This document shows positions 1 through 64,000 of a DNA stretch of 64,000 nucleotides, piece by piece; positions within the stretch are counted from its first letter, which is position 1, and each line of letters opens with the position of its first letter. Position numbers and translations under genes: made by a program. The notes under the pieces were generated by a model. The model was not told where the DNA came from, did no database searches, and worked only from the letters and a program-made list of their open reading frames with translations. The DNA is from Albidovulum sediminicola (lineage in GTDB: Bacteria; Pseudomonadota; Alphaproteobacteria; Rhodobacterales; Rhodobacteraceae), in contig NZ_JAOWLA010000007.1 of NCBI RefSeq assembly GCF_025751575.1, positions 1-64,000 of the forward strand, given 5' to 3'.

Positions 1-64
1 CGCCTGCCTCATGCTCGGCCAGAATGCCGATGATCTGCTCGTCGCTGTATCTCGTTCGCTTCAT
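1..64 (-). CDS. IS3-family transposase OrfA, N-terminal fragment (window edge)
   Basis: Reading leftward from an ATG at 64-62, the visible residues are MKRTRYSDEQIIGILAEHEA. This is the typical N-terminus of OrfA of IS3-family elements, the small helix-turn-helix protein that is normally joined to the DDE-domain OrfB by a programmed frameshift. Only about 21 codons are in the window. The upstream GGGACGG may serve as ribosome binding site. The family call rests on this opening motif and on the terminal sequence just upstream. Confidence 0.8.
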   Translation of the reverse strand, partial: MKRTRYSDEQIIGILAEHEAG

Positions 65-127
65 CGTCCGTCCCTTCGTTGGGTCGGACTCTAATCGCAG
101 GTGGAGGAAAAATCCCGTGGCAGGTCA
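1..127 (-). mobile_element. IS3-family insertion sequence, left end (runs off the window)
   Basis: The segment carries the start of a transposase OrfA plus an upstream end that reads TGACCTGCCACGGGATTTTT on the minus strand, which has the look of an IS3-family terminal inverted repeat. The boundary near 127 is inferred from where the neighbouring gene loses its reading frame: its stop codon is the first three bases of the element. The other end of the element lies outside the window, so neither the paired inverted repeat nor a target duplication can be seen. Confidence 0.75.
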
Positions 128-1267
128 GACGGTAATCAGTATCTCCGCCTCGATGAACTGAAGAGGTAGAGTCAGGCAAGGCGAACCGTCGAGGAACGGC
201 ATGACCTCGAAAACCGCTGGAAGCAGATCGTTCACGCTGACGTTGCCCAAGCCGTACTTTGCTCTGAACGTGACGCCGTCCTGCTGTCTCGGGAATCTGC
301 CAGGGCGTCCACCAGGCGCATGGATCATGCACTGCACCAGGTTCTTCGCGGCTTTGCGAAGCTCCGGCGTCTGGACCCAGCTGATCGCGGCATAGGGGTC
401 TTTAGGCAGCCTCTGGGGGTGCCGATACAGTGCTGCCAGGATGGCCACATGGGACGCCTTCAGGTCGATTTCGCAGACCGGTTCCCCATCGATGGTGCAG
501 CACAGCCTGTCTGCCTCGGGAAGGTTCTGGTAGTCGGCATAGAGACGCCCCCCATTGTTAAGGTCCCCGTTGAAGATGCGGCGCAACGTCGTCTCCACGG
601 GCGTCCCCGAGGCATCGGCAAGTGTGTGCCTGGACAGGTGATCGTTGAGGCGTAGGACGGTCTGCTGATGATACCGAACGGCTTCTGATGGGAAGTCGCT
701 CAGTGGCAGACGTTCCTTCTTGAACGCCCCCCAATGGTCCTTCTTTGGCTCGCGCACCTCTATCGGATGGGGCCTTGCGCGTTTGAAGCGCAGTTGCCCT
801 TTCCAGCCCTCTAGACGGGCCTGGAATGCGTCTGAACACCGGTAGACGGTGCCCATACCCCTGCGGGGACCTGCCACCTTCAGCATGTGTCCGCTGCCGA
901 GCAAGGCCTCGGTGATCGTGCGGGCTGCCTTGTATCCGCAGGGCGTATCGGTCCAGCGATGGCGGTCCATAAGGACCCCGAACCGCTCCACCTCGCTGAC
1001 GGCACGGAGGAACGAGGCCATGAAGCAGATCTGCTTCTCGATCTCCCGTACCGCTCGCCGGTTTGCTTTGGGGGTTCCTCTTGGGTCTCGCTGGGACTGT
1101 CCGGGCTTCGTCAGAATGCCGATCTCATCGAGTACTTCGAGAATGATCGTGCGGGTCACTTCGTCTGCTGCTGTATGCTCTCCGTTGACGAAGAGCTCTG
1201 CCTTGATCGAGCGCGTGTGACGCGCAGACGGAAGCGGCTGGGTGCCGCAAAGGACGTGGTGGAACAT
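125..1267 (-). pseudogene. Plasmid/phage-type hypothetical protein, possibly polymerase-like, C-terminus cut off by the IS3 element
   Basis: An open frame of 380 residues starts at ATG 1267 behind an AGGAG and ends at a TGA supplied by the tip of the adjacent insertion sequence, so the natural C-terminus is missing. The central part has a GGRLYADYQ motif, then an IDGEPVCEIDLKASH stretch, then a basic segment. I associate this arrangement with proteins on phages and integrative elements, and it vaguely recalls the acidic palm motif of family A or single-subunit polymerases. That functional link is inference only. Earlier in-frame starts up to 1453 lack a ribosome binding site and have no protein-like character. 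Neighbours are mobile-element debris, which fits a mobile origin. Confidence 0.55.
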
Positions 1268-1840
1268 GGCGGGTCTCCTGTGGATCGGACCCTCTGACTG
1301 ACGCCGTGCTACAGGTGCTCGGTTGTCGCTCAGGGTCAGATACGCACAGAAGATCACCCTCCAGGGGTGGCAGAGGAGCGAGGCCCCCAACCGGCGAAAA
1401 AACAGGGGCACGCGTTTGTCTCGAGGAACAGCGACGGAGCCAAAGCCCCACATCTACCGCAGACCCCAAAAACTGCTGGCGATCTACGACGGGATGTCTC
1501 CACGCGCGAACGTCGAAATTCCCCCGTGGGGGCACCCAAACGCCCCCCCACGTTACATCAGCGCGGGCGATCCCAGCGCGACGGAGACGGAGACCAAACC
1601 CAATCGCACCGGCAGGAACCCACGGTGGCCGTCCGCCTCCACCGGGCCCCGTAGGACAAATCGTAGGACAAAACGCGCGTGTTGACCGCGACTCTAGCCC
1701 TTTGCTATCCCTTGTTTTACTGAGGCCATCAACGGCGAAGGTGCCTGTAACGGGAACACAACCCAGGCTCTGGGCACCACTCCCACCGCCAAGCCACTGA
1801 ATAGCCTCAGCTTTGTCCTTGGATAGAGCGAGCGTAGAAC
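1268..1840. other. Intergenic stretch with no supported gene
   Basis: This stretch lies between the start of the truncated plasmid/phage-type gene and the decayed recombinase. Several frames are open for 60 to 160 codons but they overlap on both strands, lack ribosome binding sites and have low-complexity proline/arginine-rich translations typical of GC-rich noncoding DNA. It probably contains the promoter of the minus-strand gene. I see no RNA gene, terminator or repeat that I would defend. Confidence 0.5.
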
Positions 1841-2095
1841 ATGGCGGAGAACAAATCTGCACCCCACTCATTTGTGAAGGACGGGGTCTACTAGTTCGTC
1901 AGCCGGATTCCGAACGACCTTCGGCACTCCGACACGTCCCCAAAAATCTCTTACTCGGCGCGAACGCGGTCGGTGACAGTGGCAACTTCACCCGCCATCC
2001 GAGCTGCGCAGAAGCGCGACGAGTAATGGTATCACCTTAGGATCGACGACAGCGATCTGCCGGGGAGGCGCCTTGGCGCTTGCCGGGTGAATGCA
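1841..2095 (+). pseudogene. Tyrosine recombinase/integrase remnant (DUF6538-type N-terminus)
   Basis: From ATG 1841 the translation reads MAENKSAPHSFVKDGVY, a TAG stop (1892), FVSRIPNDLRHSDTSPKISY, then a further stretch to a TAA (2024) followed by WYHLRIDDSDLPGRRL. Ignoring the two stops, this follows the N-terminal arm-binding region (DUF6538 type: a VYYFVRRVP-like motif, a DLR motif, a SPKISYSLRT-like motif) of phage and island integrases. The catalytic domain is absent. It marks an old integration event next to the IS3 element. The right limit is approximate. Confidence 0.7.
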
Positions 2096-2463
2096 GCGCA
2101 TTTCCGCCCCTCGCCGCCATGTCTTCGGCATCTGGCGCTTGGTTCGGGCCCGTGCCCCAGAGCCAAGCGCAATCGAGAAAACTATTTTCATGGATTCACC
2201 GAGGCGTGGCGCGATCGCTGACATATGCCATAAATATATGGCTGTTATAGGTATCCCGTCTTGCCGGATCCGCGCGGAGTTAGTGCTTTTGGGGCATCAT
2301 TGGGAAAAATGAAGAAAATAATTTACAAAATCGAAGGTCCCGCTATAGCTTGTGGAAGTGTTCCGGAATCACCCGGGCCCCGGATGTCGGAAGAGGAGCC
2401 GGCGGGGCCTCGCGGGCGGGCACTTCGCTCGACGGCTGGCCGTCGCAACTCAGGGAGAGAGAA
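2096..2463 (+). promoter_or_regulatory. Upstream region of the sugar ABC transporter operon
   Basis: This 368-bp region holds no convincing gene. A palindrome GCCATA-N4-TATGGC lies at 2227-2242. An AT-rich segment at 2305-2350 contains TTTACA and, 16 bp further on, TATAGC, a reasonable sigma-70-like promoter for the binding-protein gene. The same segment reads TGAAGAAAATAATTTACA, loosely palindromic, and may be bound by the RpiR-type regulator of the locus. A longer interrupted inverted repeat (GCGCTTGG/CCAAGCGC) lies at 2135-2170. All functional roles here are inferred. Confidence 0.4.
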
Positions 2464-3990
2464 ATGTTCTACAGACCCAAGACCGCGCAGGCTACGCGCA
2501 TCAGCCGCCGCCGGTTCCTCGAACTTGGCGGCTACGGCGCCACCATGCTGGGCACCGGATCTCTGGCCGTCGGCCTGAACTCCACGATCATGTCCACGCC
2601 CGTCCAGGCGGCTTCCTCGGACGAGGCGAAGTGGAAGCAGTACGCCGGCTCGAAGCTGACCTTCCTGTCGGAGAACACGCCCCCGTCCTTCGCGATCCGC
2701 GACAACATCAAGGCCTTCTACGATCTGACCGGGATCGAGGTCGAGATCCTGACCGACGACCTGCCGGTCGTGCAGCAGAAATGCGGGATCGACCTGCGCT
2801 CGGGCAAGTCGGACTACACGCTGCAATACGTCCAGGACAAGCCGATCGGTTCGCCCTTCGCCGACTTCTACGTCGACCTGTCGAAGATGTTCGGCGACGA
2901 GACCCTGCCGCAGGACATGGAAGGCTACGGCGACGACGCCTGGTTCGAGAACTTCCTGTCGGCCTGCGGCCGCTTCTACTCGGGCGAGAAGATCATCGCG
3001 CTGCCCTATGACGCGGCGATCGCGGTCACGTTCTTCCGCCAGGACCTGTTCGAGAAGCACACCAAGGACTTCGAGGCCGAATATGGCTACCGGCTGGAAT
3101 ACAATGCCGACAGCACCTGGAAGAACGTCCTCGACATCGCGACCTTCTTCAAGAAGCTGAAGGAAGGCGGCGCGGATGTGCCCTACGGCTACGCGCAGCA
3201 CCAGGGCAGCTTCGCCTGGACGACGCAGCTTGACATCCAGCGCATGATGTTCGCCCACGGCCGCTGGATCGACTTCAACATCGACGACAAGATCGGCTCG
3301 AAAGAGCCTGGGCCGACGAACTGGGGCGATGCCCAGTCGGTCCTGATGCTGGAGAAGTTCAAGGCGCTGGCCGATGTGTCGCACCCGGACAACCTCGCCA
3401 ACGGCACGCTGGAGCTGAACACCGTCTACCAGTCGGGCAACATCGCGATGCAGGTCCAGTACCACGAATTCGCGGCCTCGGTCGAAGATGCGAACACCTC
3501 GGTCGCCGCGGGCGGCAAGACCGCCTACGCGCCCTGCCCGAAGGGGGAGGCGGACTGGATCCTCAACGGCGGTCCGGCGGTCAACGGCACGAACTGCGGC
3601 ATCGGCGGCATCGGCATCAACGCCAACGCCCCTGAAGAGCTTCAGCGCGCGGCCTACCTCTTCGCGATCTGGTCGACCTCCAAGAACATCCAGTACGATG
3701 TTCTCAAGGGTCTGGGCGGCACGCCGACCCGCAAGTCGGTTCTCGAGATCCCGGAAGTGCAGGCGGCGCAGCAGCGTCCGAGCGCGATGCCCAACGCGCT
3801 GACCTTCGATGCGGTCTACAACTACGGCATCAAGGACCCGAACTTCGTGCTTGGCCCGAAGATCCCGGAGGCGAACGAGTATCACTCGATCATCGCGTCC
3901 GAGACGCAGCGGATGCTGTCGGGCGACATGAGCCCGGAAGAGACCGCAGCCTCGCTGAAGTCGCAACTCGACGATCTCAACGAAGCCTGA
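2464..3990 (+). CDS. ABC transporter substrate-binding protein (family 1, carbohydrate), Tat-exported
   Basis: A 508-residue periplasmic solute-binding protein, first gene of a carbohydrate ABC transporter operon. The start at 2464 is chosen because GGGAGAGAGA lies directly upstream and the protein then begins with a twin-arginine signal peptide (SRRRFLEL at about residues 14-21, a hydrophobic stretch, and probable cleavage after PVQAA near residue 50). Length and the mixed aromatic-rich mature region fit family 1 extracellular binding proteins for sugars or polyols. Tat export implies folding in the cytoplasm before secretion. Two permeases and an ATPase follow in the same direction. The ligand cannot be told from sequence. 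Confidence 0.88.
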   Translation: MFYRPKTAQATRISRRRFLELGGYGATMLGTGSLAVGLNSTIMSTPVQAASSDEAKWKQYAGSKLTFLSENTPPSFAIRDNIKAFYDLTGIEVEILTDDLPVVQQKCGIDLRSGKSDYTLQYVQDKPIGSPFADFYVDLSKMFGDETLPQDMEGYGDDAWFENFLSACGRFYSGEKIIALPYDAAIAVTFFRQDLFEKHTKDFEAEYGYRLEYNADSTWKNVLDIATFFKKLKEGGADVPYGYAQHQGSFAWTTQLDIQRMMFAHGRWIDFNIDDKIGSKEPGPTNWGDAQSVLMLEKFKALADVSHPDNLANGTLELNTVYQSGNIAMQVQYHEFAASVEDANTSVAAGGKTAYAPCPKGEADWILNGGPAVNGTNCGIGGIGINANAPEELQRAAYLFAIWSTSKNIQYDVLKGLGGTPTRKSVLEIPEVQAAQQRPSAMPNALTFDAVYNYGIKDPNFVLGPKIPEANEYHSIIASETQRMLSGDMSPEETAASLKSQLDDLNEA

Positions 3991-4003
3991 GGCTGTCACG
4001 AGC

Positions 4004-4027
4004 CGGCAGCCCCAAAGGGGGCTGCCG
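4004..4027 (+). terminator. Intercistronic hairpin after the binding-protein gene
   Basis: CGGCAGCCCC pairs with GGGGCTGCCG around a four-base loop, 14 bp after the stop codon of the binding-protein gene. There is no following T-run. Such hairpins between a binding protein and its permeases usually stabilise the upstream mRNA or cause partial termination, giving more binding protein than permease. That role here is inferred. Confidence 0.6.
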
Positions 4028-4096
4028 CACCTCACCCCTTCCTGAAGCCGTCCCCCGGGCCTGCTTGCCGGCCTGAATCAAGGAGCGACGACCGAC

Positions 4097-5095
4097 ATGA
4101 CCGACGTGTCCCCCATTTCCGCCAACCCGCGTGAGGTCGCCGCGCAGATTTTCCGCGCTCGGGCGCACTCCGCCGAGGTCGAGGCCCGCCCGCAAAGCGA
4201 GATCACGAACAAGCCGCGCAGCTTCAACCCGCCGATGCCAAAACGGTACTACTATTACCTCATGGCGCCGGCGATCGCGATCCTCGCCTTCATCTCGCTC
4301 TACCCGTTCTTCTGGCTGATCGTCATGTCCTTGCAGGACGTCGATATCGGCGGCGGCGAATGGGTGGGCTTCAAGAACTATGTGAAGCTCTTCTCGGACG
4401 GCCGCTTCCTGGACGGCTGGTGGCTTCTGGCGCAATACAGCGTCATGTGTCTGGGGCTTCAGGTCGGACTGGGTGTCCTGCTGGCGGTCGTCGTCAACAG
4501 CTCCAAATACGAAAAATACCTGGTCACCGCGCTTTTGATGCCGATGATGATGGCGCCCGCCGTCGCCGGTCTGTTGTGGCTCTTCCTCTACAACGGCACC
4601 TTCGGCTGGTATCACTGGATCCTGCAAAGCGCGGGCATCCTCGACAACGCCTCGATCCTGGCCAGCGCCAACACCGCGATGTATGCCATCGTCCTCGTCG
4701 ATGTCTGGCAGTGGACGCCGCTGATCACGATCATCGCCCTTGCCGGTCTGAAGCGCGTGCCGCGTGACCAGCTTGAAGCCAACATGGTCGATGGCGCCTC
4801 GCCGCTGCGCAACTTCTTCGCGATCACGATGCCGAACCTTTACCCGGTCCTGCTGATCGCCGTGCTGCTGCGCTTCATGGACAACTTCCGCTTCATCGAC
4901 TCCGTCCTCGTCCTGACGGGCGGCGGGCCGGGCAGCGCGACCAAGATCCTGCCGGTCTACCTTTTTGAAGTGGCCTTCAAGTTCTTCAAGCTTGGCCGGG
5001 GTGCCGCGATCGCGCTGACGCTGCTCATCGTCACCATCATCCTGGGCAAGCTTCTTGTCCGCGTCTTCGAAAAACCCCAGAACGAGAAGGGCTGA
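4097..5095 (+). CDS. Sugar ABC transporter permease (first)
   Basis: A 332-residue inner-membrane permease. It has a cytoplasmic N-terminal extension of about 45 residues, about six hydrophobic segments, and the EAA loop near residues 230-250 (ANMVDGASPLRNFF...MPNL) that contacts the ATPase. It belongs to the MalF/UgpA-like binding-protein-dependent transport family and should pair with the next gene. AAGGAGCG lies 12 bp upstream of the ATG. It follows the binding-protein gene after a 106-bp gap containing a hairpin, and is followed by the second permease after only 5 bp. Confidence 0.88.
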   Translation: MTDVSPISANPREVAAQIFRARAHSAEVEARPQSEITNKPRSFNPPMPKRYYYYLMAPAIAILAFISLYPFFWLIVMSLQDVDIGGGEWVGFKNYVKLFSDGRFLDGWWLLAQYSVMCLGLQVGLGVLLAVVVNSSKYEKYLVTALLMPMMMAPAVAGLLWLFLYNGTFGWYHWILQSAGILDNASILASANTAMYAIVLVDVWQWTPLITIIALAGLKRVPRDQLEANMVDGASPLRNFFAITMPNLYPVLLIAVLLRFMDNFRFIDSVLVLTGGGPGSATKILPVYLFEVAFKFFKLGRGAAIALTLLIVTIILGKLLVRVFEKPQNEKG

Positions 5096-5100
5096 TCAGC

Positions 5101-5979
5101 ATGGCATCCCGTGACGTCGTTTCCTACGATACCCCGCTTTCGCGCGCCCTGAAGGTTCTGGCCGGTCTGTTCCTTGCCCTCTACCTGGTCTGGACGCTTC
5201 TGCCCTTCTTCGTGATGTTCGTTTCGTCCTTCAAGGACCTGCTGGAGGCCTTCAAGCTTCCGGCGGTCGGGGACTGGGCGGGGATCACCGTGTTCTTCGA
5301 GTTCACGCCGACTTTCAAGCACTACACCTCGCTCTTCACCGAGAACAGCTTCGGGACCTACATCCTGAACAGCCTGATCGCGGCGGGCGGCTCGGCGGTC
5401 ATCTCGGTGATCTTCGGATCGCTGGCCGCCTATTCGCTCAGCCGGGTGGATTTCCGCGGCAAGCAGGATCTGTTCTTCTGGATCATCTCGACCCGGATGG
5501 CGCCGGTGGTGGCGGTGATGGTGCCCCTTTACGCGATCTTCCGCAGCCTGGACCTCGTGGGGACGCTTCCCGGTCTGATCCTGGCCTACACGACCTTCAA
5601 CCTGCCCTTCGCGATCTGGATCCTGAAAGGCTTCTTCGACAACGTGCCCTTCGCGATCGAGGAAGCGCAGATGGTGGACGGCTCGACCCGGTTCCAGGCG
5701 TTCCGGTCGATCCTGCCGCTCGTCGCGCCGGGTATCGGGGCCTTCGTGGTGCTCTGCATCCTCTTTGCCTGGAACGACTTCCTTTTCGCCGCCATCATCG
5801 GCTCCGGCGGGGCGAAGACGCTGCCGGTCGCGACCCGCGAACTGGTCCAGCCGCAGAACATCCAGTGGGGCTCGATCATGGCGGCAGGCGTGGTGACCAC
5901 GGCCCCCATGATGCTCCTCGGCCTTGTGATCCGCAAATACCTGGTGACCGGCCTGACGATGGGCGCAGTCAAGGAATGA
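5101..5979 (+). CDS. Sugar ABC transporter permease (second)
   Basis: A 292-residue permease of the MalG/UgpE type with six predicted membrane segments and an EAA loop (AQMVDGSTRFQAFRSILPLV). It is the partner of the preceding permease and the two form the membrane channel. The 5-bp spacing and the GAAGGGCTGATCAGC stretch before the ATG indicate translational coupling. The ATPase gene follows after 59 bp. Confidence 0.88.
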   Translation: MASRDVVSYDTPLSRALKVLAGLFLALYLVWTLLPFFVMFVSSFKDLLEAFKLPAVGDWAGITVFFEFTPTFKHYTSLFTENSFGTYILNSLIAAGGSAVISVIFGSLAAYSLSRVDFRGKQDLFFWIISTRMAPVVAVMVPLYAIFRSLDLVGTLPGLILAYTTFNLPFAIWILKGFFDNVPFAIEEAQMVDGSTRFQAFRSILPLVAPGIGAFVVLCILFAWNDFLFAAIIGSGGAKTLPVATRELVQPQNIQWGSIMAAGVVTTAPMMLLGLVIRKYLVTGLTMGAVKE

Positions 5980-6038
5980 ACCGGGCGGTGCGCCAAGCGG
6001 CGCGCGCCCAGACCAACCCCCTTGGGAGGAATTGAGAC

Positions 6039-7133
6039 ATGGCGACGGTAACCATCAAGAACGTCTGGAAGTACTACGGCGAGACGCCCGCCGTTAAGGA
6101 CCTCAACATCACCTGCCCGGACGGCAGCTTCGTGTCGATCCTCGGCCCCTCGGGCTGCGGCAAATCCTCGACGATGCGGATGCTGGCGGGGCTGGAGCAC
6201 ATCAGCGCGGGCGACATCCTGTTCGACGACCAGCGGGTCAACGATCTGGCACCGAAGGACCGCGACGTCGCGATGGTGTTCGAAAACTACGCGCTCTACC
6301 CGCACAAGACGGTCTATGAGAACATCGCGAACCCGCTGCGCCTGCGCAAGGCGAGCGAGGACACGATCAAGGCGCGCGTGACTGGGGCGGCGAAGCTGCT
6401 TGAAATCTCTCACCTTCTAGAGCGCCGCCCGCACGAGCTTTCGGGCGGCCAGAAGCAGCGTGTGGCGATCGGTCGGGCCATCGTCCGCGAACCGAAGCTC
6501 TTCCTCTTCGACGAGCCGATCGCGCACCTCGACGCAAAGCTGCGCGCCCATATGCGCGGCGAGATCAAGCATCTTCAGCGCTCGCTCGGCACCACGATGA
6601 TCTACGTCACCCACGACCAGTTGGAGGCGCTGTCGATGGCCGACTACATCGCGGTCATGCATGACGGCGAGTTGCAGCAGTGGGGCACACCGGCCGAGAT
6701 CTTCAACCATCCGGTCAACGCCTGGGTCGCGGGCTTCGTCGGTGAACCGGCGATGAACTTCCTGACCTGCGACATCAAGGGGCAGGGCGACGATGTTCTT
6801 CTGCGCCACAGCAACTTCGAGATCCCGCTGCTGCCGGGCCAGGTGCGCCAGCTCAACGGCGCGGCGCAGGCCGGGACCGCGCGGATGGGCGTGCGCCCGG
6901 ACGCGCTGTCGATCAGCATGACACGGCCCGACGAGGCTGCGATGCAGGGCGAGATCTTCGTCAACGAGCTTCTGGGCGGCGATATGCTGGTCGAGGTCCA
7001 GCTGGACGACTGCCGCATCCGGGTCAAGACGACGCCGGAGTTCGAGGGCAAGCCGGGCGAGAACTGCTTCCTCTCGGTCAACCGCGACAAATGGCACGTC
7101 TTCGACGCGGGCGACGGGCATGCCTACTTCTGA
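6039..7133 (+). CDS. Sugar ABC transporter ATP-binding protein with a Q-loop Gln-to-Glu change
   Basis: A 364-residue ATPase that energises the transporter. Walker A is GPSGCGKSS (about residues 32-40), the signature is LSGGQKQR, Walker B is LFLFDEP, and a C-terminal TOBE/MalK-type regulatory region follows residue 235. The Q-loop, usually VFQ(N/S)YALYPH, reads VFENYALYPH, so the conserved glutamine is a glutamate. The D-loop reads DEPIAHLDAKLR instead of the usual SNLD form. Only one ATPase gene is present, so it must form a homodimer unless another is encoded elsewhere. GGGAGGAATTGAGAC precedes the ATG. Confidence 0.9.
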   Translation: MATVTIKNVWKYYGETPAVKDLNITCPDGSFVSILGPSGCGKSSTMRMLAGLEHISAGDILFDDQRVNDLAPKDRDVAMVFENYALYPHKTVYENIANPLRLRKASEDTIKARVTGAAKLLEISHLLERRPHELSGGQKQRVAIGRAIVREPKLFLFDEPIAHLDAKLRAHMRGEIKHLQRSLGTTMIYVTHDQLEALSMADYIAVMHDGELQQWGTPAEIFNHPVNAWVAGFVGEPAMNFLTCDIKGQGDDVLLRHSNFEIPLLPGQVRQLNGAAQAGTARMGVRPDALSISMTRPDEAAMQGEIFVNELLGGDMLVEVQLDDCRIRVKTTPEFEGKPGENCFLSVNRDKWHVFDAGDGHAYF

Positions 7134-7764
7134 GGCCATCGCCGCCAGGGTGGGCCGCGAGGCCCCCTATGAGGAGGCGCTAGACGCCTTCCTGGCGGCG
7201 CATGTGCCTTCGCGCGGGGCGGCCGGCCTGGTTCAGGCCTACCGCGCGGTGCAGGCGATGCCCTACTTCTCCGGCCTCGATCGGACGCCGCAGGCGGCGC
7301 TTCGGGACGGGCGCGGGGCCTGCACGGCCAAACATCTGGTTTTGCGCGATCTCTTGCGGCGCCTGGGTCATCCGGCGGACGTGGAGATTGTCGAGGGGGA
7401 TTTTGCCTCCGGCGTCCCGGTGCATCCCTCGATGCCCGATGCACTCATGACGATGATCCGGGACGAGGGCGTCACGGATTTCCACTGCCGGGTGCGGGTC
7501 GGGGGTCAGGCGCTTGATGCAACCTGGCCTCTCGACCTTCTCCGTTGGGGCTTTCCGGCCGACACAGATTGGGACGGACAAGGCGATACGAAACAGGCTA
7601 TCGAACGGGTGGTCGTCCGGTCGGTGGAGGAGGACGTTCTGGGCGCAAAGGCCCGGCTCTTGGCGGGATTGTCAGAGGAGGCAACCCGACGCCGCGCCGA
7701 GTTCCTTGCGCTTCTATCGAATTGGCTCGCGGATCTGCCGTGGCCGGAAGAAGAAACGATCTGA
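7120..7764 (+). CDS. Transglutaminase-like superfamily protein
   Basis: A 214-residue protein whose ATG overlaps the end of the ATPase gene by 14 bp, indicating coupled translation. A cysteine in GRGACTAKH (about residue 68), a histidine in DFHCRV (about residue 121) and an aspartate in ALDATWP (about residue 133) match the Cys-His-Asp order of the transglutaminase/papain-like fold. No signal peptide is visible, so it should be cytoplasmic. It may hydrolyse or transfer amide bonds. Its job beside a sugar transporter is unknown. Confidence 0.6.
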   Translation: MPTSEAIAARVGREAPYEEALDAFLAAHVPSRGAAGLVQAYRAVQAMPYFSGLDRTPQAALRDGRGACTAKHLVLRDLLRRLGHPADVEIVEGDFASGVPVHPSMPDALMTMIRDEGVTDFHCRVRVGGQALDATWPLDLLRWGFPADTDWDGQGDTKQAIERVVVRSVEEDVLGAKARLLAGLSEEATRRRAEFLALLSNWLADLPWPEEETI

Positions 7765-7781
7765 CGACGGGGGAGGAAAAC

Positions 7782-9344
7782 TTGTCGGGCACGGGTAAGG
7801 TTTTTGTCGGCATCGATGCCGGCACGACGGGCTGCACGGTCATGGTCTTCGACGAGAAGGGCAATGCCATCGGCCACGGCTATCAGGAATACAACTGCTC
7901 CTCGCCGCAGCCGGGCTGGATCGAGCAGAGCCTGGATGAGGTCTGGGCGGGGATCTGCTCGGCCACGAAGCAGGCGGTGAAGAAGGCGGGCGTGCCTGCC
8001 TCGGCCTATCACTCGGTCGGCCTGTCCAGCCAGCGCGGCACCTTTGGCATCCTCGACGCGAACCGCCGTCCGCTGATGAACTCGCTGGTCTGGAACTGCG
8101 GGCGGGCCTTGAAAAGCGTGGCCGCCATTTCTGCAGAGTTTTGCCCAGAGGAGCACCAGAAGCACACCGGCATGCAGATCAGCCCGCTCTGGTCGGCCGC
8201 CAAGATCGTCTGGCTGCGCGAGAAGCGTCCGGATCTCTTCGATGCCACGCGCTGGTTCGTAAACGGCCAGGAATACTTCCTCTGGCGCATGGGGGCGGAG
8301 GACTGGGCCACGGACCCGGCGTCCCTGACGCTGAACGGGATGATGGACATCGCCAAGCTCGACTGGTCCGACCGCATCCTCAAGGCCTGCGGCATCGACC
8401 GCGACCGCCTGCCGCCGGTGGGAACGCCCGCGACAATGGTCGGGCGCCTGTCGAAGGCCGCCGCACATGAAACCGGCCTGCCTGAAGGCGTCATCCTGTG
8501 CCGTGGCGCGGGCGACCAGCAGTGTGCGGCGATCGGCGCAGGGGTTATCCGTCAGGGCATGGCCGAATTCACCGTCGGCACCTCTGGCGTCATGGTGGCC
8601 CACCTCGACAGCGTCGAGCGGATCAAGGGCAACAAGCTCTGGTGGGGTGGGCATGGCGTGCCGGGTGCCTGGGACATCGAGGGCGGCGCCTTCAGCCTTG
8701 GCGCATCGCTGCGCTGGTGGCGCGACCACCTGGGCCGCAACGAGCTGGACGAAAGCGCGCGCCGCAAGACCAGCGTCTATAGCGTGATGGTGGAGCAAGC
8801 CCACAACTCCAAGCCCGGCGCCAACGGGGCGATGTTCCACAGCTTCATGGCCAGCCAGGTCACGCCCTACTACGACGCGGTCGCCCGCGGCGGCTTCCTG
8901 GGCCTGGGCCTTTACCACGAGCGTCATGACCTGATCCGCGCGCTGCTGGAAGGCTGCGCGCAGGAAATGAAGATGGTCTTCGACAGCTTCCAGTCCGATA
9001 TCGAGGGCGGCATCACCGATTTCCGCCTGACCGGCGGCGGCACCAAGTCCGACGGCTTCGTGCAGATCATGACCGATATCATCGGCGTGCCCTCGACCGT
9101 GACGAAAGAGCGCGAATGCACGGCACTTGGCGCGGCGATCCTCGGGGCCTTCGGCTCCGGCGCCTTCGGCACGATCGACGAGGCGGTGGAGTCGATGGTG
9201 CAGGTTGAATCGACCTTCGACCCCAACCCGAAGCTGCGTGAGCTCTATGACGAGCAGCACGCCATCTACCGCGGCATGTACGAGGCCATCGCCAGATCGG
9301 GCCAGTATGCCGCGCTCAGCGACTTTTCGCAGAAATATCAGTGA
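7782..9344 (+). CDS. FGGY-family carbohydrate kinase (xylulokinase-like)
   Basis: A 520-residue sugar kinase. The TTG at 7782 is preferred because GGGAGGAAAAC sits directly before it and the protein then begins near the ATPase phosphate-1 motif VFVGIDAGTTGCTVMVFDE. The second FGGY signature region (GGGTKSDGFVQIMTDIIGVP) is near residues 415-435, followed by a GAAILGAFG segment. FGGY kinases phosphorylate pentuloses, hexuloses or polyols on the terminal hydroxyl. The substrate cannot be named, but the absence of a dehydrogenase or isomerase in the locus suggests a ketose. It follows the transglutaminase-like gene after 17 bp. Confidence 0.88.
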   Translation: MSGTGKVFVGIDAGTTGCTVMVFDEKGNAIGHGYQEYNCSSPQPGWIEQSLDEVWAGICSATKQAVKKAGVPASAYHSVGLSSQRGTFGILDANRRPLMNSLVWNCGRALKSVAAISAEFCPEEHQKHTGMQISPLWSAAKIVWLREKRPDLFDATRWFVNGQEYFLWRMGAEDWATDPASLTLNGMMDIAKLDWSDRILKACGIDRDRLPPVGTPATMVGRLSKAAAHETGLPEGVILCRGAGDQQCAAIGAGVIRQGMAEFTVGTSGVMVAHLDSVERIKGNKLWWGGHGVPGAWDIEGGAFSLGASLRWWRDHLGRNELDESARRKTSVYSVMVEQAHNSKPGANGAMFHSFMASQVTPYYDAVARGGFLGLGLYHERHDLIRALLEGCAQEMKMVFDSFQSDIEGGITDFRLTGGGTKSDGFVQIMTDIIGVPSTVTKERECTALGAAILGAFGSGAFGTIDEAVESMVQVESTFDPNPKLRELYDEQHAIYRGMYEAIARSGQYAALSDFSQKYQ

Positions 9345-9365
9345 TATCAGACAGGAGACCCTGAC

Positions 9366-9920
9366 ATGGCAATTCCCGGCATCCGCGGCATGGAACACGT
9401 GGGCATCACGGTTCCCGACATCAACGAAGCTTGCGACTTCTTCACCCGCATTCTCGGCGCTGAAGTGCTCTTCACCGCCGCCACCGATTTCCGCGGCGAG
9501 GGTGACTGGATGCACGAACATCTGCGGGTCCATCCCCGCGCCGAGATCAAGGAGTTTCGCTACGTCCGCCTTGGGAACGGCACCAACCTTGAGGTGTTCC
9601 AGTATTCCTCGCCCGACCAGAAGACCGAGGGGCCGCTGAAGAACTCCGACGTCGGTGGCCACCACATGGCCTTCTACGTCGACGACATGGAGGCGGCGAT
9701 CAAGTTCCTCAAGGACAACGGCGTGGAGGTTCTGGGTGAGCCCACCAGCTACACCGATGGTCCGAACCTGGGGCTCACCTGGTGCTATTTCATGGCGCCC
9801 TGGGGGCTCCAGCTTGAGGTTGTCTCCTCGCCCAAGGGCACGACCTTCGACAACGAGGCGAAGGCCGCCGGCCGCCGCCGCCTGTTCGACCCCTCGCGCG
9901 CGGCCGAAACGCTGATCTGA
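9366..9920 (+). CDS. VOC-superfamily (glyoxalase-like) protein
   Basis: A 184-residue vicinal-oxygen-chelate protein with two beta-alpha-beta-beta-beta modules. The first begins at MEHVGITVPDINEACDFF and the second at HHMAFYVDDMEAAIKFLKDNG. Candidate metal ligands are His in EHVGI, Glu in LEVF, His in GGHHMAF and Glu in LQLEVV. The family includes glyoxalase I, epimerases and dioxygenases. In this operon an epimerase, isomerase or detoxifying lyase acting on a phosphorylated sugar or an alpha-ketoaldehyde by-product is plausible but not shown. CAGGAGACCCTGAC precedes the ATG. Confidence 0.75.
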   Translation: MAIPGIRGMEHVGITVPDINEACDFFTRILGAEVLFTAATDFRGEGDWMHEHLRVHPRAEIKEFRYVRLGNGTNLEVFQYSSPDQKTEGPLKNSDVGGHHMAFYVDDMEAAIKFLKDNGVEVLGEPTSYTDGPNLGLTWCYFMAPWGLQLEVVSSPKGTTFDNEAKAAGRRRLFDPSRAAETLI

Positions 9921-9978
9921 GCGCGCATTGCTTCGGGGGCGCGTCGTGGTGCCCCCAACCCTCCTGAAAGGATATCTC

Positions 9979-10857
9979 ATGCCCCTGGTTTCCATGGGCC
10001 CGATGCTGCGTCGGGCCCGGGCGGATGGTTATGGCATCGCCGCCTACAACATGATCGACTTCAACTCCGCCAAATCCATCATCGGCGGCGCGGCAGAGCT
10101 TTCCGCCCCGGTGATCGTGCAGGTCAGCGTCAAGACGGTGAAGCACTGGGGCTATGGGCATCTGGCCTCCTGGGTGCGGATGCTGGCGGAGGACGCGCCG
10201 GTTCCGGTCGCGCTGCACCTGGACCACTGCACCGACATCGAGGTGATCAAGCGCTGCATCGATGCAGGCTGGACCTCGGTCATGTTCGACGGCTCGACCC
10301 TGCCGTTTGCAGAGAACCTGGACAAGTCCGCGCAGGCCTACGCGCTGACCGAGGCCGCGGGCATCGGGCTTGAGGCCGAGATCGGCGCCATCGGCGGGGT
10401 CGAGGACGACAAGGTGGTGAACGACGACCAGTCGCGCCTGGCCGATTTCGACGAATGCCTGAAATTCGTGGCGGCGATGCCGAACCTCGCGGTCTTTGCC
10501 CCCGCGATCGGGACCGCCCACGGTTTCTACAAGGGCGAGGCGAAGATCGCCTATGACTTGCTCAAGCGCATCACCGATGCGATCCCGAACCCCATTGCCC
10601 TTCACGGCGGCACGGGGCTGACCGACGAACAGTTCCATCGCTGCATCGAACTGGGCTGCGGCAAGGTCAACATCTCGACCATGCACAAGCGGCTCTTCAT
10701 CGACGGCTTCGTCAACCTCAAGGCAGAGAAGCCGAAGCTGGCCGAGCCGCTGCCCTTCATTCAGGCACAGCACGACGCGATGAAGGCCGATGTCATGGCC
10801 TGCATCCGTACCTTCGGCTCCGAAGGCCGCGCGGCGGAGGCAGCCCATGCCGCATGA
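9979..10857 (+). CDS. Class II ketose-bisphosphate aldolase
   Basis: A 292-residue zinc-dependent aldolase of the fructose-1,6- or tagatose-1,6-bisphosphate type. It shows HLDHC (about residues 82-86, zinc and catalytic region), an EAEIGAIGGVED segment, IGTAHGFYKG with a zinc histidine, and HGGTGLTDEQF with the third. It cleaves a ketose bisphosphate or ketose-1-phosphate to dihydroxyacetone phosphate plus an aldehyde. The start follows GAAAGGATATCTC. The next gene starts inside its last codons, so the two are translationally coupled. Confidence 0.87.
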   Translation: MPLVSMGPMLRRARADGYGIAAYNMIDFNSAKSIIGGAAELSAPVIVQVSVKTVKHWGYGHLASWVRMLAEDAPVPVALHLDHCTDIEVIKRCIDAGWTSVMFDGSTLPFAENLDKSAQAYALTEAAGIGLEAEIGAIGGVEDDKVVNDDQSRLADFDECLKFVAAMPNLAVFAPAIGTAHGFYKGEAKIAYDLLKRITDAIPNPIALHGGTGLTDEQFHRCIELGCGKVNISTMHKRLFIDGFVNLKAEKPKLAEPLPFIQAQHDAMKADVMACIRTFGSEGRAAEAAHAA

Positions 10858-11575
10858 GATGCAGGCGCTGATCTTCGACTGCGACGGGGTTCTGGTGGAC
10901 ACCGAACGTGACGGGCACCGCGTGGCCTTCAACCGCGCCTTCGCGGCAGAGGGGATCGGCACCGAATGGTCGGTGGAACGCTATGGCGAACTGCTGACTA
11001 CGGGCGGCGGCAAGGAACGGATGCGGCGCCACTTCGACGAGACCGGCTGGCCGGCCGCGCAGGACGAGCACGACGGGCTGATCGCGCGGCTGCACCGCAC
11101 CAAGACCGATCTTTTCATGGACCTGATCGAGGCGGGCGCGCTGCCGTTGCGCCCGGGCGTCGCGCGCATGGTGGACGCGGCGCAGGCGGCGGGGCTAAAG
11201 GTCGCGGTCTGCTCGACCTCGAACGAACGGGCCGTCGAAACGGTGGTGCGCGTGCTGCTGGGTCCGGACCGGGCCGAGCGGATCACCATCTTTGCCGGCG
11301 ACGTGGTGCCGAAGAAGAAGCCCGATCCCGCGATCTACACCCTTGCCGCCACGACGCTGGGCCTGACGCCCGCCGCCTGCGTGGTGGTGGAGGACAGCCA
11401 CATCGGACTCCGCGCTGCCAAGGCCGCGAGCATGAACTGCATCGTCACCCGATCCACCTATACCCACGACGAGGACTTCACCGGGGCCGACCGGATCGTG
11501 GATCACCTGGACGAGGGCGTGGACCTCGGCCTGTGCCAGGCCCTGACCCAGAGGGAGGATATCGAATGCCGCTGA
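10847..11575 (+). CDS. HAD-superfamily phosphatase, CbbY-like
   Basis: A 242-residue HAD hydrolase with the nucleophile motif FDCDGVLVDTE at the N-terminus, a STSNER motif II, a KKKPDPAIY motif III and a VVEDSHIGLRAAKAAS motif IV. This is the CbbY/beta-phosphoglucomutase-like subgroup. CbbY is established as a xylulose-1,5-bisphosphate phosphatase. By analogy this one may dephosphorylate a sugar bisphosphate made by the kinase/aldolase pathway. It overlaps the aldolase gene by 11 bp. Confidence 0.8.
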   Translation: MPHEMQALIFDCDGVLVDTERDGHRVAFNRAFAAEGIGTEWSVERYGELLTTGGGKERMRRHFDETGWPAAQDEHDGLIARLHRTKTDLFMDLIEAGALPLRPGVARMVDAAQAAGLKVAVCSTSNERAVETVVRVLLGPDRAERITIFAGDVVPKKKPDPAIYTLAATTLGLTPAACVVVEDSHIGLRAAKAASMNCIVTRSTYTHDEDFTGADRIVDHLDEGVDLGLCQALTQREDIECR

Positions 11576-11850
11576 CCGTCATCGCGACGCTCAAGGCGAA
11601 AGCCGGCAAGGAGGACGCGCTCTACGAGGTGCTGAAGGGCCTTCTGGCGCCGACGCGCGCCGAAAAGGGTTGCGTTTTCTATGACATGCACAAGTCGGCG
11701 GACGAGTCCGGGCTGTTCATGTTCACGGAGGAGTGGGAAACCCGCCCGTTGTGGGACGACCACATGAACTCCCCGCATCTGACGGCGTTCTCGGCGCAGC
11801 AGGACGATCTGGTCGAAAACTGGACCCTTTTCACCGGCGAGAAGGTTTAA
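11566..11850 (+). CDS. ABM-domain (antibiotic biosynthesis monooxygenase-like) protein
   Basis: A small 94-residue protein of the ABM/dimeric alpha-beta-barrel fold, opening with VIATLKAKAGKEDALYEVLKG and carrying the EKGCVFYDMHKS and FTEEWETRPLWDDHMNSPHL segments typical of the family (LsrG/YgiN-like). LsrG is an isomerase of a phosphorylated deoxy-diketone derived from autoinducer-2, and YgiN is a quinol monooxygenase. It overlaps the end of the HAD gene by 10 bp with GAGGGAGGATATCGA as ribosome binding site. Reaction here unknown. Confidence 0.75.
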   Translation: MPLTVIATLKAKAGKEDALYEVLKGLLAPTRAEKGCVFYDMHKSADESGLFMFTEEWETRPLWDDHMNSPHLTAFSAQQDDLVENWTLFTGEKV

Positions 11851-11854
11851 GCCC

Positions 11855-12544
11855 ATGAAAATCAAGTTCTACGCCCACGCGAGCTTCCGGCTGGAGGGGG
11901 ACGGGCTTGCCGTCATCACCGACCCGTTCAACTGCGAGAAATCGAAGTTCGACCCGATCAACGAACCAGCCGACATCGTTCTGATGTCCTCGGACACCGA
12001 CGATTTCCATTCCGATCCCAGCCATATCCTGGGCGAACCGGAGGTGGTCAACACGCTGGCGATCCCCGCCGGGGGGCGCGACGTCAAAGGCATCCATGTG
12101 ACCTCCTACCCGGCGACGGAAAGCCTGACTTTCGACTACCAGACGGAATATGGCCGCGACCCGGACGCGAACGCGCTTTACCATTTCACGCTGGACGGGA
12201 TGCGCGTGTTGCACATGGGTGATATCGGCACCGCAGTACCCGACGGGCATCTTGAGGCGCTGAAGGGCAAGGTCGATGTGCTGCTGGCGCTGACCGGCGA
12301 TCACGCGACGATCCCGCTGCCCGACCTTGACGACGCGATCAGCGTGATTGGCCCCAAGGCGGTGATCCCGATGCACTACTACAGCCCCAAGGGTGTGCTG
12401 AGGATCGAGCCGGTCGAGAGTTTCCTCGCGCGCGTGCCCGAGGACAGCGTCACCCGCGTCGGTGGGTCGGAACTGGACCTGACCGCCGACATGCTGCCCA
12501 CGGACGGCGCGCCCCGCGTCTTCGTCTTCGAACAGTCGCGCTGA
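11855..12544 (+). CDS. Metallo-beta-lactamase-fold protein (UlaG-like) with a damaged metal motif
   Basis: A 229-residue protein with the outline of UlaG/L-ascorbate-6-phosphate lactonase-like hydrolases: an opening FYAHASFRLEGDG, a later VLHMGDIGT, and a PMHYYSPKG motif. The central HxHxDH motif is replaced by SSDTDDF (about residues 45-51): the three histidines are gone and only the aspartate remains, so the usual two-metal centre cannot form normally. It may be a non-hydrolytic or one-metal variant. It starts 4 bp after the ABM gene and ends before a terminator, so it closes this operon or a sub-operon. Confidence 0.7.
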   Translation: MKIKFYAHASFRLEGDGLAVITDPFNCEKSKFDPINEPADIVLMSSDTDDFHSDPSHILGEPEVVNTLAIPAGGRDVKGIHVTSYPATESLTFDYQTEYGRDPDANALYHFTLDGMRVLHMGDIGTAVPDGHLEALKGKVDVLLALTGDHATIPLPDLDDAISVIGPKAVIPMHYYSPKGVLRIEPVESFLARVPEDSVTRVGGSELDLTADMLPTDGAPRVFVFEQSR

Positions 12545-12568
12545 GCTTACCTCCGGCGCGTCTGCCTT

Positions 12569-12599
12569 GGCCCCCGCCATCACGGCGGGGGCCTTTTTC
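12569..12599 (+). terminator. Rho-independent terminator of the transporter/kinase/aldolase operon
   Basis: GGCCCCCGCC, a five-base loop ATCAC, and GGCGGGGGCC are followed by TTTTT. This is a strong intrinsic terminator 24 bp after the stop of the metallo-beta-lactamase-fold gene, and only 14 bp before the next start. Confidence 0.85.
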
Positions 12600-12612
12600 C
12601 AAAGGGCCCGCA

Positions 12613-13848
12613 ATGACCGACCTGACCCCGACCCACGCCCGTAACATGCGCCTTCTAGGGCATACCGACCAGGGCGGGCGGCCCGACGGCGTGCAACTGA
12701 TGGTTCATCGCGGGTATGGCTATGTCGGCCACATCTTTTCCAAGGGGTTCAGCGTCATCGACCTGCGCGACCCGGTGAATCCGCGGCCCGTGCGTTTCAT
12801 CCCTGCGCCGCCGAACACCTGGTGCCTGCACCTTCAGACGCATGACGACCTGCTTTTGGTCATCCACAACAAGGACATGTTCGCCCAAGCCGACATGGCG
12901 GACGAAAAGGCCTATTACAAGGGCGGGGTCAGCCACCACGCAGACGGCGCCCGCGACTGGTCGGCGGGTATGGCGGTCCATGACATTTCCCGCCCCGAGG
13001 CGCCCCGGCAGATCGGCTTCATGCCGGTCGAAGGGACGGGGCTGCACCGGATCTGGTACACCGGCGGGCGCTGGGCCTATGCCTCGGCGCTGCTCGACGG
13101 GTTTACCGATTATATCCTGATCACCATCGACATGGCGGACCCGACACGGCCCCGGATGGTCGGCCGTTTCTGGCTTCCAGGCATGAACGCGGCGGCGGGG
13201 GAGGTGCCCGACTGGCCGCTGCCGCAGGGCCGCTTCGGGCTGCATCATCCGATCGTGCACGGCGACATTGCCTACTGCAGCTGGCGCGATGCCTGCCTGG
13301 CGATCGTGGACGTCTCCGACCGCCACGCGCCAAAGCTGATGAACCACATCGTCTGGTCGCCGCCCTTCGGCGGGGGAACCCATAACGCGTTGCCACTGCC
13401 CGGGCGCGATCTTCTGGTCGTGGTGGATGAAACCGTGCTGGACCACGGGGAGGATGGGTTCAAGCCGATCTGGATCTTCGACAACCAGGTGAAGGGCAAG
13501 CCCATCAGCATCGCGACGATGCCGCCGCCCTCGGACCGCGACTACCATGCCGTGGGCGGGCATTTCGGCCCGCACAACATTCACGAAAACCGCCCCGGCA
13601 CCTTCGTGTCCGAGGATCTGATCTTTGCGACCTGGCAGAACGCGGGTGTGCGCGTCTACGACATCCGCGACCCCTTCCGCCCGCAGGAAGTGGGCGCCTG
13701 TGTTCCGCCGCCGCCCGCGCGCATGGTTGACCCGCGCCCCAACCGCGCGGCGGTCCTGCATTCGGCGGACGTTCATGTCGATGCGCAGGGTCTGATCTAC
13801 GCGACCGATTTCAACGCCGGGCTGAGCGTGATGGAATACCTCGGCTGA
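12613..13848 (+). CDS. LVIVD-repeat beta-propeller-like protein
   Basis: A 411-residue protein with repeated short motifs such as GYGYVGHIFSKGFSVIDLRDP, CLAIVDVSDRHAP, GVRVYDIRDPFRPQEVG and GLIYATDFNAGLSVMEYLG, typical of LVIVD-type propellers. There is no signal peptide, so it is probably cytoplasmic. Histidines and aspartates recur in the blades, but I cannot assign an active site. It could be a lactonase-like enzyme or a binding scaffold. AAAGGGCCCGCA precedes the ATG. A terminator separates it from the upstream operon, so it depends on read-through or its own promoter. Confidence 0.7.
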   Translation: MTDLTPTHARNMRLLGHTDQGGRPDGVQLMVHRGYGYVGHIFSKGFSVIDLRDPVNPRPVRFIPAPPNTWCLHLQTHDDLLLVIHNKDMFAQADMADEKAYYKGGVSHHADGARDWSAGMAVHDISRPEAPRQIGFMPVEGTGLHRIWYTGGRWAYASALLDGFTDYILITIDMADPTRPRMVGRFWLPGMNAAAGEVPDWPLPQGRFGLHHPIVHGDIAYCSWRDACLAIVDVSDRHAPKLMNHIVWSPPFGGGTHNALPLPGRDLLVVVDETVLDHGEDGFKPIWIFDNQVKGKPISIATMPPPSDRDYHAVGGHFGPHNIHENRPGTFVSEDLIFATWQNAGVRVYDIRDPFRPQEVGACVPPPPARMVDPRPNRAAVLHSADVHVDAQGLIYATDFNAGLSVMEYLG

Positions 13849-13856
13849 GCCGCGCC

Positions 13857-14762
13857 TCAGGCCTCGCCGCCCGATCGCTGGTAGAAGCGCTCCAGCGCGC
13901 TCGCCGTCTTCTTGAGGTTGCTTGAGCGGCTGCTCTCTTCCTCGAACAAGAGGCCGATATACATCAGGTCAATTAGATAGATCTGACTGATGCGCCCTTC
14001 CAGAAAGTCGCCGTACAGCGGAACCGAAGGGGTGGCCGAGCTCCAGGTCACGAGTGTCGTTGATGCCGCGCGCCCGACCGGTGAGGCCGGGTCGCTGGTC
14101 AGCGCGATGGTCGTTGCGCCGTTTTCGCGCGCAAGCTTCAGCGCGCTTGCGATCCCAATCGTCGTCCCTGTGTGGGAAATGCCGATCATGACGCTGTCCG
14201 GACCAAGGTTCGCGGCAAGCACGACCTGCGTGTAGTGGTCGTCACTGGCCTGCGCATCAAGGCCCGCCTTCATGAAAAGGTGCGCTGCCTCGTCGCAGAT
14301 CGCGGCGGCGCCGCCCACGCCCACCAACACGATCTTGCGCGCATTGCGGATCGCCTGGATGCAAGTGTCGATCCGTTCGGTGTCGAGCATGCGCTGCGTT
14401 CCCTGGATCGCGACCGACAAGAGGTTCGCCAGCTTGGCCGAGGTTCCGATCAGCGTGTCGGTCTGGTCGATCTCGGCCGGGATGTTGGCAAAGCTGGATC
14501 GGGTGACCGCGCCCTCCGCCAGCGACAGCTTCAGGTCGGGGAAGCCGGAATATCCCAGGGCGCGGCTGACGCGGCTGATCGTGGCTTCGGACAGGCCCAG
14601 CGTTTGCGCCAGTTCCGTGATCGACAGGCTGAGCCGTGTGCCCGCATGTTCGCGCAGATAGTCCGCAACGATGCGCTCGGACTTCCGGAGCGATGCGTAA
14701 CGTTCCTGGATGCGTTGAACGAGGTCGCCCCCGTTGGCGTGTGGGGAAGCCCTGTCGGCCAT
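13857..14762 (-). CDS. RpiR/MurR-family transcriptional regulator with SIS domain
   Basis: A 301-residue regulator. The start at 14762 follows GGAGAG; longer in-frame starts up to 14882 lack a ribosome binding site. Residues 10-85 hold the RpiR helix-turn-helix (SLSITELAQTLGLSEATISRVSRALG). Residues 120-260 hold the sugar-isomerase (SIS) domain with KIVLVGVGGAAAICDEAAHLF and IGISHTGTTIG, which binds a phosphosugar effector. It lies between, and oriented against, the two halves of the carbohydrate locus, so it is the obvious local regulator, probably a repressor relieved by a pathway sugar phosphate. Confidence 0.88.
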   Translation of the reverse strand: MADRASPHANGGDLVQRIQERYASLRKSERIVADYLREHAGTRLSLSITELAQTLGLSEATISRVSRALGYSGFPDLKLSLAEGAVTRSSFANIPAEIDQTDTLIGTSAKLANLLSVAIQGTQRMLDTERIDTCIQAIRNARKIVLVGVGGAAAICDEAAHLFMKAGLDAQASDDHYTQVVLAANLGPDSVMIGISHTGTTIGIASALKLARENGATTIALTSDPASPVGRAASTTLVTWSSATPSVPLYGDFLEGRISQIYLIDLMYIGLLFEEESSRSSNLKKTASALERFYQRSGGEA

Positions 14763-15052
14763 GGTTCTCTCCGTCTTGCCCCTCATTGGTAGAGTGGAAC
14801 GGGGAAATCGGAAAGAAGTTTTCATATTTTCAGCGCCCAAAGGTGGCGCAAACCGGTGTCGCGGGTGATCGGTTCGCCGCAAACCCCCTGAAAATCAACA
14901 ACACACAATCTGAAATGTAAGAATATTTCACAATTTATGGCAAATTCTCGCGTCCTTGCAAAAAATTTTCTCGACAAGAGGAGGCGTGAAACCTACAAAA
15001 AACCCAATCAGAGCGATGTCTAAGCCGATTCCATCGGCAGTTGGGAGGAAAG
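14763..15052. promoter_or_regulatory. Divergent promoter region between the RpiR regulator and the E1-alpha operon
   Basis: A 290-bp region, much richer in A/T than its surroundings, without a gene. A 20-bp inverted repeat TGAAAT-N8-ATTTCA at 14911-14930 is the best operator candidate. Further GAAA/TTTC-rich sequence lies at 14811-14832. The AT-rich stretch 14890-14990 is where promoters in both directions are likely. GGGAGGAAAG just before 15053 is the ribosome binding site of the first enzyme gene. Confidence 0.55.
14911..14930. promoter_or_regulatory. Candidate RpiR-type operator palindrome
   Basis: TGAAAT, eight bases, then ATTTCA form a perfect 6-bp-arm inverted repeat midway between the divergent regulator and enzyme genes. 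RpiR-family proteins bind palindromes of about this size and base composition. Binding is inferred from position and symmetry only. Confidence 0.45.
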
Positions 15053-16039
15053 ATGGGAGCCGCTGCTCAAGGCAAGAACGCGCCCTCGCGAGAGTTCTTG
15101 GAGAAAATTTTCCGCACGGCCTACAAGATCCGTGTTTTCGAGACCGAAGGGATCAAGCTTTATCGTCAGGGCCTGATCCGGGGGTACTTCCACCCCTACC
15201 TGGGCCAGGAAGGCATCGCGACCGGCGCCTGCGCCGCGCTGAGCGAGGGCGACTACATCGCCTCAACCCACCGGGGCCATGGGCACTGCATCGCCTGGGG
15301 CGCGGATGTAAAGAAGATGGTGGCCGAGCTTCTCCAGAAGGAAACGGGCTACTGCAAGGGCTACGGCGGATCGATGCATATCGCCGATATCTCGGTTGGC
15401 AACCTCGGGGCGAACGGGATCGTTGGCGCGGGCACGCCGCTTGGCGTGGGGGCCGCGCTGGCCAACCAGGTCAACGGGTCTGACGCGGTCACCGTCACCT
15501 TCTCGACCGACGGCGCCTCGAACAACGGGACGTTCCTGGAAAGCCTGAACCTTGCCGCGATCTGGAACCTGAACTTCATCCTCCTGGTCGAGAACAACGG
15601 TTACGCCGTGTCGACGCGGATCGAGGAAAGCACCCGCGACACCGATCTTTACAAGCGCGGGCTCGCCATCGGGGTGGAAAGCCATCAGGTCGATGGCAAC
15701 GATCCGTTCGCGGTCTACGAGGTCATGAAGCAGGCGGTCGAAACCTGCCGCGCGGGCAAGGGCCCGGTCCTGATCGAGGCCAAGACCTATCGCCACATGG
15801 GTCACCACGTGAACGACCCCGGCAAGTACATGCCCGAGGACGAACTGGCCTACTACAAGCAGCGCGACCCGGTCGACCGTGCGCGCGCCGCCCTGAAGGA
15901 AATGGCCGATGTGAGCGACGAGGACATCGCCGCGATCGAAGCCGAAATCGCAGCCGAATTCGCCGATGCGGTCGAATTCTCGAAGAACAGCCCGGAGGTC
16001 ACGCCCGAATCCTTCCGCGAATTCGCGGTCGGATATTGA
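15053..16039 (+). CDS. Thiamine-diphosphate dehydrogenase E1 component, alpha subunit (acetoin/pyruvate dehydrogenase type)
   Basis: A 328-residue E1-alpha protein. ATG 15053 follows GGGAGGAAAG. The thiamine-diphosphate motif is near residues 150-180 (STDGASNNGTFLESLNLAAIWNLNFILLVENNGYAVST is its extent), preceded by GANGIVGAG. With the next gene it forms the alpha2beta2 E1 that decarboxylates a 2-oxo acid, or cleaves an acyloin, and passes the acyl group to lipoate. The partner E2 is of the acetoin-dehydrogenase type, so an acetoin-like substrate is as likely as pyruvate. Confidence 0.85.
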   Translation: MGAAAQGKNAPSREFLEKIFRTAYKIRVFETEGIKLYRQGLIRGYFHPYLGQEGIATGACAALSEGDYIASTHRGHGHCIAWGADVKKMVAELLQKETGYCKGYGGSMHIADISVGNLGANGIVGAGTPLGVGAALANQVNGSDAVTVTFSTDGASNNGTFLESLNLAAIWNLNFILLVENNGYAVSTRIEESTRDTDLYKRGLAIGVESHQVDGNDPFAVYEVMKQAVETCRAGKGPVLIEAKTYRHMGHHVNDPGKYMPEDELAYYKQRDPVDRARAALKEMADVSDEDIAAIEAEIAAEFADAVEFSKNSPEVTPESFREFAVGY

Positions 16040-16065
16040 GGCGGACGGGAAGGGGAGGAGAAATC

Positions 16066-17073
16066 ATGGCAGAACGCGAATTGATGTATCGCGAGGCCCT
16101 TCGGGAGGCCATCGACGAAGAGATGGGCCTGAACCCGTCGGTCTTCATCATCGGCGAAGGCATCGCCGAGCGGGGCGGCAGCTACAAGGTCACCGAGGGC
16201 CTGCTGGCGAAATACGGGCCCAAGCGCGTCCGCGACACGCCGATCGCCGAGGCTGGCATGATCGGCGTCGGCGTCGGCGCCGCGATCGCCGGGGCCCGCC
16301 CGATCGTGGAGATCCTTTACGTGGATTTCGCTATGCTCGGCATGGACATGATCGTGAACCAGGCCGCCAAGTTCCGCCTGATGACGGGCGGCGACGGCCG
16401 CGTGCCCTTCATCATGCGCACCCAGGGCGGTACCGGCGGCGGCGTGGCGGCCCAGCACTCGCAGTCGCTTGAGGCGCTTTTCTACCACATCCCCGGCCTT
16501 CGGGTGGTCATGCCCTCGACGCCCGCTGACGCGAAGGGTCTGCTGAAATACGCCCTGCGCCAGGACGACCCCGTGATGTTCCTGGAGCACAAGCACCTCT
16601 ACATGACCAAGGGCATGGTGCCCGATGGCGAACATATCGTCGAGTTCGGCAAGGGCGACATCAAGCGCGTCGGCACCGATGTGACCGTGATCGCCTGGTC
16701 GAACATGATCCCGCGCACGCTTGAGGCCGCCGAGGAACTGGCGCGCCAAGGCATCTCGGTCGAGGTGATCGACCCGCGCACCCTGGTGCCGCTGGACCGC
16801 GAAATGATCGTGAACTCGGTCCTCAAGACCCGGCGCTGCGTGATCGTCCAGGAAGCCAACCGCCGCGGTGGCGTGGCCTCCGACATTGCCTCGATCGTGC
16901 AGGAAGAGTGCTTCTACGAGATGGATGCGCCGGTGGAGATCGTCGCCGGCATGGACATTCCGGTGCCGTTCAACCTGACGCTCGAAAAGGCCAGCGTGCC
17001 GCAGAAGGACGATGTCGTGGCCGCCGTTCGCCGGAGCCTGCACCTCGACCCTTTTGCTGAAGCGGCTGAGTGA
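16066..17073 (+). CDS. Thiamine-diphosphate dehydrogenase E1 component, beta subunit
   Basis: A 335-residue E1-beta protein with the usual opening MAERELMYREALREAIDEEM, a DTPIAEAGMIGVGVGAA segment, a RTQGGTGGGVAAQHSQSLEA motif, and a C-terminal transketolase domain (EVIDPRTLVPLD). It lacks an N-terminal lipoyl domain, unlike many alphaproteobacterial PdhB proteins, which argues against this being the housekeeping pyruvate dehydrogenase. GGGGAGGAGAAATC precedes the ATG, 26 bp after E1-alpha. Confidence 0.86.
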   Translation: MAERELMYREALREAIDEEMGLNPSVFIIGEGIAERGGSYKVTEGLLAKYGPKRVRDTPIAEAGMIGVGVGAAIAGARPIVEILYVDFAMLGMDMIVNQAAKFRLMTGGDGRVPFIMRTQGGTGGGVAAQHSQSLEALFYHIPGLRVVMPSTPADAKGLLKYALRQDDPVMFLEHKHLYMTKGMVPDGEHIVEFGKGDIKRVGTDVTVIAWSNMIPRTLEAAEELARQGISVEVIDPRTLVPLDREMIVNSVLKTRRCVIVQEANRRGGVASDIASIVQEECFYEMDAPVEIVAGMDIPVPFNLTLEKASVPQKDDVVAAVRRSLHLDPFAEAAE

Positions 17074-17083
17074 GGGCGCCGGG

Positions 17084-18304
17084 ATGACCTTGCATGTGCT
17101 TGAGAAATTGGCCGCGACGAACCCGGATTGCGAAATCTGGTGGGATAGCTCGCCGCTTGTCTACGACAACTGGGCGCGGGGCGTCCTCGCCTCGGCCCCG
17201 GCCGGAAAAAAGGCGGATTGGGACGCGCAGCTGAAGCGGCTCTTCGATACCGCGACCGTAGCGCGCGAGGGCACGATGGGGTTTGGCGGCGTCACCACCA
17301 ACCCGCCCCTGTCGTTGCAGGCGATCCAGAACGATCCCGAGTTCTGGATCGGCGAGATCGGCCGCATCGCGGCGGAGAACCCCGGCGAGGATGTCGAGGG
17401 GATCTATTGGAAGACCTACCTTGAGGTCGTCCGCCGCAGCGCCGAAATGATCCTGCCGGTCTACGACGCCTCGAATGGACGCCATGGGCATCTGTCGGGC
17501 CAGGTCGATCCGCGCTTTGTCACCGACTACGACCGGATGCTGTCCCAGGGCCTGCAACTGGCCACGATCGGGCGCAACGTCATGGTCAAGATCCCCGGCA
17601 GCGCCGAAGGCTACCGCGTGATCGAGGAACTGACCGCGCGCGGTATTTCGACCAACAACACGACCTCCTTCACGGTGCCGCAATACATCGCCTGCATGGA
17701 CGCGGTCAGCCGCGGGCTGGAGCGCGCGCGGGCGGCAGGGATCGACCTTTCGAAGTGGCGTTCGGTCATCACCCACATGTCGGCGCGGCTTGGCAATATC
17801 GGCGACCTCGAGGCCCAGGCCGACCTGCGCGGCATCAAGTTGTCGCCGGAAGAGATCCTGCACGGCGAAATGGCGGTGATGAAGCGCGCCTATCACCACG
17901 GCAAGCGCACGGGGCACCCCTCGAAAATGCTGCAATGCTCGATGCGGGTCACCGACGAGGGCGAGGGCGGCGCGGCTTCCTCCTGGCATATCGAGAAGAT
18001 CGCCGGCGGGGATTTCGTCTACACCTGCCCGCCCGGCTACATCGCCCAGCTGATGCAGGCAGAAGATCGCCTTCCCGCCTTCGATGCAAAGGCGATCGAC
18101 GAGGAGCCGCCCGCAGAGGTGATCGAGAAGCTGAGGCAGCTGCCCTATTTCCGGCAGGCCTATGACTTCGACGGCATGAAGCCGGATGAGTTCAGCCAGT
18201 TCGGCGCCTTCGCGGCGACGGCAAATGAATTCGCCGCGGCCACCCGAAAGACGGTGGATTTCGTGGCACGGGCGCTCGAATCCGTGCGTCCGCAGGCTGC
18301 CTGA
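17084..18304 (+). CDS. Transaldolase-family protein, atypical long form
   Basis: A 406-residue protein. The start 17084 follows GGGCGCCGGG; upstream in-frame residues overlap the E1-beta gene. GFGGVTTNPPLSLQAI (about residue 66) and MVKIPGSAEGYRVIEELTARGISTNNTTSF (about residues 167-196, split here only for description) match the transaldolase core, including the Schiff-base lysine in VKIPGS. Classical transaldolases are about 220 or 315 residues, so this belongs to a longer group. It could transfer a dihydroxyacetone unit or act as a direct aldol lyase on a sugar phosphate. It sits between E1-beta and E2 genes, 10 bp after E1-beta. Confidence 0.75.
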   Translation: MTLHVLEKLAATNPDCEIWWDSSPLVYDNWARGVLASAPAGKKADWDAQLKRLFDTATVAREGTMGFGGVTTNPPLSLQAIQNDPEFWIGEIGRIAAENPGEDVEGIYWKTYLEVVRRSAEMILPVYDASNGRHGHLSGQVDPRFVTDYDRMLSQGLQLATIGRNVMVKIPGSAEGYRVIEELTARGISTNNTTSFTVPQYIACMDAVSRGLERARAAGIDLSKWRSVITHMSARLGNIGDLEAQADLRGIKLSPEEILHGEMAVMKRAYHHGKRTGHPSKMLQCSMRVTDEGEGGAASSWHIEKIAGGDFVYTCPPGYIAQLMQAEDRLPAFDAKAIDEEPPAEVIEKLRQLPYFRQAYDFDGMKPDEFSQFGAFAATANEFAAATRKTVDFVARALESVRPQAA

Positions 18305-18315
18305 GGGAGGAAAGA

Positions 18316-19608
18316 ATGGCAGAGGCAATTCTGGTTCCTCAGGTCGGGCAGGACCTGACCGAGGCCAAGGTGGTCGAGCTTCACGTCAAGCTTGGCGATC
18401 AGGTTAAGAAGGGCGACCTTGTCGCCGTTGTCGAATCCGAAAAGGCGAGCTTCGAGGTCGAGGCCTTTTGCGAGGGCACGGTGATCAGCCTGCCCTGGCA
18501 GGTCGGCGATACCGCCACGGTGCTTGAGCCGCTGATGCATGTCGGCGCCCCGGGCGAGACGGTTGCAGAGGCAGCACGATCGGCCGCGGCTGAGCCCGCC
18601 GTGGTTCCGGCGGTCGCGCCCGCCGCACAGCCCGAGGCCGCACAAGTCGCGCAGGCCGAACCGCTGGTTGCCAAGGTGGCCACCGGTGTCGTGAACGCGG
18701 CGCTTCGCGCCTCGCCGATCGCGCGCCGCGTTGCCGCGGGTCAGGGTCTGGATCTTGCCCGCATCGCGGGCAGCGGCCCGAAGGGCGCGGTGGTGCTCAA
18801 GGATGTCGCCGCGCTGGCGGTTGGCGGCGCCCCCACGACGGGCGGCGGCGCGCTGGAGCTGCGGACGCTACAGGCCGGGCAGGGGACGCCGGTGGTCTTC
18901 ATCCACGGCTTCGGCGCCGATCTGTCGTCCTGGCGGCCGCTGGTCGCCCGCATAGGGCTCGGCTCACCCATGATGGCGCTGGACCTTCCGGGGCACGGCG
19001 GTTCTCGCGGGCATGGCGCGGCGGACTTCGCGGGCCTTGTCGGTGCGGTCGGGCAGACGCTGCGCGGCCTTCAGGGCAGCGTGCACCTCGTCGGCCATTC
19101 GCTGGGGGCGGCGGTCGCCGTCGCGCTGACCCAGCGCGGCGATCTCGATGTCCGTTCGCTGACTCTGATCGCGCCGGCGGGGCTTGGTGCATCGGTGGAT
19201 GGCGCTTTCGTCGAGGGCTTCTTGGGGGCCAAGTCCGAGGCCGCGCTGGCCGCCTGGATGCGCCGCCTGGTCTCTGACCCCGCCACCCTGGCGCCGGTTC
19301 TGGTGCGTGCGACCCTGGCTGCGCGCGAAGACGCGGACCTTGTCCCGGCACAGTCGCGCGTGGCGCGTGGCGTGTTCGAGGGTTCGACCCAGCTCTTCTC
19401 GGCTGCCGCGGCGCTGCGGAGCTACCAGGGGCCCTGCACCGTCATCGCCGGGCGCGACGATGCGATCGTTCCCTTGCGGGAAATCGAGGCGGCGCTGCCG
19501 GGCCATGTCGCGCTTCACCGGCTCGACCGGGTGGGGCACCTGCCGCAGGTGGAGGCCGCTGACCTGGTGCAGACACTGATTGCGCGGACCGTCCGCTCGG
19601 CGGGCTAA
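18316..19608 (+). CDS. acoC: Acetoin-dehydrogenase-type E2 component: lipoyl domain, E3-binding domain and alpha/beta hydrolase
   Basis: A 430-residue protein. Residues 1-78 form a lipoyl domain (lipoylated Lys43 in [11 protein letters not shown]). An Ala/Pro/Val-rich linker follows, then a peripheral subunit-binding segment ([21 protein letters not shown], about residues 132-155). Residues 185-430 are an alpha/beta-hydrolase domain with VFIHGFG, the nucleophile elbow GHSLGAA (Ser262), GRDDAIVP and a late GHLPQ histidine. This replaces the usual chloramphenicol-acetyltransferase-like catalytic domain, as in AcoC of acetoin dehydrogenase systems. It should carry the acyl group from E1 to CoA. 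GGGAGGAAAGA precedes the ATG. Confidence 0.82.
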
Positions 19609-19729
19609 GCCGTGTACGGCGCGCGCCACGCCCCTCCCGCATGGCGCGCGTCCCGTTTCCCGACATCCGTCCAGCAAGACCAGGGCCGCCGTGCATGTGC
19701 GGCCACTCCAACGAAGGGAAGGACCGGTC
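19609..19729 (+). other. Intercistronic gap with GC-rich hairpin
   Basis: Between the E2 and transketolase genes a CGCGCGCCA ... TGGCGCGCG inverted repeat (about 19630-19651) can fold. There is no T-run. It is probably an mRNA-processing or stability element rather than a full stop, since the next gene continues in the same direction. Confidence 0.4.
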
Positions 19730-21730
19730 ATGCGTGACCTGCCCCAGGTAAGCCATGCCGACATGGCGAACGCGATCCGATTTCTGGCCGCCGACGCTGT
19801 CGAGCGCGCGGCCTCCGGCCATCCGGGCATGCCGATGGGCATGGCCGATGTGGCGACGGTTCTGTTCACCCGCTTTCTGAAGTACGATGCGGCGCACCCC
19901 CGCTGGGCCGATCGCGACCGCTTTGTGCTGTCGGCAGGCCACGGGTCCATGCTGCTTTACGCGCTGCTCCACCTGACCGGCACGCCGGGCTGGCCGATCG
20001 ACGCGCTGCGGGGGTTCCGGCAACTGGGTTCGCCCGCGGCCGGCCACCCCGAATACGGTCACGGAGAGGGGATCGAGACGACGACCGGCCCCTTGGGGCA
20101 GGGGATCGCGACCGCCGTCGGCATGGCCCTGGCCGAGGAGATGGACCGAGCGCGCTTCGGTGCCGATATCGTCGATCACCACACCTGGGTCATCGCGGGC
20201 GATGGCTGCCTGATGGAGGGGATCAGCCAGGAGGCGATCTCGCTGGCCGGGCATTTGCGGCTGAAAAAGCTGATCGTGCTCTGGGATGACAACGGCATCA
20301 CCATCGACGGCGGCACCTCTGCCGCCACCTCAGAAGATCAGCGCAAGCGGTTCGAGGCTTCGGGCTGGGCGACGCTTGAAGCCGATGGCCATGACCCTGA
20401 AGGCATCGCAGAGGCGATGGAGCAGGCCCGGCAATCCGACCGCCCGGTGATGATCGCCTGCCGCACCAGGATCGGCTATGGCGCGCCCTCCAAGGCGGGC
20501 ACCGCCAAATGCCACGGCTCGCCGCTTGGGGCTGGGGAATTGCAGGCCGCGCGCGAGGCCCTTGGCTGGCCGCATGCCGCCTTCGACATTCCGCTGCCGG
20601 TGCGCGAGCTCTGGGCCGCCGCCGGCGGTCGCGGGGCCGAAGCGCGGCAGGACTGGGAGGTGCGGCTTGCGGCATCACCCCGGCGCGCGGACTTCCTTGA
20701 CCATCATGCCGGTCGCTATCCCGAAGGCTGGCGCCAGGCGCTGGCTGCCCACCGTGCGGCCCTGTCGTCCAAGCCGGGGGCGATGGCGACCCGCAAGGCC
20801 AGCGGCGCCGCGCTTGAGGTGCTGACCCCGGCCATCCCGCAGATGATCGGCGGGTCGGCCGACCTGACCGGCTCCGTCAACACGTTGACCAAGGCGACCG
20901 CACCCCTGACGGCGGAGAATTTCGGCGGACGCTACATCCACTACGGCGTGCGCGAGCACGGGATGGCGGCGGTGATGAACGGCATGGCGCTGCATGGCGG
21001 ATACCGCCCCTACGCCGGGACCTTCCTGGTCTTCGCCGACTACCTGCATCCCGCGCTTCGGCTTTCAAGCCTGATGGGCCTTCCCGTGACCTATGTGCTG
21101 ACGCATGACTCGATCGGCCTGGGCGAGGATGGTCCGACCCACCAGCCCGTTGAGACGCTGGCGATGCTGCGTGCGACGCCGGGTCTGGTGACGCTGCGCC
21201 CCGCAGATGCCGTGGAGGCGGCGGAAGCCTGGGAAATCGCGCTGGACCGCCGGGACGGGCCGACCGCCATTGTCCTGTCGCGGCAGGACCTGCCGACGCT
21301 TCGCCTGGATGGCGGCGTCGAAAACGCGGCGCGGCGCGGCGGCTATGTTCTGGCCGAGGCCGCCTGCGGGCCGCGCCGGGTCACGCTGATCGCGACCGGC
21401 TCCGAGGTGGAGATCGCCTATGAGGCACGCGCGCTTCTCGAGGCCGCAGGCATTGGCGCGGCGGTCGTGTCGCTGCCGTCCTTCGAATTGTTCCGCGCGC
21501 AGCCGGCCGCGTATCGCGCCGCCGTGCTCGGACAAAGGGACGGTGTCCGGGTCGGGGTGGAAGCCGCGCTGAGGTTCGGCTGGGACGAAGTCATCGGTTC
21601 TGAGGGCGCCTTCGTCGGAATGACCGGCTTCGGCGCCTCCGCCCCGGCCAGCGTGCTCTACCAGCACTTCGGCATCACGGCGGTCGCCGTCGCGGCCAAG
21701 GCGCGCGATCTGCTTGGGGAAGCAGCATGA
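19730..21730 (+). CDS. tkt: Transketolase
   Basis: A 666-residue transketolase, the usual length. ATG 19730 follows AAGGGAAGGACC. Motifs in order: AANAIRFL-like opening ([23 protein letters not shown] region), [31 protein letters not shown], the thiamine-diphosphate motif [20 protein letters not shown] with [10 protein letters not shown], and the pyrimidine domain with [17 protein letters not shown]. It transfers two-carbon ketol units between sugar phosphates. Placement inside this operon suggests it feeds local sugar phosphates into the pentose phosphate pool. Its stop overlaps the start of the E3 gene by 4 bp. Confidence 0.9.
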
Positions 21731-23124
21731 GCGGGCATGACGTCCTGATCGTCGGATCGGGCCCGGGTGGCTATGTCGCCGCGATCCGGGCGGCGCAACT
21801 GGGCCTGAAGGTCGGCCTGATCGAGCGGGCGCATCTCGGCGGCATCTGCCTCAACTGGGGCTGCATCCCGACCAAGGCCATGCTGAAGGGCACGGACCTT
21901 CTGTGCGAGGCGGGTCATGCCACGCGCTTCGGCCTGCACCCGCTCTCGCCCGCGATCGACCCCGTCAGGCTCGTGGCGCGGGCCCAGGAGGTTTCGACCC
22001 AGCTTTCGGCGGGGATCGCGTTCCTTCTGAAGAAAAACGGCGTCGATCTGATCTGGGGATCGGCGCGGCTGGCTGGCGGCGGCAGGGTCGAAGTGACAGC
22101 CGCCGAGGTCGCGGGGCCGCGCGGGGCGCTGGGACCGGGCACCTACGCCGCGCCCCATATCATCCTTGCGACGGGGGCAAGCCCACGTCGTCTTCCAGGA
22201 CTCGACCCCGATGGCCACCTGGTCTGGACCTATATGCAGGCGCTCCGTCCCCAGGCGGTTCCGCAGCGTCTGATCGTCGTCGGTTCCGGCGCGATCGGAG
22301 TGGAGTTCGCCTCCATCTACGCCGCGATGGGCGCGCAGGTCACGATCGTGGAACTCGCCGCGCGCATCCTGCCGCAGGAGGACGCCGAGATCTCCGGCCT
22401 TATGGCCAAGGCGCTCCAGAAACGCGGGATCGCGCTGCATACTGGTGTTTCCGTCGCCCGGCTGGACCGGCAGGCGGAGAGCCTCACCGCCCACCTCTCC
22501 GACGGCACGGCGATTTCCGCCGACCGGCTCCTCAGCGCGGCAGGGGTGGTTCCGAACGTCTCGGGCCTTGGGCTTGAGGCGCTCGGCGTCGTGCTTGCGC
22601 ACGGCGCGGTGCAGACCGACGGGGCCGGGCGCACGAATGTGCCCGGCCTCTACGCCATCGGTGATCTGGCCGGCGCGCCGATGCTTGCGCACAAGGCCGA
22701 ACATGACGGGATCGCCTGTGTCGAGGCGATCGCAGGCCGGGCGCCGCGCGGCCATGGCCCAATCCCCGGGTGCATCTATGCCAGCCCCCAGATCGCCTCG
22801 GTCGGCCTGACCGAGGAGCAGGCGCAGGAACAGGGTACCGCCGTGCGCATCGGGCGTTTCTCGCTGCGCGGCAACGGCAAGGCGCTGGTGCTGGGTGAGC
22901 CTGACGGCCTCGTGAAATGCGTGTTCGACGCGGCGAGCGACCGGCTGATCGGGGCGCAGATCATCGGCGCGGAGGCCAGCGAACTGATCCACGGGATGAC
23001 CATCGCGGTGACGCTCGGCGCGACCTCCGAGCAACTCGCCAGCGTGGTCTTCCCGCATCCCACCCTGTCAGAGGCGCTGCATGAGGCCGTCATGGCCGCG
23101 CGGGAAGGAGCGATCCATGCCTGA
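21727..23124 (+). CDS. lpdA: Dihydrolipoyl dehydrogenase (E3 component)
   Basis: A 465-residue flavoprotein disulfide reductase. It shows the FAD motif [17 protein letters not shown], the redox pair in [16 protein letters not shown] (C-x4-C), the NAD motif [17 protein letters not shown], a [17 protein letters not shown] motif, and the C-terminal [11 protein letters not shown] with the catalytic histidine. It reoxidises lipoamide on the E2 encoded upstream with NAD as acceptor. ATGA overlap with the transketolase gene shows tight coupling, and supports a dedicated complex rather than use of a housekeeping E3. Confidence 0.9.
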
Positions 23125-23812
23125 GGGCCTACGCGGAACCGTGATCTTCGACCTTGACGGCACGCTGGTGGACAGCGCGCCCGACCTTGCCGATGCGCTC
23201 GACACCCTGTTGGAGGAGCGGGGGCACAAGGCGCTGGGCCTCGATCACGCCCGGCGTCTGATCGGACACGGCGTTGCGGAGCTTGTCCGCAAGGGTCTTG
23301 AGGACAGGGGCGAGAGGCTTGAGGGGCTGGATCTGACCCAGGCGGTTCAGCGCTTCCTGAAGCACTATACGCAGTTCCTGTCCCGCAAGAGCACGCCCTA
23401 TCCCGGCGCGGCCGAAGCCCTGACCGAGTTGCGGCTTGCCGGCTGGCGGCTTGTCGTTTGCACCAACAAGCTGGAGGCGAGCGCGCGCGGATTGCTTCAG
23501 GACCTGGGCCTTCTGCCCGCCTTCGCGCTGGTGGCCGGACCCGACACGTTCGGCGTTGCCAAGCCTGACCCGGCGCATCTGCTGCGGTGCCTGACGGGGC
23601 AGGATCTGAGCAAGCATCCCGCGATCATGGTCGGCGATTCAGAAGTCGACGTTGCTGCCGCACAAGCCGCGAAGCTTCCGGTCATCGCCGCGACCTGGGG
23701 CTACGCGCGCGTCCCGCTGGCGGACCTGAGGCCCGATGCGCTGGTGGACAGCCTGTCGGATGTGCCAGGCGCCGTGGAACGCTTGTCCTCCCTCGCGCGC
23801 GCGGGCGCCTGA
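23117..23812 (+). CDS. gph: HAD-superfamily phosphatase, phosphoglycolate phosphatase-like
   Basis: A 231-residue HAD hydrolase with motif I FDLDGTLVDSAPDLADAL, motif II CTNK, a GVAKPDP motif III and GDSEVDVAAAQAA motif IV. This fits the Gph group, which removes phosphate from 2-phosphoglycolate and related small phosphates. It starts 8 bp inside the end of the E3 gene and closes the operon. Together with the CbbY-like enzyme it gives the locus two sugar-phosphate phosphatases, perhaps for dead-end products of the transketolase or aldolase steps. Confidence 0.8.
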   Translation: MPEGLRGTVIFDLDGTLVDSAPDLADALDTLLEERGHKALGLDHARRLIGHGVAELVRKGLEDRGERLEGLDLTQAVQRFLKHYTQFLSRKSTPYPGAAEALTELRLAGWRLVVCTNKLEASARGLLQDLGLLPAFALVAGPDTFGVAKPDPAHLLRCLTGQDLSKHPAIMVGDSEVDVAAAQAAKLPVIAATWGYARVPLADLRPDALVDSLSDVPGAVERLSSLARAGA

Positions 23813-23852
23813 GGCGGCGCCCGATCTCGGCCGCGCTGCGGAGGGCCTGGGT

Positions 23853-25010
23853 TCAGGCGACCATCTCGGGCAGGCCAGCGCCTGCAAAGACGCTGTCCAT
23901 ATCCCAGAAAAGCTGTTCCATCCGCATGCCGAAATGAAGCTCGGGCAGTTTCGCCATGGCAAGGATCGTGGCATCGCCCGGGCCTGCCCCGCGCAGGACC
24001 AGGAAGGACCCGAGGATCGCCGCCGTCCCGATGAGGTTGTCGTCCGGTTCAAGCCGGACCAGGACCCCGTCCCGGAGGGCGCGATCGATCCGCTGGCAGA
24101 TTTCGAGGATTGCCTGCGTGTCCTGGTCCGGGCGGGTGTGATCGCTGATCCAGGGCACCTTCGCCGCGAGCTCATTCGTCCCGGTCAAGGAGGTGTTCAG
24201 GCGCCCGACGGAGACCCTCAGGATGTTTCGGGGCGCGCCCTCATCCGGCCGCCCGGTCGCCCCGTCCCCCGTGCGCAGTTCCAGCGCGTCCCGGATGATC
24301 CAGGTTCGCCCGCCGCCCTTGGCCGCCGGGGTGGGATCGAAGATCGGCGGCAGCGGCCTGAGTTCCGGCGACAGCATGCGCCAGGGTGTGCCCGCGCTCG
24401 GCAGATTCAGGCCGCCGGTCCTGAGAAACCACTCGACATGGCTGCCGGGCGCGGGCGCGAAGAAATCCGCGCAGGAACAATGCTCCAGCATCCGGCCGCC
24501 GCCGATCAGAGCGACCCGGTCGCAATAGCTGCGCACCTCGTCCGTGTTGTGCGACACGACGAGGATCGAGCGCCGCCGGGCCTCCTCGCACAGGAAGCGC
24601 ATCAGTTCGTTCCCGTCTTCCCTGCGGAGGCTCGCTGTTGGCTCATCGATGCACAGCGTGTCGGTGTTGTCGCGGCAGGCGTCCGATATTTCCCCGATCC
24701 GTTCGTCCAGAAGCTGGCCGGAGGAGGGCGCGGCGCGCGCGTCCTGTCGCGGTTTCTGGCCGATGAGCCGGGGATGGCGGCTGTCGTCCAGCGCGCCGTC
24801 CCGATAACGCGCCCTTTCCCAGCGCATCTCGAGCCCGTCTGTCGCGCCGGGGCGGGCGATGCATTTCAGGAAGGTCGACTTGCCGCTGCCCATCGGCCCC
24901 ATCAACGCCGTCATCCCCGGGCTGACGAGGTCGAAATCGACATTCGTCAAAACCGGCCGGCCCGCGGCGCGGATGTCGAGGTTCCGGATCGACAGCGCGG
25001 GTTCGGACAT
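23853..25010 (-). CDS. ABC-type ATPase domain protein without a recognisable signature motif, with a long C-terminal extension
   Basis: A 385-residue protein. Walker A is GPMGSGKST (residues 38-46), Walker B is LCIDEPTAS (about 119-127), and an H-loop-like VVSHNTDEVRSYCDRVALIGGG follows. Between them, where LSGGQ should be, the sequence reads GQLLDERIGEIS, so the ABC signature is missing or highly altered. Residues from about 200 to 385 are an extension I do not recognise. No membrane permease is nearby. It is the third gene of a minus-strand group after a roadblock-like protein and an unknown protein, so a regulatory or motor role rather than transport is likely. Confidence 0.6.
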   Translation of the reverse strand: MSEPALSIRNLDIRAAGRPVLTNVDFDLVSPGMTALMGPMGSGKSTFLKCIARPGATDGLEMRWERARYRDGALDDSRHPRLIGQKPRQDARAAPSSGQLLDERIGEISDACRDNTDTLCIDEPTASLRREDGNELMRFLCEEARRRSILVVSHNTDEVRSYCDRVALIGGGRMLEHCSCADFFAPAPGSHVEWFLRTGGLNLPSAGTPWRMLSPELRPLPPIFDPTPAAKGGGRTWIIRDALELRTGDGATGRPDEGAPRNILRVSVGRLNTSLTGTNELAAKVPWISDHTRPDQDTQAILEICQRIDRALRDGVLVRLEPDDNLIGTAAILGSFLVLRGAGPGDATILAMAKLPELHFGMRMEQLFWDMDSVFAGAGLPEMVA

Positions 25011-25017
25011 CGGGGCC

Positions 25018-25896
25018 TTAGCCCGATCCGGTGATCAACCGGGCGACGTGGCCGAAGTTGACGCGCCGGAACCGCACACCCGCCCCATGGGCGTGATTGA
25101 GGGCGAAGGCGACGGAGGGCTCGTCCTTGTCCGCGGGGATGGCGATGACATAAAGGTCATTGCCCAGTTGCCCCGTGACCGTGTCATACCAGGCGGCAAG
25201 TGTCGGCAGATCATGACGATCCCCCGCGATGTCATCAAGCAAGCCGCCCCCGTAGCCCTCCTGCTCCGGCTCAGAGAAGTAGGAGACGCTGTCGGCGAAC
25301 GGCCTGCAACCTTCGAGGAACTCGAAAGGTTTGAGCGAGGCGGCGCCCGTCTGCGACGGAAGGGGCGAGCGGAGTTGGAGAACGTCGGAGGCGGGCGTAT
25401 CCCCCGATGGCGCGTTCGCGTTCTCGTCCCGGGGGAAAGACGTCTCCCACAGGCTTTCGATGGCCGCTTCGGCATCGTAGCCGAGCAATTCGTGCGGGAC
25501 GCCCACGGTGAGGTCTCTCGGCTTCTCGAAGGATTGGTATTCCAGTACCAGCCCGTCACTGCGTGCGCAAAGTTCCGACATTGCGGCGTTCAGGCGCGCG
25601 ATCACGGCATCGCGGCCGGGGCCAAGGGCGACCTTGGCGGCATCGATGACCTCGGGCGCAGTGCCGGGCGCCTGAATTTCCGCGCGGAAGAGCCGGCGGC
25701 TACAAACGTCAAGCAGCGCGCGGCAATCCTGGCTGGACAGCCGGATCCTGCGCGCCTTGTCGATCTCGGCGATCGCCTGAACGATGGCGGCGTGGCGTTC
25801 CTGCGGCGTGGCTCCGGTCCCGAGGCCGCCGTTCCCCTTGAGTTTGGCGTTCCGGTCCCGCTTCACCCGGTCCATGAATAGGCTTCGCAAAGACAT
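25018..25896 (-). CDS. Hypothetical protein (unknown family)
   Basis: A 292-residue soluble protein that I do not recognise. The N-terminus is basic (MSLRSLFMDRVKRDRNAKLKG), the first half is predicted mostly helical and the middle is acidic and loop-rich. No signal peptide, membrane segment or known motif is visible. It ends 7 bp before the start of the ATPase gene and follows the roadblock-like gene after 75 bp, so the three are probably one transcript. It may be the adaptor between the roadblock-like protein and the ATPase. Confidence 0.65.
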   Translation of the reverse strand: MSLRSLFMDRVKRDRNAKLKGNGGLGTGATPQERHAAIVQAIAEIDKARRIRLSSQDCRALLDVCSRRLFRAEIQAPGTAPEVIDAAKVALGPGRDAVIARLNAAMSELCARSDGLVLEYQSFEKPRDLTVGVPHELLGYDAEAAIESLWETSFPRDENANAPSGDTPASDVLQLRSPLPSQTGAASLKPFEFLEGCRPFADSVSYFSEPEQEGYGGGLLDDIAGDRHDLPTLAAWYDTVTGQLGNDLYVIAIPADKDEPSVAFALNHAHGAGVRFRRVNFGHVARLITGSG

Positions 25897-25920
25897 TTGC
25901 GCTTATTGCCCCACATTATG

Positions 25921-25946
25921 CGGGTGCCCCCGAAAAAGGGCACCCG
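25921..25946 (-). terminator. Hairpin between the roadblock-like gene and the downstream unknown gene
   Basis: CGGGTGCCC and GGGCACCCG pair across an eight-base loop containing the T-run on the minus strand, 26 bp past the roadblock-like stop codon. No T-run follows the stem, so partial termination or 3'-end protection of the roadblock mRNA is more likely than a full stop. This would give much more of the first protein than of the next two. Confidence 0.55.
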
Positions 25947-25971
25947 TCGTTATCGAGATCCGGCGAAAGTG

Positions 25972-26376
25972 TCAGACCGCTTCCGCCAGCGTGTCGACGG
26001 TCAGGCGGCTCTTGGCGAGCACCATGCCGATGTTCGCGCTCTTGCGGCAAACGAAGCTGATGACATGGTTGGGGTATTTCTTGGTGCGCAGGAAGACGTG
26101 GATCAGGTTGTCGCTGAAGACCAGGAATTCGTTGAAATAATGGTTGCCCGCGTCCTTCTGGCCGCGCGAGCCCCGGAAGTGCTTTTCGATTTGCAGCACG
26201 TTCGGCCCCTGGAACATGTCGGCGGTCGCCGCCGCAACCATGTCGAGCACGGCCTGAGGGTGGGAATCGAGGGTCTTGACGCTCAGCAGAAGGCCGGACT
26301 CGATGTCGATGTAGGCGCCGGCAACACATTCCGGAACGCCGTTCATTGCGTCAGAGAGGGCTTTATCGAGAGACAT
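25972..26376 (-). CDS. Roadblock/LC7-like small protein
   Basis: A 134-residue cytoplasmic protein. Its pattern (helix, AGAYIDIESGLLLSVK strand pair, long helix DMVAAATADMFQG, then two strand pairs NEFLVFSDNLIHVFLRT and HVISFVCRKSANIGMVL) matches the roadblock/LC7 fold used by MglB-type regulators of small GTPases and by two-component accessory proteins. AAGGATAT lies upstream of the ATG. No GTPase is encoded nearby; the ATPase two genes on is the nearest nucleotide-binding partner. Fold assignment is by pattern, so moderate. Confidence 0.55.
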   Translation of the reverse strand: MSLDKALSDAMNGVPECVAGAYIDIESGLLLSVKTLDSHPQAVLDMVAAATADMFQGPNVLQIEKHFRGSRGQKDAGNHYFNEFLVFSDNLIHVFLRTKKYPNHVISFVCRKSANIGMVLAKSRLTVDTLAEAV

Positions 26377-27008
26377 GGGATATCCTTATTTGCGTTTGCT
26401 CAGATTTGAAGAAAAGCGCCGGCCAAAAGCCGCGCGAAAAACTCGTACAAAAACCGGAACCAGCGCACCGATACTCAGGGTGTTCGGACATCAGCCTGTC
26501 TTGTGGCGCAGCGAAATGTTCTGTGGCTGCATCGTCATCGACAGCGCCGACTTGCGTCCGTGCTTGTCCAAAATCTTCACTCAGAAAAACTATGTGCCCT
26601 TATTATGTGGTGCAGTTGCCTTGAAATCCGGACCGCCGCGGCGTCGTAATGATCGCCGCACCAGAAGGTCCGCGCGTGGCGTTGCACCTCATGTCGTTCT
26701 GTCATGGCGATCGCGAAAGACTCGCTTCACCCGTTGGTGGGCAAACTGCCCCGGCAATGCGGCGGGATTGAGGCCGAAAGCTGACGAAATCTTCCGCGCC
26801 GCTGGGCGAATGTTGCGCGATCAACGCCTGATCGGGGCGCCATGCGAAATCGTCATATTTCCGTCACCGGCACGCCCCTCAGCTGGCGCATTCCGCCCCG
26901 ACTGTTCGCGCATCTATCGACGCTCGGATCGAGCGTCATCTTTGCACGGTATTTTTCAAGACAGCGGCAGGCCCCTCGCTCCGAAGGGTTCCGCCCGAAG
27001 GAATTTCA
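26377..27008. promoter_or_regulatory. Divergent 632-bp regulatory region between the roadblock-like and ferredoxin-reductase-globin genes
   Basis: No supported gene. Overlapping open frames exist on the plus strand but have random-looking translations. The most notable element is a perfect palindrome GACGCTCG-GAT-CGAGCGTC at 26919-26937, 71 bp before the globin-fusion start, followed by TTTGCACGG and GTATTTTT. AAGGAATTTCA before 27009 is the ribosome binding site. The length suggests complex control of both divergent operons. Confidence 0.45.
26919..26937. promoter_or_regulatory. Perfect 8-bp-arm palindrome upstream of the globin fusion gene
   Basis: GACGCTCG and CGAGCGTC flank a three-base centre. 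Position and symmetry suit a transcription-factor operator; a short hairpin in a leader RNA is the alternative. It does not resemble an FNR or NsrR consensus. Confidence 0.45.
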
Positions 27009-28580
27009 ATGGACGGATCTGAGCACCCAGGCCAATTCATCGCTGACAACTGGATTTCATTCGATGGAAGGCGCTACGAGGTCGCGCCCGGCCAGACGGG
27101 GTTGGAGGCCATGCTTGCGGGCGGCGCGAACGTCACCTTTTCCTGCCGCAAGGGGACCTGCCGGTCCTGCATGATGGAGGCGACGTCCGGCGATCCCGGC
27201 CCCGAGGCGCGTTCGCGCCTGCCCCAGACCCTGCAGGATCAGAACTTCTTTCTTCCCTGCATGATGAAGAACCCACAGGCGGTCGTGGCGCGTCTTCCCG
27301 ACCCGTCGAAATGCGTGGTGCAGGCCGATATCGTGGAAAAGACCCAACTGGGGCCGAACATCCACAAGATCGTGCTGGAGACGCACAGCGTTCTGGACTG
27401 GCTTCCCGGCCAGTTCGTCACGGTCCGCCGCGACGGGACGCGGGCGCGCAGCTACTCCATCGCGAGCTGCCCCGACGACTACTACCTGGAACTGCATGTG
27501 CGCCATTATCCGGACGGAGCGGTCAGCGACTGGCTGATCAATGGGCTGGATGTCGGCGCGACGATCGAGCTCGTCGGGCCCACGGGCGATTGCTACTACA
27601 GGGGGCAAGCGGACCGCCCGCTGCTGCTGATCGCCAGTGGAAGCGGCGTGGGGATGCTGGCCGCGCTGGTGCGGGGCGCGCTGCGCGCGGGCCATCAGGC
27701 GCCGATACACCTGGTCCATGGCGCGCGGCGGCCCGAGGATCTTTACCTTTGCGCGGACCTCGACCGCATGGCGGCTGAGCACGGGAATTTCAGCGTCGAC
27801 TACGTCGTGACCGGCGGCGATCCAGTCGCGACGATCACCCGCGCGATCCCCGTGGAAGCCGAGCTTGAGGGAAACATCATCTATCTTTGCGGCGCGCCGG
27901 ACATGGTCGAGGCGGGCCGCATCGCCGCCCTGCGCCAAGGCGCGGCGCTGGAGGACCTGTTCTCGGACCCGTTCGAAAGCCACACCCCCTACCGGCCGCG
28001 CGATGCGGGCAAGATCGATGCAATCCAGCCGGACGCGGAGCTCTGGTCGGCGCTGGGCAATGGTGACAAGCTGACGGAGATCCTCCAGGATTTCTACACT
28101 CAGGTCTTCGAAGACCCCCGGCTTGAGCCGTTCTTCCGCAAGGTGACGAAGGCGCGGCTGATCGAAAAACAGTATGCCTTCCTGGCGGACCTGTTCACCG
28201 GGCAGCGGCTCTACTTCGGGGAAAGGCCCTTCAACTCCCATCACTGGATGATCATCTCGGACGAACTCTTCGACTACCGCGAACGGATGTTCTTCGCCGT
28301 CGTCGAACGGCACGGGATCGCGCCCCGGCTGATGCGCCGCTGGGCCGCGCTCCATGAAACCTTCCGCCGCGAGATCGTGAAATCGGCCATGCGCGGCCAG
28401 TGGATCGAGGGCAGGGAGGTGACGAAGCCGCTTTACACCGACGAGGTCATGACGGTCGCAACGCTCTGCGACGGCTGTCAGGAAGAGGTGCAGGCAGGCG
28501 AGACGGTCCGTCACTACCTGCGGACGGGGGAAATCTTCTGTACTCGCTGCACGGTCAAGGCTGGTGCCGGGACGGCTTGA
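27009..28580 (+). CDS. Ferredoxin / FAD-NAD(P) reductase / truncated globin / zinc-ribbon fusion protein
   Basis: A 523-residue fusion. Residues 15-95 are a plant-type 2Fe-2S domain (Cys46, Cys51, Cys54 and Cys84). Residues 100-320 are a ferredoxin-reductase module: FAD motif RSYSIAS (147-153), nucleotide motif ASGSGVGMLAAL (209-220), and YLCGAPDMVEA near the end. Residues 345-460 resemble a truncated haemoglobin (FYTQVFEDPRLEPFF, then SHHWMI with His411 or His412 as candidate proximal ligand). Residues 487-514 carry two CxxC pairs (CDGC, CTRC) like a zinc ribbon. Domain order differs from flavohaemoglobin, which is globin first. Likely NAD(P)H-driven chemistry on NO, O2 or another haem ligand, or redox sensing; not proven. 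Confidence 0.8.
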   Translation: MDGSEHPGQFIADNWISFDGRRYEVAPGQTGLEAMLAGGANVTFSCRKGTCRSCMMEATSGDPGPEARSRLPQTLQDQNFFLPCMMKNPQAVVARLPDPSKCVVQADIVEKTQLGPNIHKIVLETHSVLDWLPGQFVTVRRDGTRARSYSIASCPDDYYLELHVRHYPDGAVSDWLINGLDVGATIELVGPTGDCYYRGQADRPLLLIASGSGVGMLAALVRGALRAGHQAPIHLVHGARRPEDLYLCADLDRMAAEHGNFSVDYVVTGGDPVATITRAIPVEAELEGNIIYLCGAPDMVEAGRIAALRQGAALEDLFSDPFESHTPYRPRDAGKIDAIQPDAELWSALGNGDKLTEILQDFYTQVFEDPRLEPFFRKVTKARLIEKQYAFLADLFTGQRLYFGERPFNSHHWMIISDELFDYRERMFFAVVERHGIAPRLMRRWAALHETFRREIVKSAMRGQWIEGREVTKPLYTDEVMTVATLCDGCQEEVQAGETVRHYLRTGEIFCTRCTVKAGAGTA

Positions 28581-28642
28581 CGAGCCCCCGCGCACAGGCG
28601 CAGCCTGAGGAGGCCCGACGGAATGCTGGGGGACGCTCGAAC

Positions 28643-29170
28643 GTGATTGCCGAAATGTTTGACGATATCCGGCCCGAGCGGGTCATGTCCGACTATTTCG
28701 GGCCGACGGGGTTCTTCTGGCTGGTTCCCGGCCTGCTCGGCGGTGCGGCGCGCCCCGGTCTCGGAGCGCCGATGGAGCGTGACCTCGCGGCGCTCGCGCG
28801 GGTCGGCGCACGCCTGCTCGTGACCCTGACGGAGGAATGGGAGCCAGATGTGCAAGCGATCGAATCGCAGGGCATGGCCTCGCTTTACGTCCCGGTTCCC
28901 GACCGCATGCCGCCCAGCGTCGAGCAGATGATCATGATCTGCCGAGAGGTCGAGCGGCGGCTCGAAGCCGGGCAGGCTGTTGTCCACCACTGCCACGCCG
29001 GCAAGGGGCGCACTGGCACCGCGCTGGTCGCCCAGCTGATCTGGCGCGGTTTGCCCCCCGCCGAGGCCCTCGCCGTGGCGCGCCAGCGCAATCCGCGCTG
29101 GGTCGAAAGCGCCGAGCAGGAGGACTTCCTGGAACGGTTCGGCGCGGTCGTCAGCCAGATGCGGCCCTAG
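28643..29170 (+). CDS. Dual-specificity/tyrosine-type protein phosphatase-like protein
   Basis: A 175-residue protein with the Cys-based phosphatase loop HCHAGKGRTG (C-x5-R), an upstream general-acid region (VPVPDRMPPS) and a WEPDVQAIE segment typical of bacterial dual-specificity phosphatases. The GTG start at 28643 is preferred because GGGGGA lies 7 bp upstream; ATG 28655 is the alternative. It follows the globin fusion by 62 bp on the same strand and is probably cotranscribed, linking haem/redox chemistry to dephosphorylation of a protein or small molecule. Confidence 0.72.
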   Translation: MIAEMFDDIRPERVMSDYFGPTGFFWLVPGLLGGAARPGLGAPMERDLAALARVGARLLVTLTEEWEPDVQAIESQGMASLYVPVPDRMPPSVEQMIMICREVERRLEAGQAVVHHCHAGKGRTGTALVAQLIWRGLPPAEALAVARQRNPRWVESAEQEDFLERFGAVVSQMRP

Positions 29171-29186
29171 CCGCCGCCCCCGGCCG

Positions 29187-29975
29187 TCAGGACTTGCCGA
29201 GCGCCGCATCACGCTCTGCCAGCGCCTGCCTGGCGGCCCCGGCCAGCAGCGACACGTCGTTGACGCCCGCGACCAGGTGGTAGCCGCGCTCGCGCAGGTC
29301 CGCCCATCCGCGCCCTCCGCCGGGAACGGTGGCCAGCAGCGTGCCCACCTTCGCGCAGATCGCCTCGACCTCGGCGAAGGCGGCTTGCGGGACCGGATGC
29401 GTCATGTCCTCCAGATGGCCGAGGGCCGCCGACAGGTCGTTCGGACCAAGGAAGATCCCGTCCACGCCGGGCGTCGCGGCGATCGCTTCCAGCGAGGCGA
29501 TGCTGTCGGGGTGTTCGCACTGGACGAACAGCAGCAGATCCTCATGCGCCAACTCGCGCGCATAGCCGGGGCGCGCGCCGAAATGCGATGCGCGCACGAT
29601 CGAGGCCGCGTAGCCCCGCCCACCTTGTCCGGACCCGCCCCGCCCGGGATAAAGACAGGATCGCGCGATGGCGGTAGCCTGTTCGGCGCTGTTGACCATC
29701 GGCACGACCAGCGACCGGAACCCGCGGTCCAGCACCCGCTTCAGGGTCGTGTCCAGACCGTCTGGGACGCGCAGGATAACCTCGCCGCCAGCGGCCTCGA
29801 CCGCGCGTGCGACGGCCACCCAGGTTTCAAGGTCGCCGACCCCGTGTTCGCCGTCGATCAGGATCGTCGGCCAGCCGTGGCGCACCATGATCTCGGCCAC
29901 GTCGGGGTTGCCCAGTTCGGCCCAAGCGGCCGTGACGAATTCGCCGTTCAGCAGGCGTTGTTTCAGCGGGTTCAT
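29187..29975 (-). CDS. HpcH/HpaI-family aldolase
   Basis: A 262-residue aldolase (2-keto-3-deoxy acid type). It shows the metal/substrate motifs LIDGEHGVGD, LVVPMVNSAEQA, VQCEHPDSIASLEAI and FLGPNDLSAALG in the normal order for this family, which cleaves 4-hydroxy-2-oxo acids to pyruvate or a homologue plus an aldehyde. The start is 29975, behind AAGGACATCCT. It converges on the phosphatase gene with a 16-bp gap and has its own promoter in the 240 bp before the island boundary. The specific substrate is not evident. Confidence 0.85.
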   Translation of the reverse strand: MNPLKQRLLNGEFVTAAWAELGNPDVAEIMVRHGWPTILIDGEHGVGDLETWVAVARAVEAAGGEVILRVPDGLDTTLKRVLDRGFRSLVVPMVNSAEQATAIARSCLYPGRGGSGQGGRGYAASIVRASHFGARPGYARELAHEDLLLFVQCEHPDSIASLEAIAATPGVDGIFLGPNDLSAALGHLEDMTHPVPQAAFAEVEAICAKVGTLLATVPGGGRGWADLRERGYHLVAGVNDVSLLAGAARQALAERDAALGKS

Positions 29976-30214
29976 AGGATGTCCTTGGCAAACGGGGGCA
30001 GGTGGTGCGAGCCCGGGCACGCAGGGCAGGCGCGCCTGCATCGCGCATCATCCGGTTTCGGGCCTTGCCCTTTGGAACAGGGCTATCTTGGGCCAAACCG
30101 TCAGCGACCGCCAGATGGCTTCACGGGCCGCGCCGGTACGACTGCGATTTTCCTCGACGCCCCAAGGGCATCTGAGCTGCAAAAGACTGGACGACCTTGC
30201 CGAAGAAGGAAGAG

Positions 30215-30228
30215 TGGTGCGGTTGAGA
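30215..30228. repeat. attL: left 14-bp attachment-site repeat
   Basis: TGGTGCGGTTGAGA, identical to the end of the tRNA-Leu gene at 49911-49924 (complement of its last 14 nucleotides including CCA). The sequence diverges immediately on both sides. This is the duplicated core left by site-specific integration. Confidence 0.88.
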
Positions 30229-30360
30229 GGCACCGTATGTATGGCAATCGTCGCTCATCCGAGAACAGGCTTGCACACCTGGTTTCCTGTATGTATTTGG
30301 CATTTAAACAAAAAAGATCAAACCTGACCAACTCTGCCTAATGCAATTCCAACACATGAT

Positions 30361-30380
30361 GGTGGGCTAGCTGGTGGGCC
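30361..30380 (+). repeat. Subterminal repeat (left), candidate integrase arm site
   Basis: GGTGGGCTAGCTGGTGGGCC lies 132 bp inside attL and just before the integrase gene. It matches the right-end copy at 49838-49857 at 18 of 20 positions, in the same orientation. Each copy contains GGTGGGC twice, 11 bp apart, about one helical turn. Such paired sites suit arm-type integrase binding. Confidence 0.6.
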
Positions 30381-30406
30381 AGGTTTCAAATGTCAGGGGT
30401 TCAAGC

Positions 30407-31621
30407 ATGGGACTGACCGCGATCGCAATAAAGAAGGCAGGCGACGGCGTCCTGTCTGACGGCAAAGGCCTGAGATTGGAAAAGAAAGGCAACGGCGGCA
30501 AGTGGATTTGGCGATATTCCTTTGCGGGGAAGCGCCGTGAAATGGGTTTCGGTACATGGCCAACGGTCGGGTTGGCGGATGCCCGCAACGAGCGTGATCG
30601 TTGGGCATTGATCTTGAGCCAGGGGAAAGATCCAATCTCCGAACGGAACTCCCAAAAAGCTGCCATTCGAGCTGAATTGGAGCGCAAAGATCCCACGCTG
30701 GAAGAGCTCGCCTCAGAGTTCTTTGATGTCTACAAGCGCAGCCTGCGAAAGGATGGGGCATCAGCACGCTGGATGTCGCCTCTAGAGAAGCACATTTTTC
30801 CCAAGATTGGCCGAAAGCCCGTTTCGACAATTACTCAGAGAGATGTACGCGACGCTCTAAAACCCATCTGGGAGTCCCAGCACCCAACCGCGGAGAAGGC
30901 GATTCAGCGCTTGGGTAAGATATTCCAGGATGGACGACTTCGCGGCTATGAGTGCGATAAGTTCACGATCGATGCGGCGCAGAGCATGCTCGGGCATGCC
31001 CAACACAAAACCACGTCCATCGAAGCTACGCCGTGGGAATACATTCCAGAACTCTACGCTTGGTTGGAAGGTAGGGGTGCATCGGCCTCGTGCCTACAGT
31101 TCATGATCCTAACGCTTGTGAGGGCTGGCGGCTGTCGACAGGCGCGTTTCGATGAATTCACGGCCGATATCTGGACGGTGCCGGCAGAGAAAATGAAAGG
31201 ACGGCTTGAAGAAGTGATGGACTTCCGAGTTCCACTCTCTCCGCCAGCTCTGGAGATCATCAAGCGGCGAAGGGAGCTAGGTGGAGAATGGGTTTTCCCT
31301 GGCTACCGTGGTACCCCGCTGACGGATGCGTCCCTTTCGAAGTTCCTCAGAGATAACGGGCATGAGGGTAAGCCGCATGGTTTTCGAACCAGCTTCCGAA
31401 CTTGGGTTCAGGACAATGATGCGGCGCCGTACGACGTAGCCGAAACAATTCTTTCTCACAAGATTGGGGGTAAGACCGAGCGCGCCTACGCTAGGTCTGA
31501 CCTGCTGGATAGACGGCGTCCTGTAATGTTGAAATGGGCGCGATTTGTTCTTGGAGACAAGGACTGGTCCAAGCCAATGCCGAATGAGACTTCCGCTAGT
31601 TCGGGGGGGCTGCCAACTTAG
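30407..31621 (+). CDS. P4-type tyrosine integrase of the island
   Basis: A 404-residue tyrosine recombinase. The N-terminus (MGLTAIAIKKAGDGVLSDGKGLRLEKKG, residues 1-80) is the DUF4102 arm-binding domain of P4-like integrases. The catalytic domain (about 200-390) has HGFRTSFRTW with the His and Arg, an LSHKIGGKTERAYAR box with the tyrosine, and a degenerate first Arg box (VRAGGCRQARFDEF). It catalyses integration and excision at tRNA-Leu. It lies adjacent to attL and reads into the island. The start 30407 is chosen for homology-like opening; a start at 30374 is possible. Confidence 0.9.
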   Translation: MGLTAIAIKKAGDGVLSDGKGLRLEKKGNGGKWIWRYSFAGKRREMGFGTWPTVGLADARNERDRWALILSQGKDPISERNSQKAAIRAELERKDPTLEELASEFFDVYKRSLRKDGASARWMSPLEKHIFPKIGRKPVSTITQRDVRDALKPIWESQHPTAEKAIQRLGKIFQDGRLRGYECDKFTIDAAQSMLGHAQHKTTSIEATPWEYIPELYAWLEGRGASASCLQFMILTLVRAGGCRQARFDEFTADIWTVPAEKMKGRLEEVMDFRVPLSPPALEIIKRRRELGGEWVFPGYRGTPLTDASLSKFLRDNGHEGKPHGFRTSFRTWVQDNDAAPYDVAETILSHKIGGKTERAYARSDLLDRRRPVMLKWARFVLGDKDWSKPMPNETSASSGGLPT

Positions 31622-31669
31622 ACAGGCAAATTTCGAATGTGTTTCCCACGGCGCGAAAGGCTATGGCGG

Positions 31670-31700
31670 GAACTAGCACCACGGCTCCCAGTGCTAGTTC
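31670..31700. terminator. Perfect 10-bp-arm inverted repeat downstream of the integrase
   Basis: GAACTAGCAC and GTGCTAGTTC pair across an 11-base loop, 48 bp after the integrase stop codon and 36 bp before the end of the convergent Mrr-like remnant. No T-run follows. It could be a bidirectional stop for the converging genes or a protein-binding site. Confidence 0.5.
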
Positions 31701-31735
31701 GTTGCCTCGAGCCTGATGGTGTTGATTAAACCGCA

Positions 31736-31994
31736 TCACTTCCAGCCCGCGAGGGGATGATCGGGCTCGCCTAGAGGAATTTTCTTGGACATGGGGATGT
31801 CGTACTGGCTCAGCAAGATGACCCCAGTAGACTTCGCTAGATCAGTTGCACTCGCCGTGAAGCCTGCGCTGCTGAGTACCGCAGCCTTATCTAAACCATA
31901 GTGGATTTTTCCTGCATGCGCTTCCTGAACCGCTTTGTTGCTCGCCGGGGAAGAATACAGCTTGGTTTGAATGCCAATACTCACGTCGCCGCTT
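31736..31994 (-). pseudogene. Mrr-like restriction endonuclease, C-terminal part (split by IS5-family element)
   Basis: About 86 codons. SGDVSIGIQTKLYSSPASN and KAVQEAHAGKIHYGLDKAAV follow the Mrr catalytic (restriction endonuclease-like) region, with the Q-x-K half of the active site, then a typical ending VILLSQYDI. The frame enters the insertion sequence at 31995, so the ATG seen inside that element (32014) is accidental. The upstream half lies beyond the element at 33048-33277 and is in the same frame if the element is removed. Confidence 0.7.
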
Positions 31995-33047
31995 GGCGTT
32001 GTTGCGTAACTCACGCGTGCGGCACGATATCCCCTTTCCCCTACGGCATCAGCTTGCGCGAACGATTTCGGCCGTTCCGAGAGCCGAGAAGCGGTTCATT
32101 ACTGCGATGCGGATCTGGATTTCGGCGGTCTGGCGGTCCGGGTCTCTTGCGGCGATGCGTTCGCCGAAGGCCTTCAGGCACCCCATCTTTGCTTCGATCC
32201 GGCTTCGGACATGGTACCCGGTCCAGCGTTTCCAGAACGCCCGGCCGTAGTATCGAGTGGCACGCAGGGTTTCGTTTCGGGCGATCGCGGCCGGGCAGTC
32301 CTCTCTCCAGGGCCGGCAGTTCTTGCGGATCGGAATGAGCGCCGTGGCCTCGCGGTCAATGATGGCGGTGTGACAGCGGCGCGTATCATAGGCTCCGTCG
32401 GCGGTCACCGTGCCGATGTCTTCGCCCTTTGGGATCTGGTCCAGCAGGTCTGGCAAGACCGGACTGTCGCCGTCGCTGCTGGAGGTAAACTCCACCGCTC
32501 GAATGTCAGACGTGGCGGTGTCCATGGCCAGATGGACCTTGCGCCATTGGCGTCGGCCCTGAACGCCGTGCTTGCGTGCCTGCCATTCGCCATCACCGAG
32601 GAACTTGATGCCGGTGCTGTCCGCCAGCAGGTTCAGGGGGCCATCGGCGCGACGATACGGGATCTGGACGGCCAGTGTCTTCTGGCGTCGGCACAAGGTG
32701 GAGTAGTCAGGCACCGCCCAGTCCAGGTCCGCCATCTTCAGCAGGCTGGCCACCATCCCGGTCGTTTGCCGGAGCGGCAGCTTGAACAGGACCTTGATCG
32801 TCAGGCAGAACTGGATCGCTGCGTCGGAAAACACCGCAGGCCGACCGGGGCCGCCGTCATGCGGCGCAAACCAGGTCATGTCCTTGTCCAGCCAGATCAG
32901 CAGTGATCCTCGCTTGCGCGGAGAGGCCATGTAGCTGGACCAGTTCGTTGTGCGGTAGCGGGCAGGGAGTGGCTTGCTCATGCGGTCCGTCTAACCGTAT
33001 GGATTCGCGTTGTGAATCCTCAAAGACCAGAGTTCTGCAACAACGCC
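31995..33047 (-). mobile_element. Complete IS5-family insertion sequence (IS903 group), 1053 bp
   Basis: Terminal inverted repeats begin GGCGTTGTTGCGTAACTC (left, from 31995) and GGCGTTGTTGCAGAACTC (right, read inward from 33047), matching at 16 of 18 positions. The element contains one full-length transposase gene. The flanking 9 bp (31986-31994 and 33048-33056) are not duplicated, so either the target repeat has been lost or a neighbouring deletion has occurred. Confidence 0.92.
32049..32981 (-). CDS. IS5-family transposase (DDE type)
   Basis: A 310-residue transposase of the IS903 group, apparently intact. It has the N-terminal NWSSYMASPRKRGSLLIWLD region, the first catalytic aspartate in LLADSTGIK, the second in TVTADGAYDTRRCH, and the YHVRSRIEAKMGCLKAFGERI segment with the catalytic Glu and the Y-R-E spacing typical of IS4/IS5 elements. 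Codon use is GC-rich and unlike the AT-richer flanks, showing a separate origin from the island genes around it. Confidence 0.93.
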   Translation of the reverse strand: MSKPLPARYRTTNWSSYMASPRKRGSLLIWLDKDMTWFAPHDGGPGRPAVFSDAAIQFCLTIKVLFKLPLRQTTGMVASLLKMADLDWAVPDYSTLCRRQKTLAVQIPYRRADGPLNLLADSTGIKFLGDGEWQARKHGVQGRRQWRKVHLAMDTATSDIRAVEFTSSSDGDSPVLPDLLDQIPKGEDIGTVTADGAYDTRRCHTAIIDREATALIPIRKNCRPWREDCPAAIARNETLRATRYYGRAFWKRWTGYHVRSRIEAKMGCLKAFGERIAARDPDRQTAEIQIRIAVMNRFSALGTAEIVRAS

Positions 33048-33277
33048 TCGGGGACCACATAGAAGCCGTTCGAGCGCGGCTTTGTTCGAGGTGCTGTCCA
33101 TTTGTGTCCGGTAGCCCTGCGAAGGATGTCGGCCACCCTTTTGCAGTAGCTAGCTGTGGCGATGTCCATCCCCTCACTATCAGAGAAGCGAAGATCGGCA
33201 AGATCATCAAGCACGACTTCGATTTCGAAACCGATCTGCCAATCGCGAGAAATTCGGCGGTTCTGACTAACACCCAT
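33048..33277 (-). pseudogene. N-terminal part of the gene interrupted by the IS5-family element (probably the same Mrr-like gene)
   Basis: About 76 codons from ATG 33277, behind AGGTAGGTAAGAC, running into the insertion sequence at 33047. The residues include EVVLDDLADLRFSDSEGMDI and YCKRVADILRRATGHKW. If the 1053-bp element is removed, this frame continues exactly into the Mrr-like fragment at 31994, so one gene probably spanned both. The predicted junction is short of the 10-15 residues usually found between the D and Q-x-K motifs, so some bases may also have been lost. Confidence 0.55.
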
Positions 33278-33371
33278 GTCTTACCTACCTGTTTGAAGCA
33301 GCTGGCTGCCGCTACATGGCGCAGCCGCGAGCTTCGCCTCCTTCCATCAACCCAAGCAAGGAACCAAAGAA

Positions 33372-33866
33372 GTGAACGAACCAGAATCCCTTAATACCGC
33401 GCGCATGGACCTCGTCGCTGAGATCTGCGCCCGCATCGAGACGGGCTTTTCAGAAGGCGTAACCACTCTAGAGATGCACCGGGCTATCGCAGAATATTTC
33501 CGAAAAGTGACTGAAACAATAGAACATTTCAAAGCCGCCGGCGCCGAACCAAGGGGGCGCCTAGAGCTTGCCATGGCACAAATTGCAGTTGATCTGGTTG
33601 CTCAAGAAACGTCACTTGGCCGCGACGGCCTGACTATCGAATTCGGAGACCTTGACCGAACAACGGTTCTCCTGACGCTCTGCGAGACAATCATCGCATG
33701 CCTGTCTGTTGCCAAGGTTCTGGACATGGACATAGATGCCGCGCTGAGAGTTGTCGGCCGGCACATCTCCACGCGAGGCGGCGATGACGATCCATGCCAT
33801 GGACCAGTTCGTCAGACTGAAGTCCGGGTGCCCCTCGGCAAGTTGGCAATGCAGGAGTTCGTCTGA
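33372..33866 (+). CDS. Hypothetical protein upstream of the H-NS-like gene
   Basis: A 164-residue protein starting at GTG 33372 behind AAGGAACCAAAGAA. Mostly helical by pattern (MDLVAEICARIETGFSEGVTTLEMHRAIAEYFRKV, then two long helices around LLTLCETIIACLSVAKVL). No known domain recognised. TGATG overlap with the next gene shows they are co-translated, so it may work with the H-NS-like protein. Confidence 0.65.
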   Translation: MNEPESLNTARMDLVAEICARIETGFSEGVTTLEMHRAIAEYFRKVTETIEHFKAAGAEPRGRLELAMAQIAVDLVAQETSLGRDGLTIEFGDLDRTTVLLTLCETIIACLSVAKVLDMDIDAALRVVGRHISTRGGDDDPCHGPVRQTEVRVPLGKLAMQEFV

Positions 33867-34192
33867 TGGCACCCCGTGAAGTTAGAGCGAGTGACTTGCA
33901 GGAGCTGTCCCTTGAAGAAGCTCAGCGGCTATTGGCGGCTGTCGAATCAATGCTGGCAGACCGGACAGAAGAAAAGAAGCAGCATGCGCTGGAGGAGATC
34001 AAGGACCTCGTCAAGGACCACGAACTTCGTTTTGAGGACGTAGTATCGGCCATAAGGGTGACCGCCAGGAGAAAGAAGGCCCCGGCACTCTTTCGCAATC
34101 CTCAGAACCCTCGCCAGACCTGGTCTGGAAAAGGTAAAGCGCCTGACTGGTATGTTCAGGCGGCCGACAAAAACGGGCTTCGAATCCTTTAG
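33866..34192 (+). CDS. H-NS histone-family protein
   Basis: A 108-residue nucleoid-associated protein. Residues 10-65 are a helical oligomerisation region (LQELSLEEAQRLLAAVESMLADRTEEKKQ). The C-terminal region, FRNPQNPRQTWSGKGKAPDWY, is the H-NS DNA-binding motif (Y/F-R-x-P-x-x-P-x-x-T-W-S-G-x-G-x-x-P-x-W). It probably silences AT-rich island genes. Its start overlaps the stop of the preceding gene by one base. Confidence 0.88.
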   Translation: MAPREVRASDLQELSLEEAQRLLAAVESMLADRTEEKKQHALEEIKDLVKDHELRFEDVVSAIRVTARRKKAPALFRNPQNPRQTWSGKGKAPDWYVQAADKNGLRIL

Positions 34193-34671
34193 AGAAGATG
34201 CTTCAACCATCGCGTCTGCCGGCAGTCTGGCCGTCGAACCAGACTGGCGGCGCAGAAAACGGAGTGTCTGGTGAAGATCTGCGTGAATAAAGGGTGCAGG
34301 ATTCCTCTCATGTCAAGTCGACTAGAATTTTGAAATCTAACGATTCTCCGCCACCTTCGCCTTCCTGTTGCCACGATTGAATCATAGCACTCCACTGGCG
34401 GCAACAGGGGGGCAAACGTCACTGAAAACCCACTTTCAAGCACAAGGAAATGTCCGCGGCATTTCTCTTCAAGGCTAGGAAGTTACGTTCAAGATCGCTC
34501 AGACCATCAAACCAGTATGCTCTCTGTCGCAAATTTCACCTGCAAATGGCATCCGTCCTCACGGTGTCGAAAGGGGTCTTTGGGCTCAATGTTTGTTGCC
34601 GATATTTTGCGGTCCCCTCTCTCTACACACCCTGTCTGAGGGCGCCACGCCAGTACTCTTAGAGGTAACCG
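34193..34671. other. Intergenic region with an interrupted inverted repeat
   Basis: 479 bp without a supported gene. CCTGTTGCC (34365-34373) and GGCAACAGG (34401-34409) form a 9-bp-arm inverted repeat around a 27-base spacer, followed by GGGGGC and an A-rich stretch. Open frames on either strand have unconvincing translations. It presumably carries the promoter of the lipoprotein gene. Confidence 0.4.
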
Positions 34672-35169
34672 ATGACCACCCCACCTATGATCTCTTGGAA
34701 ATCCCGAATCATCCTCAGCTTGAGTTGTATAAGTCTAATTGCCTTGGGCGGCTGTACGGCCCCGGTTCAGGTCATGAGCGATGCTCAACTGCAGAGTGCG
34801 ACTGCGGCCTGGATCGTCGGGGACACCTGCTCAAAGAATGGAAGCCAGTCGGATTTGCCGGCCGCAGTAGCCTTTCTGGACTACGTTGGTAGCCAGCTTA
34901 GGTCTCAAGACCCCGCGCGCGTTCAAGCGATGATTCAGGCGTTTCAGCCTGACTTGCGGCGAAATGGTGTCACGCCACAGGACTGCAACAAGTTCGCCTT
35001 TCTCGCGGCCAAGCACCAAATTGCCCTAGCGGAGCAACAGCGTCGAAAGCAAGAGTATGAGGCATCATTAGCCCAGCTCAACGCTACGGCCAATAGCATG
35101 CAAGTCAATACTCCCCGCGCAACCAAGTGCCAGTATTATGCTTGGGGAAACATGGTGAGCTGTTATTGA
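34672..35169 (+). CDS. Putative lipoprotein, unknown function
   Basis: A 165-residue protein with a signal peptide (SRIILSLSCISLIALGGC) ending in a lipobox (LGGC) at about Cys28, so it should be a lipid-anchored envelope protein. Two further cysteine-containing segments (DTCSK, DCNKF) and a C-terminal CQYYAWGNMVSCY may form disulfides. AGAGGTAACC precedes the ATG. No family recognised. Confidence 0.7.
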   Translation: MTTPPMISWKSRIILSLSCISLIALGGCTAPVQVMSDAQLQSATAAWIVGDTCSKNGSQSDLPAAVAFLDYVGSQLRSQDPARVQAMIQAFQPDLRRNGVTPQDCNKFAFLAAKHQIALAEQQRRKQEYEASLAQLNATANSMQVNTPRATKCQYYAWGNMVSCY

Positions 35170-35670
35170 CAGCTGAGTTGCCTTGTAGGCGCTTATTCTC
35201 ATATTACGCCTACTGTGGTAGTGAATATGAGGGCAAGAACTTTTGCAGTTACGATATCTTCTTGGGCGGTTCTCATAGCCGTGTTTAGGGTGTGTAGATC
35301 AACACCCGAAACACCCCCCCCCCCGTAGCGGTTATGCTCTCCCGAGGAACTCCCCAGGTTGAATCTGCAAGGCCTCATGTCAACAACACTAGATCTCATC
35401 GACGCATCCGACTTGCCCCGGCGACGACTTGAGGACGCGAACGCGGGCGCTCTGCTCATCGTCATCCAATCCCGCGCTATCGTTCAGGGCGCACAAATCC
35501 AAGGATTCTAGTGGCATAACACGCGCCAGCGGATAGTGTCTCACGGGTACACTGAACATTGGAGATTTGATCAAAGCTATGTCTACCACATTGCACGACC
35601 TGATCGTCTTGTTCTCTCCGTACCCGCAGTTTCGGCGGCAATAGAGATCGCAAAAAGCGGAGTTCTGGTG
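35170..35670. promoter_or_regulatory. 500-bp region upstream of the defence operon with an 11-C tract
   Basis: No gene supported. The main feature is a run of eleven C at 35314-35324, a slip-prone homopolymer 347 bp before the helicase start. The helicase frame stays open back to 35536, but that extension lacks a ribosome binding site. The region presumably holds the operon promoter. Confidence 0.45.
35314..35324. repeat. Poly-C homopolymer tract (11 C)
   Basis: Eleven consecutive C in a region that is otherwise mixed in composition. Tracts of this length change length by slippage in many bacteria and can switch promoters or short leader frames on and off. Confidence 0.75.
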
Positions 35671-38577
35671 ATGAGAGACATTGGCTCTAGCGCGAATCGT
35701 CAGCAACAGGAGGCGATCAAGGCCGCAGAAGGGCCCGTACTAATCATTGCAGGCCCAGGCTCTGGCAAGACCTTCACACTTGTTGAACGTATTGTTCACC
35801 TGATCACCGAGAAGAAGGTTGCCCCAGAAAGCCTACTTGTCGTTACGTTCACCGACAAGGCCGCCCGGGAGCTTACCACTCGGGTTTCAAATCGCCTTGC
35901 ACAGCTAGATATTCCGTTCAATTTGAATGAAATGTACCTCGGCACATTTCATTCAATCTGCCTGCGCGTGCTGGAAGAGTTCCGAGAGTACACCCGGTTG
36001 AGGCGCAGCTTCACGCTTTTCGATCAGTTCGATCAGCAGTACTTTCTCTACCAGAGGATCAAGGACTTTCGGGAGCTTGCAGACGCACAACTTGTAATGG
36101 GGGGTGACCAGACCGGCCGCTGGGCGCAGTCTGAAATTCTCATGAAGTGGCTGAACAAGGTCAGCGAAGAGGCCCTGGATCCCCATGTTCTCGAGACGGC
36201 GCCAGATCCGGAGGTGTGCTCACTGGCTCGTTGTTTCCTGAAGTACCAAGAGCTTCTCGAGGAAAACAACTGCCTGGACTTCTCGGGGATTCAGTACGAG
36301 GCACTGCAGCTCCTGCGCCGGCGCCCGGACGTGCTTGCTCAGCTGCGCGACAAGATCACGTACCTGATGGTCGATGAGTATCAGGACACCAATACGATCC
36401 AGGAACAGATCCTGCTTCTTCTCGCCGGCGACAGGAGTAACCTCTGCGTCGTGGGCGATGATGACCAAGGTCTCTACCGATTTCGGGGGGCCACAATTCG
36501 CAACATCCTGGAGTTCCCACAGCTGTTTCCGCCAGGCCGTTGCACGCAGGTGCGGCTAACGGTGAACTATCGCTCCCATCCAGGGATCATCGACTTCTAC
36601 AACGAGTGGATGGAGCGGCTGGATTGGGAGGAGCAAGGTACGACATTCCGCTTCCCGAAGCAGATTCTTCCGCGTGAGGACAGCTTCCCCGATGTTCCTG
36701 CCGTGGCCCGTCTGAGCGCGTCGGACGATAAAGGTGAGAGCGAAAACTGGCACAACGAAGTCATCGCTTTCCTGACAGCGCTAACCGGATCCGGGCGACT
36801 GACTGATTGGAACCAGGTCGCCTTTCTATTCCGCTCGGTCAAGAACGACCGGGTGCTCGAGCTGGCGCGCTTTCTCGAAGGCAACGGCGTCCCTGTCTAT
36901 TCGCCGCGCTCTAACATGTTCTTCGAGCGGGAGGAGATCCGCTTGATGATAGGAGCGTTTATCTTCCTGTTTCCGCAGTTCCCCAAGGTGCGACAGTGGG
37001 TCGAAGGTGCGCAGCTCGCCATTTGGGGCTATTACGACCACGAGTGCTTCAAGGCGTTCGCGGATGAACTCCGTAAGCCAGAGAACCGCCGCATGCTTGA
37101 GTGGGCCCGGCCACTCGCCAAGCGACATGCAGTGCTCACACAAACCGCCGACTATGCCTTCTCTGGGCTGTTCTATCAGCTGCTCCAGTTCCCCCTGTTC
37201 TCCCGCTTTCTGGACGAAGAGGCCATGCAGGGTGTCGACAAAGGCCGTGCGGCCCGCAACCTGGCGACCTTCTCGAAGCTGATCACCAAGTTCGAATACC
37301 TTCACTACGTCACGGTTCTTAACCCCGAATACCTCGAACGCGACTTGCGGAACCTGTTCAACCAGTTCTTCCGCTTCCTCAAGGAAGGCGGCATCGGGGA
37401 GTATGAGGATGAGGCGGAATACGCGCCGAAGGGCTGCGTATCGTTCCTGACCATCCACCAGTCCAAGGGGCTAGAGTTCCCCGTGGTCGTATGCGGCTCA
37501 CTCGAGGCGGTGCCGCGCAAGCAGCACACCGATCTGGACGAGATCCTCGAGGACGGTGGCTACCTGTCGAAGGCGCGGTTTGAGCCGCTGGATAGCATCA
37601 AGCACTTCGATTTCTGGCGTCTCTACTACACCGCCTTCTCGCGGGCGCAGAACCTGCTGATCTTGGCCGCGCAGGAGCGGCACGGACACGGCAGATCGCC
37701 ATCGAAGTATTTTGAGGATGTTTTCCGTGCCCTGCCAGAGTGGCGGGGAGTCGACCTGACCCAGTTCACCTTCGAAAAGGTGAAGGAAATCAACCTCAAG
37801 CGCGAGTATTCCTTCACTTCGCACATCACGCTCTTCGAAAACTGCGCCGAGCAGTATCGCTTCTTCAAGGAGCTGGAGTTCGCCGCCATCCGCGTCAGCC
37901 CCATGCTATTCGGCACGCTGGTTCACCAGACCATTGAAGACATCCACAAGGCTGTCCTTCGGGGCGAGGAACACACGGTCACGCCCGACGCCATCGAAAG
38001 CTGGTTCTCCACCAACTATGCCATGCTGTCGAAGAAGGAGCGCGTCTTCCTGGCGCCCATCACCCTCGAGGCCGCGCGTAGGCACGTCATGCGCTATTAC
38101 GAGCGCGAGAATGGCAATTGGGACCAGATCAAGGAAACCGAGGTCGGGATCTCTCTGGTCAAGGATGACTACATCCTGAAGGGCAATGTCGACCTGATCC
38201 GGGGCGAAGGCGGCACGGTCGAGGTCGTGGACTTCAAGTCCGAGAAGAAGCCCGACATGGAGAAGGACCGCGACCGGCTGCGCCAGTACCAAAGCCAGCT
38301 CGAAGTCTACGCCCACCTCATCGAAGAGCGGACAGGCCAGAAGGTCAGCCGGATGCACCTCTATTACACCGGCGAGCAGGACGGGAACCCCTATGTCAGC
38401 TTCGCCAAGGATGACCGGGCGATCGGCAAGACGATCTCCCGCTTTGATGAAATCGTCCACCGCATCGAATGCGCGGACTACCGAATAGCCGCGCGCCCCG
38501 ATAGGTTGTGCGAGAACTGTGACATGCGCGCCTATTGCGACGCGAAGAACTGGAATTTCAGGAAAGACGACCGATGA
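35671..38577 (+). CDS. UvrD/Rep-like helicase fused to a Cys-cluster PD-(D/E)XK nuclease
   Basis: A 968-residue superfamily 1 helicase. It begins with the Q-motif and Walker A (GPGSGKTFTLVERI), then VTFTDKAARELTTRV, Walker B VDEYQDTN, VGDDDQGLYRFRGA, VNYRSHPGI and FLTIHQSKGLEFPVVV. The last 250 residues are a RecB/AddB/Cas4-like nuclease: Cys725 in LFENCAEQYRF, GNVDLI, EVVDFKSEK, a QLEVYAHL motif, then Cys947, Cys950 and Cys956 (C-x2-C-x5-C), consistent with a 4Fe-4S cluster. It should unwind and cut DNA. ATG 35671 is preferred; the stop overlaps the methyltransferase start (ATGA). Confidence 0.85.
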   Translation: MRDIGSSANRQQQEAIKAAEGPVLIIAGPGSGKTFTLVERIVHLITEKKVAPESLLVVTFTDKAARELTTRVSNRLAQLDIPFNLNEMYLGTFHSICLRVLEEFREYTRLRRSFTLFDQFDQQYFLYQRIKDFRELADAQLVMGGDQTGRWAQSEILMKWLNKVSEEALDPHVLETAPDPEVCSLARCFLKYQELLEENNCLDFSGIQYEALQLLRRRPDVLAQLRDKITYLMVDEYQDTNTIQEQILLLLAGDRSNLCVVGDDDQGLYRFRGATIRNILEFPQLFPPGRCTQVRLTVNYRSHPGIIDFYNEWMERLDWEEQGTTFRFPKQILPREDSFPDVPAVARLSASDDKGESENWHNEVIAFLTALTGSGRLTDWNQVAFLFRSVKNDRVLELARFLEGNGVPVYSPRSNMFFEREEIRLMIGAFIFLFPQFPKVRQWVEGAQLAIWGYYDHECFKAFADELRKPENRRMLEWARPLAKRHAVLTQTADYAFSGLFYQLLQFPLFSRFLDEEAMQGVDKGRAARNLATFSKLITKFEYLHYVTVLNPEYLERDLRNLFNQFFRFLKEGGIGEYEDEAEYAPKGCVSFLTIHQSKGLEFPVVVCGSLEAVPRKQHTDLDEILEDGGYLSKARFEPLDSIKHFDFWRLYYTAFSRAQNLLILAAQERHGHGRSPSKYFEDVFRALPEWRGVDLTQFTFEKVKEINLKREYSFTSHITLFENCAEQYRFFKELEFAAIRVSPMLFGTLVHQTIEDIHKAVLRGEEHTVTPDAIESWFSTNYAMLSKKERVFLAPITLEAARRHVMRYYERENGNWDQIKETEVGISLVKDDYILKGNVDLIRGEGGTVEVVDFKSEKKPDMEKDRDRLRQYQSQLEVYAHLIEERTGQKVSRMHLYYTGEQDGNPYVSFAKDDRAIGKTISRFDEIVHRIECADYRIAARPDRLCENCDMRAYCDAKNWNFRKDDR

Positions 38578-40520
38578 GTGATGTGAAAGACGATCAGACC
38601 GCCATGAGCCTTGGTGCCGATACGGGCAACCTGGAGAGCGTGGAGAAATTTCAGTTCGCGCCCATCAAGGGCTATCCGATGCTGAACTGGCGCGGGAAGC
38701 GGCCATTCACGTCCACGCAATTCTACCCCGCCCAGTTGAAAGAGGTGCATGGCGAGGAGGTCAGTGGATGGCGCAACAAGATTTTCTGGGGCGACAATCT
38801 CCAGGTCATGAGTCATCTGCTCAAAGAGTTTCGCGGCAGTGTCGATTTGATCTACATTGATCCACCGTTCGACTCAAAAGCCGATTATAAAAAGAACATA
38901 AAATTGCAGGGGAAATCGACTTCAAATGATATGTCTAGCTTTGAGGAAAAGCAGTATACAGACATTTGGGCGAATGACGACTACCTTCAGTTCATGTATG
39001 AGCGCGCATCTATAGCGCGCGAGCTGCTTTCAGAATCTGGAACAATTTATCTTCACTGTGACTGGCACAAGTCGCATCATCTCCGCTGCATTCTGGATGA
39101 GATATTCGGTCACGAAAACTGCCACAATGTAATTACGTGGCAGCGATCTCATGCACAAGGCAACAGTGGGCAAGGCGCTGTCCATTTTGGGCGCGTCACT
39201 GACACTATCTTCATCTACTCTAACAATGGAAGACCGACATGGAACCAACAATACGTTGCGTATACCGAGGAAGTGCTGGCGCGTGACTACAAGTATGTCG
39301 ACGAGGAGACAGGAGAGCGTTATCGCCTAATGCCTGTTGATGGGCCAGGAGGCGCCAGTAAAGGCAACCCATATTATGAGTTCCTAGGAGTTTCTGGATA
39401 CTGGAGATATTCAAAGGAGACGATGCAGGCACTCTACGAAAAGGGCGAGATCGTCGTGTCTTCAACTGGGCGCTCGCTTAGCAGAAAGCGGTTTCTCAAG
39501 GATGCCAAGGGCACTCCTGTAACAGATCTTTGGGATGACCTGAATCGCGTCAGTCCCACCTCAAGCGAACGGCTGGACTACCCCACACAGAAGCCTGAAT
39601 GCCTATTGGAAAGAATAATACGTACTTCATCGAACCCCAGCGAAATCGTTTTGGATTTCTTCATGGGATCCGGAACTTCTCAAGCAGTGGCCATGAAACT
39701 CGGCCGTAGATTTATCGGCGCGGACATTAATCTTGGCGCCGTTCAGACGACCATGAAACGACTAATTAACGTTGCGGCTGAACTCAGCGAAAAGCTCCCA
39801 GAGGAAGGCGAAAATTATTACACTGGCTTTGAGGTCTATAACGTTAACCATTACGACATATTTCGCAATCCGGCGCAGGCGAAGGACCTTCTTCTAGAAG
39901 CACTTGAGATCCAGCCTCTTGAACTGAGCACGGTCTTCGATGGCGAGAAAGACGGTCGCATGGTCAAGGTCATGCCAGTCAACCGCATCGCTACCCGCGC
40001 TGACCTGAACGAGCTGATTTCGGGCTTCGACTACAAGGCATGGGAACGCCGTCAGGCCGAACATCCGAACCGGCCCGTGGAGAAGCTCACGCTCGTCTGC
40101 ATGGGTCACGAGCCCGACCTCGCCGCCCGGCTCAAGCTGGCCGCAGCACCTTACAAAATCGATGTCGAGGTGGTCGACATCCTGCGCGACAAGGCGAACC
40201 TCGAGTTCCGCCGCGACTCCGAGGCGAAGGTCGTCATCAAAGATGGCGAGCTGGTGGTGGACCGCTTCTACCCCATGAACCTGTTGCAGAAGCTGTCGAA
40301 GCAGAAAGAGACGGTCGAGGACTGGCGCGAACTGGTTGAGAGCATCCTCATCGATTGGAACTACGACGGGGCCATTCTGCAGCCGACGGTGGTGGATATC
40401 CCGGGCAAGACCGACCTCGTGGCGGGCCGCTACAAGGTGCCGGCCGACGCCGGGACGATTCGCGTGAAGATCACCGACCTCCTCTCCGAGTCGTGGGAAG
40501 GGAGCGTGACCAATGGCTAA
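38574..40520 (+). CDS. Type III-like DNA methyltransferase (Mod)
   Basis: A 648-residue beta-class amino-methyltransferase: catalytic motif DPPF (residues 96-99) precedes the AdoMet motif FMGSGT (363-368), as in type III Mod subunits. The stretch between them contains the target-recognition region. From about 38890 to 39870 this gene is distinctly richer in A/T than its own two ends, suggesting exchange of the recognition domain. It overlaps the helicase by 4 bp and the Res-like gene by 8 bp. It should methylate adenine (or cytosine N4) in a short asymmetric site to protect the host. Confidence 0.87.
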   Translation: MSDVKDDQTAMSLGADTGNLESVEKFQFAPIKGYPMLNWRGKRPFTSTQFYPAQLKEVHGEEVSGWRNKIFWGDNLQVMSHLLKEFRGSVDLIYIDPPFDSKADYKKNIKLQGKSTSNDMSSFEEKQYTDIWANDDYLQFMYERASIARELLSESGTIYLHCDWHKSHHLRCILDEIFGHENCHNVITWQRSHAQGNSGQGAVHFGRVTDTIFIYSNNGRPTWNQQYVAYTEEVLARDYKYVDEETGERYRLMPVDGPGGASKGNPYYEFLGVSGYWRYSKETMQALYEKGEIVVSSTGRSLSRKRFLKDAKGTPVTDLWDDLNRVSPTSSERLDYPTQKPECLLERIIRTSSNPSEIVLDFFMGSGTSQAVAMKLGRRFIGADINLGAVQTTMKRLINVAAELSEKLPEEGENYYTGFEVYNVNHYDIFRNPAQAKDLLLEALEIQPLELSTVFDGEKDGRMVKVMPVNRIATRADLNELISGFDYKAWERRQAEHPNRPVEKLTLVCMGHEPDLAARLKLAAAPYKIDVEVVDILRDKANLEFRRDSEAKVVIKDGELVVDRFYPMNLLQKLSKQKETVEDWRELVESILIDWNYDGAILQPTVVDIPGKTDLVAGRYKVPADAGTIRVKITDLLSESWEGSVTNG

Positions 40521-43191
40521 ACGCGCCAAAGCGGTCAGTGCGTCGCTGGACTTCGCCTTCTTCCAGTTCCTGTGGGAATTCTACCGCGGCAACCGCGGTA
40601 CGATCCGCACGCATTACAAGGAGCTGACCCGCAAGTTCCTGGACTTCAACAACCCGGGCAAGAACCCCAAGGCCTTCCTGCGCCAGCCTCAGTTCGAGGC
40701 GCTGGAGATCTATGTTTTCCTGAAGGAATTCATGGACAACGCAAAGGTCGAGGAGGTTTTCAAGGCCTGGTTCGAGAAGACCGGCGCCTTTGCAGGCCGC
40801 CAAGAAGGCGGGATCATCGGTGGTGACACCCGCCAAGGCTCGATGTTCGATGCCGTGACGCAGGACCAATACAAGGCCGTTTTCGCGGCGATGCGGAAGA
40901 ACTCTCGCATCTACCCGAACTACATTTTCGCCCTGACCATGGGGACCGGCAAGACGATCCTCATGGCGACCTGCATCTTCTACGAGTTCCTGCTGGGAAA
41001 CAAATTCGAGAAGGACAAGCGGTACTGCCACAACGCGCTGGTCTTTGCTCCGGACAAGACGGTGCTGCAGTCCCTGAAGGAAATCGAATCCTTCGACCTC
41101 GCGCTGGTCGTGCCGCCGGAATACGTGAACTTCCTGACCACCCACCTGCGCTTCCACTACCTGGAGGAGGCTGGCACCTCGCTGAGCACGCTAGACCGGT
41201 CGCGCTTCAACATCGTGGTGTCTAACACCCAAAAGATCATCCTGAAGCGGCAGCACAAGCAAAAGACCCCGATGGATGCGCTGTTCGGCGCAACGCCCGA
41301 AACGGTGACAGCGCCAGGCGTCTACGGCGACGCGGCCGACCTTTACGATTGGGACCAACCCGAAGAAGAGGCCGAACTGACCACGAACCAGCGGTTCGAA
41401 AAGCTGTGCCGCCTCGAGCAGCTGGGCATCTACGTGGACGAGGCGCACCACGCTTTCGGCAAGACCCTAGCCAAGGACATGGGGATCGGTGCCAAAGAGA
41501 CTGACACCAGTCTGCGCACCACAATCGACCAGCTCGCCGCCAATCTGAACCGCGCAGGAACCCGCGTCGTCGCGTGCTACAACTACACCGGCACGCCGTA
41601 CGTCGGGAAAGAAGTGCTGCCTGAGGTGGTCTACGCGTACGGGCTCAAGGAGGCCATCGACAAGGGCTTCCTCAAGAAGGTCGTGCTACACGGATACCGA
41701 AACACCCGCACCGACGAGTTCATCGACATCGCCGTGGATCAATTCCTCGATGAGACTGGAGATCTGAAACCGGAAGGCATGTTGCCCAAGCTGGCCTTCT
41801 TCGCGGCAACGATCGACGAGCTCACCAAGGAACTGCGACCTGCAGTCGAGAGAGCTCTTACCAAGAGGGGACTTCCGACTTCCCGCATATTGGTCAACGT
41901 CGGCGACGACAAACTAACCTCGAATGATGATATTCGCGAGTTCAATCGGCTGGACACCCCGGCTTCCGAGAAGCAATTCATCCTGCTCGTAAACAAGGGC
42001 CGTGAGGGTTGGAACTGCCGGTCACTGTTCGGGGTCGGCCTGTTCCGAGAGCCCAAGTCCAAAGTTTTCGTTCTCCAAGCCACGATGCGCTGCCTTCGTG
42101 CCATCGGCCAAGGCCAGCATACGGGACATGTGTTCCTTTCCGACGACAACATGGAAATCCTGAACGACGAACTGCAGCAGAATTTTAGGATCAGCGCCGC
42201 AGACCTGCAGAAGGTCGCGAGCGACAAAGAGCGAGTTCAGGTCAAGGTCGTCGAGCCCCCAGTAAAGATCAAGCTTGTTCGGGTGCGGAAGCAATACCAT
42301 GTCCGTGAGAAGGCCGTGATGCCAGGCCGAGCTCTGTTTCCTGAGTTGGCCGCGCGAGACAAATGGAGCGAGCTTGTCGAAAAATATCGCCTGGTAGAGA
42401 CACAGCAAGAAGGCCTTTCGCCGACACAGGCATCTCGCGCTTCATCTAGCCGCACGTTTGACCTTACCGAGCGACGAGAAAAGCAGACGTTTTCACGTCT
42501 CAGCTTGGTGGGTGAGGTATCTAGATATCTGAATCAGTCACCACTGCATTCCGAAAGCCTTTTGGACGCAACAAAAGAAGGCCTAGATAGGCTCGTTGAG
42601 ATCACAAATGAATTCAACGAACTTCTCTATGATGAGGTTATACCCCGTCTATTCCGAATGCTTTTTGAGCTCGATGAAGATCAGCAAAAAGAAGAGCATG
42701 AAGTCGAGCTCATCAAATTGCCCTCCAGCGGCTTCTACGAAGTTACTGCCGCCAAGGATAAGATCGTGCGCAGCACCGACGAGGTACTGAAGGAAGCTGA
42801 GCGCGACAAGAGCTTCCACCTCGACACCTATTGCTTCGATTCAAACTCCGAACGAACGCTGTTCTGGGACTTGCTCAGAGAAAAGCGGGTGAAGAAAATA
42901 TACTTTACCGGAATGCTGACGCACGGGCAGTCCGATTTCTTCATCCAATATATCGACCCGGATTCGCATACCGTACGCAGCTACTACCCAGATTTTGTTT
43001 TCTTGCGGGAAGAGGCTGACGGAAGCGAAAAATACGTTGTTGTTGAGGTTAAGGGCGATCATCAAATCGATAATGCCGTAGTGCAGGCGAAGAAGGAATT
43101 TGCGGAGCAAATAGCCGTCGCAAGCGGAATGGAGTACCAGATCATAAAGTCAACGGACGCGGATTCACGAAATTACAGGATGCTTCTTTGA
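40513..43191 (+). CDS. Type III restriction subunit-like DEAD/DEAH helicase with C-terminal nuclease (Res)
   Basis: An 892-residue superfamily 2 helicase-nuclease. Walker A is TMGTGKT (residues 142-148), the DEAH box is YVDEAHH (about 306-312), motif V/VI region reads NKGREGWNC and QATMRCLRA, and the C-terminal PD-(D/E)XK site is PD at 826-827 with EVK at 845-847. This is the organisation of type III Res proteins. It overlaps the Mod gene by 8 bp. The last 270 codons are richer in A/T. It should translocate on and cut unmethylated DNA with Mod. Confidence 0.87.
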   Translation: MAKRAKAVSASLDFAFFQFLWEFYRGNRGTIRTHYKELTRKFLDFNNPGKNPKAFLRQPQFEALEIYVFLKEFMDNAKVEEVFKAWFEKTGAFAGRQEGGIIGGDTRQGSMFDAVTQDQYKAVFAAMRKNSRIYPNYIFALTMGTGKTILMATCIFYEFLLGNKFEKDKRYCHNALVFAPDKTVLQSLKEIESFDLALVVPPEYVNFLTTHLRFHYLEEAGTSLSTLDRSRFNIVVSNTQKIILKRQHKQKTPMDALFGATPETVTAPGVYGDAADLYDWDQPEEEAELTTNQRFEKLCRLEQLGIYVDEAHHAFGKTLAKDMGIGAKETDTSLRTTIDQLAANLNRAGTRVVACYNYTGTPYVGKEVLPEVVYAYGLKEAIDKGFLKKVVLHGYRNTRTDEFIDIAVDQFLDETGDLKPEGMLPKLAFFAATIDELTKELRPAVERALTKRGLPTSRILVNVGDDKLTSNDDIREFNRLDTPASEKQFILLVNKGREGWNCRSLFGVGLFREPKSKVFVLQATMRCLRAIGQGQHTGHVFLSDDNMEILNDELQQNFRISAADLQKVASDKERVQVKVVEPPVKIKLVRVRKQYHVREKAVMPGRALFPELAARDKWSELVEKYRLVETQQEGLSPTQASRASSSRTFDLTERREKQTFSRLSLVGEVSRYLNQSPLHSESLLDATKEGLDRLVEITNEFNELLYDEVIPRLFRMLFELDEDQQKEEHEVELIKLPSSGFYEVTAAKDKIVRSTDEVLKEAERDKSFHLDTYCFDSNSERTLFWDLLREKRVKKIYFTGMLTHGQSDFFIQYIDPDSHTVRSYYPDFVFLREEADGSEKYVVVEVKGDHQIDNAVVQAKKEFAEQIAVASGMEYQIIKSTDADSRNYRMLL

Positions 43192-43784
43192 GGCGGGCTG
43201 AGCCGGACGTTACGCCTACGTTGGCGACTTGTTCAAGCCTCGTTGGAATTCATGCCTCAGTGAAGAGCGAGGTCGTGTTAGTTCATATTGGGTTTTCGGT
43301 TTCATGAAATTTTCTGCACTCATCCAAGCACACTGCCATAGCGTATTAAGAAGGTCTGCAGACTAATCCGCGAGCAACGCAGAACCAGTGAACGGGCATC
43401 CATTTCCACTTGCGATGAATAATGTCTGCAATCTACCGGGCGATTCAAAAAAGTTGAATTCGACTGACATGGCAGAGATGCGAACTGGTGGGAGCTGCGC
43501 GCCTCGCGAACAGAATCAGCGGATCGACTTAAAGGTCTTGGATGAGGTCTCGATCGATTGCATCGCCAGCCCCGAAAAGGAGCACGAGCAACGTCTGCAT
43601 GGCATCATAGATTCAGAGAATTTAGCGGATATCTTTTAGCGAAGATATATCGAGATGTAGCGAGAGCTTCCTGGGGAGATAGATGAGAACGTCGGCAAGC
43701 AGGGTACAGCGAGTTACATTTCGAGAAGGTATTCGGCGCGCTGGAAAGTGTTGCGAAGCTAGATTCTCGCCCTAGGTTGCGTCG
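43192..43784. other. Region after the defence operon, no supported gene
   Basis: 593 bp. A plus-strand frame of 83 codons (43388-43639, GTG start) has no family resemblance and no clear ribosome binding site. No clear intrinsic terminator is visible after the Res-like gene. Confidence 0.4.
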
Positions 43785-44264
43785 CTAGTTGCCTACGAGC
43801 GATCGCATCTGCGCGAATACGGCTTCCATCTGCCCAATCAACTGCTCCCGGTCTATGGACAGCCACGCGGGGAGTTCGTCGAGCACCTCGTCGATGACCA
43901 GCTTTGTCGTCTCAATTGTTTCTCTAGTGTATTGGTCTACTGTCCCTTCCGGGTTTTCCTCCAGCCATTCTGTATAGTCGTTGTATTCAAAGGCTGCGGC
44001 GGCGGCTACGCCGGCGATCGGTACAGCAACAGTCAGGCGGCGCAGTCTCCCCTTCGCCTTTTCACGAACCTTTGTCTTGGCCACCGCTGTCTTCTCACTC
44101 GCCTTCGCCGCCGTCTTGGTCGTTGCAACGGCTGTGGCGACGGCAGCGGCTTTCCATATGGGCTGAAGGACAAAGTTGACGAAGGCTAGCGCTAGGTTCA
44201 GCACCACACTCATTACGAGCACAAGCCCGATCGTTGATCGAAGCAGTATCCGGATGATTCGCAT
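43785..44264 (-). CDS. Hypothetical membrane protein
   Basis: A 159-residue protein starting at ATG 44264 (GTG one codon earlier is the alternative) behind AGAGAAAGC. One or two hydrophobic segments near the N-terminus (IGLVLVMSVVLNLALAFVNF) and a weaker alanine-rich one in the middle enclose a Lys/Ala-rich basic stretch. The C-terminal third is acidic and helical. It is probably anchored in the inner membrane. Unknown family. Confidence 0.6.
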   Translation of the reverse strand: MRIIRILLRSTIGLVLVMSVVLNLALAFVNFVLQPIWKAAAVATAVATTKTAAKASEKTAVAKTKVREKAKGRLRRLTVAVPIAGVAAAAAFEYNDYTEWLEENPEGTVDQYTRETIETTKLVIDEVLDELPAWLSIDREQLIGQMEAVFAQMRSLVGN

Positions 44265-44787
44265 CACGCTTTCTCTACGGGGGTGTTCAGATGATTTCGG
44301 CCTGGAGGCCTAGCCCCAGCGCTTCCGATATCTGCTCAATGTTCCGCCTCTTTTGGAAGCGGTCAACGATAATTGCGTGGGGTGCTGCTCGCGGACAATG
44401 CCCCTGGCAAGTTAGCGTCGGCTTCCTCAAACGGACCCTGAGTTAATCGAGCGCAAAGTGGCACACGATTCCGGCGCGGAGCTTGTCGATGGATATGAAA
44501 CTCTCCTTGGACAGCCTGCGCGATCTTACTTCCCGTGGTGGCGGTTTCTAGGGCTCCGTTGACACCCATCTTGCTGCCTACTACTTTGACTTTGCGAAGA
44601 TGATTTTGCTTGTCTTGGGAAAGCCAAATTGGCTGCTCTGATCTGAAGTTGATACTTCAGATTTCGCGATCCGGATTGCGAAGCCACGGTTCATCGGGTC
44701 TCGCGCAAGCTTTTGCTTCCTGCCGGGGGGCGCTCTTGGTGGCGCTGCGCATTCGCTTTTCACAAAGCTGAATGGAGTCCCTGTGCC
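44265..44787. other. Intergenic region, no supported gene
   Basis: 523 bp between the membrane protein and the HNH gene. Short open frames on both strands (44363-44569 and 44581-44955, -) are overlapping and unconvincing. It may contain debris of older insertions. Confidence 0.35.
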
Positions 44788-45126
44788 ATGGGAGTACTGA
44801 AGAATATTCGTATGAAGAAAATGATCGCGCAGGGTGGGCGATGCTATTACTGTGGTCTGCCAATGTGGGATTGCGCCTTCGATCCTGCTGCTCAGGCACG
44901 CATCAAATCGGGACCGCTGCCAAAGATACTGCGGTGCACGGTCGAGCATCTCCACCCGCGGTCCGAAGGTGGTGTGAACACTGCGGAGAACATCGTTGCG
45001 GCCTGTTGGTACTGCAATAATCTACGCCATCGGCGGAAGCATCCGCGGTCGCCTGAAGCGCATCGAGCGCATGTGCAAAAGCGAATGGCGGCAGGTAGAT
45101 GGTTGGCAGCGCATTTTTCGTTGTGA
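44788..45126 (+). CDS. HNH endonuclease-like protein
   Basis: A 112-residue protein with a zinc-binding HNH core: CYYCGLPMW, then CTVEHLHPRSEGGVNTAENIV and ACWYCNN. The E-H-L-H-P-R-S-E-G-G motif provides the catalytic His, N-T-A-E-N the middle Asn, and the CxxC pairs the structural zinc. Start 44788 is chosen for the GGAG 11 bp upstream and the HNH-like opening; an earlier in-frame start at 44713 has no support. Likely a small nicking or cutting nuclease, perhaps defensive. Confidence 0.75.
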   Translation: MGVLKNIRMKKMIAQGGRCYYCGLPMWDCAFDPAAQARIKSGPLPKILRCTVEHLHPRSEGGVNTAENIVAACWYCNNLRHRRKHPRSPEAHRAHVQKRMAAGRWLAAHFSL

Positions 45127-45422
45127 TCTTCGACGTAGTGAAGGGCATCGCTGCCATAAGACCACAATATCTAGCCATGCCGCGCGGCTAGGTCGGTGTA
45201 TTCATGTTCGAGGTACATCGGCGTACGGGCTGCCTCCTTGAGTGGGCACGTCTGCCCAGGCTGACGGCGCAATTCATAGGGGTGCCAAGCTTTCTGTGCC
45301 TGGCTCCTGCTTCGGCGATCGAGAAAACCCAAGGGCTCACCATGAGTGGCGCAATTAGCTGTTGCCAAGGCTTTGGAAGCGAGTGAGGGTCATGGGGTAG
45401 GGCGGTCCGGGAGTTTTTTTCT
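45127..45422. other. Intergenic region, no supported gene
   Basis: 296 bp. Contains GAAAACCC and a T-run just before the lipoprotein start. No RNA or repeat recognised. Confidence 0.35.
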
Positions 45423-45806
45423 ATGAAGCCAATGTTGCTTTTCGTTCTGGCCGGATGCGCTGTTGCGGGCTGCTATCCAACTGCAGAGAGTACTGAGAAA
45501 TTTCCCGTAGCCGCGGCTGCAACGGTGAACAATGTCCCGGGGTTCGGTGACTGCATGATGGACGGCCTAAACCCAATGGAGGGTTGGATGGTTAACCGTC
45601 GCGACGTTCAACAGGAAACTCGCAGTGACGGTATCCGAATTGATACAAGCGTTGCGGCCGGGAATATCCAACTGACTCGCACCGAGATGTTTTCGGATGG
45701 CAGGGTTCAGATCCGGATTGCGGATTATCTGAACGTTGCTTTGATCGACCGCGACCCCGAGATGGCAGTATTCAAGAATTGCGTTTCACGGTTTGGCAAG
45801 CGCTAG
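45423..45806 (+). CDS. Putative small lipoprotein
   Basis: A 127-residue protein with a short signal peptide (MKPMLLFVLAGCAVAGCYP) and a lipobox at Cys12 or Cys17. Mature part has two further cysteines (GDCMMD, NCVSRF) that may form a disulfide. Likely envelope-anchored. Unknown family. The ribosome binding site is weak (GGGAG 10 bp upstream of the ATG, separated by a T-run). Confidence 0.6.
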   Translation: MKPMLLFVLAGCAVAGCYPTAESTEKFPVAAAATVNNVPGFGDCMMDGLNPMEGWMVNRRDVQQETRSDGIRIDTSVAAGNIQLTRTEMFSDGRVQIRIADYLNVALIDRDPEMAVFKNCVSRFGKR

Positions 45807-46017
45807 AGGCGCGTTTGGCGGCTTTGGGATCAAACTCGTTTGAGTGGCCGCAGTGCTCGTTATATTGATATTCTGCATTCTCGTGAGAGGTATCATCCAC
45901 GCTGCGGACGAAGCCTCTACCTGACGAGCGCTGAGCGAAAATGAGGCGCTTTTGCAGCCGACAGCTTGGCAATTCTGGCTCAGGGCCGAAACGTTCATTC
46001 AGGCTCTTGAAGGGAAA

Positions 46018-47766
46018 TCACTTGCACTCCACCAGATGTGTTGCGTCTCGAAGAAGTTCTGCGGACGCCTCCGGCGCCAAGACTTCTCCATCAGTCTTCA
46101 AAGCGAAATCAATTCCATTCGACGATAGGAATACCTTTGCGAGCGAGCCTCGAATGGCAAAGTTGACGTTCTGAGCTATGTCGCCGGTCGCATCAGCTAG
46201 CGCTAGGGTATTGAGCTTCGCCACGACAACGCCGACCACGTTGCCGTAGCGATCAATAACTGGGCCACCACTGTTGCCGGGCTGTACCGGCGCGGAGATC
46301 TGTATGCTGGATTCGTCGCCTTGCAGGCCTTTCATTGATGAAACGCTGCCACGGTTGACGTTCAGCCCTCCTAAGAGTCCATGCAGTGGGAAGCCAGCGA
46401 TTGTGATGTCGGCATTCAAAGATGCGTCAGCCGCGGCAAAGAGAAGCGGCTTGGTTGGTTCAGCGACAGATATCCTAAGCGCAGCTAGATCGAAGTTGGA
46501 ACTCACAGCGACAACCGAGGCTGGATTGCCCCCCAGCGCCAAAAAATTGCAGCCCTCCACGACATGCGCGTTGGTGAGAGCGATGCCGTCGTCGGTTACG
46601 AAGAACGCCGTGCCGGTCGATCGCACGGAATCCCCGTCTGCGTTTCTTTTGGGAGGAACTGAACCGGAAAGTTCAGCATTTGGGTCCAAGTTGGGGGCTG
46701 CCTCGCTCCCTTCGTCATCAAGTATCGCGAATAACTCATCGGAATAGGTCAGAAGGACTCCGCCAGGTTCCGGCACGATCCACGGTGGACTACCGACCTG
46801 TATGCTGCCGGAAATCAGGCCGACTTCACCTTTCAAGCCGGGGCCAGCATAGATACTGGTCGTAGACCAGGTGCCGGAAATGAGATCGCTTCTGACATAC
46901 ACGGTTCCGGTATCGAACATGACCGAGGTTACCCACCTGTCAGTACCTCGATGACGATAGGCGGATCCGATACGGCCTTCCATTGTTGCCACAGCTCCGT
47001 GGAAGGCTTTCATATAATCCGTTTCCAGGTCCTCGAAGATGACTCGCAGGTCCTTCTCCCGGTGCTCCCAGGACTGCTTTGCCCCCGTTTGTGAGACCAT
47101 CATTAGCTTTGCGGAGGGGATCATTGCCGAGATGTTAATGTGTCGAATATGTTCGTACTCCCAGCCATCGTCGAGCCAGGCTTGGGCCGTTATGCCGGTA
47201 AGCCAGGCTGCATGTGCGTTGGTAGGCTCGGTCTCAAACGTGGCAAACGAATAGCGCTCAAGCGCCGCTTGGCTACCCTCGCCCCAAGCGCCATCGATAA
47301 GTCCAGTGTAGAACCCTGCCATCGCCAAGGCTGCTTGAAGAAACCTCTTCTCGGCACGCGTTAGAGGTCGGGCGTCGAAATCAGCCCAGAGGCCCTCGCT
47401 AGCCGGTTGGTTCGGATCTTGAACGGCTGCACGCCAGTTGACCTCTTCGACGTACATTTCGCCGGTCGAGCAATAGGCATCATTCGGGATCTCATGGGCC
47501 AGCTTCTTCTGTGCGATGACAGCCGTCGATCCAGAGCTTTGAATGAAGCCGGCCGCAATAGCGTACCAGCCATTGCTACTTGCAAAGACGTGGGCAACCG
47601 GTTGCAGGCCACCAGCGATGATATATTGCCTTGCATCGTCTATTGACGGCCGAGAGGCCACCACAACCGCGCACTGCCCCACGGGGACAAGCGATTGTGC
47701 GTTTGCCGGTGAAGAGCTGACTGCAGTGGCTAGGGCGATAGAACAGGATTTTGTGAGAAGTTTCAT
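46018..47766 (-). CDS. Secreted trypsin-like serine protease with peptidoglycan-binding domain
   Basis: A 582-residue protein. Signal peptide to about residue 23 (SSPANA). Next a SPOR-like or cysteine-containing N-domain (VGQCAVVVASRPSIDDARQYI), then a peptidoglycan-binding-type segment (AGFYTGLIDGAWGEGSQAAL, about residues 150-170). The C-terminal third is a trypsin-like (HtrA/DegP-type) protease: His in TNAHVVEG, Asp in SNFDLAAL and Ser in QPGNSGGPVID. No PDZ domain follows. It probably acts in the periplasm or at the cell wall, and is a common type in Rhodobacterales. Confidence 0.8.
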   Translation of the reverse strand: MKLLTKSCSIALATAVSSSPANAQSLVPVGQCAVVVASRPSIDDARQYIIAGGLQPVAHVFASSNGWYAIAAGFIQSSGSTAVIAQKKLAHEIPNDAYCSTGEMYVEEVNWRAAVQDPNQPASEGLWADFDARPLTRAEKRFLQAALAMAGFYTGLIDGAWGEGSQAALERYSFATFETEPTNAHAAWLTGITAQAWLDDGWEYEHIRHINISAMIPSAKLMMVSQTGAKQSWEHREKDLRVIFEDLETDYMKAFHGAVATMEGRIGSAYRHRGTDRWVTSVMFDTGTVYVRSDLISGTWSTTSIYAGPGLKGEVGLISGSIQVGSPPWIVPEPGGVLLTYSDELFAILDDEGSEAAPNLDPNAELSGSVPPKRNADGDSVRSTGTAFFVTDDGIALTNAHVVEGCNFLALGGNPASVVAVSSNFDLAALRISVAEPTKPLLFAAADASLNADITIAGFPLHGLLGGLNVNRGSVSSMKGLQGDESSIQISAPVQPGNSGGPVIDRYGNVVGVVVAKLNTLALADATGDIAQNVNFAIRGSLAKVFLSSNGIDFALKTDGEVLAPEASAELLRDATHLVECK

Positions 47767-48116
47767 GCAGCTAAGCTACATTCTGAAAAATGTCTCGAGC
47801 AAGTCGAAACGACGTCTGCGCCAAGTCATACCAGACTAAGAAGGCTTCTGGAGGTGCGGGCGTGACACCCCCTGTCGGGGAAGCCGGCCGAAGATCGGGT
47901 TCAAAGGCGCCGCAGCCCTAACAGCGCGGCGCGATTTAGGTTCCAGAATTGTAGTGAGTGCGAAACCGCTCTGCTCCATGGGGCATTCTTCAGATGGAAG
48001 CTTTGGGCAGCTCCGCCGTGCTCGGCTGATCACGCCGATCTGGAAATGAGACTCGCGGACCACCGAGGTTTCAGAAAAGTCACGGGGAAATAGACAAAAA
48101 GGAAGCTCGGGAAATC
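47767..48116. other. Intergenic region, no supported gene
   Basis: 350 bp between the protease and a frameshifted gene. Presumably carries the protease promoter on the minus strand and the ribosome binding site AAGGAAGCTCGGGAAATC on the plus strand. The segment 48020-48060 has a transposon-end-like look that I could not confirm. Confidence 0.35.
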
Positions 48117-48688
48117 ATGGATCGGAAGACGATGCTGGGTGTGGTTGATGGTCTTGCCGGAGGGGCAGTTGTTGCGAGCCTCGCGTTTAGTTCCGTCCCC
48201 TTCATGCGTTTGGGCGCAAGCAAGGCATTGCTCGCCGGTACTGCACAGGGTCTTGCCACCTGTATCGACCCGACCCAAAATGCCCTGCTTTCGGAGGCGG
48301 CCGTACGCAGAGCGTGCGTAGATCAGTTTCAGCGGGACATTTACCCGATATCGATCCGGCTGCGACAGCGGCCTTGCCTGCGCCGCGGGGCGGCAAGGTG
48401 GGAATGTTGGTCGATCTGGAGAACGAGTCTAGCAGGTTCGTGGTCACCTATGCTGATGTAGGCCTTGATAAGAAGTTATCCGACGGCAGCATAAAGACAT
48501 ATTTCGGTAGCTCCTACACCTGGGTCGAGCCAGGCAGTCAGGCGAGTCCGTTTGTAAATTTGCCAAGCCTCGAGGACGGCTGGGAAAACATCCCCTTGGT
48601 GCGAAAAGGAAGGTCTCGAGAAAGACTGCTTTCACTCTTGGGGGTTCACCAACTTGAAGGGGTTGCGTCTTTGAAACCTAAAGGCTGA
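48117..48688 (+). pseudogene. Frameshifted hypothetical gene
   Basis: A plus-strand frame beginning at ATG 48117 (MDRKTMLGVVDGLAGGAVVASLAF) looks protein-like for about 75 codons, then becomes random after about 48340. A second frame, offset by -1, becomes protein-like from about 48330 (DIDPAATAALPAPRGGKVG, then LVDLENESSRFVVTYADVG) and ends at 48688. Together they would give a protein of about 190 residues. A single-base change near 48330-48345 is the likely lesion. No family recognised. Confidence 0.5.
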
Positions 48689-49640
48689 CCCAGCTCACCC
48701 CAAGCCTTAGAATAGCCTAAAGACTGGAGCCAACGGCGTCAGGCCTCTCGCCGCGATCGAAGGTGTTGCGCTTTGGCCTTCCGATCAGGGTGAAGGCAGA
48801 GTGCCAACTGCCCGTTATCCAGCGTCCATACAATCCCAAAACCTAAAGGCTCAAGGTGCTCATGGCTGCAAAGTGCACCCTAAAGGGCACCCCTCGGTGT
48901 TCGTCTCCTCCCGCCTGAGAACTAGAGAGGGGCCGGTTCGATACGTGCATCTCGTGGAAAGGCTCATCAACTTGAAGCGAATGCCGCTAGGGCAGGTGAT
49001 CCATGGTTGCAGGCATGGACTTCATCATGATCGCGATGAGCGGTTGAGCGAGACCAAAAGGCTCGTCCCAGAGCCTAGGTCAGATGCCGGCATGCTTTTT
49101 TCGGGTCGAGCGCCTCGGCATTTGTTGCCGGAGGACTCTTCGGGAGTAACTTCAATAGATCTCGACGGCTGGTCTTCAGAGCAACACTCTGGAGATAACT
49201 TTCTGAAAATAAACAACATACCTAGTCAGAATGGAGAATCATTGTATAATCAGAGATGAGATATTCTGTAGATTCTTGTCTGGATCACATCTCATTCAAA
49301 CCCCCAAAGAAGCTATGGAGATACTCATCCTGAGAATCCGGCTGGATTAGCGGGCGTGGGCCTAGCCATCACATGGATCCAGATCCAATCGGTCTTGCAC
49401 TGCAGACTTTTCTTGGGGGTTTGGAACCAGGGTTGACCTGCGTTAGATCTTTCGGGGTCACCGGGAGAAGAACCACCAGTTCAGAGTCGCCCGCAGTACG
49501 CCTGCGCCTGGCGATGTTCCACGGGCCTGCTCGCCGCTTGGTTCCTGACACCCATTAACCTTATCGCATGCTGGAATTCCCCTCGTGGCAAGTCGCCGCG
49601 AAAGATTCATCGAGCTGCGTTCAATGAAGAGAACGATAGA
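48689..49640. other. Long AT-richer region without a supported gene near the island's right end
   Basis: 952 bp. AACCTAAAGGCT occurs twice (48676-48687, overlapping the stop of the preceding frame, and 48840-48851). An open frame at 48801-49259 (152 codons) lacks a ribosome binding site and any recognisable motif. The stretch 49200-49340 is AT-rich and may carry promoters. Probably decayed island DNA. Confidence 0.4.
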
Positions 49641-49829
49641 ATGACCCCAGAAAACCAACAGTTCAGTCCATTGCTGCTGAGCGACAAGCAGGTCGCCAAG
49701 CTCCTTGGCTGCCATCGTAACACCATATGGAATCGTGTGCGAAACGATCAACTGCCGTCGCCGATCAAATGGGAGGGCAAGACCGTTTGGAGGCGGCGCG
49801 ACATCGAAGAATTTGTCGCGGCACTCTGA
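49641..49829 (+). CDS. AlpA/excisionase-like helix-turn-helix protein
   Basis: A 62-residue DNA-binding protein. LLSDKQVAKLLGCHRNTIWNRVRNDQLP is a MerR/AlpA-type helix-turn-helix, followed by the WRRRDIEEFVAAL wing and tail seen in AlpA, the activator of integrase and excisionase functions on P4-like islands. It lies 81 bp inside attR, 8 bp from the right subterminal repeat. Likely role: recombination directionality factor or regulator of the island integrase. Confidence 0.85.
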   Translation: MTPENQQFSPLLLSDKQVAKLLGCHRNTIWNRVRNDQLPSPIKWEGKTVWRRRDIEEFVAAL

Positions 49830-49837
49830 GTGTGAGT

Positions 49838-49857
49838 GGTGGGCTAACTGGTGGGCT
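49838..49857 (+). repeat. Subterminal repeat (right), candidate integrase/AlpA binding site
   Basis: GGTGGGCTAACTGGTGGGCT, 18 of 20 identical and same orientation as 30361-30380, 53 bp inside attR and just after the AlpA-like gene. Contains two GGTGGGC units one helical turn apart. Confidence 0.6.
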
Positions 49858-49910
49858 GAGAGTTGGATCTAAAAAATCCACCAATCATTCCTGATGTTTA
49901 TGGGAATAAA

Positions 49911-49924
49911 TGGTGCGGTTGAGA
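49911..49924. repeat. attR: right 14-bp attachment-site repeat (within tRNA-Leu)
   Basis: TGGTGCGGTTGAGA, the complement of the tRNA-Leu 3' end, identical to 30215-30228. Confidence 0.88.
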
Positions 49925-49997
49925 AGACTCGAACTTCCACGGGGGTTAGCCCACAGCGACCTCAACGCTGCGCGTCTACCAATTCCGCCACAACCGC
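49911..49997 (-). tRNA. tRNA-Leu (anticodon GAG), integration target of the island
   Basis: Reading the minus strand from 49997 gives an 87-nt tRNA: acceptor stem GCGGTTG/CAACCGC, D arm GGCGGAATTGGTAGACGCGC, anticodon arm CAGCG-TTGAGGT-CGCTG with anticodon GAG, a long leucine-type variable arm, T arm with GTTCGAGTC, and encoded CCA. It reads CUC codons. The last 14 nt (including CCA) are duplicated at attL, so integration left the tRNA intact. Confidence 0.95.
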
Positions 49998-50113
49998 ACT
50001 CTGTACCGGGTCGTGCCCGGCGAGGTGCGCGCTTCTTAGCCGAGCGTTTCGGGGATGTGAAGGGGATTCTTGGAGCGGGCCAAAAATTCCTTCACACCCT
50101 CCGAAGGCCGTGG

Positions 50114-51394
50114 TCAGTTGGAGCTCTGCGGCACCTGGAAGCTGGGCAGGGCGGCGGGGACCGGCTCTGTCATCGCGTCATCCTCGCGGCCCACCATGGC
50201 ATAGGCGGCCTTGCGCAGAAGCTGCATGCGTTCGGGCTGGCCGGGCGCGAAAACCGCGGCGCCCGGACGGTCCGCGCCCTCCAACGCGAGGCCATACCAG
50301 TCGAAGGCAAGGTCGGTGCGCTGGTTGGCGCCGAAGCCCTGGCTCAGGTGGTGGCCCAGAAGCTCGGCATAGGCGGTCTCGCCCAACCCGGCGAGCAGCA
50401 GCGCGGAGGCCGTCGCCACGTCCATCGCATCCGAGCGGTAGCCGACCGAAAGGCAGATCTTCGCCGTCGAGGACAGTTGCGCGGGCGGCATGCCGGTGCC
50501 CACCGCGAACCCGCGGACCTTTTCCAGAACCGCCGGCGCGGGGCTGAGCGACAGGTCGGCCAGCTCGCCCTTCATCGCGGGGCCGAAGCCCGCGCATTGC
50601 TGCGCGATCTGTTCGGGCGTGGTGCCCGGAACACGGGCGGCCAGTTCCTCCCCCTGGGCGATCGCGTAGGACCGGGTCAGGCAGAGCTGCTCGCCCAGGG
50701 CGTCCATCGGGTTGGTCATGTCCGCGACCGTGGTGTAGCCGCCGTTGGTGGTGGTCATCAGACCCACGCGGTTGCAGAAGGAGGCAAGCGAAACCTGCGT
50801 GCCCGCCGCGCCCAGGAAGGTGGGCAGGCCGGTCGCGGGCGCCGGTGCCGCCGCGATTGTAGGCTCGGCAGGGGCTGCCGGGGCCGCTGGCGCGGCCTGC
50901 GTCACGGCGGGGGTGATGCCCATGGCCTCATCCCGCCAGGTGACGAGAAGCCCGCGCATGCCCATCGGGTTGGCGGCCGCCGCCTGCATCGTGGCCGGCC
51001 CCCCCGCGACGGCGCGGTGGTAGGACGCGATCAGGTGGCTACGCTCATACTCCGTCAGCTGGCCGGTGGGCGGATAGCCGAGCGTCATCTGGTAGTCGGC
51101 GATCGCCGAGCGCGACCGGCTTCCCAGAACGCCGTCGGGGGTTCCGGCGGGATAGCCGAAATAGTTCAGCGCCGTCTGCACCTCGGCATTCGCGGTACGC
51201 TGGGCGGAACTGACCTGCGGCGCGGCATAGGTCCTTTGCTTCTTCTTGTTGGCCTCGTTCACGATCACGCCGCCGACGACACCCCCGACGACGCCGCCCA
51301 CCAACGCGTCGCCAAAGTCGGCGCGGGCCGGGGCGCCCTGTGCGGCGATCAGCGCCGCGGCCATGCACGAAGTTGCAATCCGATTGGTTTTCAT
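50114..51394 (-). CDS. Exported peptidoglycan-binding-domain protein
   Basis: A 426-residue protein with a signal peptide (cleavage near PARADF). A glycine zipper-like stretch (VGGVVGGVVGGVIV) at residues 32-47 follows, then a peptidoglycan-binding type 1 segment (VQTALNYFGYPAGTPDGVLGSRSRSAI, about residues 72-98). An Ala/Pro-rich linker leads to a C-terminal domain of about 220 residues with paired cysteines that I do not recognise. It is probably periplasmic and wall-associated. First chromosomal gene beyond the island, with normal GC-rich codon use. Confidence 0.75.
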   Translation of the reverse strand: MKTNRIATSCMAAALIAAQGAPARADFGDALVGGVVGGVVGGVIVNEANKKKQRTYAAPQVSSAQRTANAEVQTALNYFGYPAGTPDGVLGSRSRSAIADYQMTLGYPPTGQLTEYERSHLIASYHRAVAGGPATMQAAAANPMGMRGLLVTWRDEAMGITPAVTQAAPAAPAAPAEPTIAAAPAPATGLPTFLGAAGTQVSLASFCNRVGLMTTTNGGYTTVADMTNPMDALGEQLCLTRSYAIAQGEELAARVPGTTPEQIAQQCAGFGPAMKGELADLSLSPAPAVLEKVRGFAVGTGMPPAQLSSTAKICLSVGYRSDAMDVATASALLLAGLGETAYAELLGHHLSQGFGANQRTDLAFDWYGLALEGADRPGAAVFAPGQPERMQLLRKAAYAMVGREDDAMTEPVPAALPSFQVPQSSN

Positions 51395-51543
51395 TCCACC
51401 TACTCCCGTAACAAAGGCAATCTGGCCGGGCCGAGTCGTCGCGATGGACGGCGGGGTCCTGCCAATTTAAATCCGTGTCCAGTGTGCGCCCGGAGGCCGG
51501 TTCTGGCAACCCGGGATGTCCGGCAAGACCGCGGGGGGAATGC

Positions 51544-52188
51544 ATGGTCGAATGGATCGAAAGCCAGGGTCTCGTCCCCTACGAGGCCGCCCTGGCCGAG
51601 ATGGAGGCGCGCGTCGCGGCCATGCACGAAGGCCGTGCGACCGAGGCGATCTGGCTCTTGGAGCACCCCCCGCTTTATACTGCGGGCACCTCCGCGCGGG
51701 CCGAGGATCTGATCGATCCGGGCCGCTTCCCGGTCCATGTGGCCGGGCGGGGCGGGCAATACACCTACCATGGGCCCGGCCAGCGCGTGGCCTATGTCAT
51801 GCTTGACCTCAACCGGCGCGGCCGCGATGTGCGCGCTTTCGTTCACCGCCTCGAAAGCTGGGTGATCGCGACCCTGGCGGAGTTCAACGTCGTCGGAGAA
51901 ATCCGCGAGGGCCGGGTGGGCGTCTGGGTCCGCCGCCCCGAAAAGGGCCTGAACGCCGATGGCTCGGTGCGGGAGGACAAGATCGCCGCCATCGGCATCA
52001 AGCTGCGCCGCTGGATCAGCTTCCACGGCATATCGATCAACGTGGAGCCGGATCTGGATCACTTCGGCGGCATCGTGCCCTGCGGCATCCATGAGCACGG
52101 GGTGACGAGCCTGGTCGACCTCGGCCTGCCCGTCACGATGCACGATCTCGATGTCGCCCTGAAGGCCGCGTTCGAGCGCACGTTCTGA
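51544..52188 (+). CDS. lipB: Octanoyl-[acyl-carrier-protein]:protein octanoyltransferase
   Basis: A 214-residue LipB. It shows the substrate-binding motif [21 protein letters not shown] (residues about 70-90), the catalytic lysine in [10 protein letters not shown] and the catalytic cysteine in [16 protein letters not shown]. It moves octanoate from ACP to lipoyl domains, so it is needed for the E2 proteins such as the one encoded at 18316-19608. ATG 51544 follows GGGGGGAATGC. Divergent from the preceding gene. Confidence 0.95.
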
Positions 52189-52259
52189 CCGTTTGAAAAG
52201 TCAGTTGACCAAAGCCGCTGATTGCGGGGTATCTCCCGGGCCGTCGGGACAAGGTGCAG

Positions 52260-52397
52260 TTAGTCGTCGGTCGCGAGGCTGTGGTTCGGCTGAAGATGAC
52301 CACCGGTCAGCTCGGGTGCCGCGTCCTCGGTCGGAGTGGGCGAACAGGCCGCAAGGGCGCACAACATCATCATGAGCATCGAAGCGCGTTTGAACAT
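52260..52397 (-). CDS. Very small lipoprotein (45 residues)
   Basis: A short gene: ATG at 52397-52395 behind AAGGAAAACCT, stop TAA at 52262-52260. The product opens MFKRASMLMMMLCALAACS, a complete lipoprotein signal with lipobox LAAC (Cys18), leaving a mature peptide of 28 residues that is polar and Pro/Thr-rich. Size and build are like entericidin-type or other miniature outer-membrane lipoproteins. The good ribosome binding site and clean signal make it a credible gene despite its length. Confidence 0.7.
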   Translation of the reverse strand: MFKRASMLMMMLCALAACSPTPTEDAAPELTGGHLQPNHSLATDD

Positions 52398-52508
52398 AGG
52401 TTTTCCTTCCCCATGAGGCGAAGCCACGAGATGCGCGTTTCAAACAAATGCAGGGTATCACAATCGGCGGTTGCGGTCGAGTGAACGCGCAAGCACCCAG
52501 GGCCGCGC

Positions 52509-52525
52509 GGCCTGTAAAACAGGCC
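52509..52525. other. Small GC-rich hairpin upstream of the cytochrome c gene
   Basis: GGCCTGT-AAA-ACAGGCC, a perfect 7-bp stem, lies between the miniature lipoprotein and the cytochrome c genes. No T-run. It may be a leader hairpin or a weak stop. Confidence 0.4.
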
Positions 52526-52646
52526 CAGAGGCGCGGGCCACCATGTGGACCGGCTTGACTTATCGCAAGTCGCGTCCGACCGTCGCATGGTAGAAGCGAC
52601 CGGAAAACCCTATCAGATCGCAAGCAACAACAACCGAGGACCCGAA

Positions 52647-53057
52647 ATGAAATCCATTCTCATTGCCGCAATCGCGACCCTTTCGGTGGCCGGCCCGGTG
52701 CTGGCCGATGGCGACGCCGCCGAGGGCGAGGCCCAGTTCAAGAAATGCAAGGCCTGCCACGCGATCATCGCCGACGACGGGACCGAGATCCAGAAGGGCG
52801 GCAAGACCGGGCCGAACCTTTACGGCGTGATCGGCCGCGCGGTCGCCTCGGCCGACTTCAAATACAGCGCCGACATGGTCGCGGCCGGAGAATCGGGCCT
52901 GGTCTGGGACGAGGTTGAAGTGGCCGCCTTCATCACCGACCCCTCTGCCTGGGTCAAGGAAAAGACCGGCAACGACGGTGCGAAGAGCAAGATGACCTTC
53001 AAGCTGAAGGATGATCAGGACGATCTCGCGGCCTATCTCGCGTCCGTGGTCCAGTAA
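52647..53057 (+). CDS. Class I cytochrome c (cytochrome c2/c550-like)
   Basis: A 136-residue periplasmic cytochrome. Signal peptide to about residue 20 (GPVLA), haem-binding CKACH (Cys34, Cys37, His38) and axial Met115 in KSKMTFKL. The GPNLYGVIGR segment and the length match the soluble c2/c550 electron carriers of Rhodobacter and Paracoccus. It probably delivers electrons to the aa3 oxidase encoded next. Start 52647 follows CGAGGACCCGAA. Confidence 0.9.
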   Translation: MKSILIAAIATLSVAGPVLADGDAAEGEAQFKKCKACHAIIADDGTEIQKGGKTGPNLYGVIGRAVASADFKYSADMVAAGESGLVWDEVEVAAFITDPSAWVKEKTGNDGAKSKMTFKLKDDQDDLAAYLASVVQ

Positions 53058-53072
53058 TCGACGCCTGACAAG

Positions 53073-53102
53073 GGGGTGAGGCAATTTTTCCTGCCTCACC
53101 CC
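53073..53102 (+). terminator. Strong hairpin after the cytochrome c gene
   Basis: GGGGTGAGGCA pairs perfectly with TGCCTCACCCC over an eight-base loop rich in T, 15 bp after the cytochrome stop codon. No T-run follows the stem. Likely an end-of-message structure separating cytochrome c from ctaD. Confidence 0.7.
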
Positions 53103-53202
53103 GGTATCTGCGATTGCCCATTCCAAACGTGCCAATTATTACGGGCATGTAGCTAAGCGCGGGTGGGAGACCTGCGTCTCGCGAATGGAATGGGAGAACA
53201 GC

Positions 53203-54897
53203 ATGGCCGACGCAGCCGTACATGGCCACGGCGAACATGGACACCCGGGGTTCTTTACCCGCTGGTTCATGTCGACCAATCACAAGGATATCGGCATCCT
53301 TTACCTCTTCACGGCTGCCGCCGTGGGGTTCATCTCCGTCGTCTTCACCGTCTACATGCGGCTGGAGCTGATGGAGCCGGGCGTCCAGTACATGTGCCAG
53401 GAAGGCGCGCGTATGATCGCCAATCCGGCTGAGGCCTGCACCCCGAACGGGCACCTCTGGAACGTGATGATCACCTATCACGGCGTTCTGATGATGTTCT
53501 TCGTGGTCATCCCGGCGCTGTTCGGCGGCTTCGGCAACTATTTCATGCCGCTGCACATCGGTGCGCCGGACATGGCCTTCCCGCGGATGAACAACCTCAG
53601 CTACTGGCTCTACGTCGCGGGCACCTCGCTGGGCGTCGCCTCGATGCTGGCACCGGGCGGCAACGGCAGCCTGACCGAGGGGCTGGGCGCTGGCGCGGGC
53701 GTGGGCTGGGTGCTTTACCCGCCGCTGACGACGACCGCTGAGGGCGGCTTCGCCATGGACCTCGCGATCTTTGCGGTGCACGTCTCGGGCGCCTCCTCGA
53801 TCCTGGGCGCGATCAACATCATCACGACCTTCCTGAACATGCGCGCGCCGGGCATGACGCTGCACAAGGTGCCGCTGTTCGCCTGGTCCGTGTTCGTCAC
53901 CGCCTGGCTGATCCTGCTGTCGCTGCCGGTTCTCGCGGGCGCGATCACCATGCTGCTGACCGACCGCAACTTCGGAACCACCTTCTTCTCGCCCTCGGGC
54001 GGCGGTGACCCGATCCTCTACCAGCACATCCTGTGGTTCTTCGGTCACCCCGAGGTCTACATCATCATCGTGCCGGGCTTCGGGATCATCAGCCACGTCA
54101 TCGCGACGTTCTCGAAGAAGCCGATCTTCGGCTATCTGCCGATGGTCTACGCGATGGTGGGCATCGGGGTTCTGGGCTTCGTCGTCTGGGCGCACCACAT
54201 GTACACCGTCGGCATGTCGCTGACGCAGCAGTCCTACTTCATGCTGGCGACCATGGTCATCGCGGTGCCCACCGGCATCAAGGTCTTCTCCTGGATCGCG
54301 ACGATGTGGGGCGGCTCGATCGAGTTCAAGACGCCGATGCTCTGGGCCTTCGGGTTCCTGTTCCTCTTCACGGTCGGCGGCGTGACCGGCGTGGTGCTGA
54401 GCCAGGCGCCGGTGGACCGGGTCTACCACGACACCTACTATGTCGTGGCGCACTTCCACTATGTGATGTCGCTGGGCGCGGTCTTCGCGATCTTCGCCGG
54501 CATCTACTACTGGATGGGCAAGATGTCGGGCCGTCAGTACCCGGAATGGGCGGGCAAGCTGCACTTCTGGACGATGTTCATTGGTGCGAACCTGACCTTC
54601 TTCCCGCAGCACTTCCTGGGCCGCCAGGGCATGCCGCGCCGCTACATCGACTACCCGGAGGCCTTCGCCTACTGGAACCAGATCTCGTCGATCGGCGCGT
54701 TCATCTCCTTCGCTTCCTTCGTGTTCTTCATCGGCATCGTGTTCTACACGCTCCTCGCCGGGAAGCGCGAAACCCGGGCGAACTACTGGAACGAATACGC
54801 CGACACGCTGGAATGGACCCTTCCGTCCCCGCCGCCGGAGCATACGTTCGAACAGCTCCCGAAGCGTGAGGATTGGGACAAGGGCCACGCCCACTGA
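53203..54897 (+). CDS. ctaD: Cytochrome c oxidase subunit I, aa3 type
   Basis: A 564-residue haem-copper oxidase catalytic subunit with twelve membrane segments. Haem a and CuB ligands are visible: [24 protein letters not shown] (with the crosslinked His-Tyr), AHHMYTVGM and HFHYVMSLG. Proton-channel residues are in the usual places (for example [20 protein letters not shown]). It reduces O2 to water with electrons from cytochrome c and pumps protons. ATG 53203 follows GGGAGAACAGC. Subunits II and III are not in this window, as is common in Rhodobacterales where ctaD stands alone. Confidence 0.97.
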
Positions 54898-54914
54898 TCC
54901 GGCAGAAAACGAAG

Positions 54915-54948
54915 GCGGCCCCGGAGCGATCCGGGGCCGCAGTCTTTT
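54915..54948 (+). terminator. Rho-independent terminator after ctaD
   Basis: GCGGCCCCGGA, loop GCGA, TCCGGGGCCGC, then AGTCTTTT. It lies 18 bp after the ctaD stop codon. Confidence 0.88.
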
Positions 54949-54991
54949 GGGGGACAGCCCCTCTCACCGCTTACCCAACCGGCGCTGACCC

Positions 54992-55486
54992 ATGCCCTAT
55001 GAATGGACCCGGCCCGGGGTTTCGGGCGACGCACCGGCCGAGCTTCATCTCTGGCCCTACCGCTCGCTCGGGCCGCGGGGCTTTGCCGTGTTCATCGGGG
55101 CGACGGTCGCGATGCTGGCCGTTCCGCTGCTCGCGGTTCTGGGCACCGCGATCCTCTGGGTTCTGCTGGCCTTCATGATCGCGGCGGTCGCGGGCATGTG
55201 GTGGGCGCTCCGCCGAAACTGGCGCGATGCAAGCGTGAGCGAGGTTCTGACGCTGGAGCCTGGGCGCATCGCGATCCGGCGGCGCGAGTCCGACGGGACC
55301 CTGCGCCACTGGGAGGCCAACCCCTACTGGACTTCCGTCAACCTGCGGGCCACGGGCGGTCCGGTCGCGCAGTATCTGACCCTGAAAGGTGGCGGGCGGG
55401 AGGTCGAGCTGGGCGCCTTCCTCACCCCGGAAGAGCGTGTCTCACTGGCGGAAGCGCTGCGCAAACGGCTGGGCGAGATCCGGTAG
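54992..55486 (+). CDS. DUF2244 integral membrane protein
   Basis: A 164-residue protein with two adjacent membrane segments (residues about 28-75, GFAVFIGATVAMLAVPLLAVLG and ILWVLLAFMIAAVAGMWW) and a C-terminal cytoplasmic domain with WEANPYWTSVNL. This is the DUF2244 family, usually found next to cytochrome oxidase genes in alphaproteobacteria. A role in oxidase biogenesis is plausible but not shown. Confidence 0.85.
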   Translation: MPYEWTRPGVSGDAPAELHLWPYRSLGPRGFAVFIGATVAMLAVPLLAVLGTAILWVLLAFMIAAVAGMWWALRRNWRDASVSEVLTLEPGRIAIRRRESDGTLRHWEANPYWTSVNLRATGGPVAQYLTLKGGGREVELGAFLTPEERVSLAEALRKRLGEIR

Positions 55487-55560
55487 CGCTATGCGACCGT
55501 CCCGCGCCGTTGCGCACCCCCGGCACCCACTTGAATCAAGCTAACCTGATCGCCAAGGCC

Positions 55561-56019
55561 TCAGCCCAGCCGGTCCTTCACGCGCGGGCCGACAGCGCCG
55601 AAATCCATCTGCCCGGTATGGCGGGCCTTGAGCGCGGCCATGACCTTGCCCATGTCCCGGATCGTCGCCGCGCCGGTCTCGGCGACGGCGGCGTCAATGG
55701 CAGCGGCGACTTCGTCGTCGTTGAGTTGACGAGGCAGGAACTCCTCGATGACCTTGATTTCGCCCTGTTCCTTCTCCGCCAGTTCCAGCCGCCCGCCTTC
55801 CTCGTAGGCGCGCGCGCTTTCCTGACGCTGCTTGACCATGCGGCCAAGGATGGCCAGCACCTCGGCATCGCCGACGCCGCCTTCACCGCCCTCGCCGCGC
55901 AGGGCAATTTCCTTATCCTTGATGGCCGCGTTGATCAGCCTCAGTGTCGACAGCCGATCCGCGTCGCGCGATTTCATCGCGTCTTTCAGCGCAGCGGCGA
56001 TCCGGTCCCGCATATTCAT
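55561..56019 (-). CDS. yqeY: GatB/YqeY family protein
   Basis: A 152-residue protein matching the YqeY family: MNMRDRIAAALKDAMKSRD, LSTLRLINAAIKDKEI, then FLPRQLNDDEVAAAID and the tail DMGKVMAALKARHTGQMDFG. The family resembles the tail domain of GatB and may modulate tRNA-dependent amidation. Start 56019 is chosen by family length; 56037 and 56082 are alternatives, none with a strong ribosome binding site. Divergent from carA. Confidence 0.85.
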   Translation of the reverse strand: MNMRDRIAAALKDAMKSRDADRLSTLRLINAAIKDKEIALRGEGGEGGVGDAEVLAILGRMVKQRQESARAYEEGGRLELAEKEQGEIKVIEEFLPRQLNDDEVAAAIDAAVAETGAATIRDMGKVMAALKARHTGQMDFGAVGPRVKDRLG

Positions 56020-56202
56020 CCGGTGTGCCATCCCCATGGTGTTCCGAGCGCCCACATTACCTGCTCCGCTTTCGTGATACAACCATGCAATTTTTGCTTA
56101 ACTCATTGATATCGTTGAGTAAGCTAAATCACGCCGAGCCCCTTGACCACGACCGCCGGTTCCCCGTAGTTTCCGCGGGATTTGAGCATCGGGAGTCGCG
56201 CC

Positions 56203-57369
56203 ATGCCGCAAAGCCAAGAGCCCACCGCAAGACCCACGGCCTGCCTGGCGCTGGCCGACGGAACGCTGTTCTTCGGCCACGGTTTCGGCGCTACCGGAGA
56301 GACGGTGGCGGAGCTGTGTTTCAACACCGCGATGACCGGCTACCAGGAGATCATGACCGACCCCTCCTATGCGGGCCAGGTCGTGACCTTCACCTTCCCC
56401 CATATCGGCAACGTCGGTGTCAACCCCGAGGATGACGAGGCGGCCGAACCGGTCGCAGCCGGCATGGTCGTCAAATGGGACCCGACCGAGCCCTCGAACT
56501 GGCGCGCGGTCGAGGAGTTGACCAGTTGGCTTACCCGCCGCGGGCGGATCGGCATCGGCGGGCTCGACACCCGCCGCCTGACCCGTGCGATCCGTCAGCA
56601 GGGCGCGCCCCATGTCGCGCTGGCGCACGATCCCTCGGGCAACTTCGATGTCGCGGCGCTGGTCGCCAAGGCCCGCGCCTGGTCGGGTCTTGTCGGGCTC
56701 GACCTCGCCAAGGATGTCACCTGCGTGCAAAGCTACCGCTGGGATGAGGCCCGCTGGGCCTGGCCGCAGGGCTACACGCGGCGCGAGGGCGAGGGCCTGC
56801 GCGTCGTCGCCATCGACTACGGTGCGAAGCGCAACATCCTGCGCTGCCTCGCCTCGGCTGGTTGCGATGTCACCGTGCTTCCCGCGACGGCGACCGCAGA
56901 AGAGGTGCTGGCTCTGAACCCCGAAGGCGTGTTCCTGTCGAACGGTCCCGGCGACCCTGCGGCCACCGGCGCCTATGCCGTGCCGATGATCCAAGGCGTT
57001 CTGGAGCGCGAGCTGCCGGTCTTCGGCATTTGTCTGGGCCACCAGATGCTCGCCCTCGCGCTTGGGGCGAAGACCATCAAGATGAACCACGGCCACCACG
57101 GCGCCAACCACCCGGTCAAGGACCTCGAGTCCGGCAAGGTGGAGATCACCTCGATGAACCACGGTTTCGCGGTGGACAGCCAGACCCTGCCTGCGGGCGT
57201 GGTCGAAACCCATGTCAGCCTCTTCGACGGCTCGAACTGCGGTATCCGCATTGCCGATCGCCCGGTGTTTTCGGTCCAGCACCACCCCGAGGCGAGCCCC
57301 GGCCCGCAGGACAGCTTCTATCTGTTCGAGCGGTTCGCCCAGGCCATGCGCGCACGCCGCGCCGCCTGA
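56203..57369 (+). CDS. carA: Carbamoyl-phosphate synthase small subunit
   Basis: A 388-residue glutaminase subunit. The N-terminal domain (LALADGTLFFGHGFGATGET, NTAMTGYQEIMTDPSY) is followed by a class I glutamine amidotransferase domain with the nucleophile Cys277 in FGICLGHQML and the His-Glu pair in SVQHHPEASPG. It supplies ammonia to CarB for pyrimidine and arginine synthesis. ATG 56203 follows GGGAGTCGCGCC. carB is not in the window. An inverted repeat with GTTAAC halves (57368-57397) overlaps the stop codon and may end the transcript. Confidence 0.96.
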   Translation: MPQSQEPTARPTACLALADGTLFFGHGFGATGETVAELCFNTAMTGYQEIMTDPSYAGQVVTFTFPHIGNVGVNPEDDEAAEPVAAGMVVKWDPTEPSNWRAVEELTSWLTRRGRIGIGGLDTRRLTRAIRQQGAPHVALAHDPSGNFDVAALVAKARAWSGLVGLDLAKDVTCVQSYRWDEARWAWPQGYTRREGEGLRVVAIDYGAKRNILRCLASAGCDVTVLPATATAEEVLALNPEGVFLSNGPGDPAATGAYAVPMIQGVLERELPVFGICLGHQMLALALGAKTIKMNHGHHGANHPVKDLESGKVEITSMNHGFAVDSQTLPAGVVETHVSLFDGSNCGIRIADRPVFSVQHHPEASPGPQDSFYLFERFAQAMRARRAA

Positions 57370-57397
57370 GGCCGTTAACGGGCCGTTAACCGGCCTC
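57368..57397 (+). terminator. Inverted repeat at the end of carA
   Basis: GAGGCC-GTTAAC and GTTAACCGGCCTC face each other across GGGCC, starting inside the carA stop codon. A stem of about 12 bp with one bulge can form. No T-run follows. Possible terminator or processing site between carA and the glycosyltransferase. Confidence 0.5.
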
Positions 57398-57431
57398 GGC
57401 GCAGCATGCCCCCGAACCGACGAGGGGGCAG

Positions 57432-59441
57432 ATGCCGCTTATCGCGCGACACACAGCGATGCCGTCCGTGGCTCTGCCGCGCCCCGTGGCGGTTTCGGAC
57501 GGCCCGCGCCGCTGTGCCAGGCCGGAGCGTACCCCGCTGGGTCGCATCCTTCTGGATCGCCGCGCCGTCGACCCCGGCCACATGCTCCGTGCGCTCGCCC
57601 TTCAGGCCCGCGCAGAGGCTCGGCTGGGGGATATCCTTCTGGCGCATCGCTGGGTCGACGAGGCGGATCTGGTCGCCGCGCTTTGCGAGCAGTGGGGCGC
57701 AGAGGCCGTCGATCTGGCGGCCACTCCCCCCGACGCGCGCCTGATCGAAAGCTTCGGAGCGGAGCGCTGCCTGGCCGAGGGGGTGGTCCCTTGGCGCCGG
57801 GTCGGGGCCGTCACCGTCATCGCCACCGCGCGGCCGGAGGCGTTCGCGCGGCTTAGGCAGGATCTTAGGCCGATCTTTGGCCGTTGCGTTCCCGCCATCG
57901 CGTCCGAACGGGCGGTGCGCGCGGCGATCGCCTCCTCCCGCGACCGCAGCCTCGCGCGCAAGGCTGAAACCCGAACCCCCGAACGTGAAAGTTGCCGGGG
58001 AATGGGCTCGTCGCGGGCGACGCTCATGGGCTGGGGGGCACTTGCCACCCTCGCGCTGGCCGGCCTGCTTGCCCCAGGTCCGGTCTTCGTCGCGTTCGCG
58101 CTCTGGGCGATTGTCACGCTGTTCCTGACGACGGCGCTGAAGGCGCTGGCCTTTTGGGCGGAGTGGCGCGCCGTTCGGCGCGCAAGCCCCGCGCTCCTGG
58201 CGCCCTCGCCCGGCCGCCTGCCGGTCGTGTCGGTCATGGTGCCACTGTTCCGGGAAGACGACATCGCGCCCCGCCTCGTCGCGCGGCTTGGCCGGATCGA
58301 TTACCCGCGCGAACTTCTCGATATCGTCCTCGTCGTCGAGGAGGTGGACACGAAGACCCAGGCCGCGCTCGCCAGGGTGCGGCTTCCGAACTGGATGCGG
58401 CTGGTGCTGGTGCCCGACGGGCCGATCCGCACGAAGCCGCGGGCGCTGAACTACGCGCTCGCCTTCTGCCGCGGCCGCATCATCGGGGTCTGGGATGCGG
58501 AGGACGCCCCGGAGCCCGGCCAGATCCACCAGATCGTGCGCCGCTTCGCCGAGGTGGGGCCGGAGGTCGCCTGCCTGCAGGGTGTGCTCGACTACTACAA
58601 CGCCGACCACAACTGGCTGACCCGCTGCTTCACCGTCGAATACGCGGCGTGGTTCAGGGCCATGCTGCCCGGCCTCGCGCGGTTGGGCCTCGTCGTGCCG
58701 CTGGGCGGGACCACGGTCTTTTTCCGGCGGGAGGCGCTTGAGGATCTGGGCGGATGGGATGCGCATAACGTGACCGAGGACGCTGACCTCGGCCTCAGGC
58801 TCGCGCGGCACGGCTACCGGACGGAGCTTGTCGCGACCGTGACCGAGGAGGAACCGAACTGCCGCGTCCTGCCCTGGATCCGCCAACGCTCCCGCTGGCA
58901 GAAGGGCTATGCGATCACCTGGGCGGTCCATATGCGCGATCCGGTCCGCCTCTGGCGGGAACTCGGCGCGCGGGGCTTCTGGGGGGTGCAGATCCTGTTC
59001 CTCGGCTCGCTGTCTCAGGCGGTGCTTGCGCCGGTCCTGTGGTCGTTCTGGGCGCTGAGCCTCGGTTTGCCGCATCCGGCGGCTGCGATGGCCGGAAGCG
59101 GATGGCTCGCCGCGCTCTGGTCGCTGTTCATGGTGAGCGAGGCCGTAACCCTGGCCTCGGCGGCCTGGTCGCTGCGCGGGCGCAAGCATCGCCACCTGAT
59201 CAAGTGGGTTCCGCTGATGCATCTCTACATGCCGCTCGCCTCGCTTTCATCCTACAAGGCGATTTACGAGGTCGTGTGCCGCCCCTTCTATTGGGACAAG
59301 ACGGCGCATGGGATCATCGACGGTGCGGTCGGCGCGGGTCCCGCTCGGGGCGGCGGGACGCTGAAGCCCGCGCTGATTCGCTTGCGCCGCGGTGGTGGTT
59401 CCGCCGTGACGCCCGGCACCGAGGGCGTCAGGACCCGCTGA
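57432..59441 (+). CDS. Family 2 glycosyltransferase with N-terminal MshEN (c-di-GMP-binding) domain
   Basis: A 669-residue membrane glycosyltransferase. Residues 35-58 and 64-87 are two copies of the 24-residue MshEN motif (x-L-G-x-x-L-L ... L-x-x-A-L-x-x-Q) separated by exactly five residues. Two membrane segments follow (about 195-240), then the GT2 domain with DAEDAPEPG, TEDADLGLRL and QRSRWQKGY (QxxRW), and C-terminal membrane segments. It should polymerise or transfer sugars into an exported polysaccharide, with activity gated by cyclic di-GMP. GAGGGGGCAG precedes the ATG. It converges on and overlaps ackA by 14 bp. Confidence 0.85.
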   Translation: MPLIARHTAMPSVALPRPVAVSDGPRRCARPERTPLGRILLDRRAVDPGHMLRALALQARAEARLGDILLAHRWVDEADLVAALCEQWGAEAVDLAATPPDARLIESFGAERCLAEGVVPWRRVGAVTVIATARPEAFARLRQDLRPIFGRCVPAIASERAVRAAIASSRDRSLARKAETRTPERESCRGMGSSRATLMGWGALATLALAGLLAPGPVFVAFALWAIVTLFLTTALKALAFWAEWRAVRRASPALLAPSPGRLPVVSVMVPLFREDDIAPRLVARLGRIDYPRELLDIVLVVEEVDTKTQAALARVRLPNWMRLVLVPDGPIRTKPRALNYALAFCRGRIIGVWDAEDAPEPGQIHQIVRRFAEVGPEVACLQGVLDYYNADHNWLTRCFTVEYAAWFRAMLPGLARLGLVVPLGGTTVFFRREALEDLGGWDAHNVTEDADLGLRLARHGYRTELVATVTEEEPNCRVLPWIRQRSRWQKGYAITWAVHMRDPVRLWRELGARGFWGVQILFLGSLSQAVLAPVLWSFWALSLGLPHPAAAMAGSGWLAALWSLFMVSEAVTLASAAWSLRGRKHRHLIKWVPLMHLYMPLASLSSYKAIYEVVCRPFYWDKTAHGIIDGAVGAGPARGGGTLKPALIRLRRGGGSAVTPGTEGVRTR

Positions 59442-60585
59442 TCACCTGCCGCGCCTCCTCCGCGATCCAGCTTTCTTCATCGGCGGGGTGGATGAGCGCC
59501 AGAACGCGCGATCCCGCCGCGTCAAGCCGCCGGTTACCGCGCGCGTTGGCCTCGGGGTCGAAGGTCAGGCCAAGATAGGCCAGACCGCCCAGGATACCGG
59601 CGCGGACCGTGGCGGAGTTTTCGCCGATGCCGCCGGTGAAGACCACCGCGTCGCAGCCGCCCATGTCGGCGACCATCGCGCCGGCTTGGTGGATTGCCCA
59701 GTGGATGAAGTGGTCGATCGCAAAGGCCGCGGTTTTCGTGCCGGCGGCTTCCAGGGCGCGCATGTCGCTGGCGCCGCCCAGGGCCTTCAGACCGCTTTCG
59801 CGGTTGAGGATCTGGGCCGCGCGGTTGATGTCGCTGCGCCGCGCGATCTCCAGCACCGCGTTGCCGTCGATCTCGCCGGTCCGCGTGCCCATGGTCAGGC
59901 CGCCAAGCGGCGAATACCCCATCGTCGTGGCGACGGACCGCCCGTCGCGGATCGCGCAAATGCTGGCGCCGTTGCCCAGATGCGCGGCCAGCAGGCGGCG
60001 CGGCAGGGGCAGACCCGTCGCCGATGGCAGGCGCGCGACGAGGCTCGCGTAGGAAAGGCCGTGGAAACCGTAGCGGCGGATGCCGCGTGTTTCCGGGATG
60101 TCTGGCAGGGCGTAGCGCCATCCGACCTCGGGAATGGTCGCGTGAAAGGCGGTGTCGAAGGCCGCGACTTGCCGCAGGCCCGGCCAGGCCCGTGCGACGG
60201 CGGCGATGACGGCCAGCGCGGGCGGGTTGTGAAGCGGGGCCAGCGCCGATGCGGCCTCGGCCCGCGCCAGGACATCGGGTGTAAGTTCGGCCGAGGCCGC
60301 AAGATCGGGGCCGCCATGCACCACGCGGTGCGCGGCCGCGCCAAGGGCAGCCGGGTCGAACCCGCCCGCCTCGGCTGCGCTCAGAAGGGCCGCAAGGGCA
60401 TCGGCATGGTCGGGCAGCGGCAGGGCCTCGCTGCGCCCGCCTGCGGTCAACTGAGAATGGCCGCCGATCTCGGATGCGATCCCGGCGAAAAGGGTCTCGC
60501 CGGTCGCGGCGAAGACCCGGACCTTCAGTGACGAAGACCCGGCATTGGCGACCAGGATCGGCGCAAGGGCCGGGTCTTCGCGCAT
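59428..60585 (-). CDS. ackA: Acetate kinase
   Basis: A 385-residue acetate/propionate kinase with NAGSSSLKVRVF at the N-terminus, an HRVVHGG motif, HLGNGASI, and FTGGIGENSATVR near the C-terminus. It converts acetyl phosphate and ADP to acetate and ATP. It begins 3 bp after the xsc stop codon on the same strand, so here it processes the acetyl phosphate released by Xsc. Many related clusters use pta in this position; no pta is visible here. Confidence 0.92.
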   Translation of the reverse strand: MREDPALAPILVANAGSSSLKVRVFAATGETLFAGIASEIGGHSQLTAGGRSEALPLPDHADALAALLSAAEAGGFDPAALGAAAHRVVHGGPDLAASAELTPDVLARAEAASALAPLHNPPALAVIAAVARAWPGLRQVAAFDTAFHATIPEVGWRYALPDIPETRGIRRYGFHGLSYASLVARLPSATGLPLPRRLLAAHLGNGASICAIRDGRSVATTMGYSPLGGLTMGTRTGEIDGNAVLEIARRSDINRAAQILNRESGLKALGGASDMRALEAAGTKTAAFAIDHFIHWAIHQAGAMVADMGGCDAVVFTGGIGENSATVRAGILGGLAYLGLTFDPEANARGNRRLDAAGSRVLALIHPADEESWIAEEARQVISGS

Positions 60586-60588
60586 GGA

Positions 60589-62364
60589 TCAGACCTGCTG
60601 CGGGCGCATGTCGGCGGCGTCGATGCCCGCCACCGCGACCGGCTTCTTCATCGCGTCACGGCGGAAGGGTTCGCCCAGTTCCTGGTTGATCATCGCCTCG
60701 ATCAGCGTGGTCTTGCCATGCTTCATCTGGTCCTCGATCGCCTTGGTCAGCGCGGCGGTCAGTTCCTCCATCGTCCGGGCGACGACGCCCTGGAGGCCGC
60801 AGGCCTTCGCGATCCCGGCATAGGACACCTGGGTGTCCAGTTCGGTCCCCACGAAGTTGTCATCATACCAGAGGGTCGAGTTGCGCTTTTCCGCGCCCCA
60901 TTGGTAGTTGCGGAAGACGATCTGGGTGATCGCCGGCCATTCCGGACGGCCGATGGCGGTCAGTTCGGTCACCGCGATGCCGAAGGCGCCGTCGCCCGAA
61001 AAGCCCACGACCGGCACATCCGGGCAGCCGATCTTGGCGCCGACGACGGAGGGCAGGCCGTAGCCGCAGGGGCCGAAGAGGCCGGGCGCCAGGTATTTCC
61101 GACCCGCCTCGAACGCCGGATAGGCGTTGCCGATGGCGCAGTTGTTGCCGATGTCGGAGGAGATGATCGCCTCTTTCGGCAGTGCCGACTGGATCGCGCG
61201 CCAGGCCATGCGCGGGCTCATCCACTCTGGCTTCGCCGCGCGCGCGCGCTGGTTCCAGGTGGTGCCGGGATCGTCATCCTCGTGATCCATCGAGGACAGT
61301 TGCTGCGCCCAGGCCGACTTGGTGGTGGAGATCAGGTTCAGCCGGTCTTGCCGCCCCTCGTCGCCCGCCGTCGGCGACAGCCGGTCGAGGATCGCGGCCG
61401 CGACCTTCTTCGCGTCGCCGACAATGCCGACGCTAACCGGCTTGGTCAGGCCGATGCGGTCGGGATTGATGTCGACCTGGATGATCTTCGCCTCGCGCGG
61501 CCAGTAGTCGATGCCGTAGCCCGGAAGGGTGGAGAACGGGTTGAGGCGCGTGCCGAGGCAAAGGACCACGTCGGCCTTGGCGATCAGCTGCATCGCGGCC
61601 TTCGAGCCGTTGTAGCCCAGGGGGCCGGCGTGCAGCGGATGCGAACCGGGGAACGCGTCGTTGTGCTGGTAGCCGCAGCAGACCGGGGCGGAAAGCCGTT
61701 CGGCCAGCGCCTGCGACGCGGGGATTGCGCCACCGATGACGACGCCGGCGCCGTTCAGGATCACCGGGAAGCGCGCGTTCGAGAGAAGCTCGGCAGCGCG
61801 GTCAAGCGCGTCGGCGCCACCGGAGGGGCGTTCGAACTCGACAATGGCGGGCAGGGCAATGTCGACGACCTGGGTGAAATAGTCGCGCGGCATGTTGATC
61901 TGGGCGGGTGCGCTGTTGCGTTTGGCCTGCATGATCACGCGGTTCAGGACCTCGGCCACGCGGGTGGGGTCGCGGACCTCTTCCTGGTAGCAGACCATGT
62001 CCTTGAAGGCGGCCATCTGCTCGACCTCCTGGAAGCCGCCCTGGCCGATGGTCTTGTTCGCGGCCTGCGGCGTGACCAGCAGAAGCGGCGTGTGGTTCCA
62101 GTAGGCGGTCTTCACGGCGGTGACGAAGTTGGTGATGCCCGGGCCGTTCTGGGCGATCATCATGCTCATCTTGCCGCTGGCGCGGGTGTAGCCGTCGGCC
62201 ATCATCCCGCCCGAGCCTTCGTGCGCGCAGTCCCAGAAGGTGATGCCCGCCCTGGGGAACAGGTCCGAAATCGGCATGAAGGCGGAGCCGATGATGCCGA
62301 AGGCATGTTCGATCCCGTGCATCTGAAGCACTTTGACGAAGGCTTCCTCGGTGGTCATTTTCAT
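60589..62364 (-). CDS. xsc: Sulfoacetaldehyde acetyltransferase
   Basis: A 591-residue thiamine-diphosphate enzyme matching Xsc: GIEHAFGIIGSAFMPISDLF at the start, the catalytic region AHEGSGGMMADGYTRA, and the cofactor motif GDGAFGIAVTELTAIGRPEW with NYQWGAEKRNSTLW. It turns sulfoacetaldehyde and phosphate into acetyl phosphate and sulfite, the key step of taurine breakdown. GGAGACCACCCC precedes ATG 62364. It is divergent from tauR and followed directly by ackA. Confidence 0.95.
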   Translation of the reverse strand: MKMTTEEAFVKVLQMHGIEHAFGIIGSAFMPISDLFPRAGITFWDCAHEGSGGMMADGYTRASGKMSMMIAQNGPGITNFVTAVKTAYWNHTPLLLVTPQAANKTIGQGGFQEVEQMAAFKDMVCYQEEVRDPTRVAEVLNRVIMQAKRNSAPAQINMPRDYFTQVVDIALPAIVEFERPSGGADALDRAAELLSNARFPVILNGAGVVIGGAIPASQALAERLSAPVCCGYQHNDAFPGSHPLHAGPLGYNGSKAAMQLIAKADVVLCLGTRLNPFSTLPGYGIDYWPREAKIIQVDINPDRIGLTKPVSVGIVGDAKKVAAAILDRLSPTAGDEGRQDRLNLISTTKSAWAQQLSSMDHEDDDPGTTWNQRARAAKPEWMSPRMAWRAIQSALPKEAIISSDIGNNCAIGNAYPAFEAGRKYLAPGLFGPCGYGLPSVVGAKIGCPDVPVVGFSGDGAFGIAVTELTAIGRPEWPAITQIVFRNYQWGAEKRNSTLWYDDNFVGTELDTQVSYAGIAKACGLQGVVARTMEELTAALTKAIEDQMKHGKTTLIEAMINQELGEPFRRDAMKKPVAVAGIDAADMRPQQV

Positions 62365-62528
62365 GGGGTGGTCTCCGGTTTTTGCGGTCTTGGCCGCAGA
62401 TATCTCGTGTCGGGGCGGACAGGGCAGGGCCGAATCTTCCTCCCCGGCTGCGGGGGACGTTGTCAGACCGGCGCCCGGATCGTTATATCCAGAGTGACTT
62501 AGATACCGTTCCAGATCGGGTGGTTGGA
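62365..62528. promoter_or_regulatory. Divergent xsc/tauR promoter region with direct repeats
   Basis: TCCAGA occurs at 62488-62493 and 62510-62515, 22 bp apart (two helical turns), in direct orientation just before tauR. MocR-type regulators such as TauR bind direct repeats, so these are good operator candidates. GTTATATC and TAGATACC between them may belong to promoters. Confidence 0.5.
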
Positions 62529-64000
62529 ATGTCTTCGGCGGACCGCATTGCAGCGGAAATGTTTTTTGTGGATCGCCGGGACGGGCGGACGCTGCAGATG
62601 CAGCTTGCGACCTCGATCATCGCGACGATCCTCGATACGCGCGCGGGTGCCGGCACCCGCATGCCCTCCAGCCGGAAGCTGGCGGAATATCTCGGGGTTT
62701 CGCGGCTGACCGTGACGCTGGTCTATCAGGAACTGGTGGCCCGGGGGTATCTGGACGCGCTGCCGCGCTCCGGCTTCGTGGTGTCGGAGCGCGCGCCGCA
62801 GCGGCGGATCGACCAGCCGCCGCGTTCGCTTCCCACGCGCGAGGTGAACTGGGATAACTGGCTACCGCGCAGCCTGGGCGGGCGGCGCCAGATCCTGAAG
62901 CCGCAGAACTGGCGCAGCTATGAGTTCCCCTTCGTCTATGGCCAGGTGGACCCCAAGCTGTTCGACCACAGCGCCTGGCGCGACTGCGCGCGCCGCGCGC
63001 TTGGAACGCGGGACTTCACCGGGCTCGCCGACGATCAGCTGACGCAGGACGACCCGGTCCTTGTCGATTACATCCGCAAGAATACGCTGCCGCGCCGGGG
63101 GATCCGCGCCGGGGCGGACGAGGTGCTGATCACCCTGGGGGCGCAGAATGCCGTCTGGATCGCGGTCCAGTTGCTGGCGCGCGCCGACCGGACCGCCGCG
63201 GTCGAGGACCCGGGTTTTCCCGACTTCGCCGAGGCGCTGAGCTATGCCCGCATGCCGATCGAATATGTGCCCGTCGATGGGCAGGGGCTTGATCCCGCCG
63301 CATTGTCGGACCGCGTGGGGCTGGTCATCGCGACGCCCAGCCACAACATCCCGACCGGTGCCACGTTGCCCCGCGCGCGCCGGCTGGAGTTGCTGCGCCG
63401 GGCGGACGCACAGGATTTCCTGGTGATCGAGGACGATTACGAGTTCGAGATGAGCTTTCTCGAACCGCCCTCGCCCGCGCTCAAGTCGCTCGATGCCGGG
63501 GGGCGGGTCATCTATATCGGCAGCTTCTCCAAGTCGCTCTTTCCGGGGCTGCGGATCGGCTACATGGTCGCGCCGCCCGAATTCATCCGCGAGGCGCGCG
63601 CGCTGCGCGCGATGATGCTGCGCCATGCACCAGGACACATGCAGCGCGTCACCGGCTATTTCCTGGCGCTCGGCCATTACGACGCCCATGTCGTCCGCCT
63701 GCGCCAGACCTTCCGCCGCCGGCGCGAGGCGCTGGTCGCCGCGCTGGAAGGGACGGATTTCGAGATCCTCGGCGCCGCGCGCCACGGCGGGTCGAGCCTT
63801 TGGGTCGCGGCCCCCGAAGGCATCGACAGCGCGGCGCTGAACGAGCGGTTCCGCGAACGCGGCGTTCTGGTCGAGCCCGGTCAGCCGTTCTTTTCCCAGC
63901 CGCCCTCGCCCTGCCGCTTCTTCCGCATGGGTTATTCCTCGATCGACGAGGGGCGGATCGCCACGGGGGTGGCACGGATGCAGTCCTGCCTGCCCCCGCG
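62529..64000 (+). CDS. tauR: TauR-like MocR/GntR-family regulator with aminotransferase domain (cut by window end)
   Basis: At least 490 codons from ATG 62529; the stop lies beyond the window. Residues 15-85 are a GntR-type winged helix (MPSSRKLAEYLGVSRLTVTLVYQELVARGYL). The remainder is a fold-type I aminotransferase domain with the PLP lysine in SFSKSLFPGLRIGYM. This is the TauR type, a taurine-responsive activator. Divergent placement to xsc supports control of taurine use. Near full length already, so only the last few residues are probably missing. Confidence 0.9.
   Translation, partial: MSSADRIAAEMFFVDRRDGRTLQMQLATSIIATILDTRAGAGTRMPSSRKLAEYLGVSRLTVTLVYQELVARGYLDALPRSGFVVSERAPQRRIDQPPRSLPTREVNWDNWLPRSLGGRRQILKPQNWRSYEFPFVYGQVDPKLFDHSAWRDCARRALGTRDFTGLADDQLTQDDPVLVDYIRKNTLPRRGIRAGADEVLITLGAQNAVWIAVQLLARADRTAAVEDPGFPDFAEALSYARMPIEYVPVDGQGLDPAALSDRVGLVIATPSHNIPTGATLPRARRLELLRRADAQDFLVIEDDYEFEMSFLEPPSPALKSLDAGGRVIYIGSFSKSLFPGLRIGYMVAPPEFIREARALRAMMLRHAPGHMQRVTGYFLALGHYDAHVVRLRQTFRRRREALVAALEGTDFEILGAARHGGSSLWVAAPEGIDSAALNERFRERGVLVEPGQPFFSQPPSPCRFFRMGYSSIDEGRIATGVARMQSCLPP

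What the first reader, a model, noticed from the sequence alone, without database searches (positions are those of the whole stretch)
2464..23812. A private acetoin-dehydrogenase-like complex inside a sugar-uptake locus: possible undescribed ketose or deoxy-ketose pathway
The locus joins a sugar ABC transporter, FGGY kinase, class II aldolase and two HAD phosphatases with E1 alpha/beta, an E2 whose catalytic domain is an alpha/beta hydrolase (as in AcoC), E3, a long transaldolase and a transketolase. I know of no described pathway with this gene set. Acetoin dehydrogenase E1 acts on CH3-CO-CHOH-R. A 1-deoxyketose phosphate (for example 1-deoxyxylulose 5-phosphate, which xylulokinases can make from 1-deoxyxylulose) has the same head, and could give acetyl-CoA plus a sugar aldehyde phosphate. 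This would explain why kinase and E1-E2-E3 sit together and why no dehydrogenase or isomerase is present. The substrate is hypothesis.
Basis: partly seen in the sequence, partly recalled or inferred. Interest (0 to 1): 0.72.

Follow-up and report, generated by a model that had tools for sequence, protein, structure and literature searches.

The report
Sugar-phosphate-splitting cousin of acetoin dehydrogenase
A bacterial sugar-uptake gene cluster carries its own multi-enzyme dehydrogenase complex, which probably cuts a phosphorylated sugar in two and keeps one half as an activated two-carbon unit, a kind of sugar breakdown for which no description was found.

Summary
In detail: window 2350-23812 encodes a sugar ABC transporter, FGGY kinase, class II (FBA-type) aldolase, two HAD phosphatases, E1a, E1b, AcoC-type E2, E3, a long transaldolase and a transketolase. 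The blocks are linked in relatives: 36 of 80 loci found through the transaldolase carry E1; FBA plus HAD1 are present in 20 of 24 of these with the left side observable, an uptake module in 22 of 24. The transaldolase sits between E1b and E2. E1 forms its own clade, apart from the Aco-type and other E1 sampled.

Two results change the reading. HAD1 is a CbbY, the xylulose-1,5-bisphosphate phosphatase family, in a genome without RuBisCO. Some relatives carry erythritol-pathway-type isomerases. Both fit glycolaldehyde phosphate as a product, so I favour a tetrulose 4-phosphate as E1 substrate (glycolyl-CoA, or acetyl-CoA if 1-deoxy). No substrate is shown.

New variant of a known kind.

The parts
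2350..3990 (+). extracellular sugar-binding protein of an ABC transporter (start probably near 2464)
   Evidence: SBP_bac_8 E 3.7e-13
4097..5095 (+). ABC transporter permease 1
   Evidence: BPD_transp_1
5101..5979 (+). ABC transporter permease 2
   Evidence: BPD_transp_1
6039..7133 (+). MalK-type ATPase
   Evidence: ABC_tran, OB_MalK, TOBE_2
7120..7764 (+). 214-aa transglutaminase-like protein of module A, function unknown
   Evidence: no Pfam hit; invariant C68, H122, D133; model pLDDT 92; weak TGase-fold hits; 17 loci at 41-94%
7695..9344 (+). FGGY carbohydrate kinase (start uncertain)
   Evidence: FGGY_N/FGGY_C; XylB model 295.9 bits, below cut-off 380
9366..9920 (+). VOC/glyoxalase-family protein, possible ketose-phosphate epimerase
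   Evidence: Glyoxalase_4; weak methylmalonyl-CoA epimerase hits
9979..10857 (+). class II fructose-bisphosphate-aldolase-type aldolase
   Evidence: F_bP_aldolase E 3.3e-78
10859..11575 (+). HAD1: CbbY family (xylulose-1,5-bisphosphate phosphatase family)
   Evidence: 4uav At3g48420 300.6 bits, CbbY 4uar 167 bits
11572..11850 (+). small ABM-domain protein (start uncertain)
   Evidence: ABM E 1.2e-17 in the frame 10966-11850; 7 of 80 loci
11855..12544 (+). Lactamase_B_3 metallo-hydrolase
   Evidence: 7 of 80 loci
12613..13848 (+). LVIVD-repeat protein
   Evidence: 5 of 80 loci
13857..14882 (-). MurR/RpiR-type regulator, divergent from E1
   Evidence: HTH_6 + SIS; present in 33 of 36 E1+TAL loci
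14912..14929 (.). GAAAT-N8-ATTTC inverted repeat between RpiR and E1a, possible operator (not found upstream of the SBP gene)
15041..16039 (+). E1 alpha subunit (start probably 15053)
   Evidence: E1_dh E 7.6e-77; clade
16036..17073 (+). E1 beta subunit (start probably 16066)
   Evidence: Transket_pyr + Transketolase_C
17084..18304 (+). long transaldolase-family protein, Gln at the catalytic Glu position
   Evidence: TAL_FSA; alignment to 3r5e; Gln in 77 of 77 aligned rows
18316..19608 (+). E2: lipoyl + E3-binding + alpha/beta-hydrolase domains
   Evidence: AcoC model 286.7 bits vs 307
19580..21730 (+). transketolase (start uncertain)
   Evidence: TIGR00232 772.7 bits, above cut-off
21727..23124 (+). 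E3 dihydrolipoyl dehydrogenase
   Evidence: TIGR01350 514.7 bits, above cut-off
23081..23812 (+). HAD2: phosphoglycolate-phosphatase-like (start uncertain)
   Evidence: TIGR01449 176.9 bits vs cut-off 180

Best explanation
The locus takes up a small ketose, phosphorylates it, and splits the ketose phosphate between C2 and C3 with a dedicated thiamine-dependent E1-E2-E3 complex. The two-carbon head leaves as an acyl-CoA with NADH; the rest leaves as an aldehyde phosphate. The most likely aldehyde is glycolaldehyde phosphate, from a tetrulose 4-phosphate (erythrulose 4-phosphate, giving glycolyl-CoA; or its 1-deoxy form, giving acetyl-CoA). The aldolase joins glycolaldehyde phosphate to DHAP as xylulose 1,5-bisphosphate, the CbbY-type phosphatase makes xylulose 5-phosphate from it, the long transaldolase offers a second route to xylulose 5-phosphate, transketolase feeds the pentose phosphate pathway, and the second HAD clears phosphoglycolate formed on the side. 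Shown: gene content, family assignments, conserved linkage, a distinct E1 clade. Inferred: every substrate and product.
For: Conserved order: TAL scored beside E1b in 31 of 36 E1+TAL loci and beside E2 in 32 of 32 with enough sequence; FBA+HAD1 in 20 of 24 and an uptake module in 22 of 24 with the left side observable. E1a carries the STHRGHGHC motif shared with E1a of Aco operons and of the DXR-II-linked operons, where human PDH E1-alpha has Tyr, plus residues of its own. HAD1 is a CbbY, a family described as highly specific for XuBP (PMC10212915, passages), in a genome without RuBisCO and with no second CbbY homologue at E<=1e-20. Two uptake modules replace each other around the same core: A (kinase alone) and B (kinase + GlpD-like dehydrogenase), as expected for a ketose and its polyol. 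A close relative of 4k3z (459 bits; identified as EryC from recall) is present in 9 of 25 and TPI-type isomerases in 7 of 25 loci with at least 6 kb right of TAL, without an RpiB hit. One Phyllobacterium locus pairs module B with another TPP enzyme.
Against: No gene for using glycolyl-CoA was identified in the locus. EryC and TPI occur in a minority of loci, and one module-A locus (L028) has EryC besides the VOC gene. FBA+HAD1 are absent in 4 of 24 observable loci (L022, L045, L048, L096). Two loci without E1 (L081, L086) keep FBA, HAD1 and TAL with DhaK/DhaL kinases, so this trio also works without E1. 44 of 80 TAL-family loci show no E1, 39 of them with more than 2.5 kb upstream to look at. 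No activity data.
Confidence: 0.38

Rival explanations
1. The E1 substrate is a hexulose 6-phosphate (fructose 6-phosphate or 1-deoxyfructose 6-phosphate). It yields erythrose 4-phosphate, which FBA plus HAD1 (as sedoheptulose bisphosphate aldolase/phosphatase), TAL and TKT rearrange, like a dehydrogenase version of non-oxidative glycolysis.
For: FBA, phosphatase, TAL, TKT, sometimes TPI, are the set needed to handle erythrose 4-phosphate. The same genome's erythritol-type locus on C69 also carries TKT and a small TAL-like gene (27% over 164 residues). [quoted passage not shown]
Against: HAD1 is a CbbY, described as highly specific for XuBP. EryC-type genes in some relatives point to C4 ketose phosphates.
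Confidence: 0.2
2. One reading: a kinase makes 1-deoxyxylulose 5-phosphate and E1-E2-E3 gives acetyl-CoA plus glyceraldehyde 3-phosphate.
For: [quoted passage not shown] not read), so the reverse is chemically plausible. Related E1 complexes sit beside DXR-II-like genes.
Against: GAP needs none of FBA, CbbY, TAL, TKT. The DXR-II-linked operon in the same genome is the better DXP candidate, and the two E1 fall in different clades.
Confidence: 0.12
3. An ordinary acetoin, pyruvate or branched-chain complex that happens to be co-expressed with sugar genes.
For: E1 and E2 are recognisable members of these superfamilies. E1b passes NCBIfam's subfamily model NF006667, named pyruvate dehydrogenase E1 beta (391.4 bits, cut-off 321), though not the equivalog NF008854 (368.8 vs 454).
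Against: E1a and E2 miss the PDH E1-alpha and AcoC cut-offs. Separate clade from E1 of operons with an NAD-kinase-like gene (AcoX, recalled) and a sigma-54-dependent regulator. L039 carries a second E1 pair that groups with those operons beside its TAL-linked one. Other E1 genes exist in the own genome. TAL lies inside the operon.
Confidence: 0.17
4. An AI-2-like pathway: FGGY kinase (LsrK-like), ABM protein (LsrG-like) and E1-E2-E3 splitting a phosphorylated hydroxydione to acetyl-CoA.
For: FGGY scores 223 bits with the AI-2 kinase model; an ABM-domain protein is present. That LsrG is an ABM protein is recalled.
Against: AI-2 kinase cut-off is 528 bits and XylB scores higher. ABM occurs in only 7 of 80 loci. 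CbbY, TAL, TKT are unexplained.
Confidence: 0.04

Closest known systems
Acetoin dehydrogenase complex (AcoABC with E3)
   Same: E1a/E1b pair, E2 with lipoyl domain and alpha/beta-hydrolase domain, STHRGHGHC-type motif in E1a.
   Different: Own clade, no NAD-kinase-like (AcoX) or sigma-54 regulator gene in the operon, TAL inside the operon, RpiR regulator, sugar ABC transporter, kinase, aldolase and phosphatases.
DXR-II-linked E1a-E1b-E2 operons (here L015, L102-L104, L125-L127)
   Same: Uptake genes (ABC or PTS), often a kinase, and an E1-E2 complex; E1 of L015 and L102-L104 are 43-44% (alpha) and 48% (beta) identical to the window's.
   Different: DXR-II-like oxidoreductase instead of TAL/FBA/CbbY/TKT; separate E1 clade; in L125-L127 the annotation names a conventional acetyltransferase E2.
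Erythritol (Ery) pathway of rhizobia and Brucella
   Same: Some relatives carry EryC- and TPI-type genes; TKT and a small TAL-like gene accompany the own genome's ery-type locus.
   Different: No RpiB hit in the loci examined; a C2-cleaving complex is added.
Calvin-cycle accessory genes CbbA/CbbY/CbbT/CbbZ
   Same: FBA, CbbY-type phosphatase, transketolase and a phosphoglycolate-phosphatase-like HAD together (gene set partly recalled).
   Different: No RuBisCO match in the genome.
Phosphoketolase / non-oxidative glycolysis
   Same: Would also turn ketose phosphate into a C2 unit plus aldose phosphate (recalled).
   Different: Lipoamide- and NAD-dependent complex instead of phosphoketolase.

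Membership tests
Acetoin dehydrogenase (AcoABC) | E2 passes the AcoC equivalog model | tested here: not met
   286.7 bits, cut-off 307; the Shinella orthologue is annotated as the AcoC-type subunit
Acetoin dehydrogenase (AcoABC) | E1 falls in one clade with E1 of Aco operons | tested here: not met
   the 13 TAL-linked E1 are split from all 13 others by a long branch of support 100; L110, L111, L114 and the second E1 of L039 group together (support 100)
Acetoin dehydrogenase (AcoABC) | cleaves acetoin to acetyl-CoA and acetaldehyde | not testable with these tools
   needs enzyme assay
Pyruvate dehydrogenase E1 (alpha/beta type) | E1a passes PDH E1-alpha equivalog models | tested here: not met
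   324.8 vs 393.85 and 236.6 vs 411.35 bits
Pyruvate dehydrogenase E1 (alpha/beta type) | E1b passes PDH E1-beta models | tested here: inconclusive
   subfamily NF006667 passed (391.4 vs 321), equivalog NF008854 not (368.8 vs 454)
Pyruvate dehydrogenase E1 (alpha/beta type) | Tyr of human E1-alpha TAYRAHG | tested here: not met
   His in the window and in 36 of 36 aligned TAL-linked E1a; two other own-genome E1a, presumed PDH-type, have Tyr
CbbY (XuBP phosphatase) | closest solved relatives are CbbY proteins | tested here: met
   4uav (At3g48420, named AtCbbYA in PMC10212915) 300.6 bits, CbbY 4uar 167 bits, next family 53 bits
CbbY (XuBP phosphatase) | hydrolyses XuBP | not testable with these tools
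   needs enzyme assay
Transaldolase | TAL fold with Schiff-base lysine | tested here: met
   TAL_FSA; best 36 Foldseek hits are transaldolases; the lysine is kept in 77 of 77 aligned rows
Transaldolase | catalytic Glu (E96 of TalB) | tested here: not met
   aligned residue is Gln; TalB E96Q and E96Q/F178Y structures appear among the hits. That E96Q favours aldolase activity is recalled.
Erythritol pathway | EryC, EryH and EryI present | tested here: inconclusive
   EryC in 9 of 25 and TPI-type in 7 of 25 observable relatives; no RpiB hit (E<=1e-6, over 25% identity) in 82 loci; none in the window locus, a separate ery-type locus with RpiB, TPI and EryC lies on C69

The most novel reading that the evidence does not exclude
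2-oxo-acid-dehydrogenase-type complexes have been recruited more than once to split sugar phosphates oxidatively: a tetrulose-phosphate (or other ketose-phosphate) dehydrogenase complex at this locus, and a DXP-splitting complex for 2-C-methylerythritol catabolism at DXR-II loci. Together they would be an unrecognised oxidative counterpart of phosphoketolase.
Probability: 0.35. Interest if true: 0.85.

Novelty: new variant of a known kind. Interest (0 to 1): 0.62.

Why it matters
If right, thiamine/lipoamide complexes would act directly on sugar phosphates, giving acyl-CoA and NADH in one step without going through pyruvate. It would give a role to CbbY phosphatase outside CO2 fixation and, through the sister locus, to DXR-II in genomes that already have a normal DXR. 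All claims can be tested with purified enzymes.

Tried and rejected
Rejected: acetoin dehydrogenase as such (clade, neighbours); AI-2 pathway (weak); a purely housekeeping reading of TAL/TKT (the own genome has another TKT, and the TAL lies inside the E1-E2 operon). A shared RpiR operator for both blocks was looked for: an inverted repeat lies between RpiR and E1a in the window, none upstream of the SBP gene, and repeats of the kind sought were found in 8 of the 33 other loci examined, not all alike, so co-regulation is untested. Loci that carry the TAL without E1, mostly Sphingomonadales, were examined for clues; many lie near LigB, amidohydrolase and AMP-binding genes and gave none. The loci L018-L097 come from two short peptide patterns of the TAL alignment; 151 stretches matched a pattern and 80 were confirmed and returned, 80 being also the cap, so counts are biased to this TAL family. 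Of the 44 loci counted as without E1, three (L026, L063, L093) are contigs cut at the TAL start that still carry E2, so they may belong to the E1 type. In one search E1b was not scored adjacent to TAL in 5 of 36 loci: L030, L035, L040, L042, L090. L030 is the Shinella H4-D48 region whose annotation shows a 22-base gap; in L042 the open frames overlap and in L090 the genes are broken; L035 and L040 were not looked at singly. Literature searches found no description of this gene set, of DXP splitting by such a complex, or of CbbY with aldolase and glycolaldehyde; the library holds open-licence PMC papers only, and most hits were seen as listings.


Full report
What is there. Twenty genes between 2350 and 23812 form two blocks around a divergent RpiR-type regulator. 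Left block: SBP, two permeases, MalK-type ATPase, a 214-aa transglutaminase-like protein, FGGY kinase, VOC protein, FBA-type class II aldolase, HAD1, ABM, Lactamase_B_3 and LVIVD proteins. Right block: E1a, E1b, long transaldolase, AcoC-type E2, transketolase, E3, HAD2. Gaps inside each block are mostly short or overlapping (several start codons are uncertain). G+C is 0.62-0.65 over the left block and E1 and about 0.70 over E2, transketolase and E3.

Is it linked in relatives? A scan of one-genome-per-species contigs with the transaldolase (alignment A1: window and two Shinella) gave 80 loci. 36 show E1 and 44 do not; of the 44, 39 have more than 2.5 kb of upstream sequence to look at, and three of the other five (L026, L063, L093) are cut at the TAL but still carry E2. 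Among the 36: RpiR in 33; TAL scored adjacent to E1b in 31; TAL adjacent to E2 in 32 of the 32 with enough sequence; FBA and HAD1 in 20 of 24 with the left side observable; uptake module A in 17 of 24, module B in 5 of 24 (in L033 module A lies to the right). With at least 6 kb to the right of TAL: TKT 11 of 25, E3 13 of 25, HAD2 19 of 25, EryC 9 of 25, a TPI 7 of 25. Record titles include Defluviimonas (98% TAL identity), Gemmobacter, Rhodobacter, Meridianimarinicoccus, Shinella, Rhizobium, Mesorhizobium, Rhodospirillaceae and Xanthobacteraceae. The locus is an accessory one: 2 of 295 family genomes and 4 of 385 class genomes, the own included in both, carry the TAL family at E<=1e-30.

Two interchangeable uptake modules. 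Module A is the window's: SBP-type ABC transporter, 214-aa protein, FGGY kinase, usually the VOC protein. Module B, best seen in Shinella, is a transporter like rhizobial glycerol transporters (likeness recalled) with a DUF2160 protein, an FGGY kinase and a GlpD-like dehydrogenase. L045 (B) and L048/L096 (A) carry the same RpiR-E1a-E1b-TAL-E2-TKT-E3 core. The simplest reading is that A supplies a ketose and B the matching polyol. The Shinella GlpD-like protein is well below the GlpD cut-off (245.6 vs 360 bits) and its kinase reaches no listed FGGY cut-off. In L094 the neighbours pass the GlpK and GlpD cut-offs. In Phyllobacterium, a module B (62.9% kinase identity) sits with an acetolactate-synthase-like TPP enzyme, and no E1 is annotated in that stretch.

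What kind of E1? In a concatenated E1a/E1b tree of 26 sequences the 13 TAL-linked complexes are split from the rest by a long branch (support 100). Aco-type operons (L110, L111, L114 and the second E1 of L039; 100), the DXR-II-linked ones (100) and two other E1 of the own genome, presumed PDH-type, form further groups. E1a carries STHRGHGHC in 36 of 36 aligned TAL-linked sequences. The His is shared with Aco and DXR-II-linked E1; human PDH E1-alpha and the two own-genome E1 have Tyr. Features of the TAL-linked clade are HPYLGQE, RH[MST]GHHVNDPG and [TS]DG[AG][SAT]NNG in E1a, and Gly32 and Met95 in E1b. These mark a distinct active-site region (its place inferred from PDH, recalled); they do not name a substrate. 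NCBIfam cut-offs for PDH E1-alpha and AcoC are not reached, but E1b does pass the subfamily model NF006667 named PDH E1 beta (391.4 vs 321 bits), a result that leans the other way.

HAD1 is a CbbY. Its best solved relatives are Arabidopsis At3g48420 (300.6 bits) and CbbY (167 bits); the next family is at 53 bits. CbbY proteins are described as highly specific XuBP phosphatases (PMC10212915, passages). The own genome has no RuBisCO large-chain match and no second CbbY homologue at E<=1e-20. An aldolase next to a CbbY suggests DHAP + glycolaldehyde phosphate -> XuBP -> xylulose 5-phosphate (aldolase chemistry recalled). HAD2 is phosphoglycolate-phosphatase-like, just below cut-off (176.9 vs 180); this would also fit, since phosphoglycolate is the oxidation product of glycolaldehyde phosphate. 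The long TAL has Gln at the position of TalB Glu96 (77 of 77 rows). That this favours aldolase over transferase activity is recalled; TalB E96Q structures turn up among the fold hits.

Why a tetrulose. Glycolaldehyde phosphate results if E1 splits a 2-ketotetrose 4-phosphate. Four of the five module-B loci with the left side observable (L022, L024, L030, L094), and several others, carry a close relative of 4k3z (Shinella copy 459 bits; the depositors call it D-erythrulose 4-phosphate dehydrogenase, its identity as EryC is recalled; 65.6-72.5% to the rhizobial proteins listed). The Shinella TPI behind it is 70% identical to the TPI of the own genome's ery-type locus. No RpiB was hit in the stretches searched. 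EryC and EryH would lead to D-erythrulose 4-phosphate (activities recalled). In module A the VOC protein could do an epimerisation; this is a guess. Against this: EryC and TPI are in a minority, nothing was found for glycolyl-CoA use, and in L081 and L086 FBA, HAD1 and TAL go with DhaK/DhaL and no E1.

The sister locus. SAF-type 'homoserine dehydrogenases' next to related E1-E2 operons match 3upl/3upy (498 bits; named only Oxidoreductase there, known to me as Brucella DXR-II from recall). The window's own genome has one on contig C21 (56%), directly followed by E1a, E1b and an AcoC-type E2, with an ABC transporter, a PfkB kinase and a SorC-type (Sugar-bind) regulator; the genome also has DXR-I. 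Of 8 such loci reached by searches with this protein (own C21; L122, L123 from two sampled genomes; L124-L128, 5 opened of 46 plasmid records), E1a-E1b follow directly in 4 (own, L125, L126, L127), E2 and E3 lie nearby in 1 (L128), none is seen in 2 (L122, L124), and 1 contig ends (L123). L102-L104 also have the pairing but were found through E2. In L125-L127 the E2 is annotated as a conventional acetyltransferase. Relatives that fail the DXR test (DLO1, DLO2) exist (PMC3847144, passages), and I made no tree, so DXR-II function at C21 is inferred. PMC3847144 (passages and section 7) treats DXR-II as an isoprenoid enzyme; my find for 'catabol' and 'transport' in it gave no occurrence. The proposal is 2-C-methylerythritol -> MEP -> DXP -> acetyl-CoA + GAP. 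[quoted passage not shown] the report itself not read).

Verdict. A real, conserved operon type for which I found no description; best read as a ketose-phosphate-splitting relative of acetoin dehydrogenase, with a tetrulose 4-phosphate as leading substrate guess. The class of reaction is moderately supported; the exact substrate and acyl product are open. The facts mended on checking did not require a change of odds.

Noticed in passing
own genome G000:C21 (L015), about 2020-13326: DXR-II-like gene directly followed by E1a, E1b and AcoC-type E2, with CUT-type ABC transporter, PfkB kinase and SorC-type regulator; the genome also has DXR-I. Candidate 2-C-methylerythritol/DXP catabolism; a like arrangement in rhizobial plasmids (L125-L127).
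   Followed up: partly
own genome G000:C69 (L017), about 5705-15999: Erythritol-type locus with RpiB, TPI (70%), DeoR, transketolase, small TAL-like gene, EryC-type gene (69%) and FGGY kinase.
   Followed up: partly
L081 and L086: FBA-CbbY-DhaL-DhaK-TAL clusters without E1/E2, near a sulfatase gene (L081) or enolase-superfamily genes and a GntP permease (L086).
   Followed up: partly
L113 1106-11650 (Roseateles plasmid): Sugar ABC uptake, E1a-E1b-E2, FGGY kinase and two SDRs: another sugar-kinase plus Aco-like pairing.
   Followed up: no
L105/L115 (Shinella plasmids): Fused E1 alpha/beta plus AcoC-type E2 beside class II aldolase, four-carbon acid sugar kinase and CoA transferase.
   Followed up: no
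L116 10593-12368 (Phyllobacterium plasmid): Acetolactate-synthase-like TPP enzyme between an FGGY kinase/GlpD-like pair and a glycerol-type ABC transporter.
   Followed up: no
window 27009-28577: Fer2, FAD- and NAD-binding reductase domains followed by a bacterial globin-like match in one protein.
   Followed up: no
window 30001-50000: G+C drops to 0.51-0.60, with a tRNA-Leu (gag) at 49911-49997 at its edge: possible inserted element.
   Followed up: no
39 loci without E1 among L050-L097, mostly Sphingomonadales: The long TAL occurs without E1/E2 at about 56-68% identity, often within some kilobases of LigB and amidohydrolase genes.
   Followed up: partly
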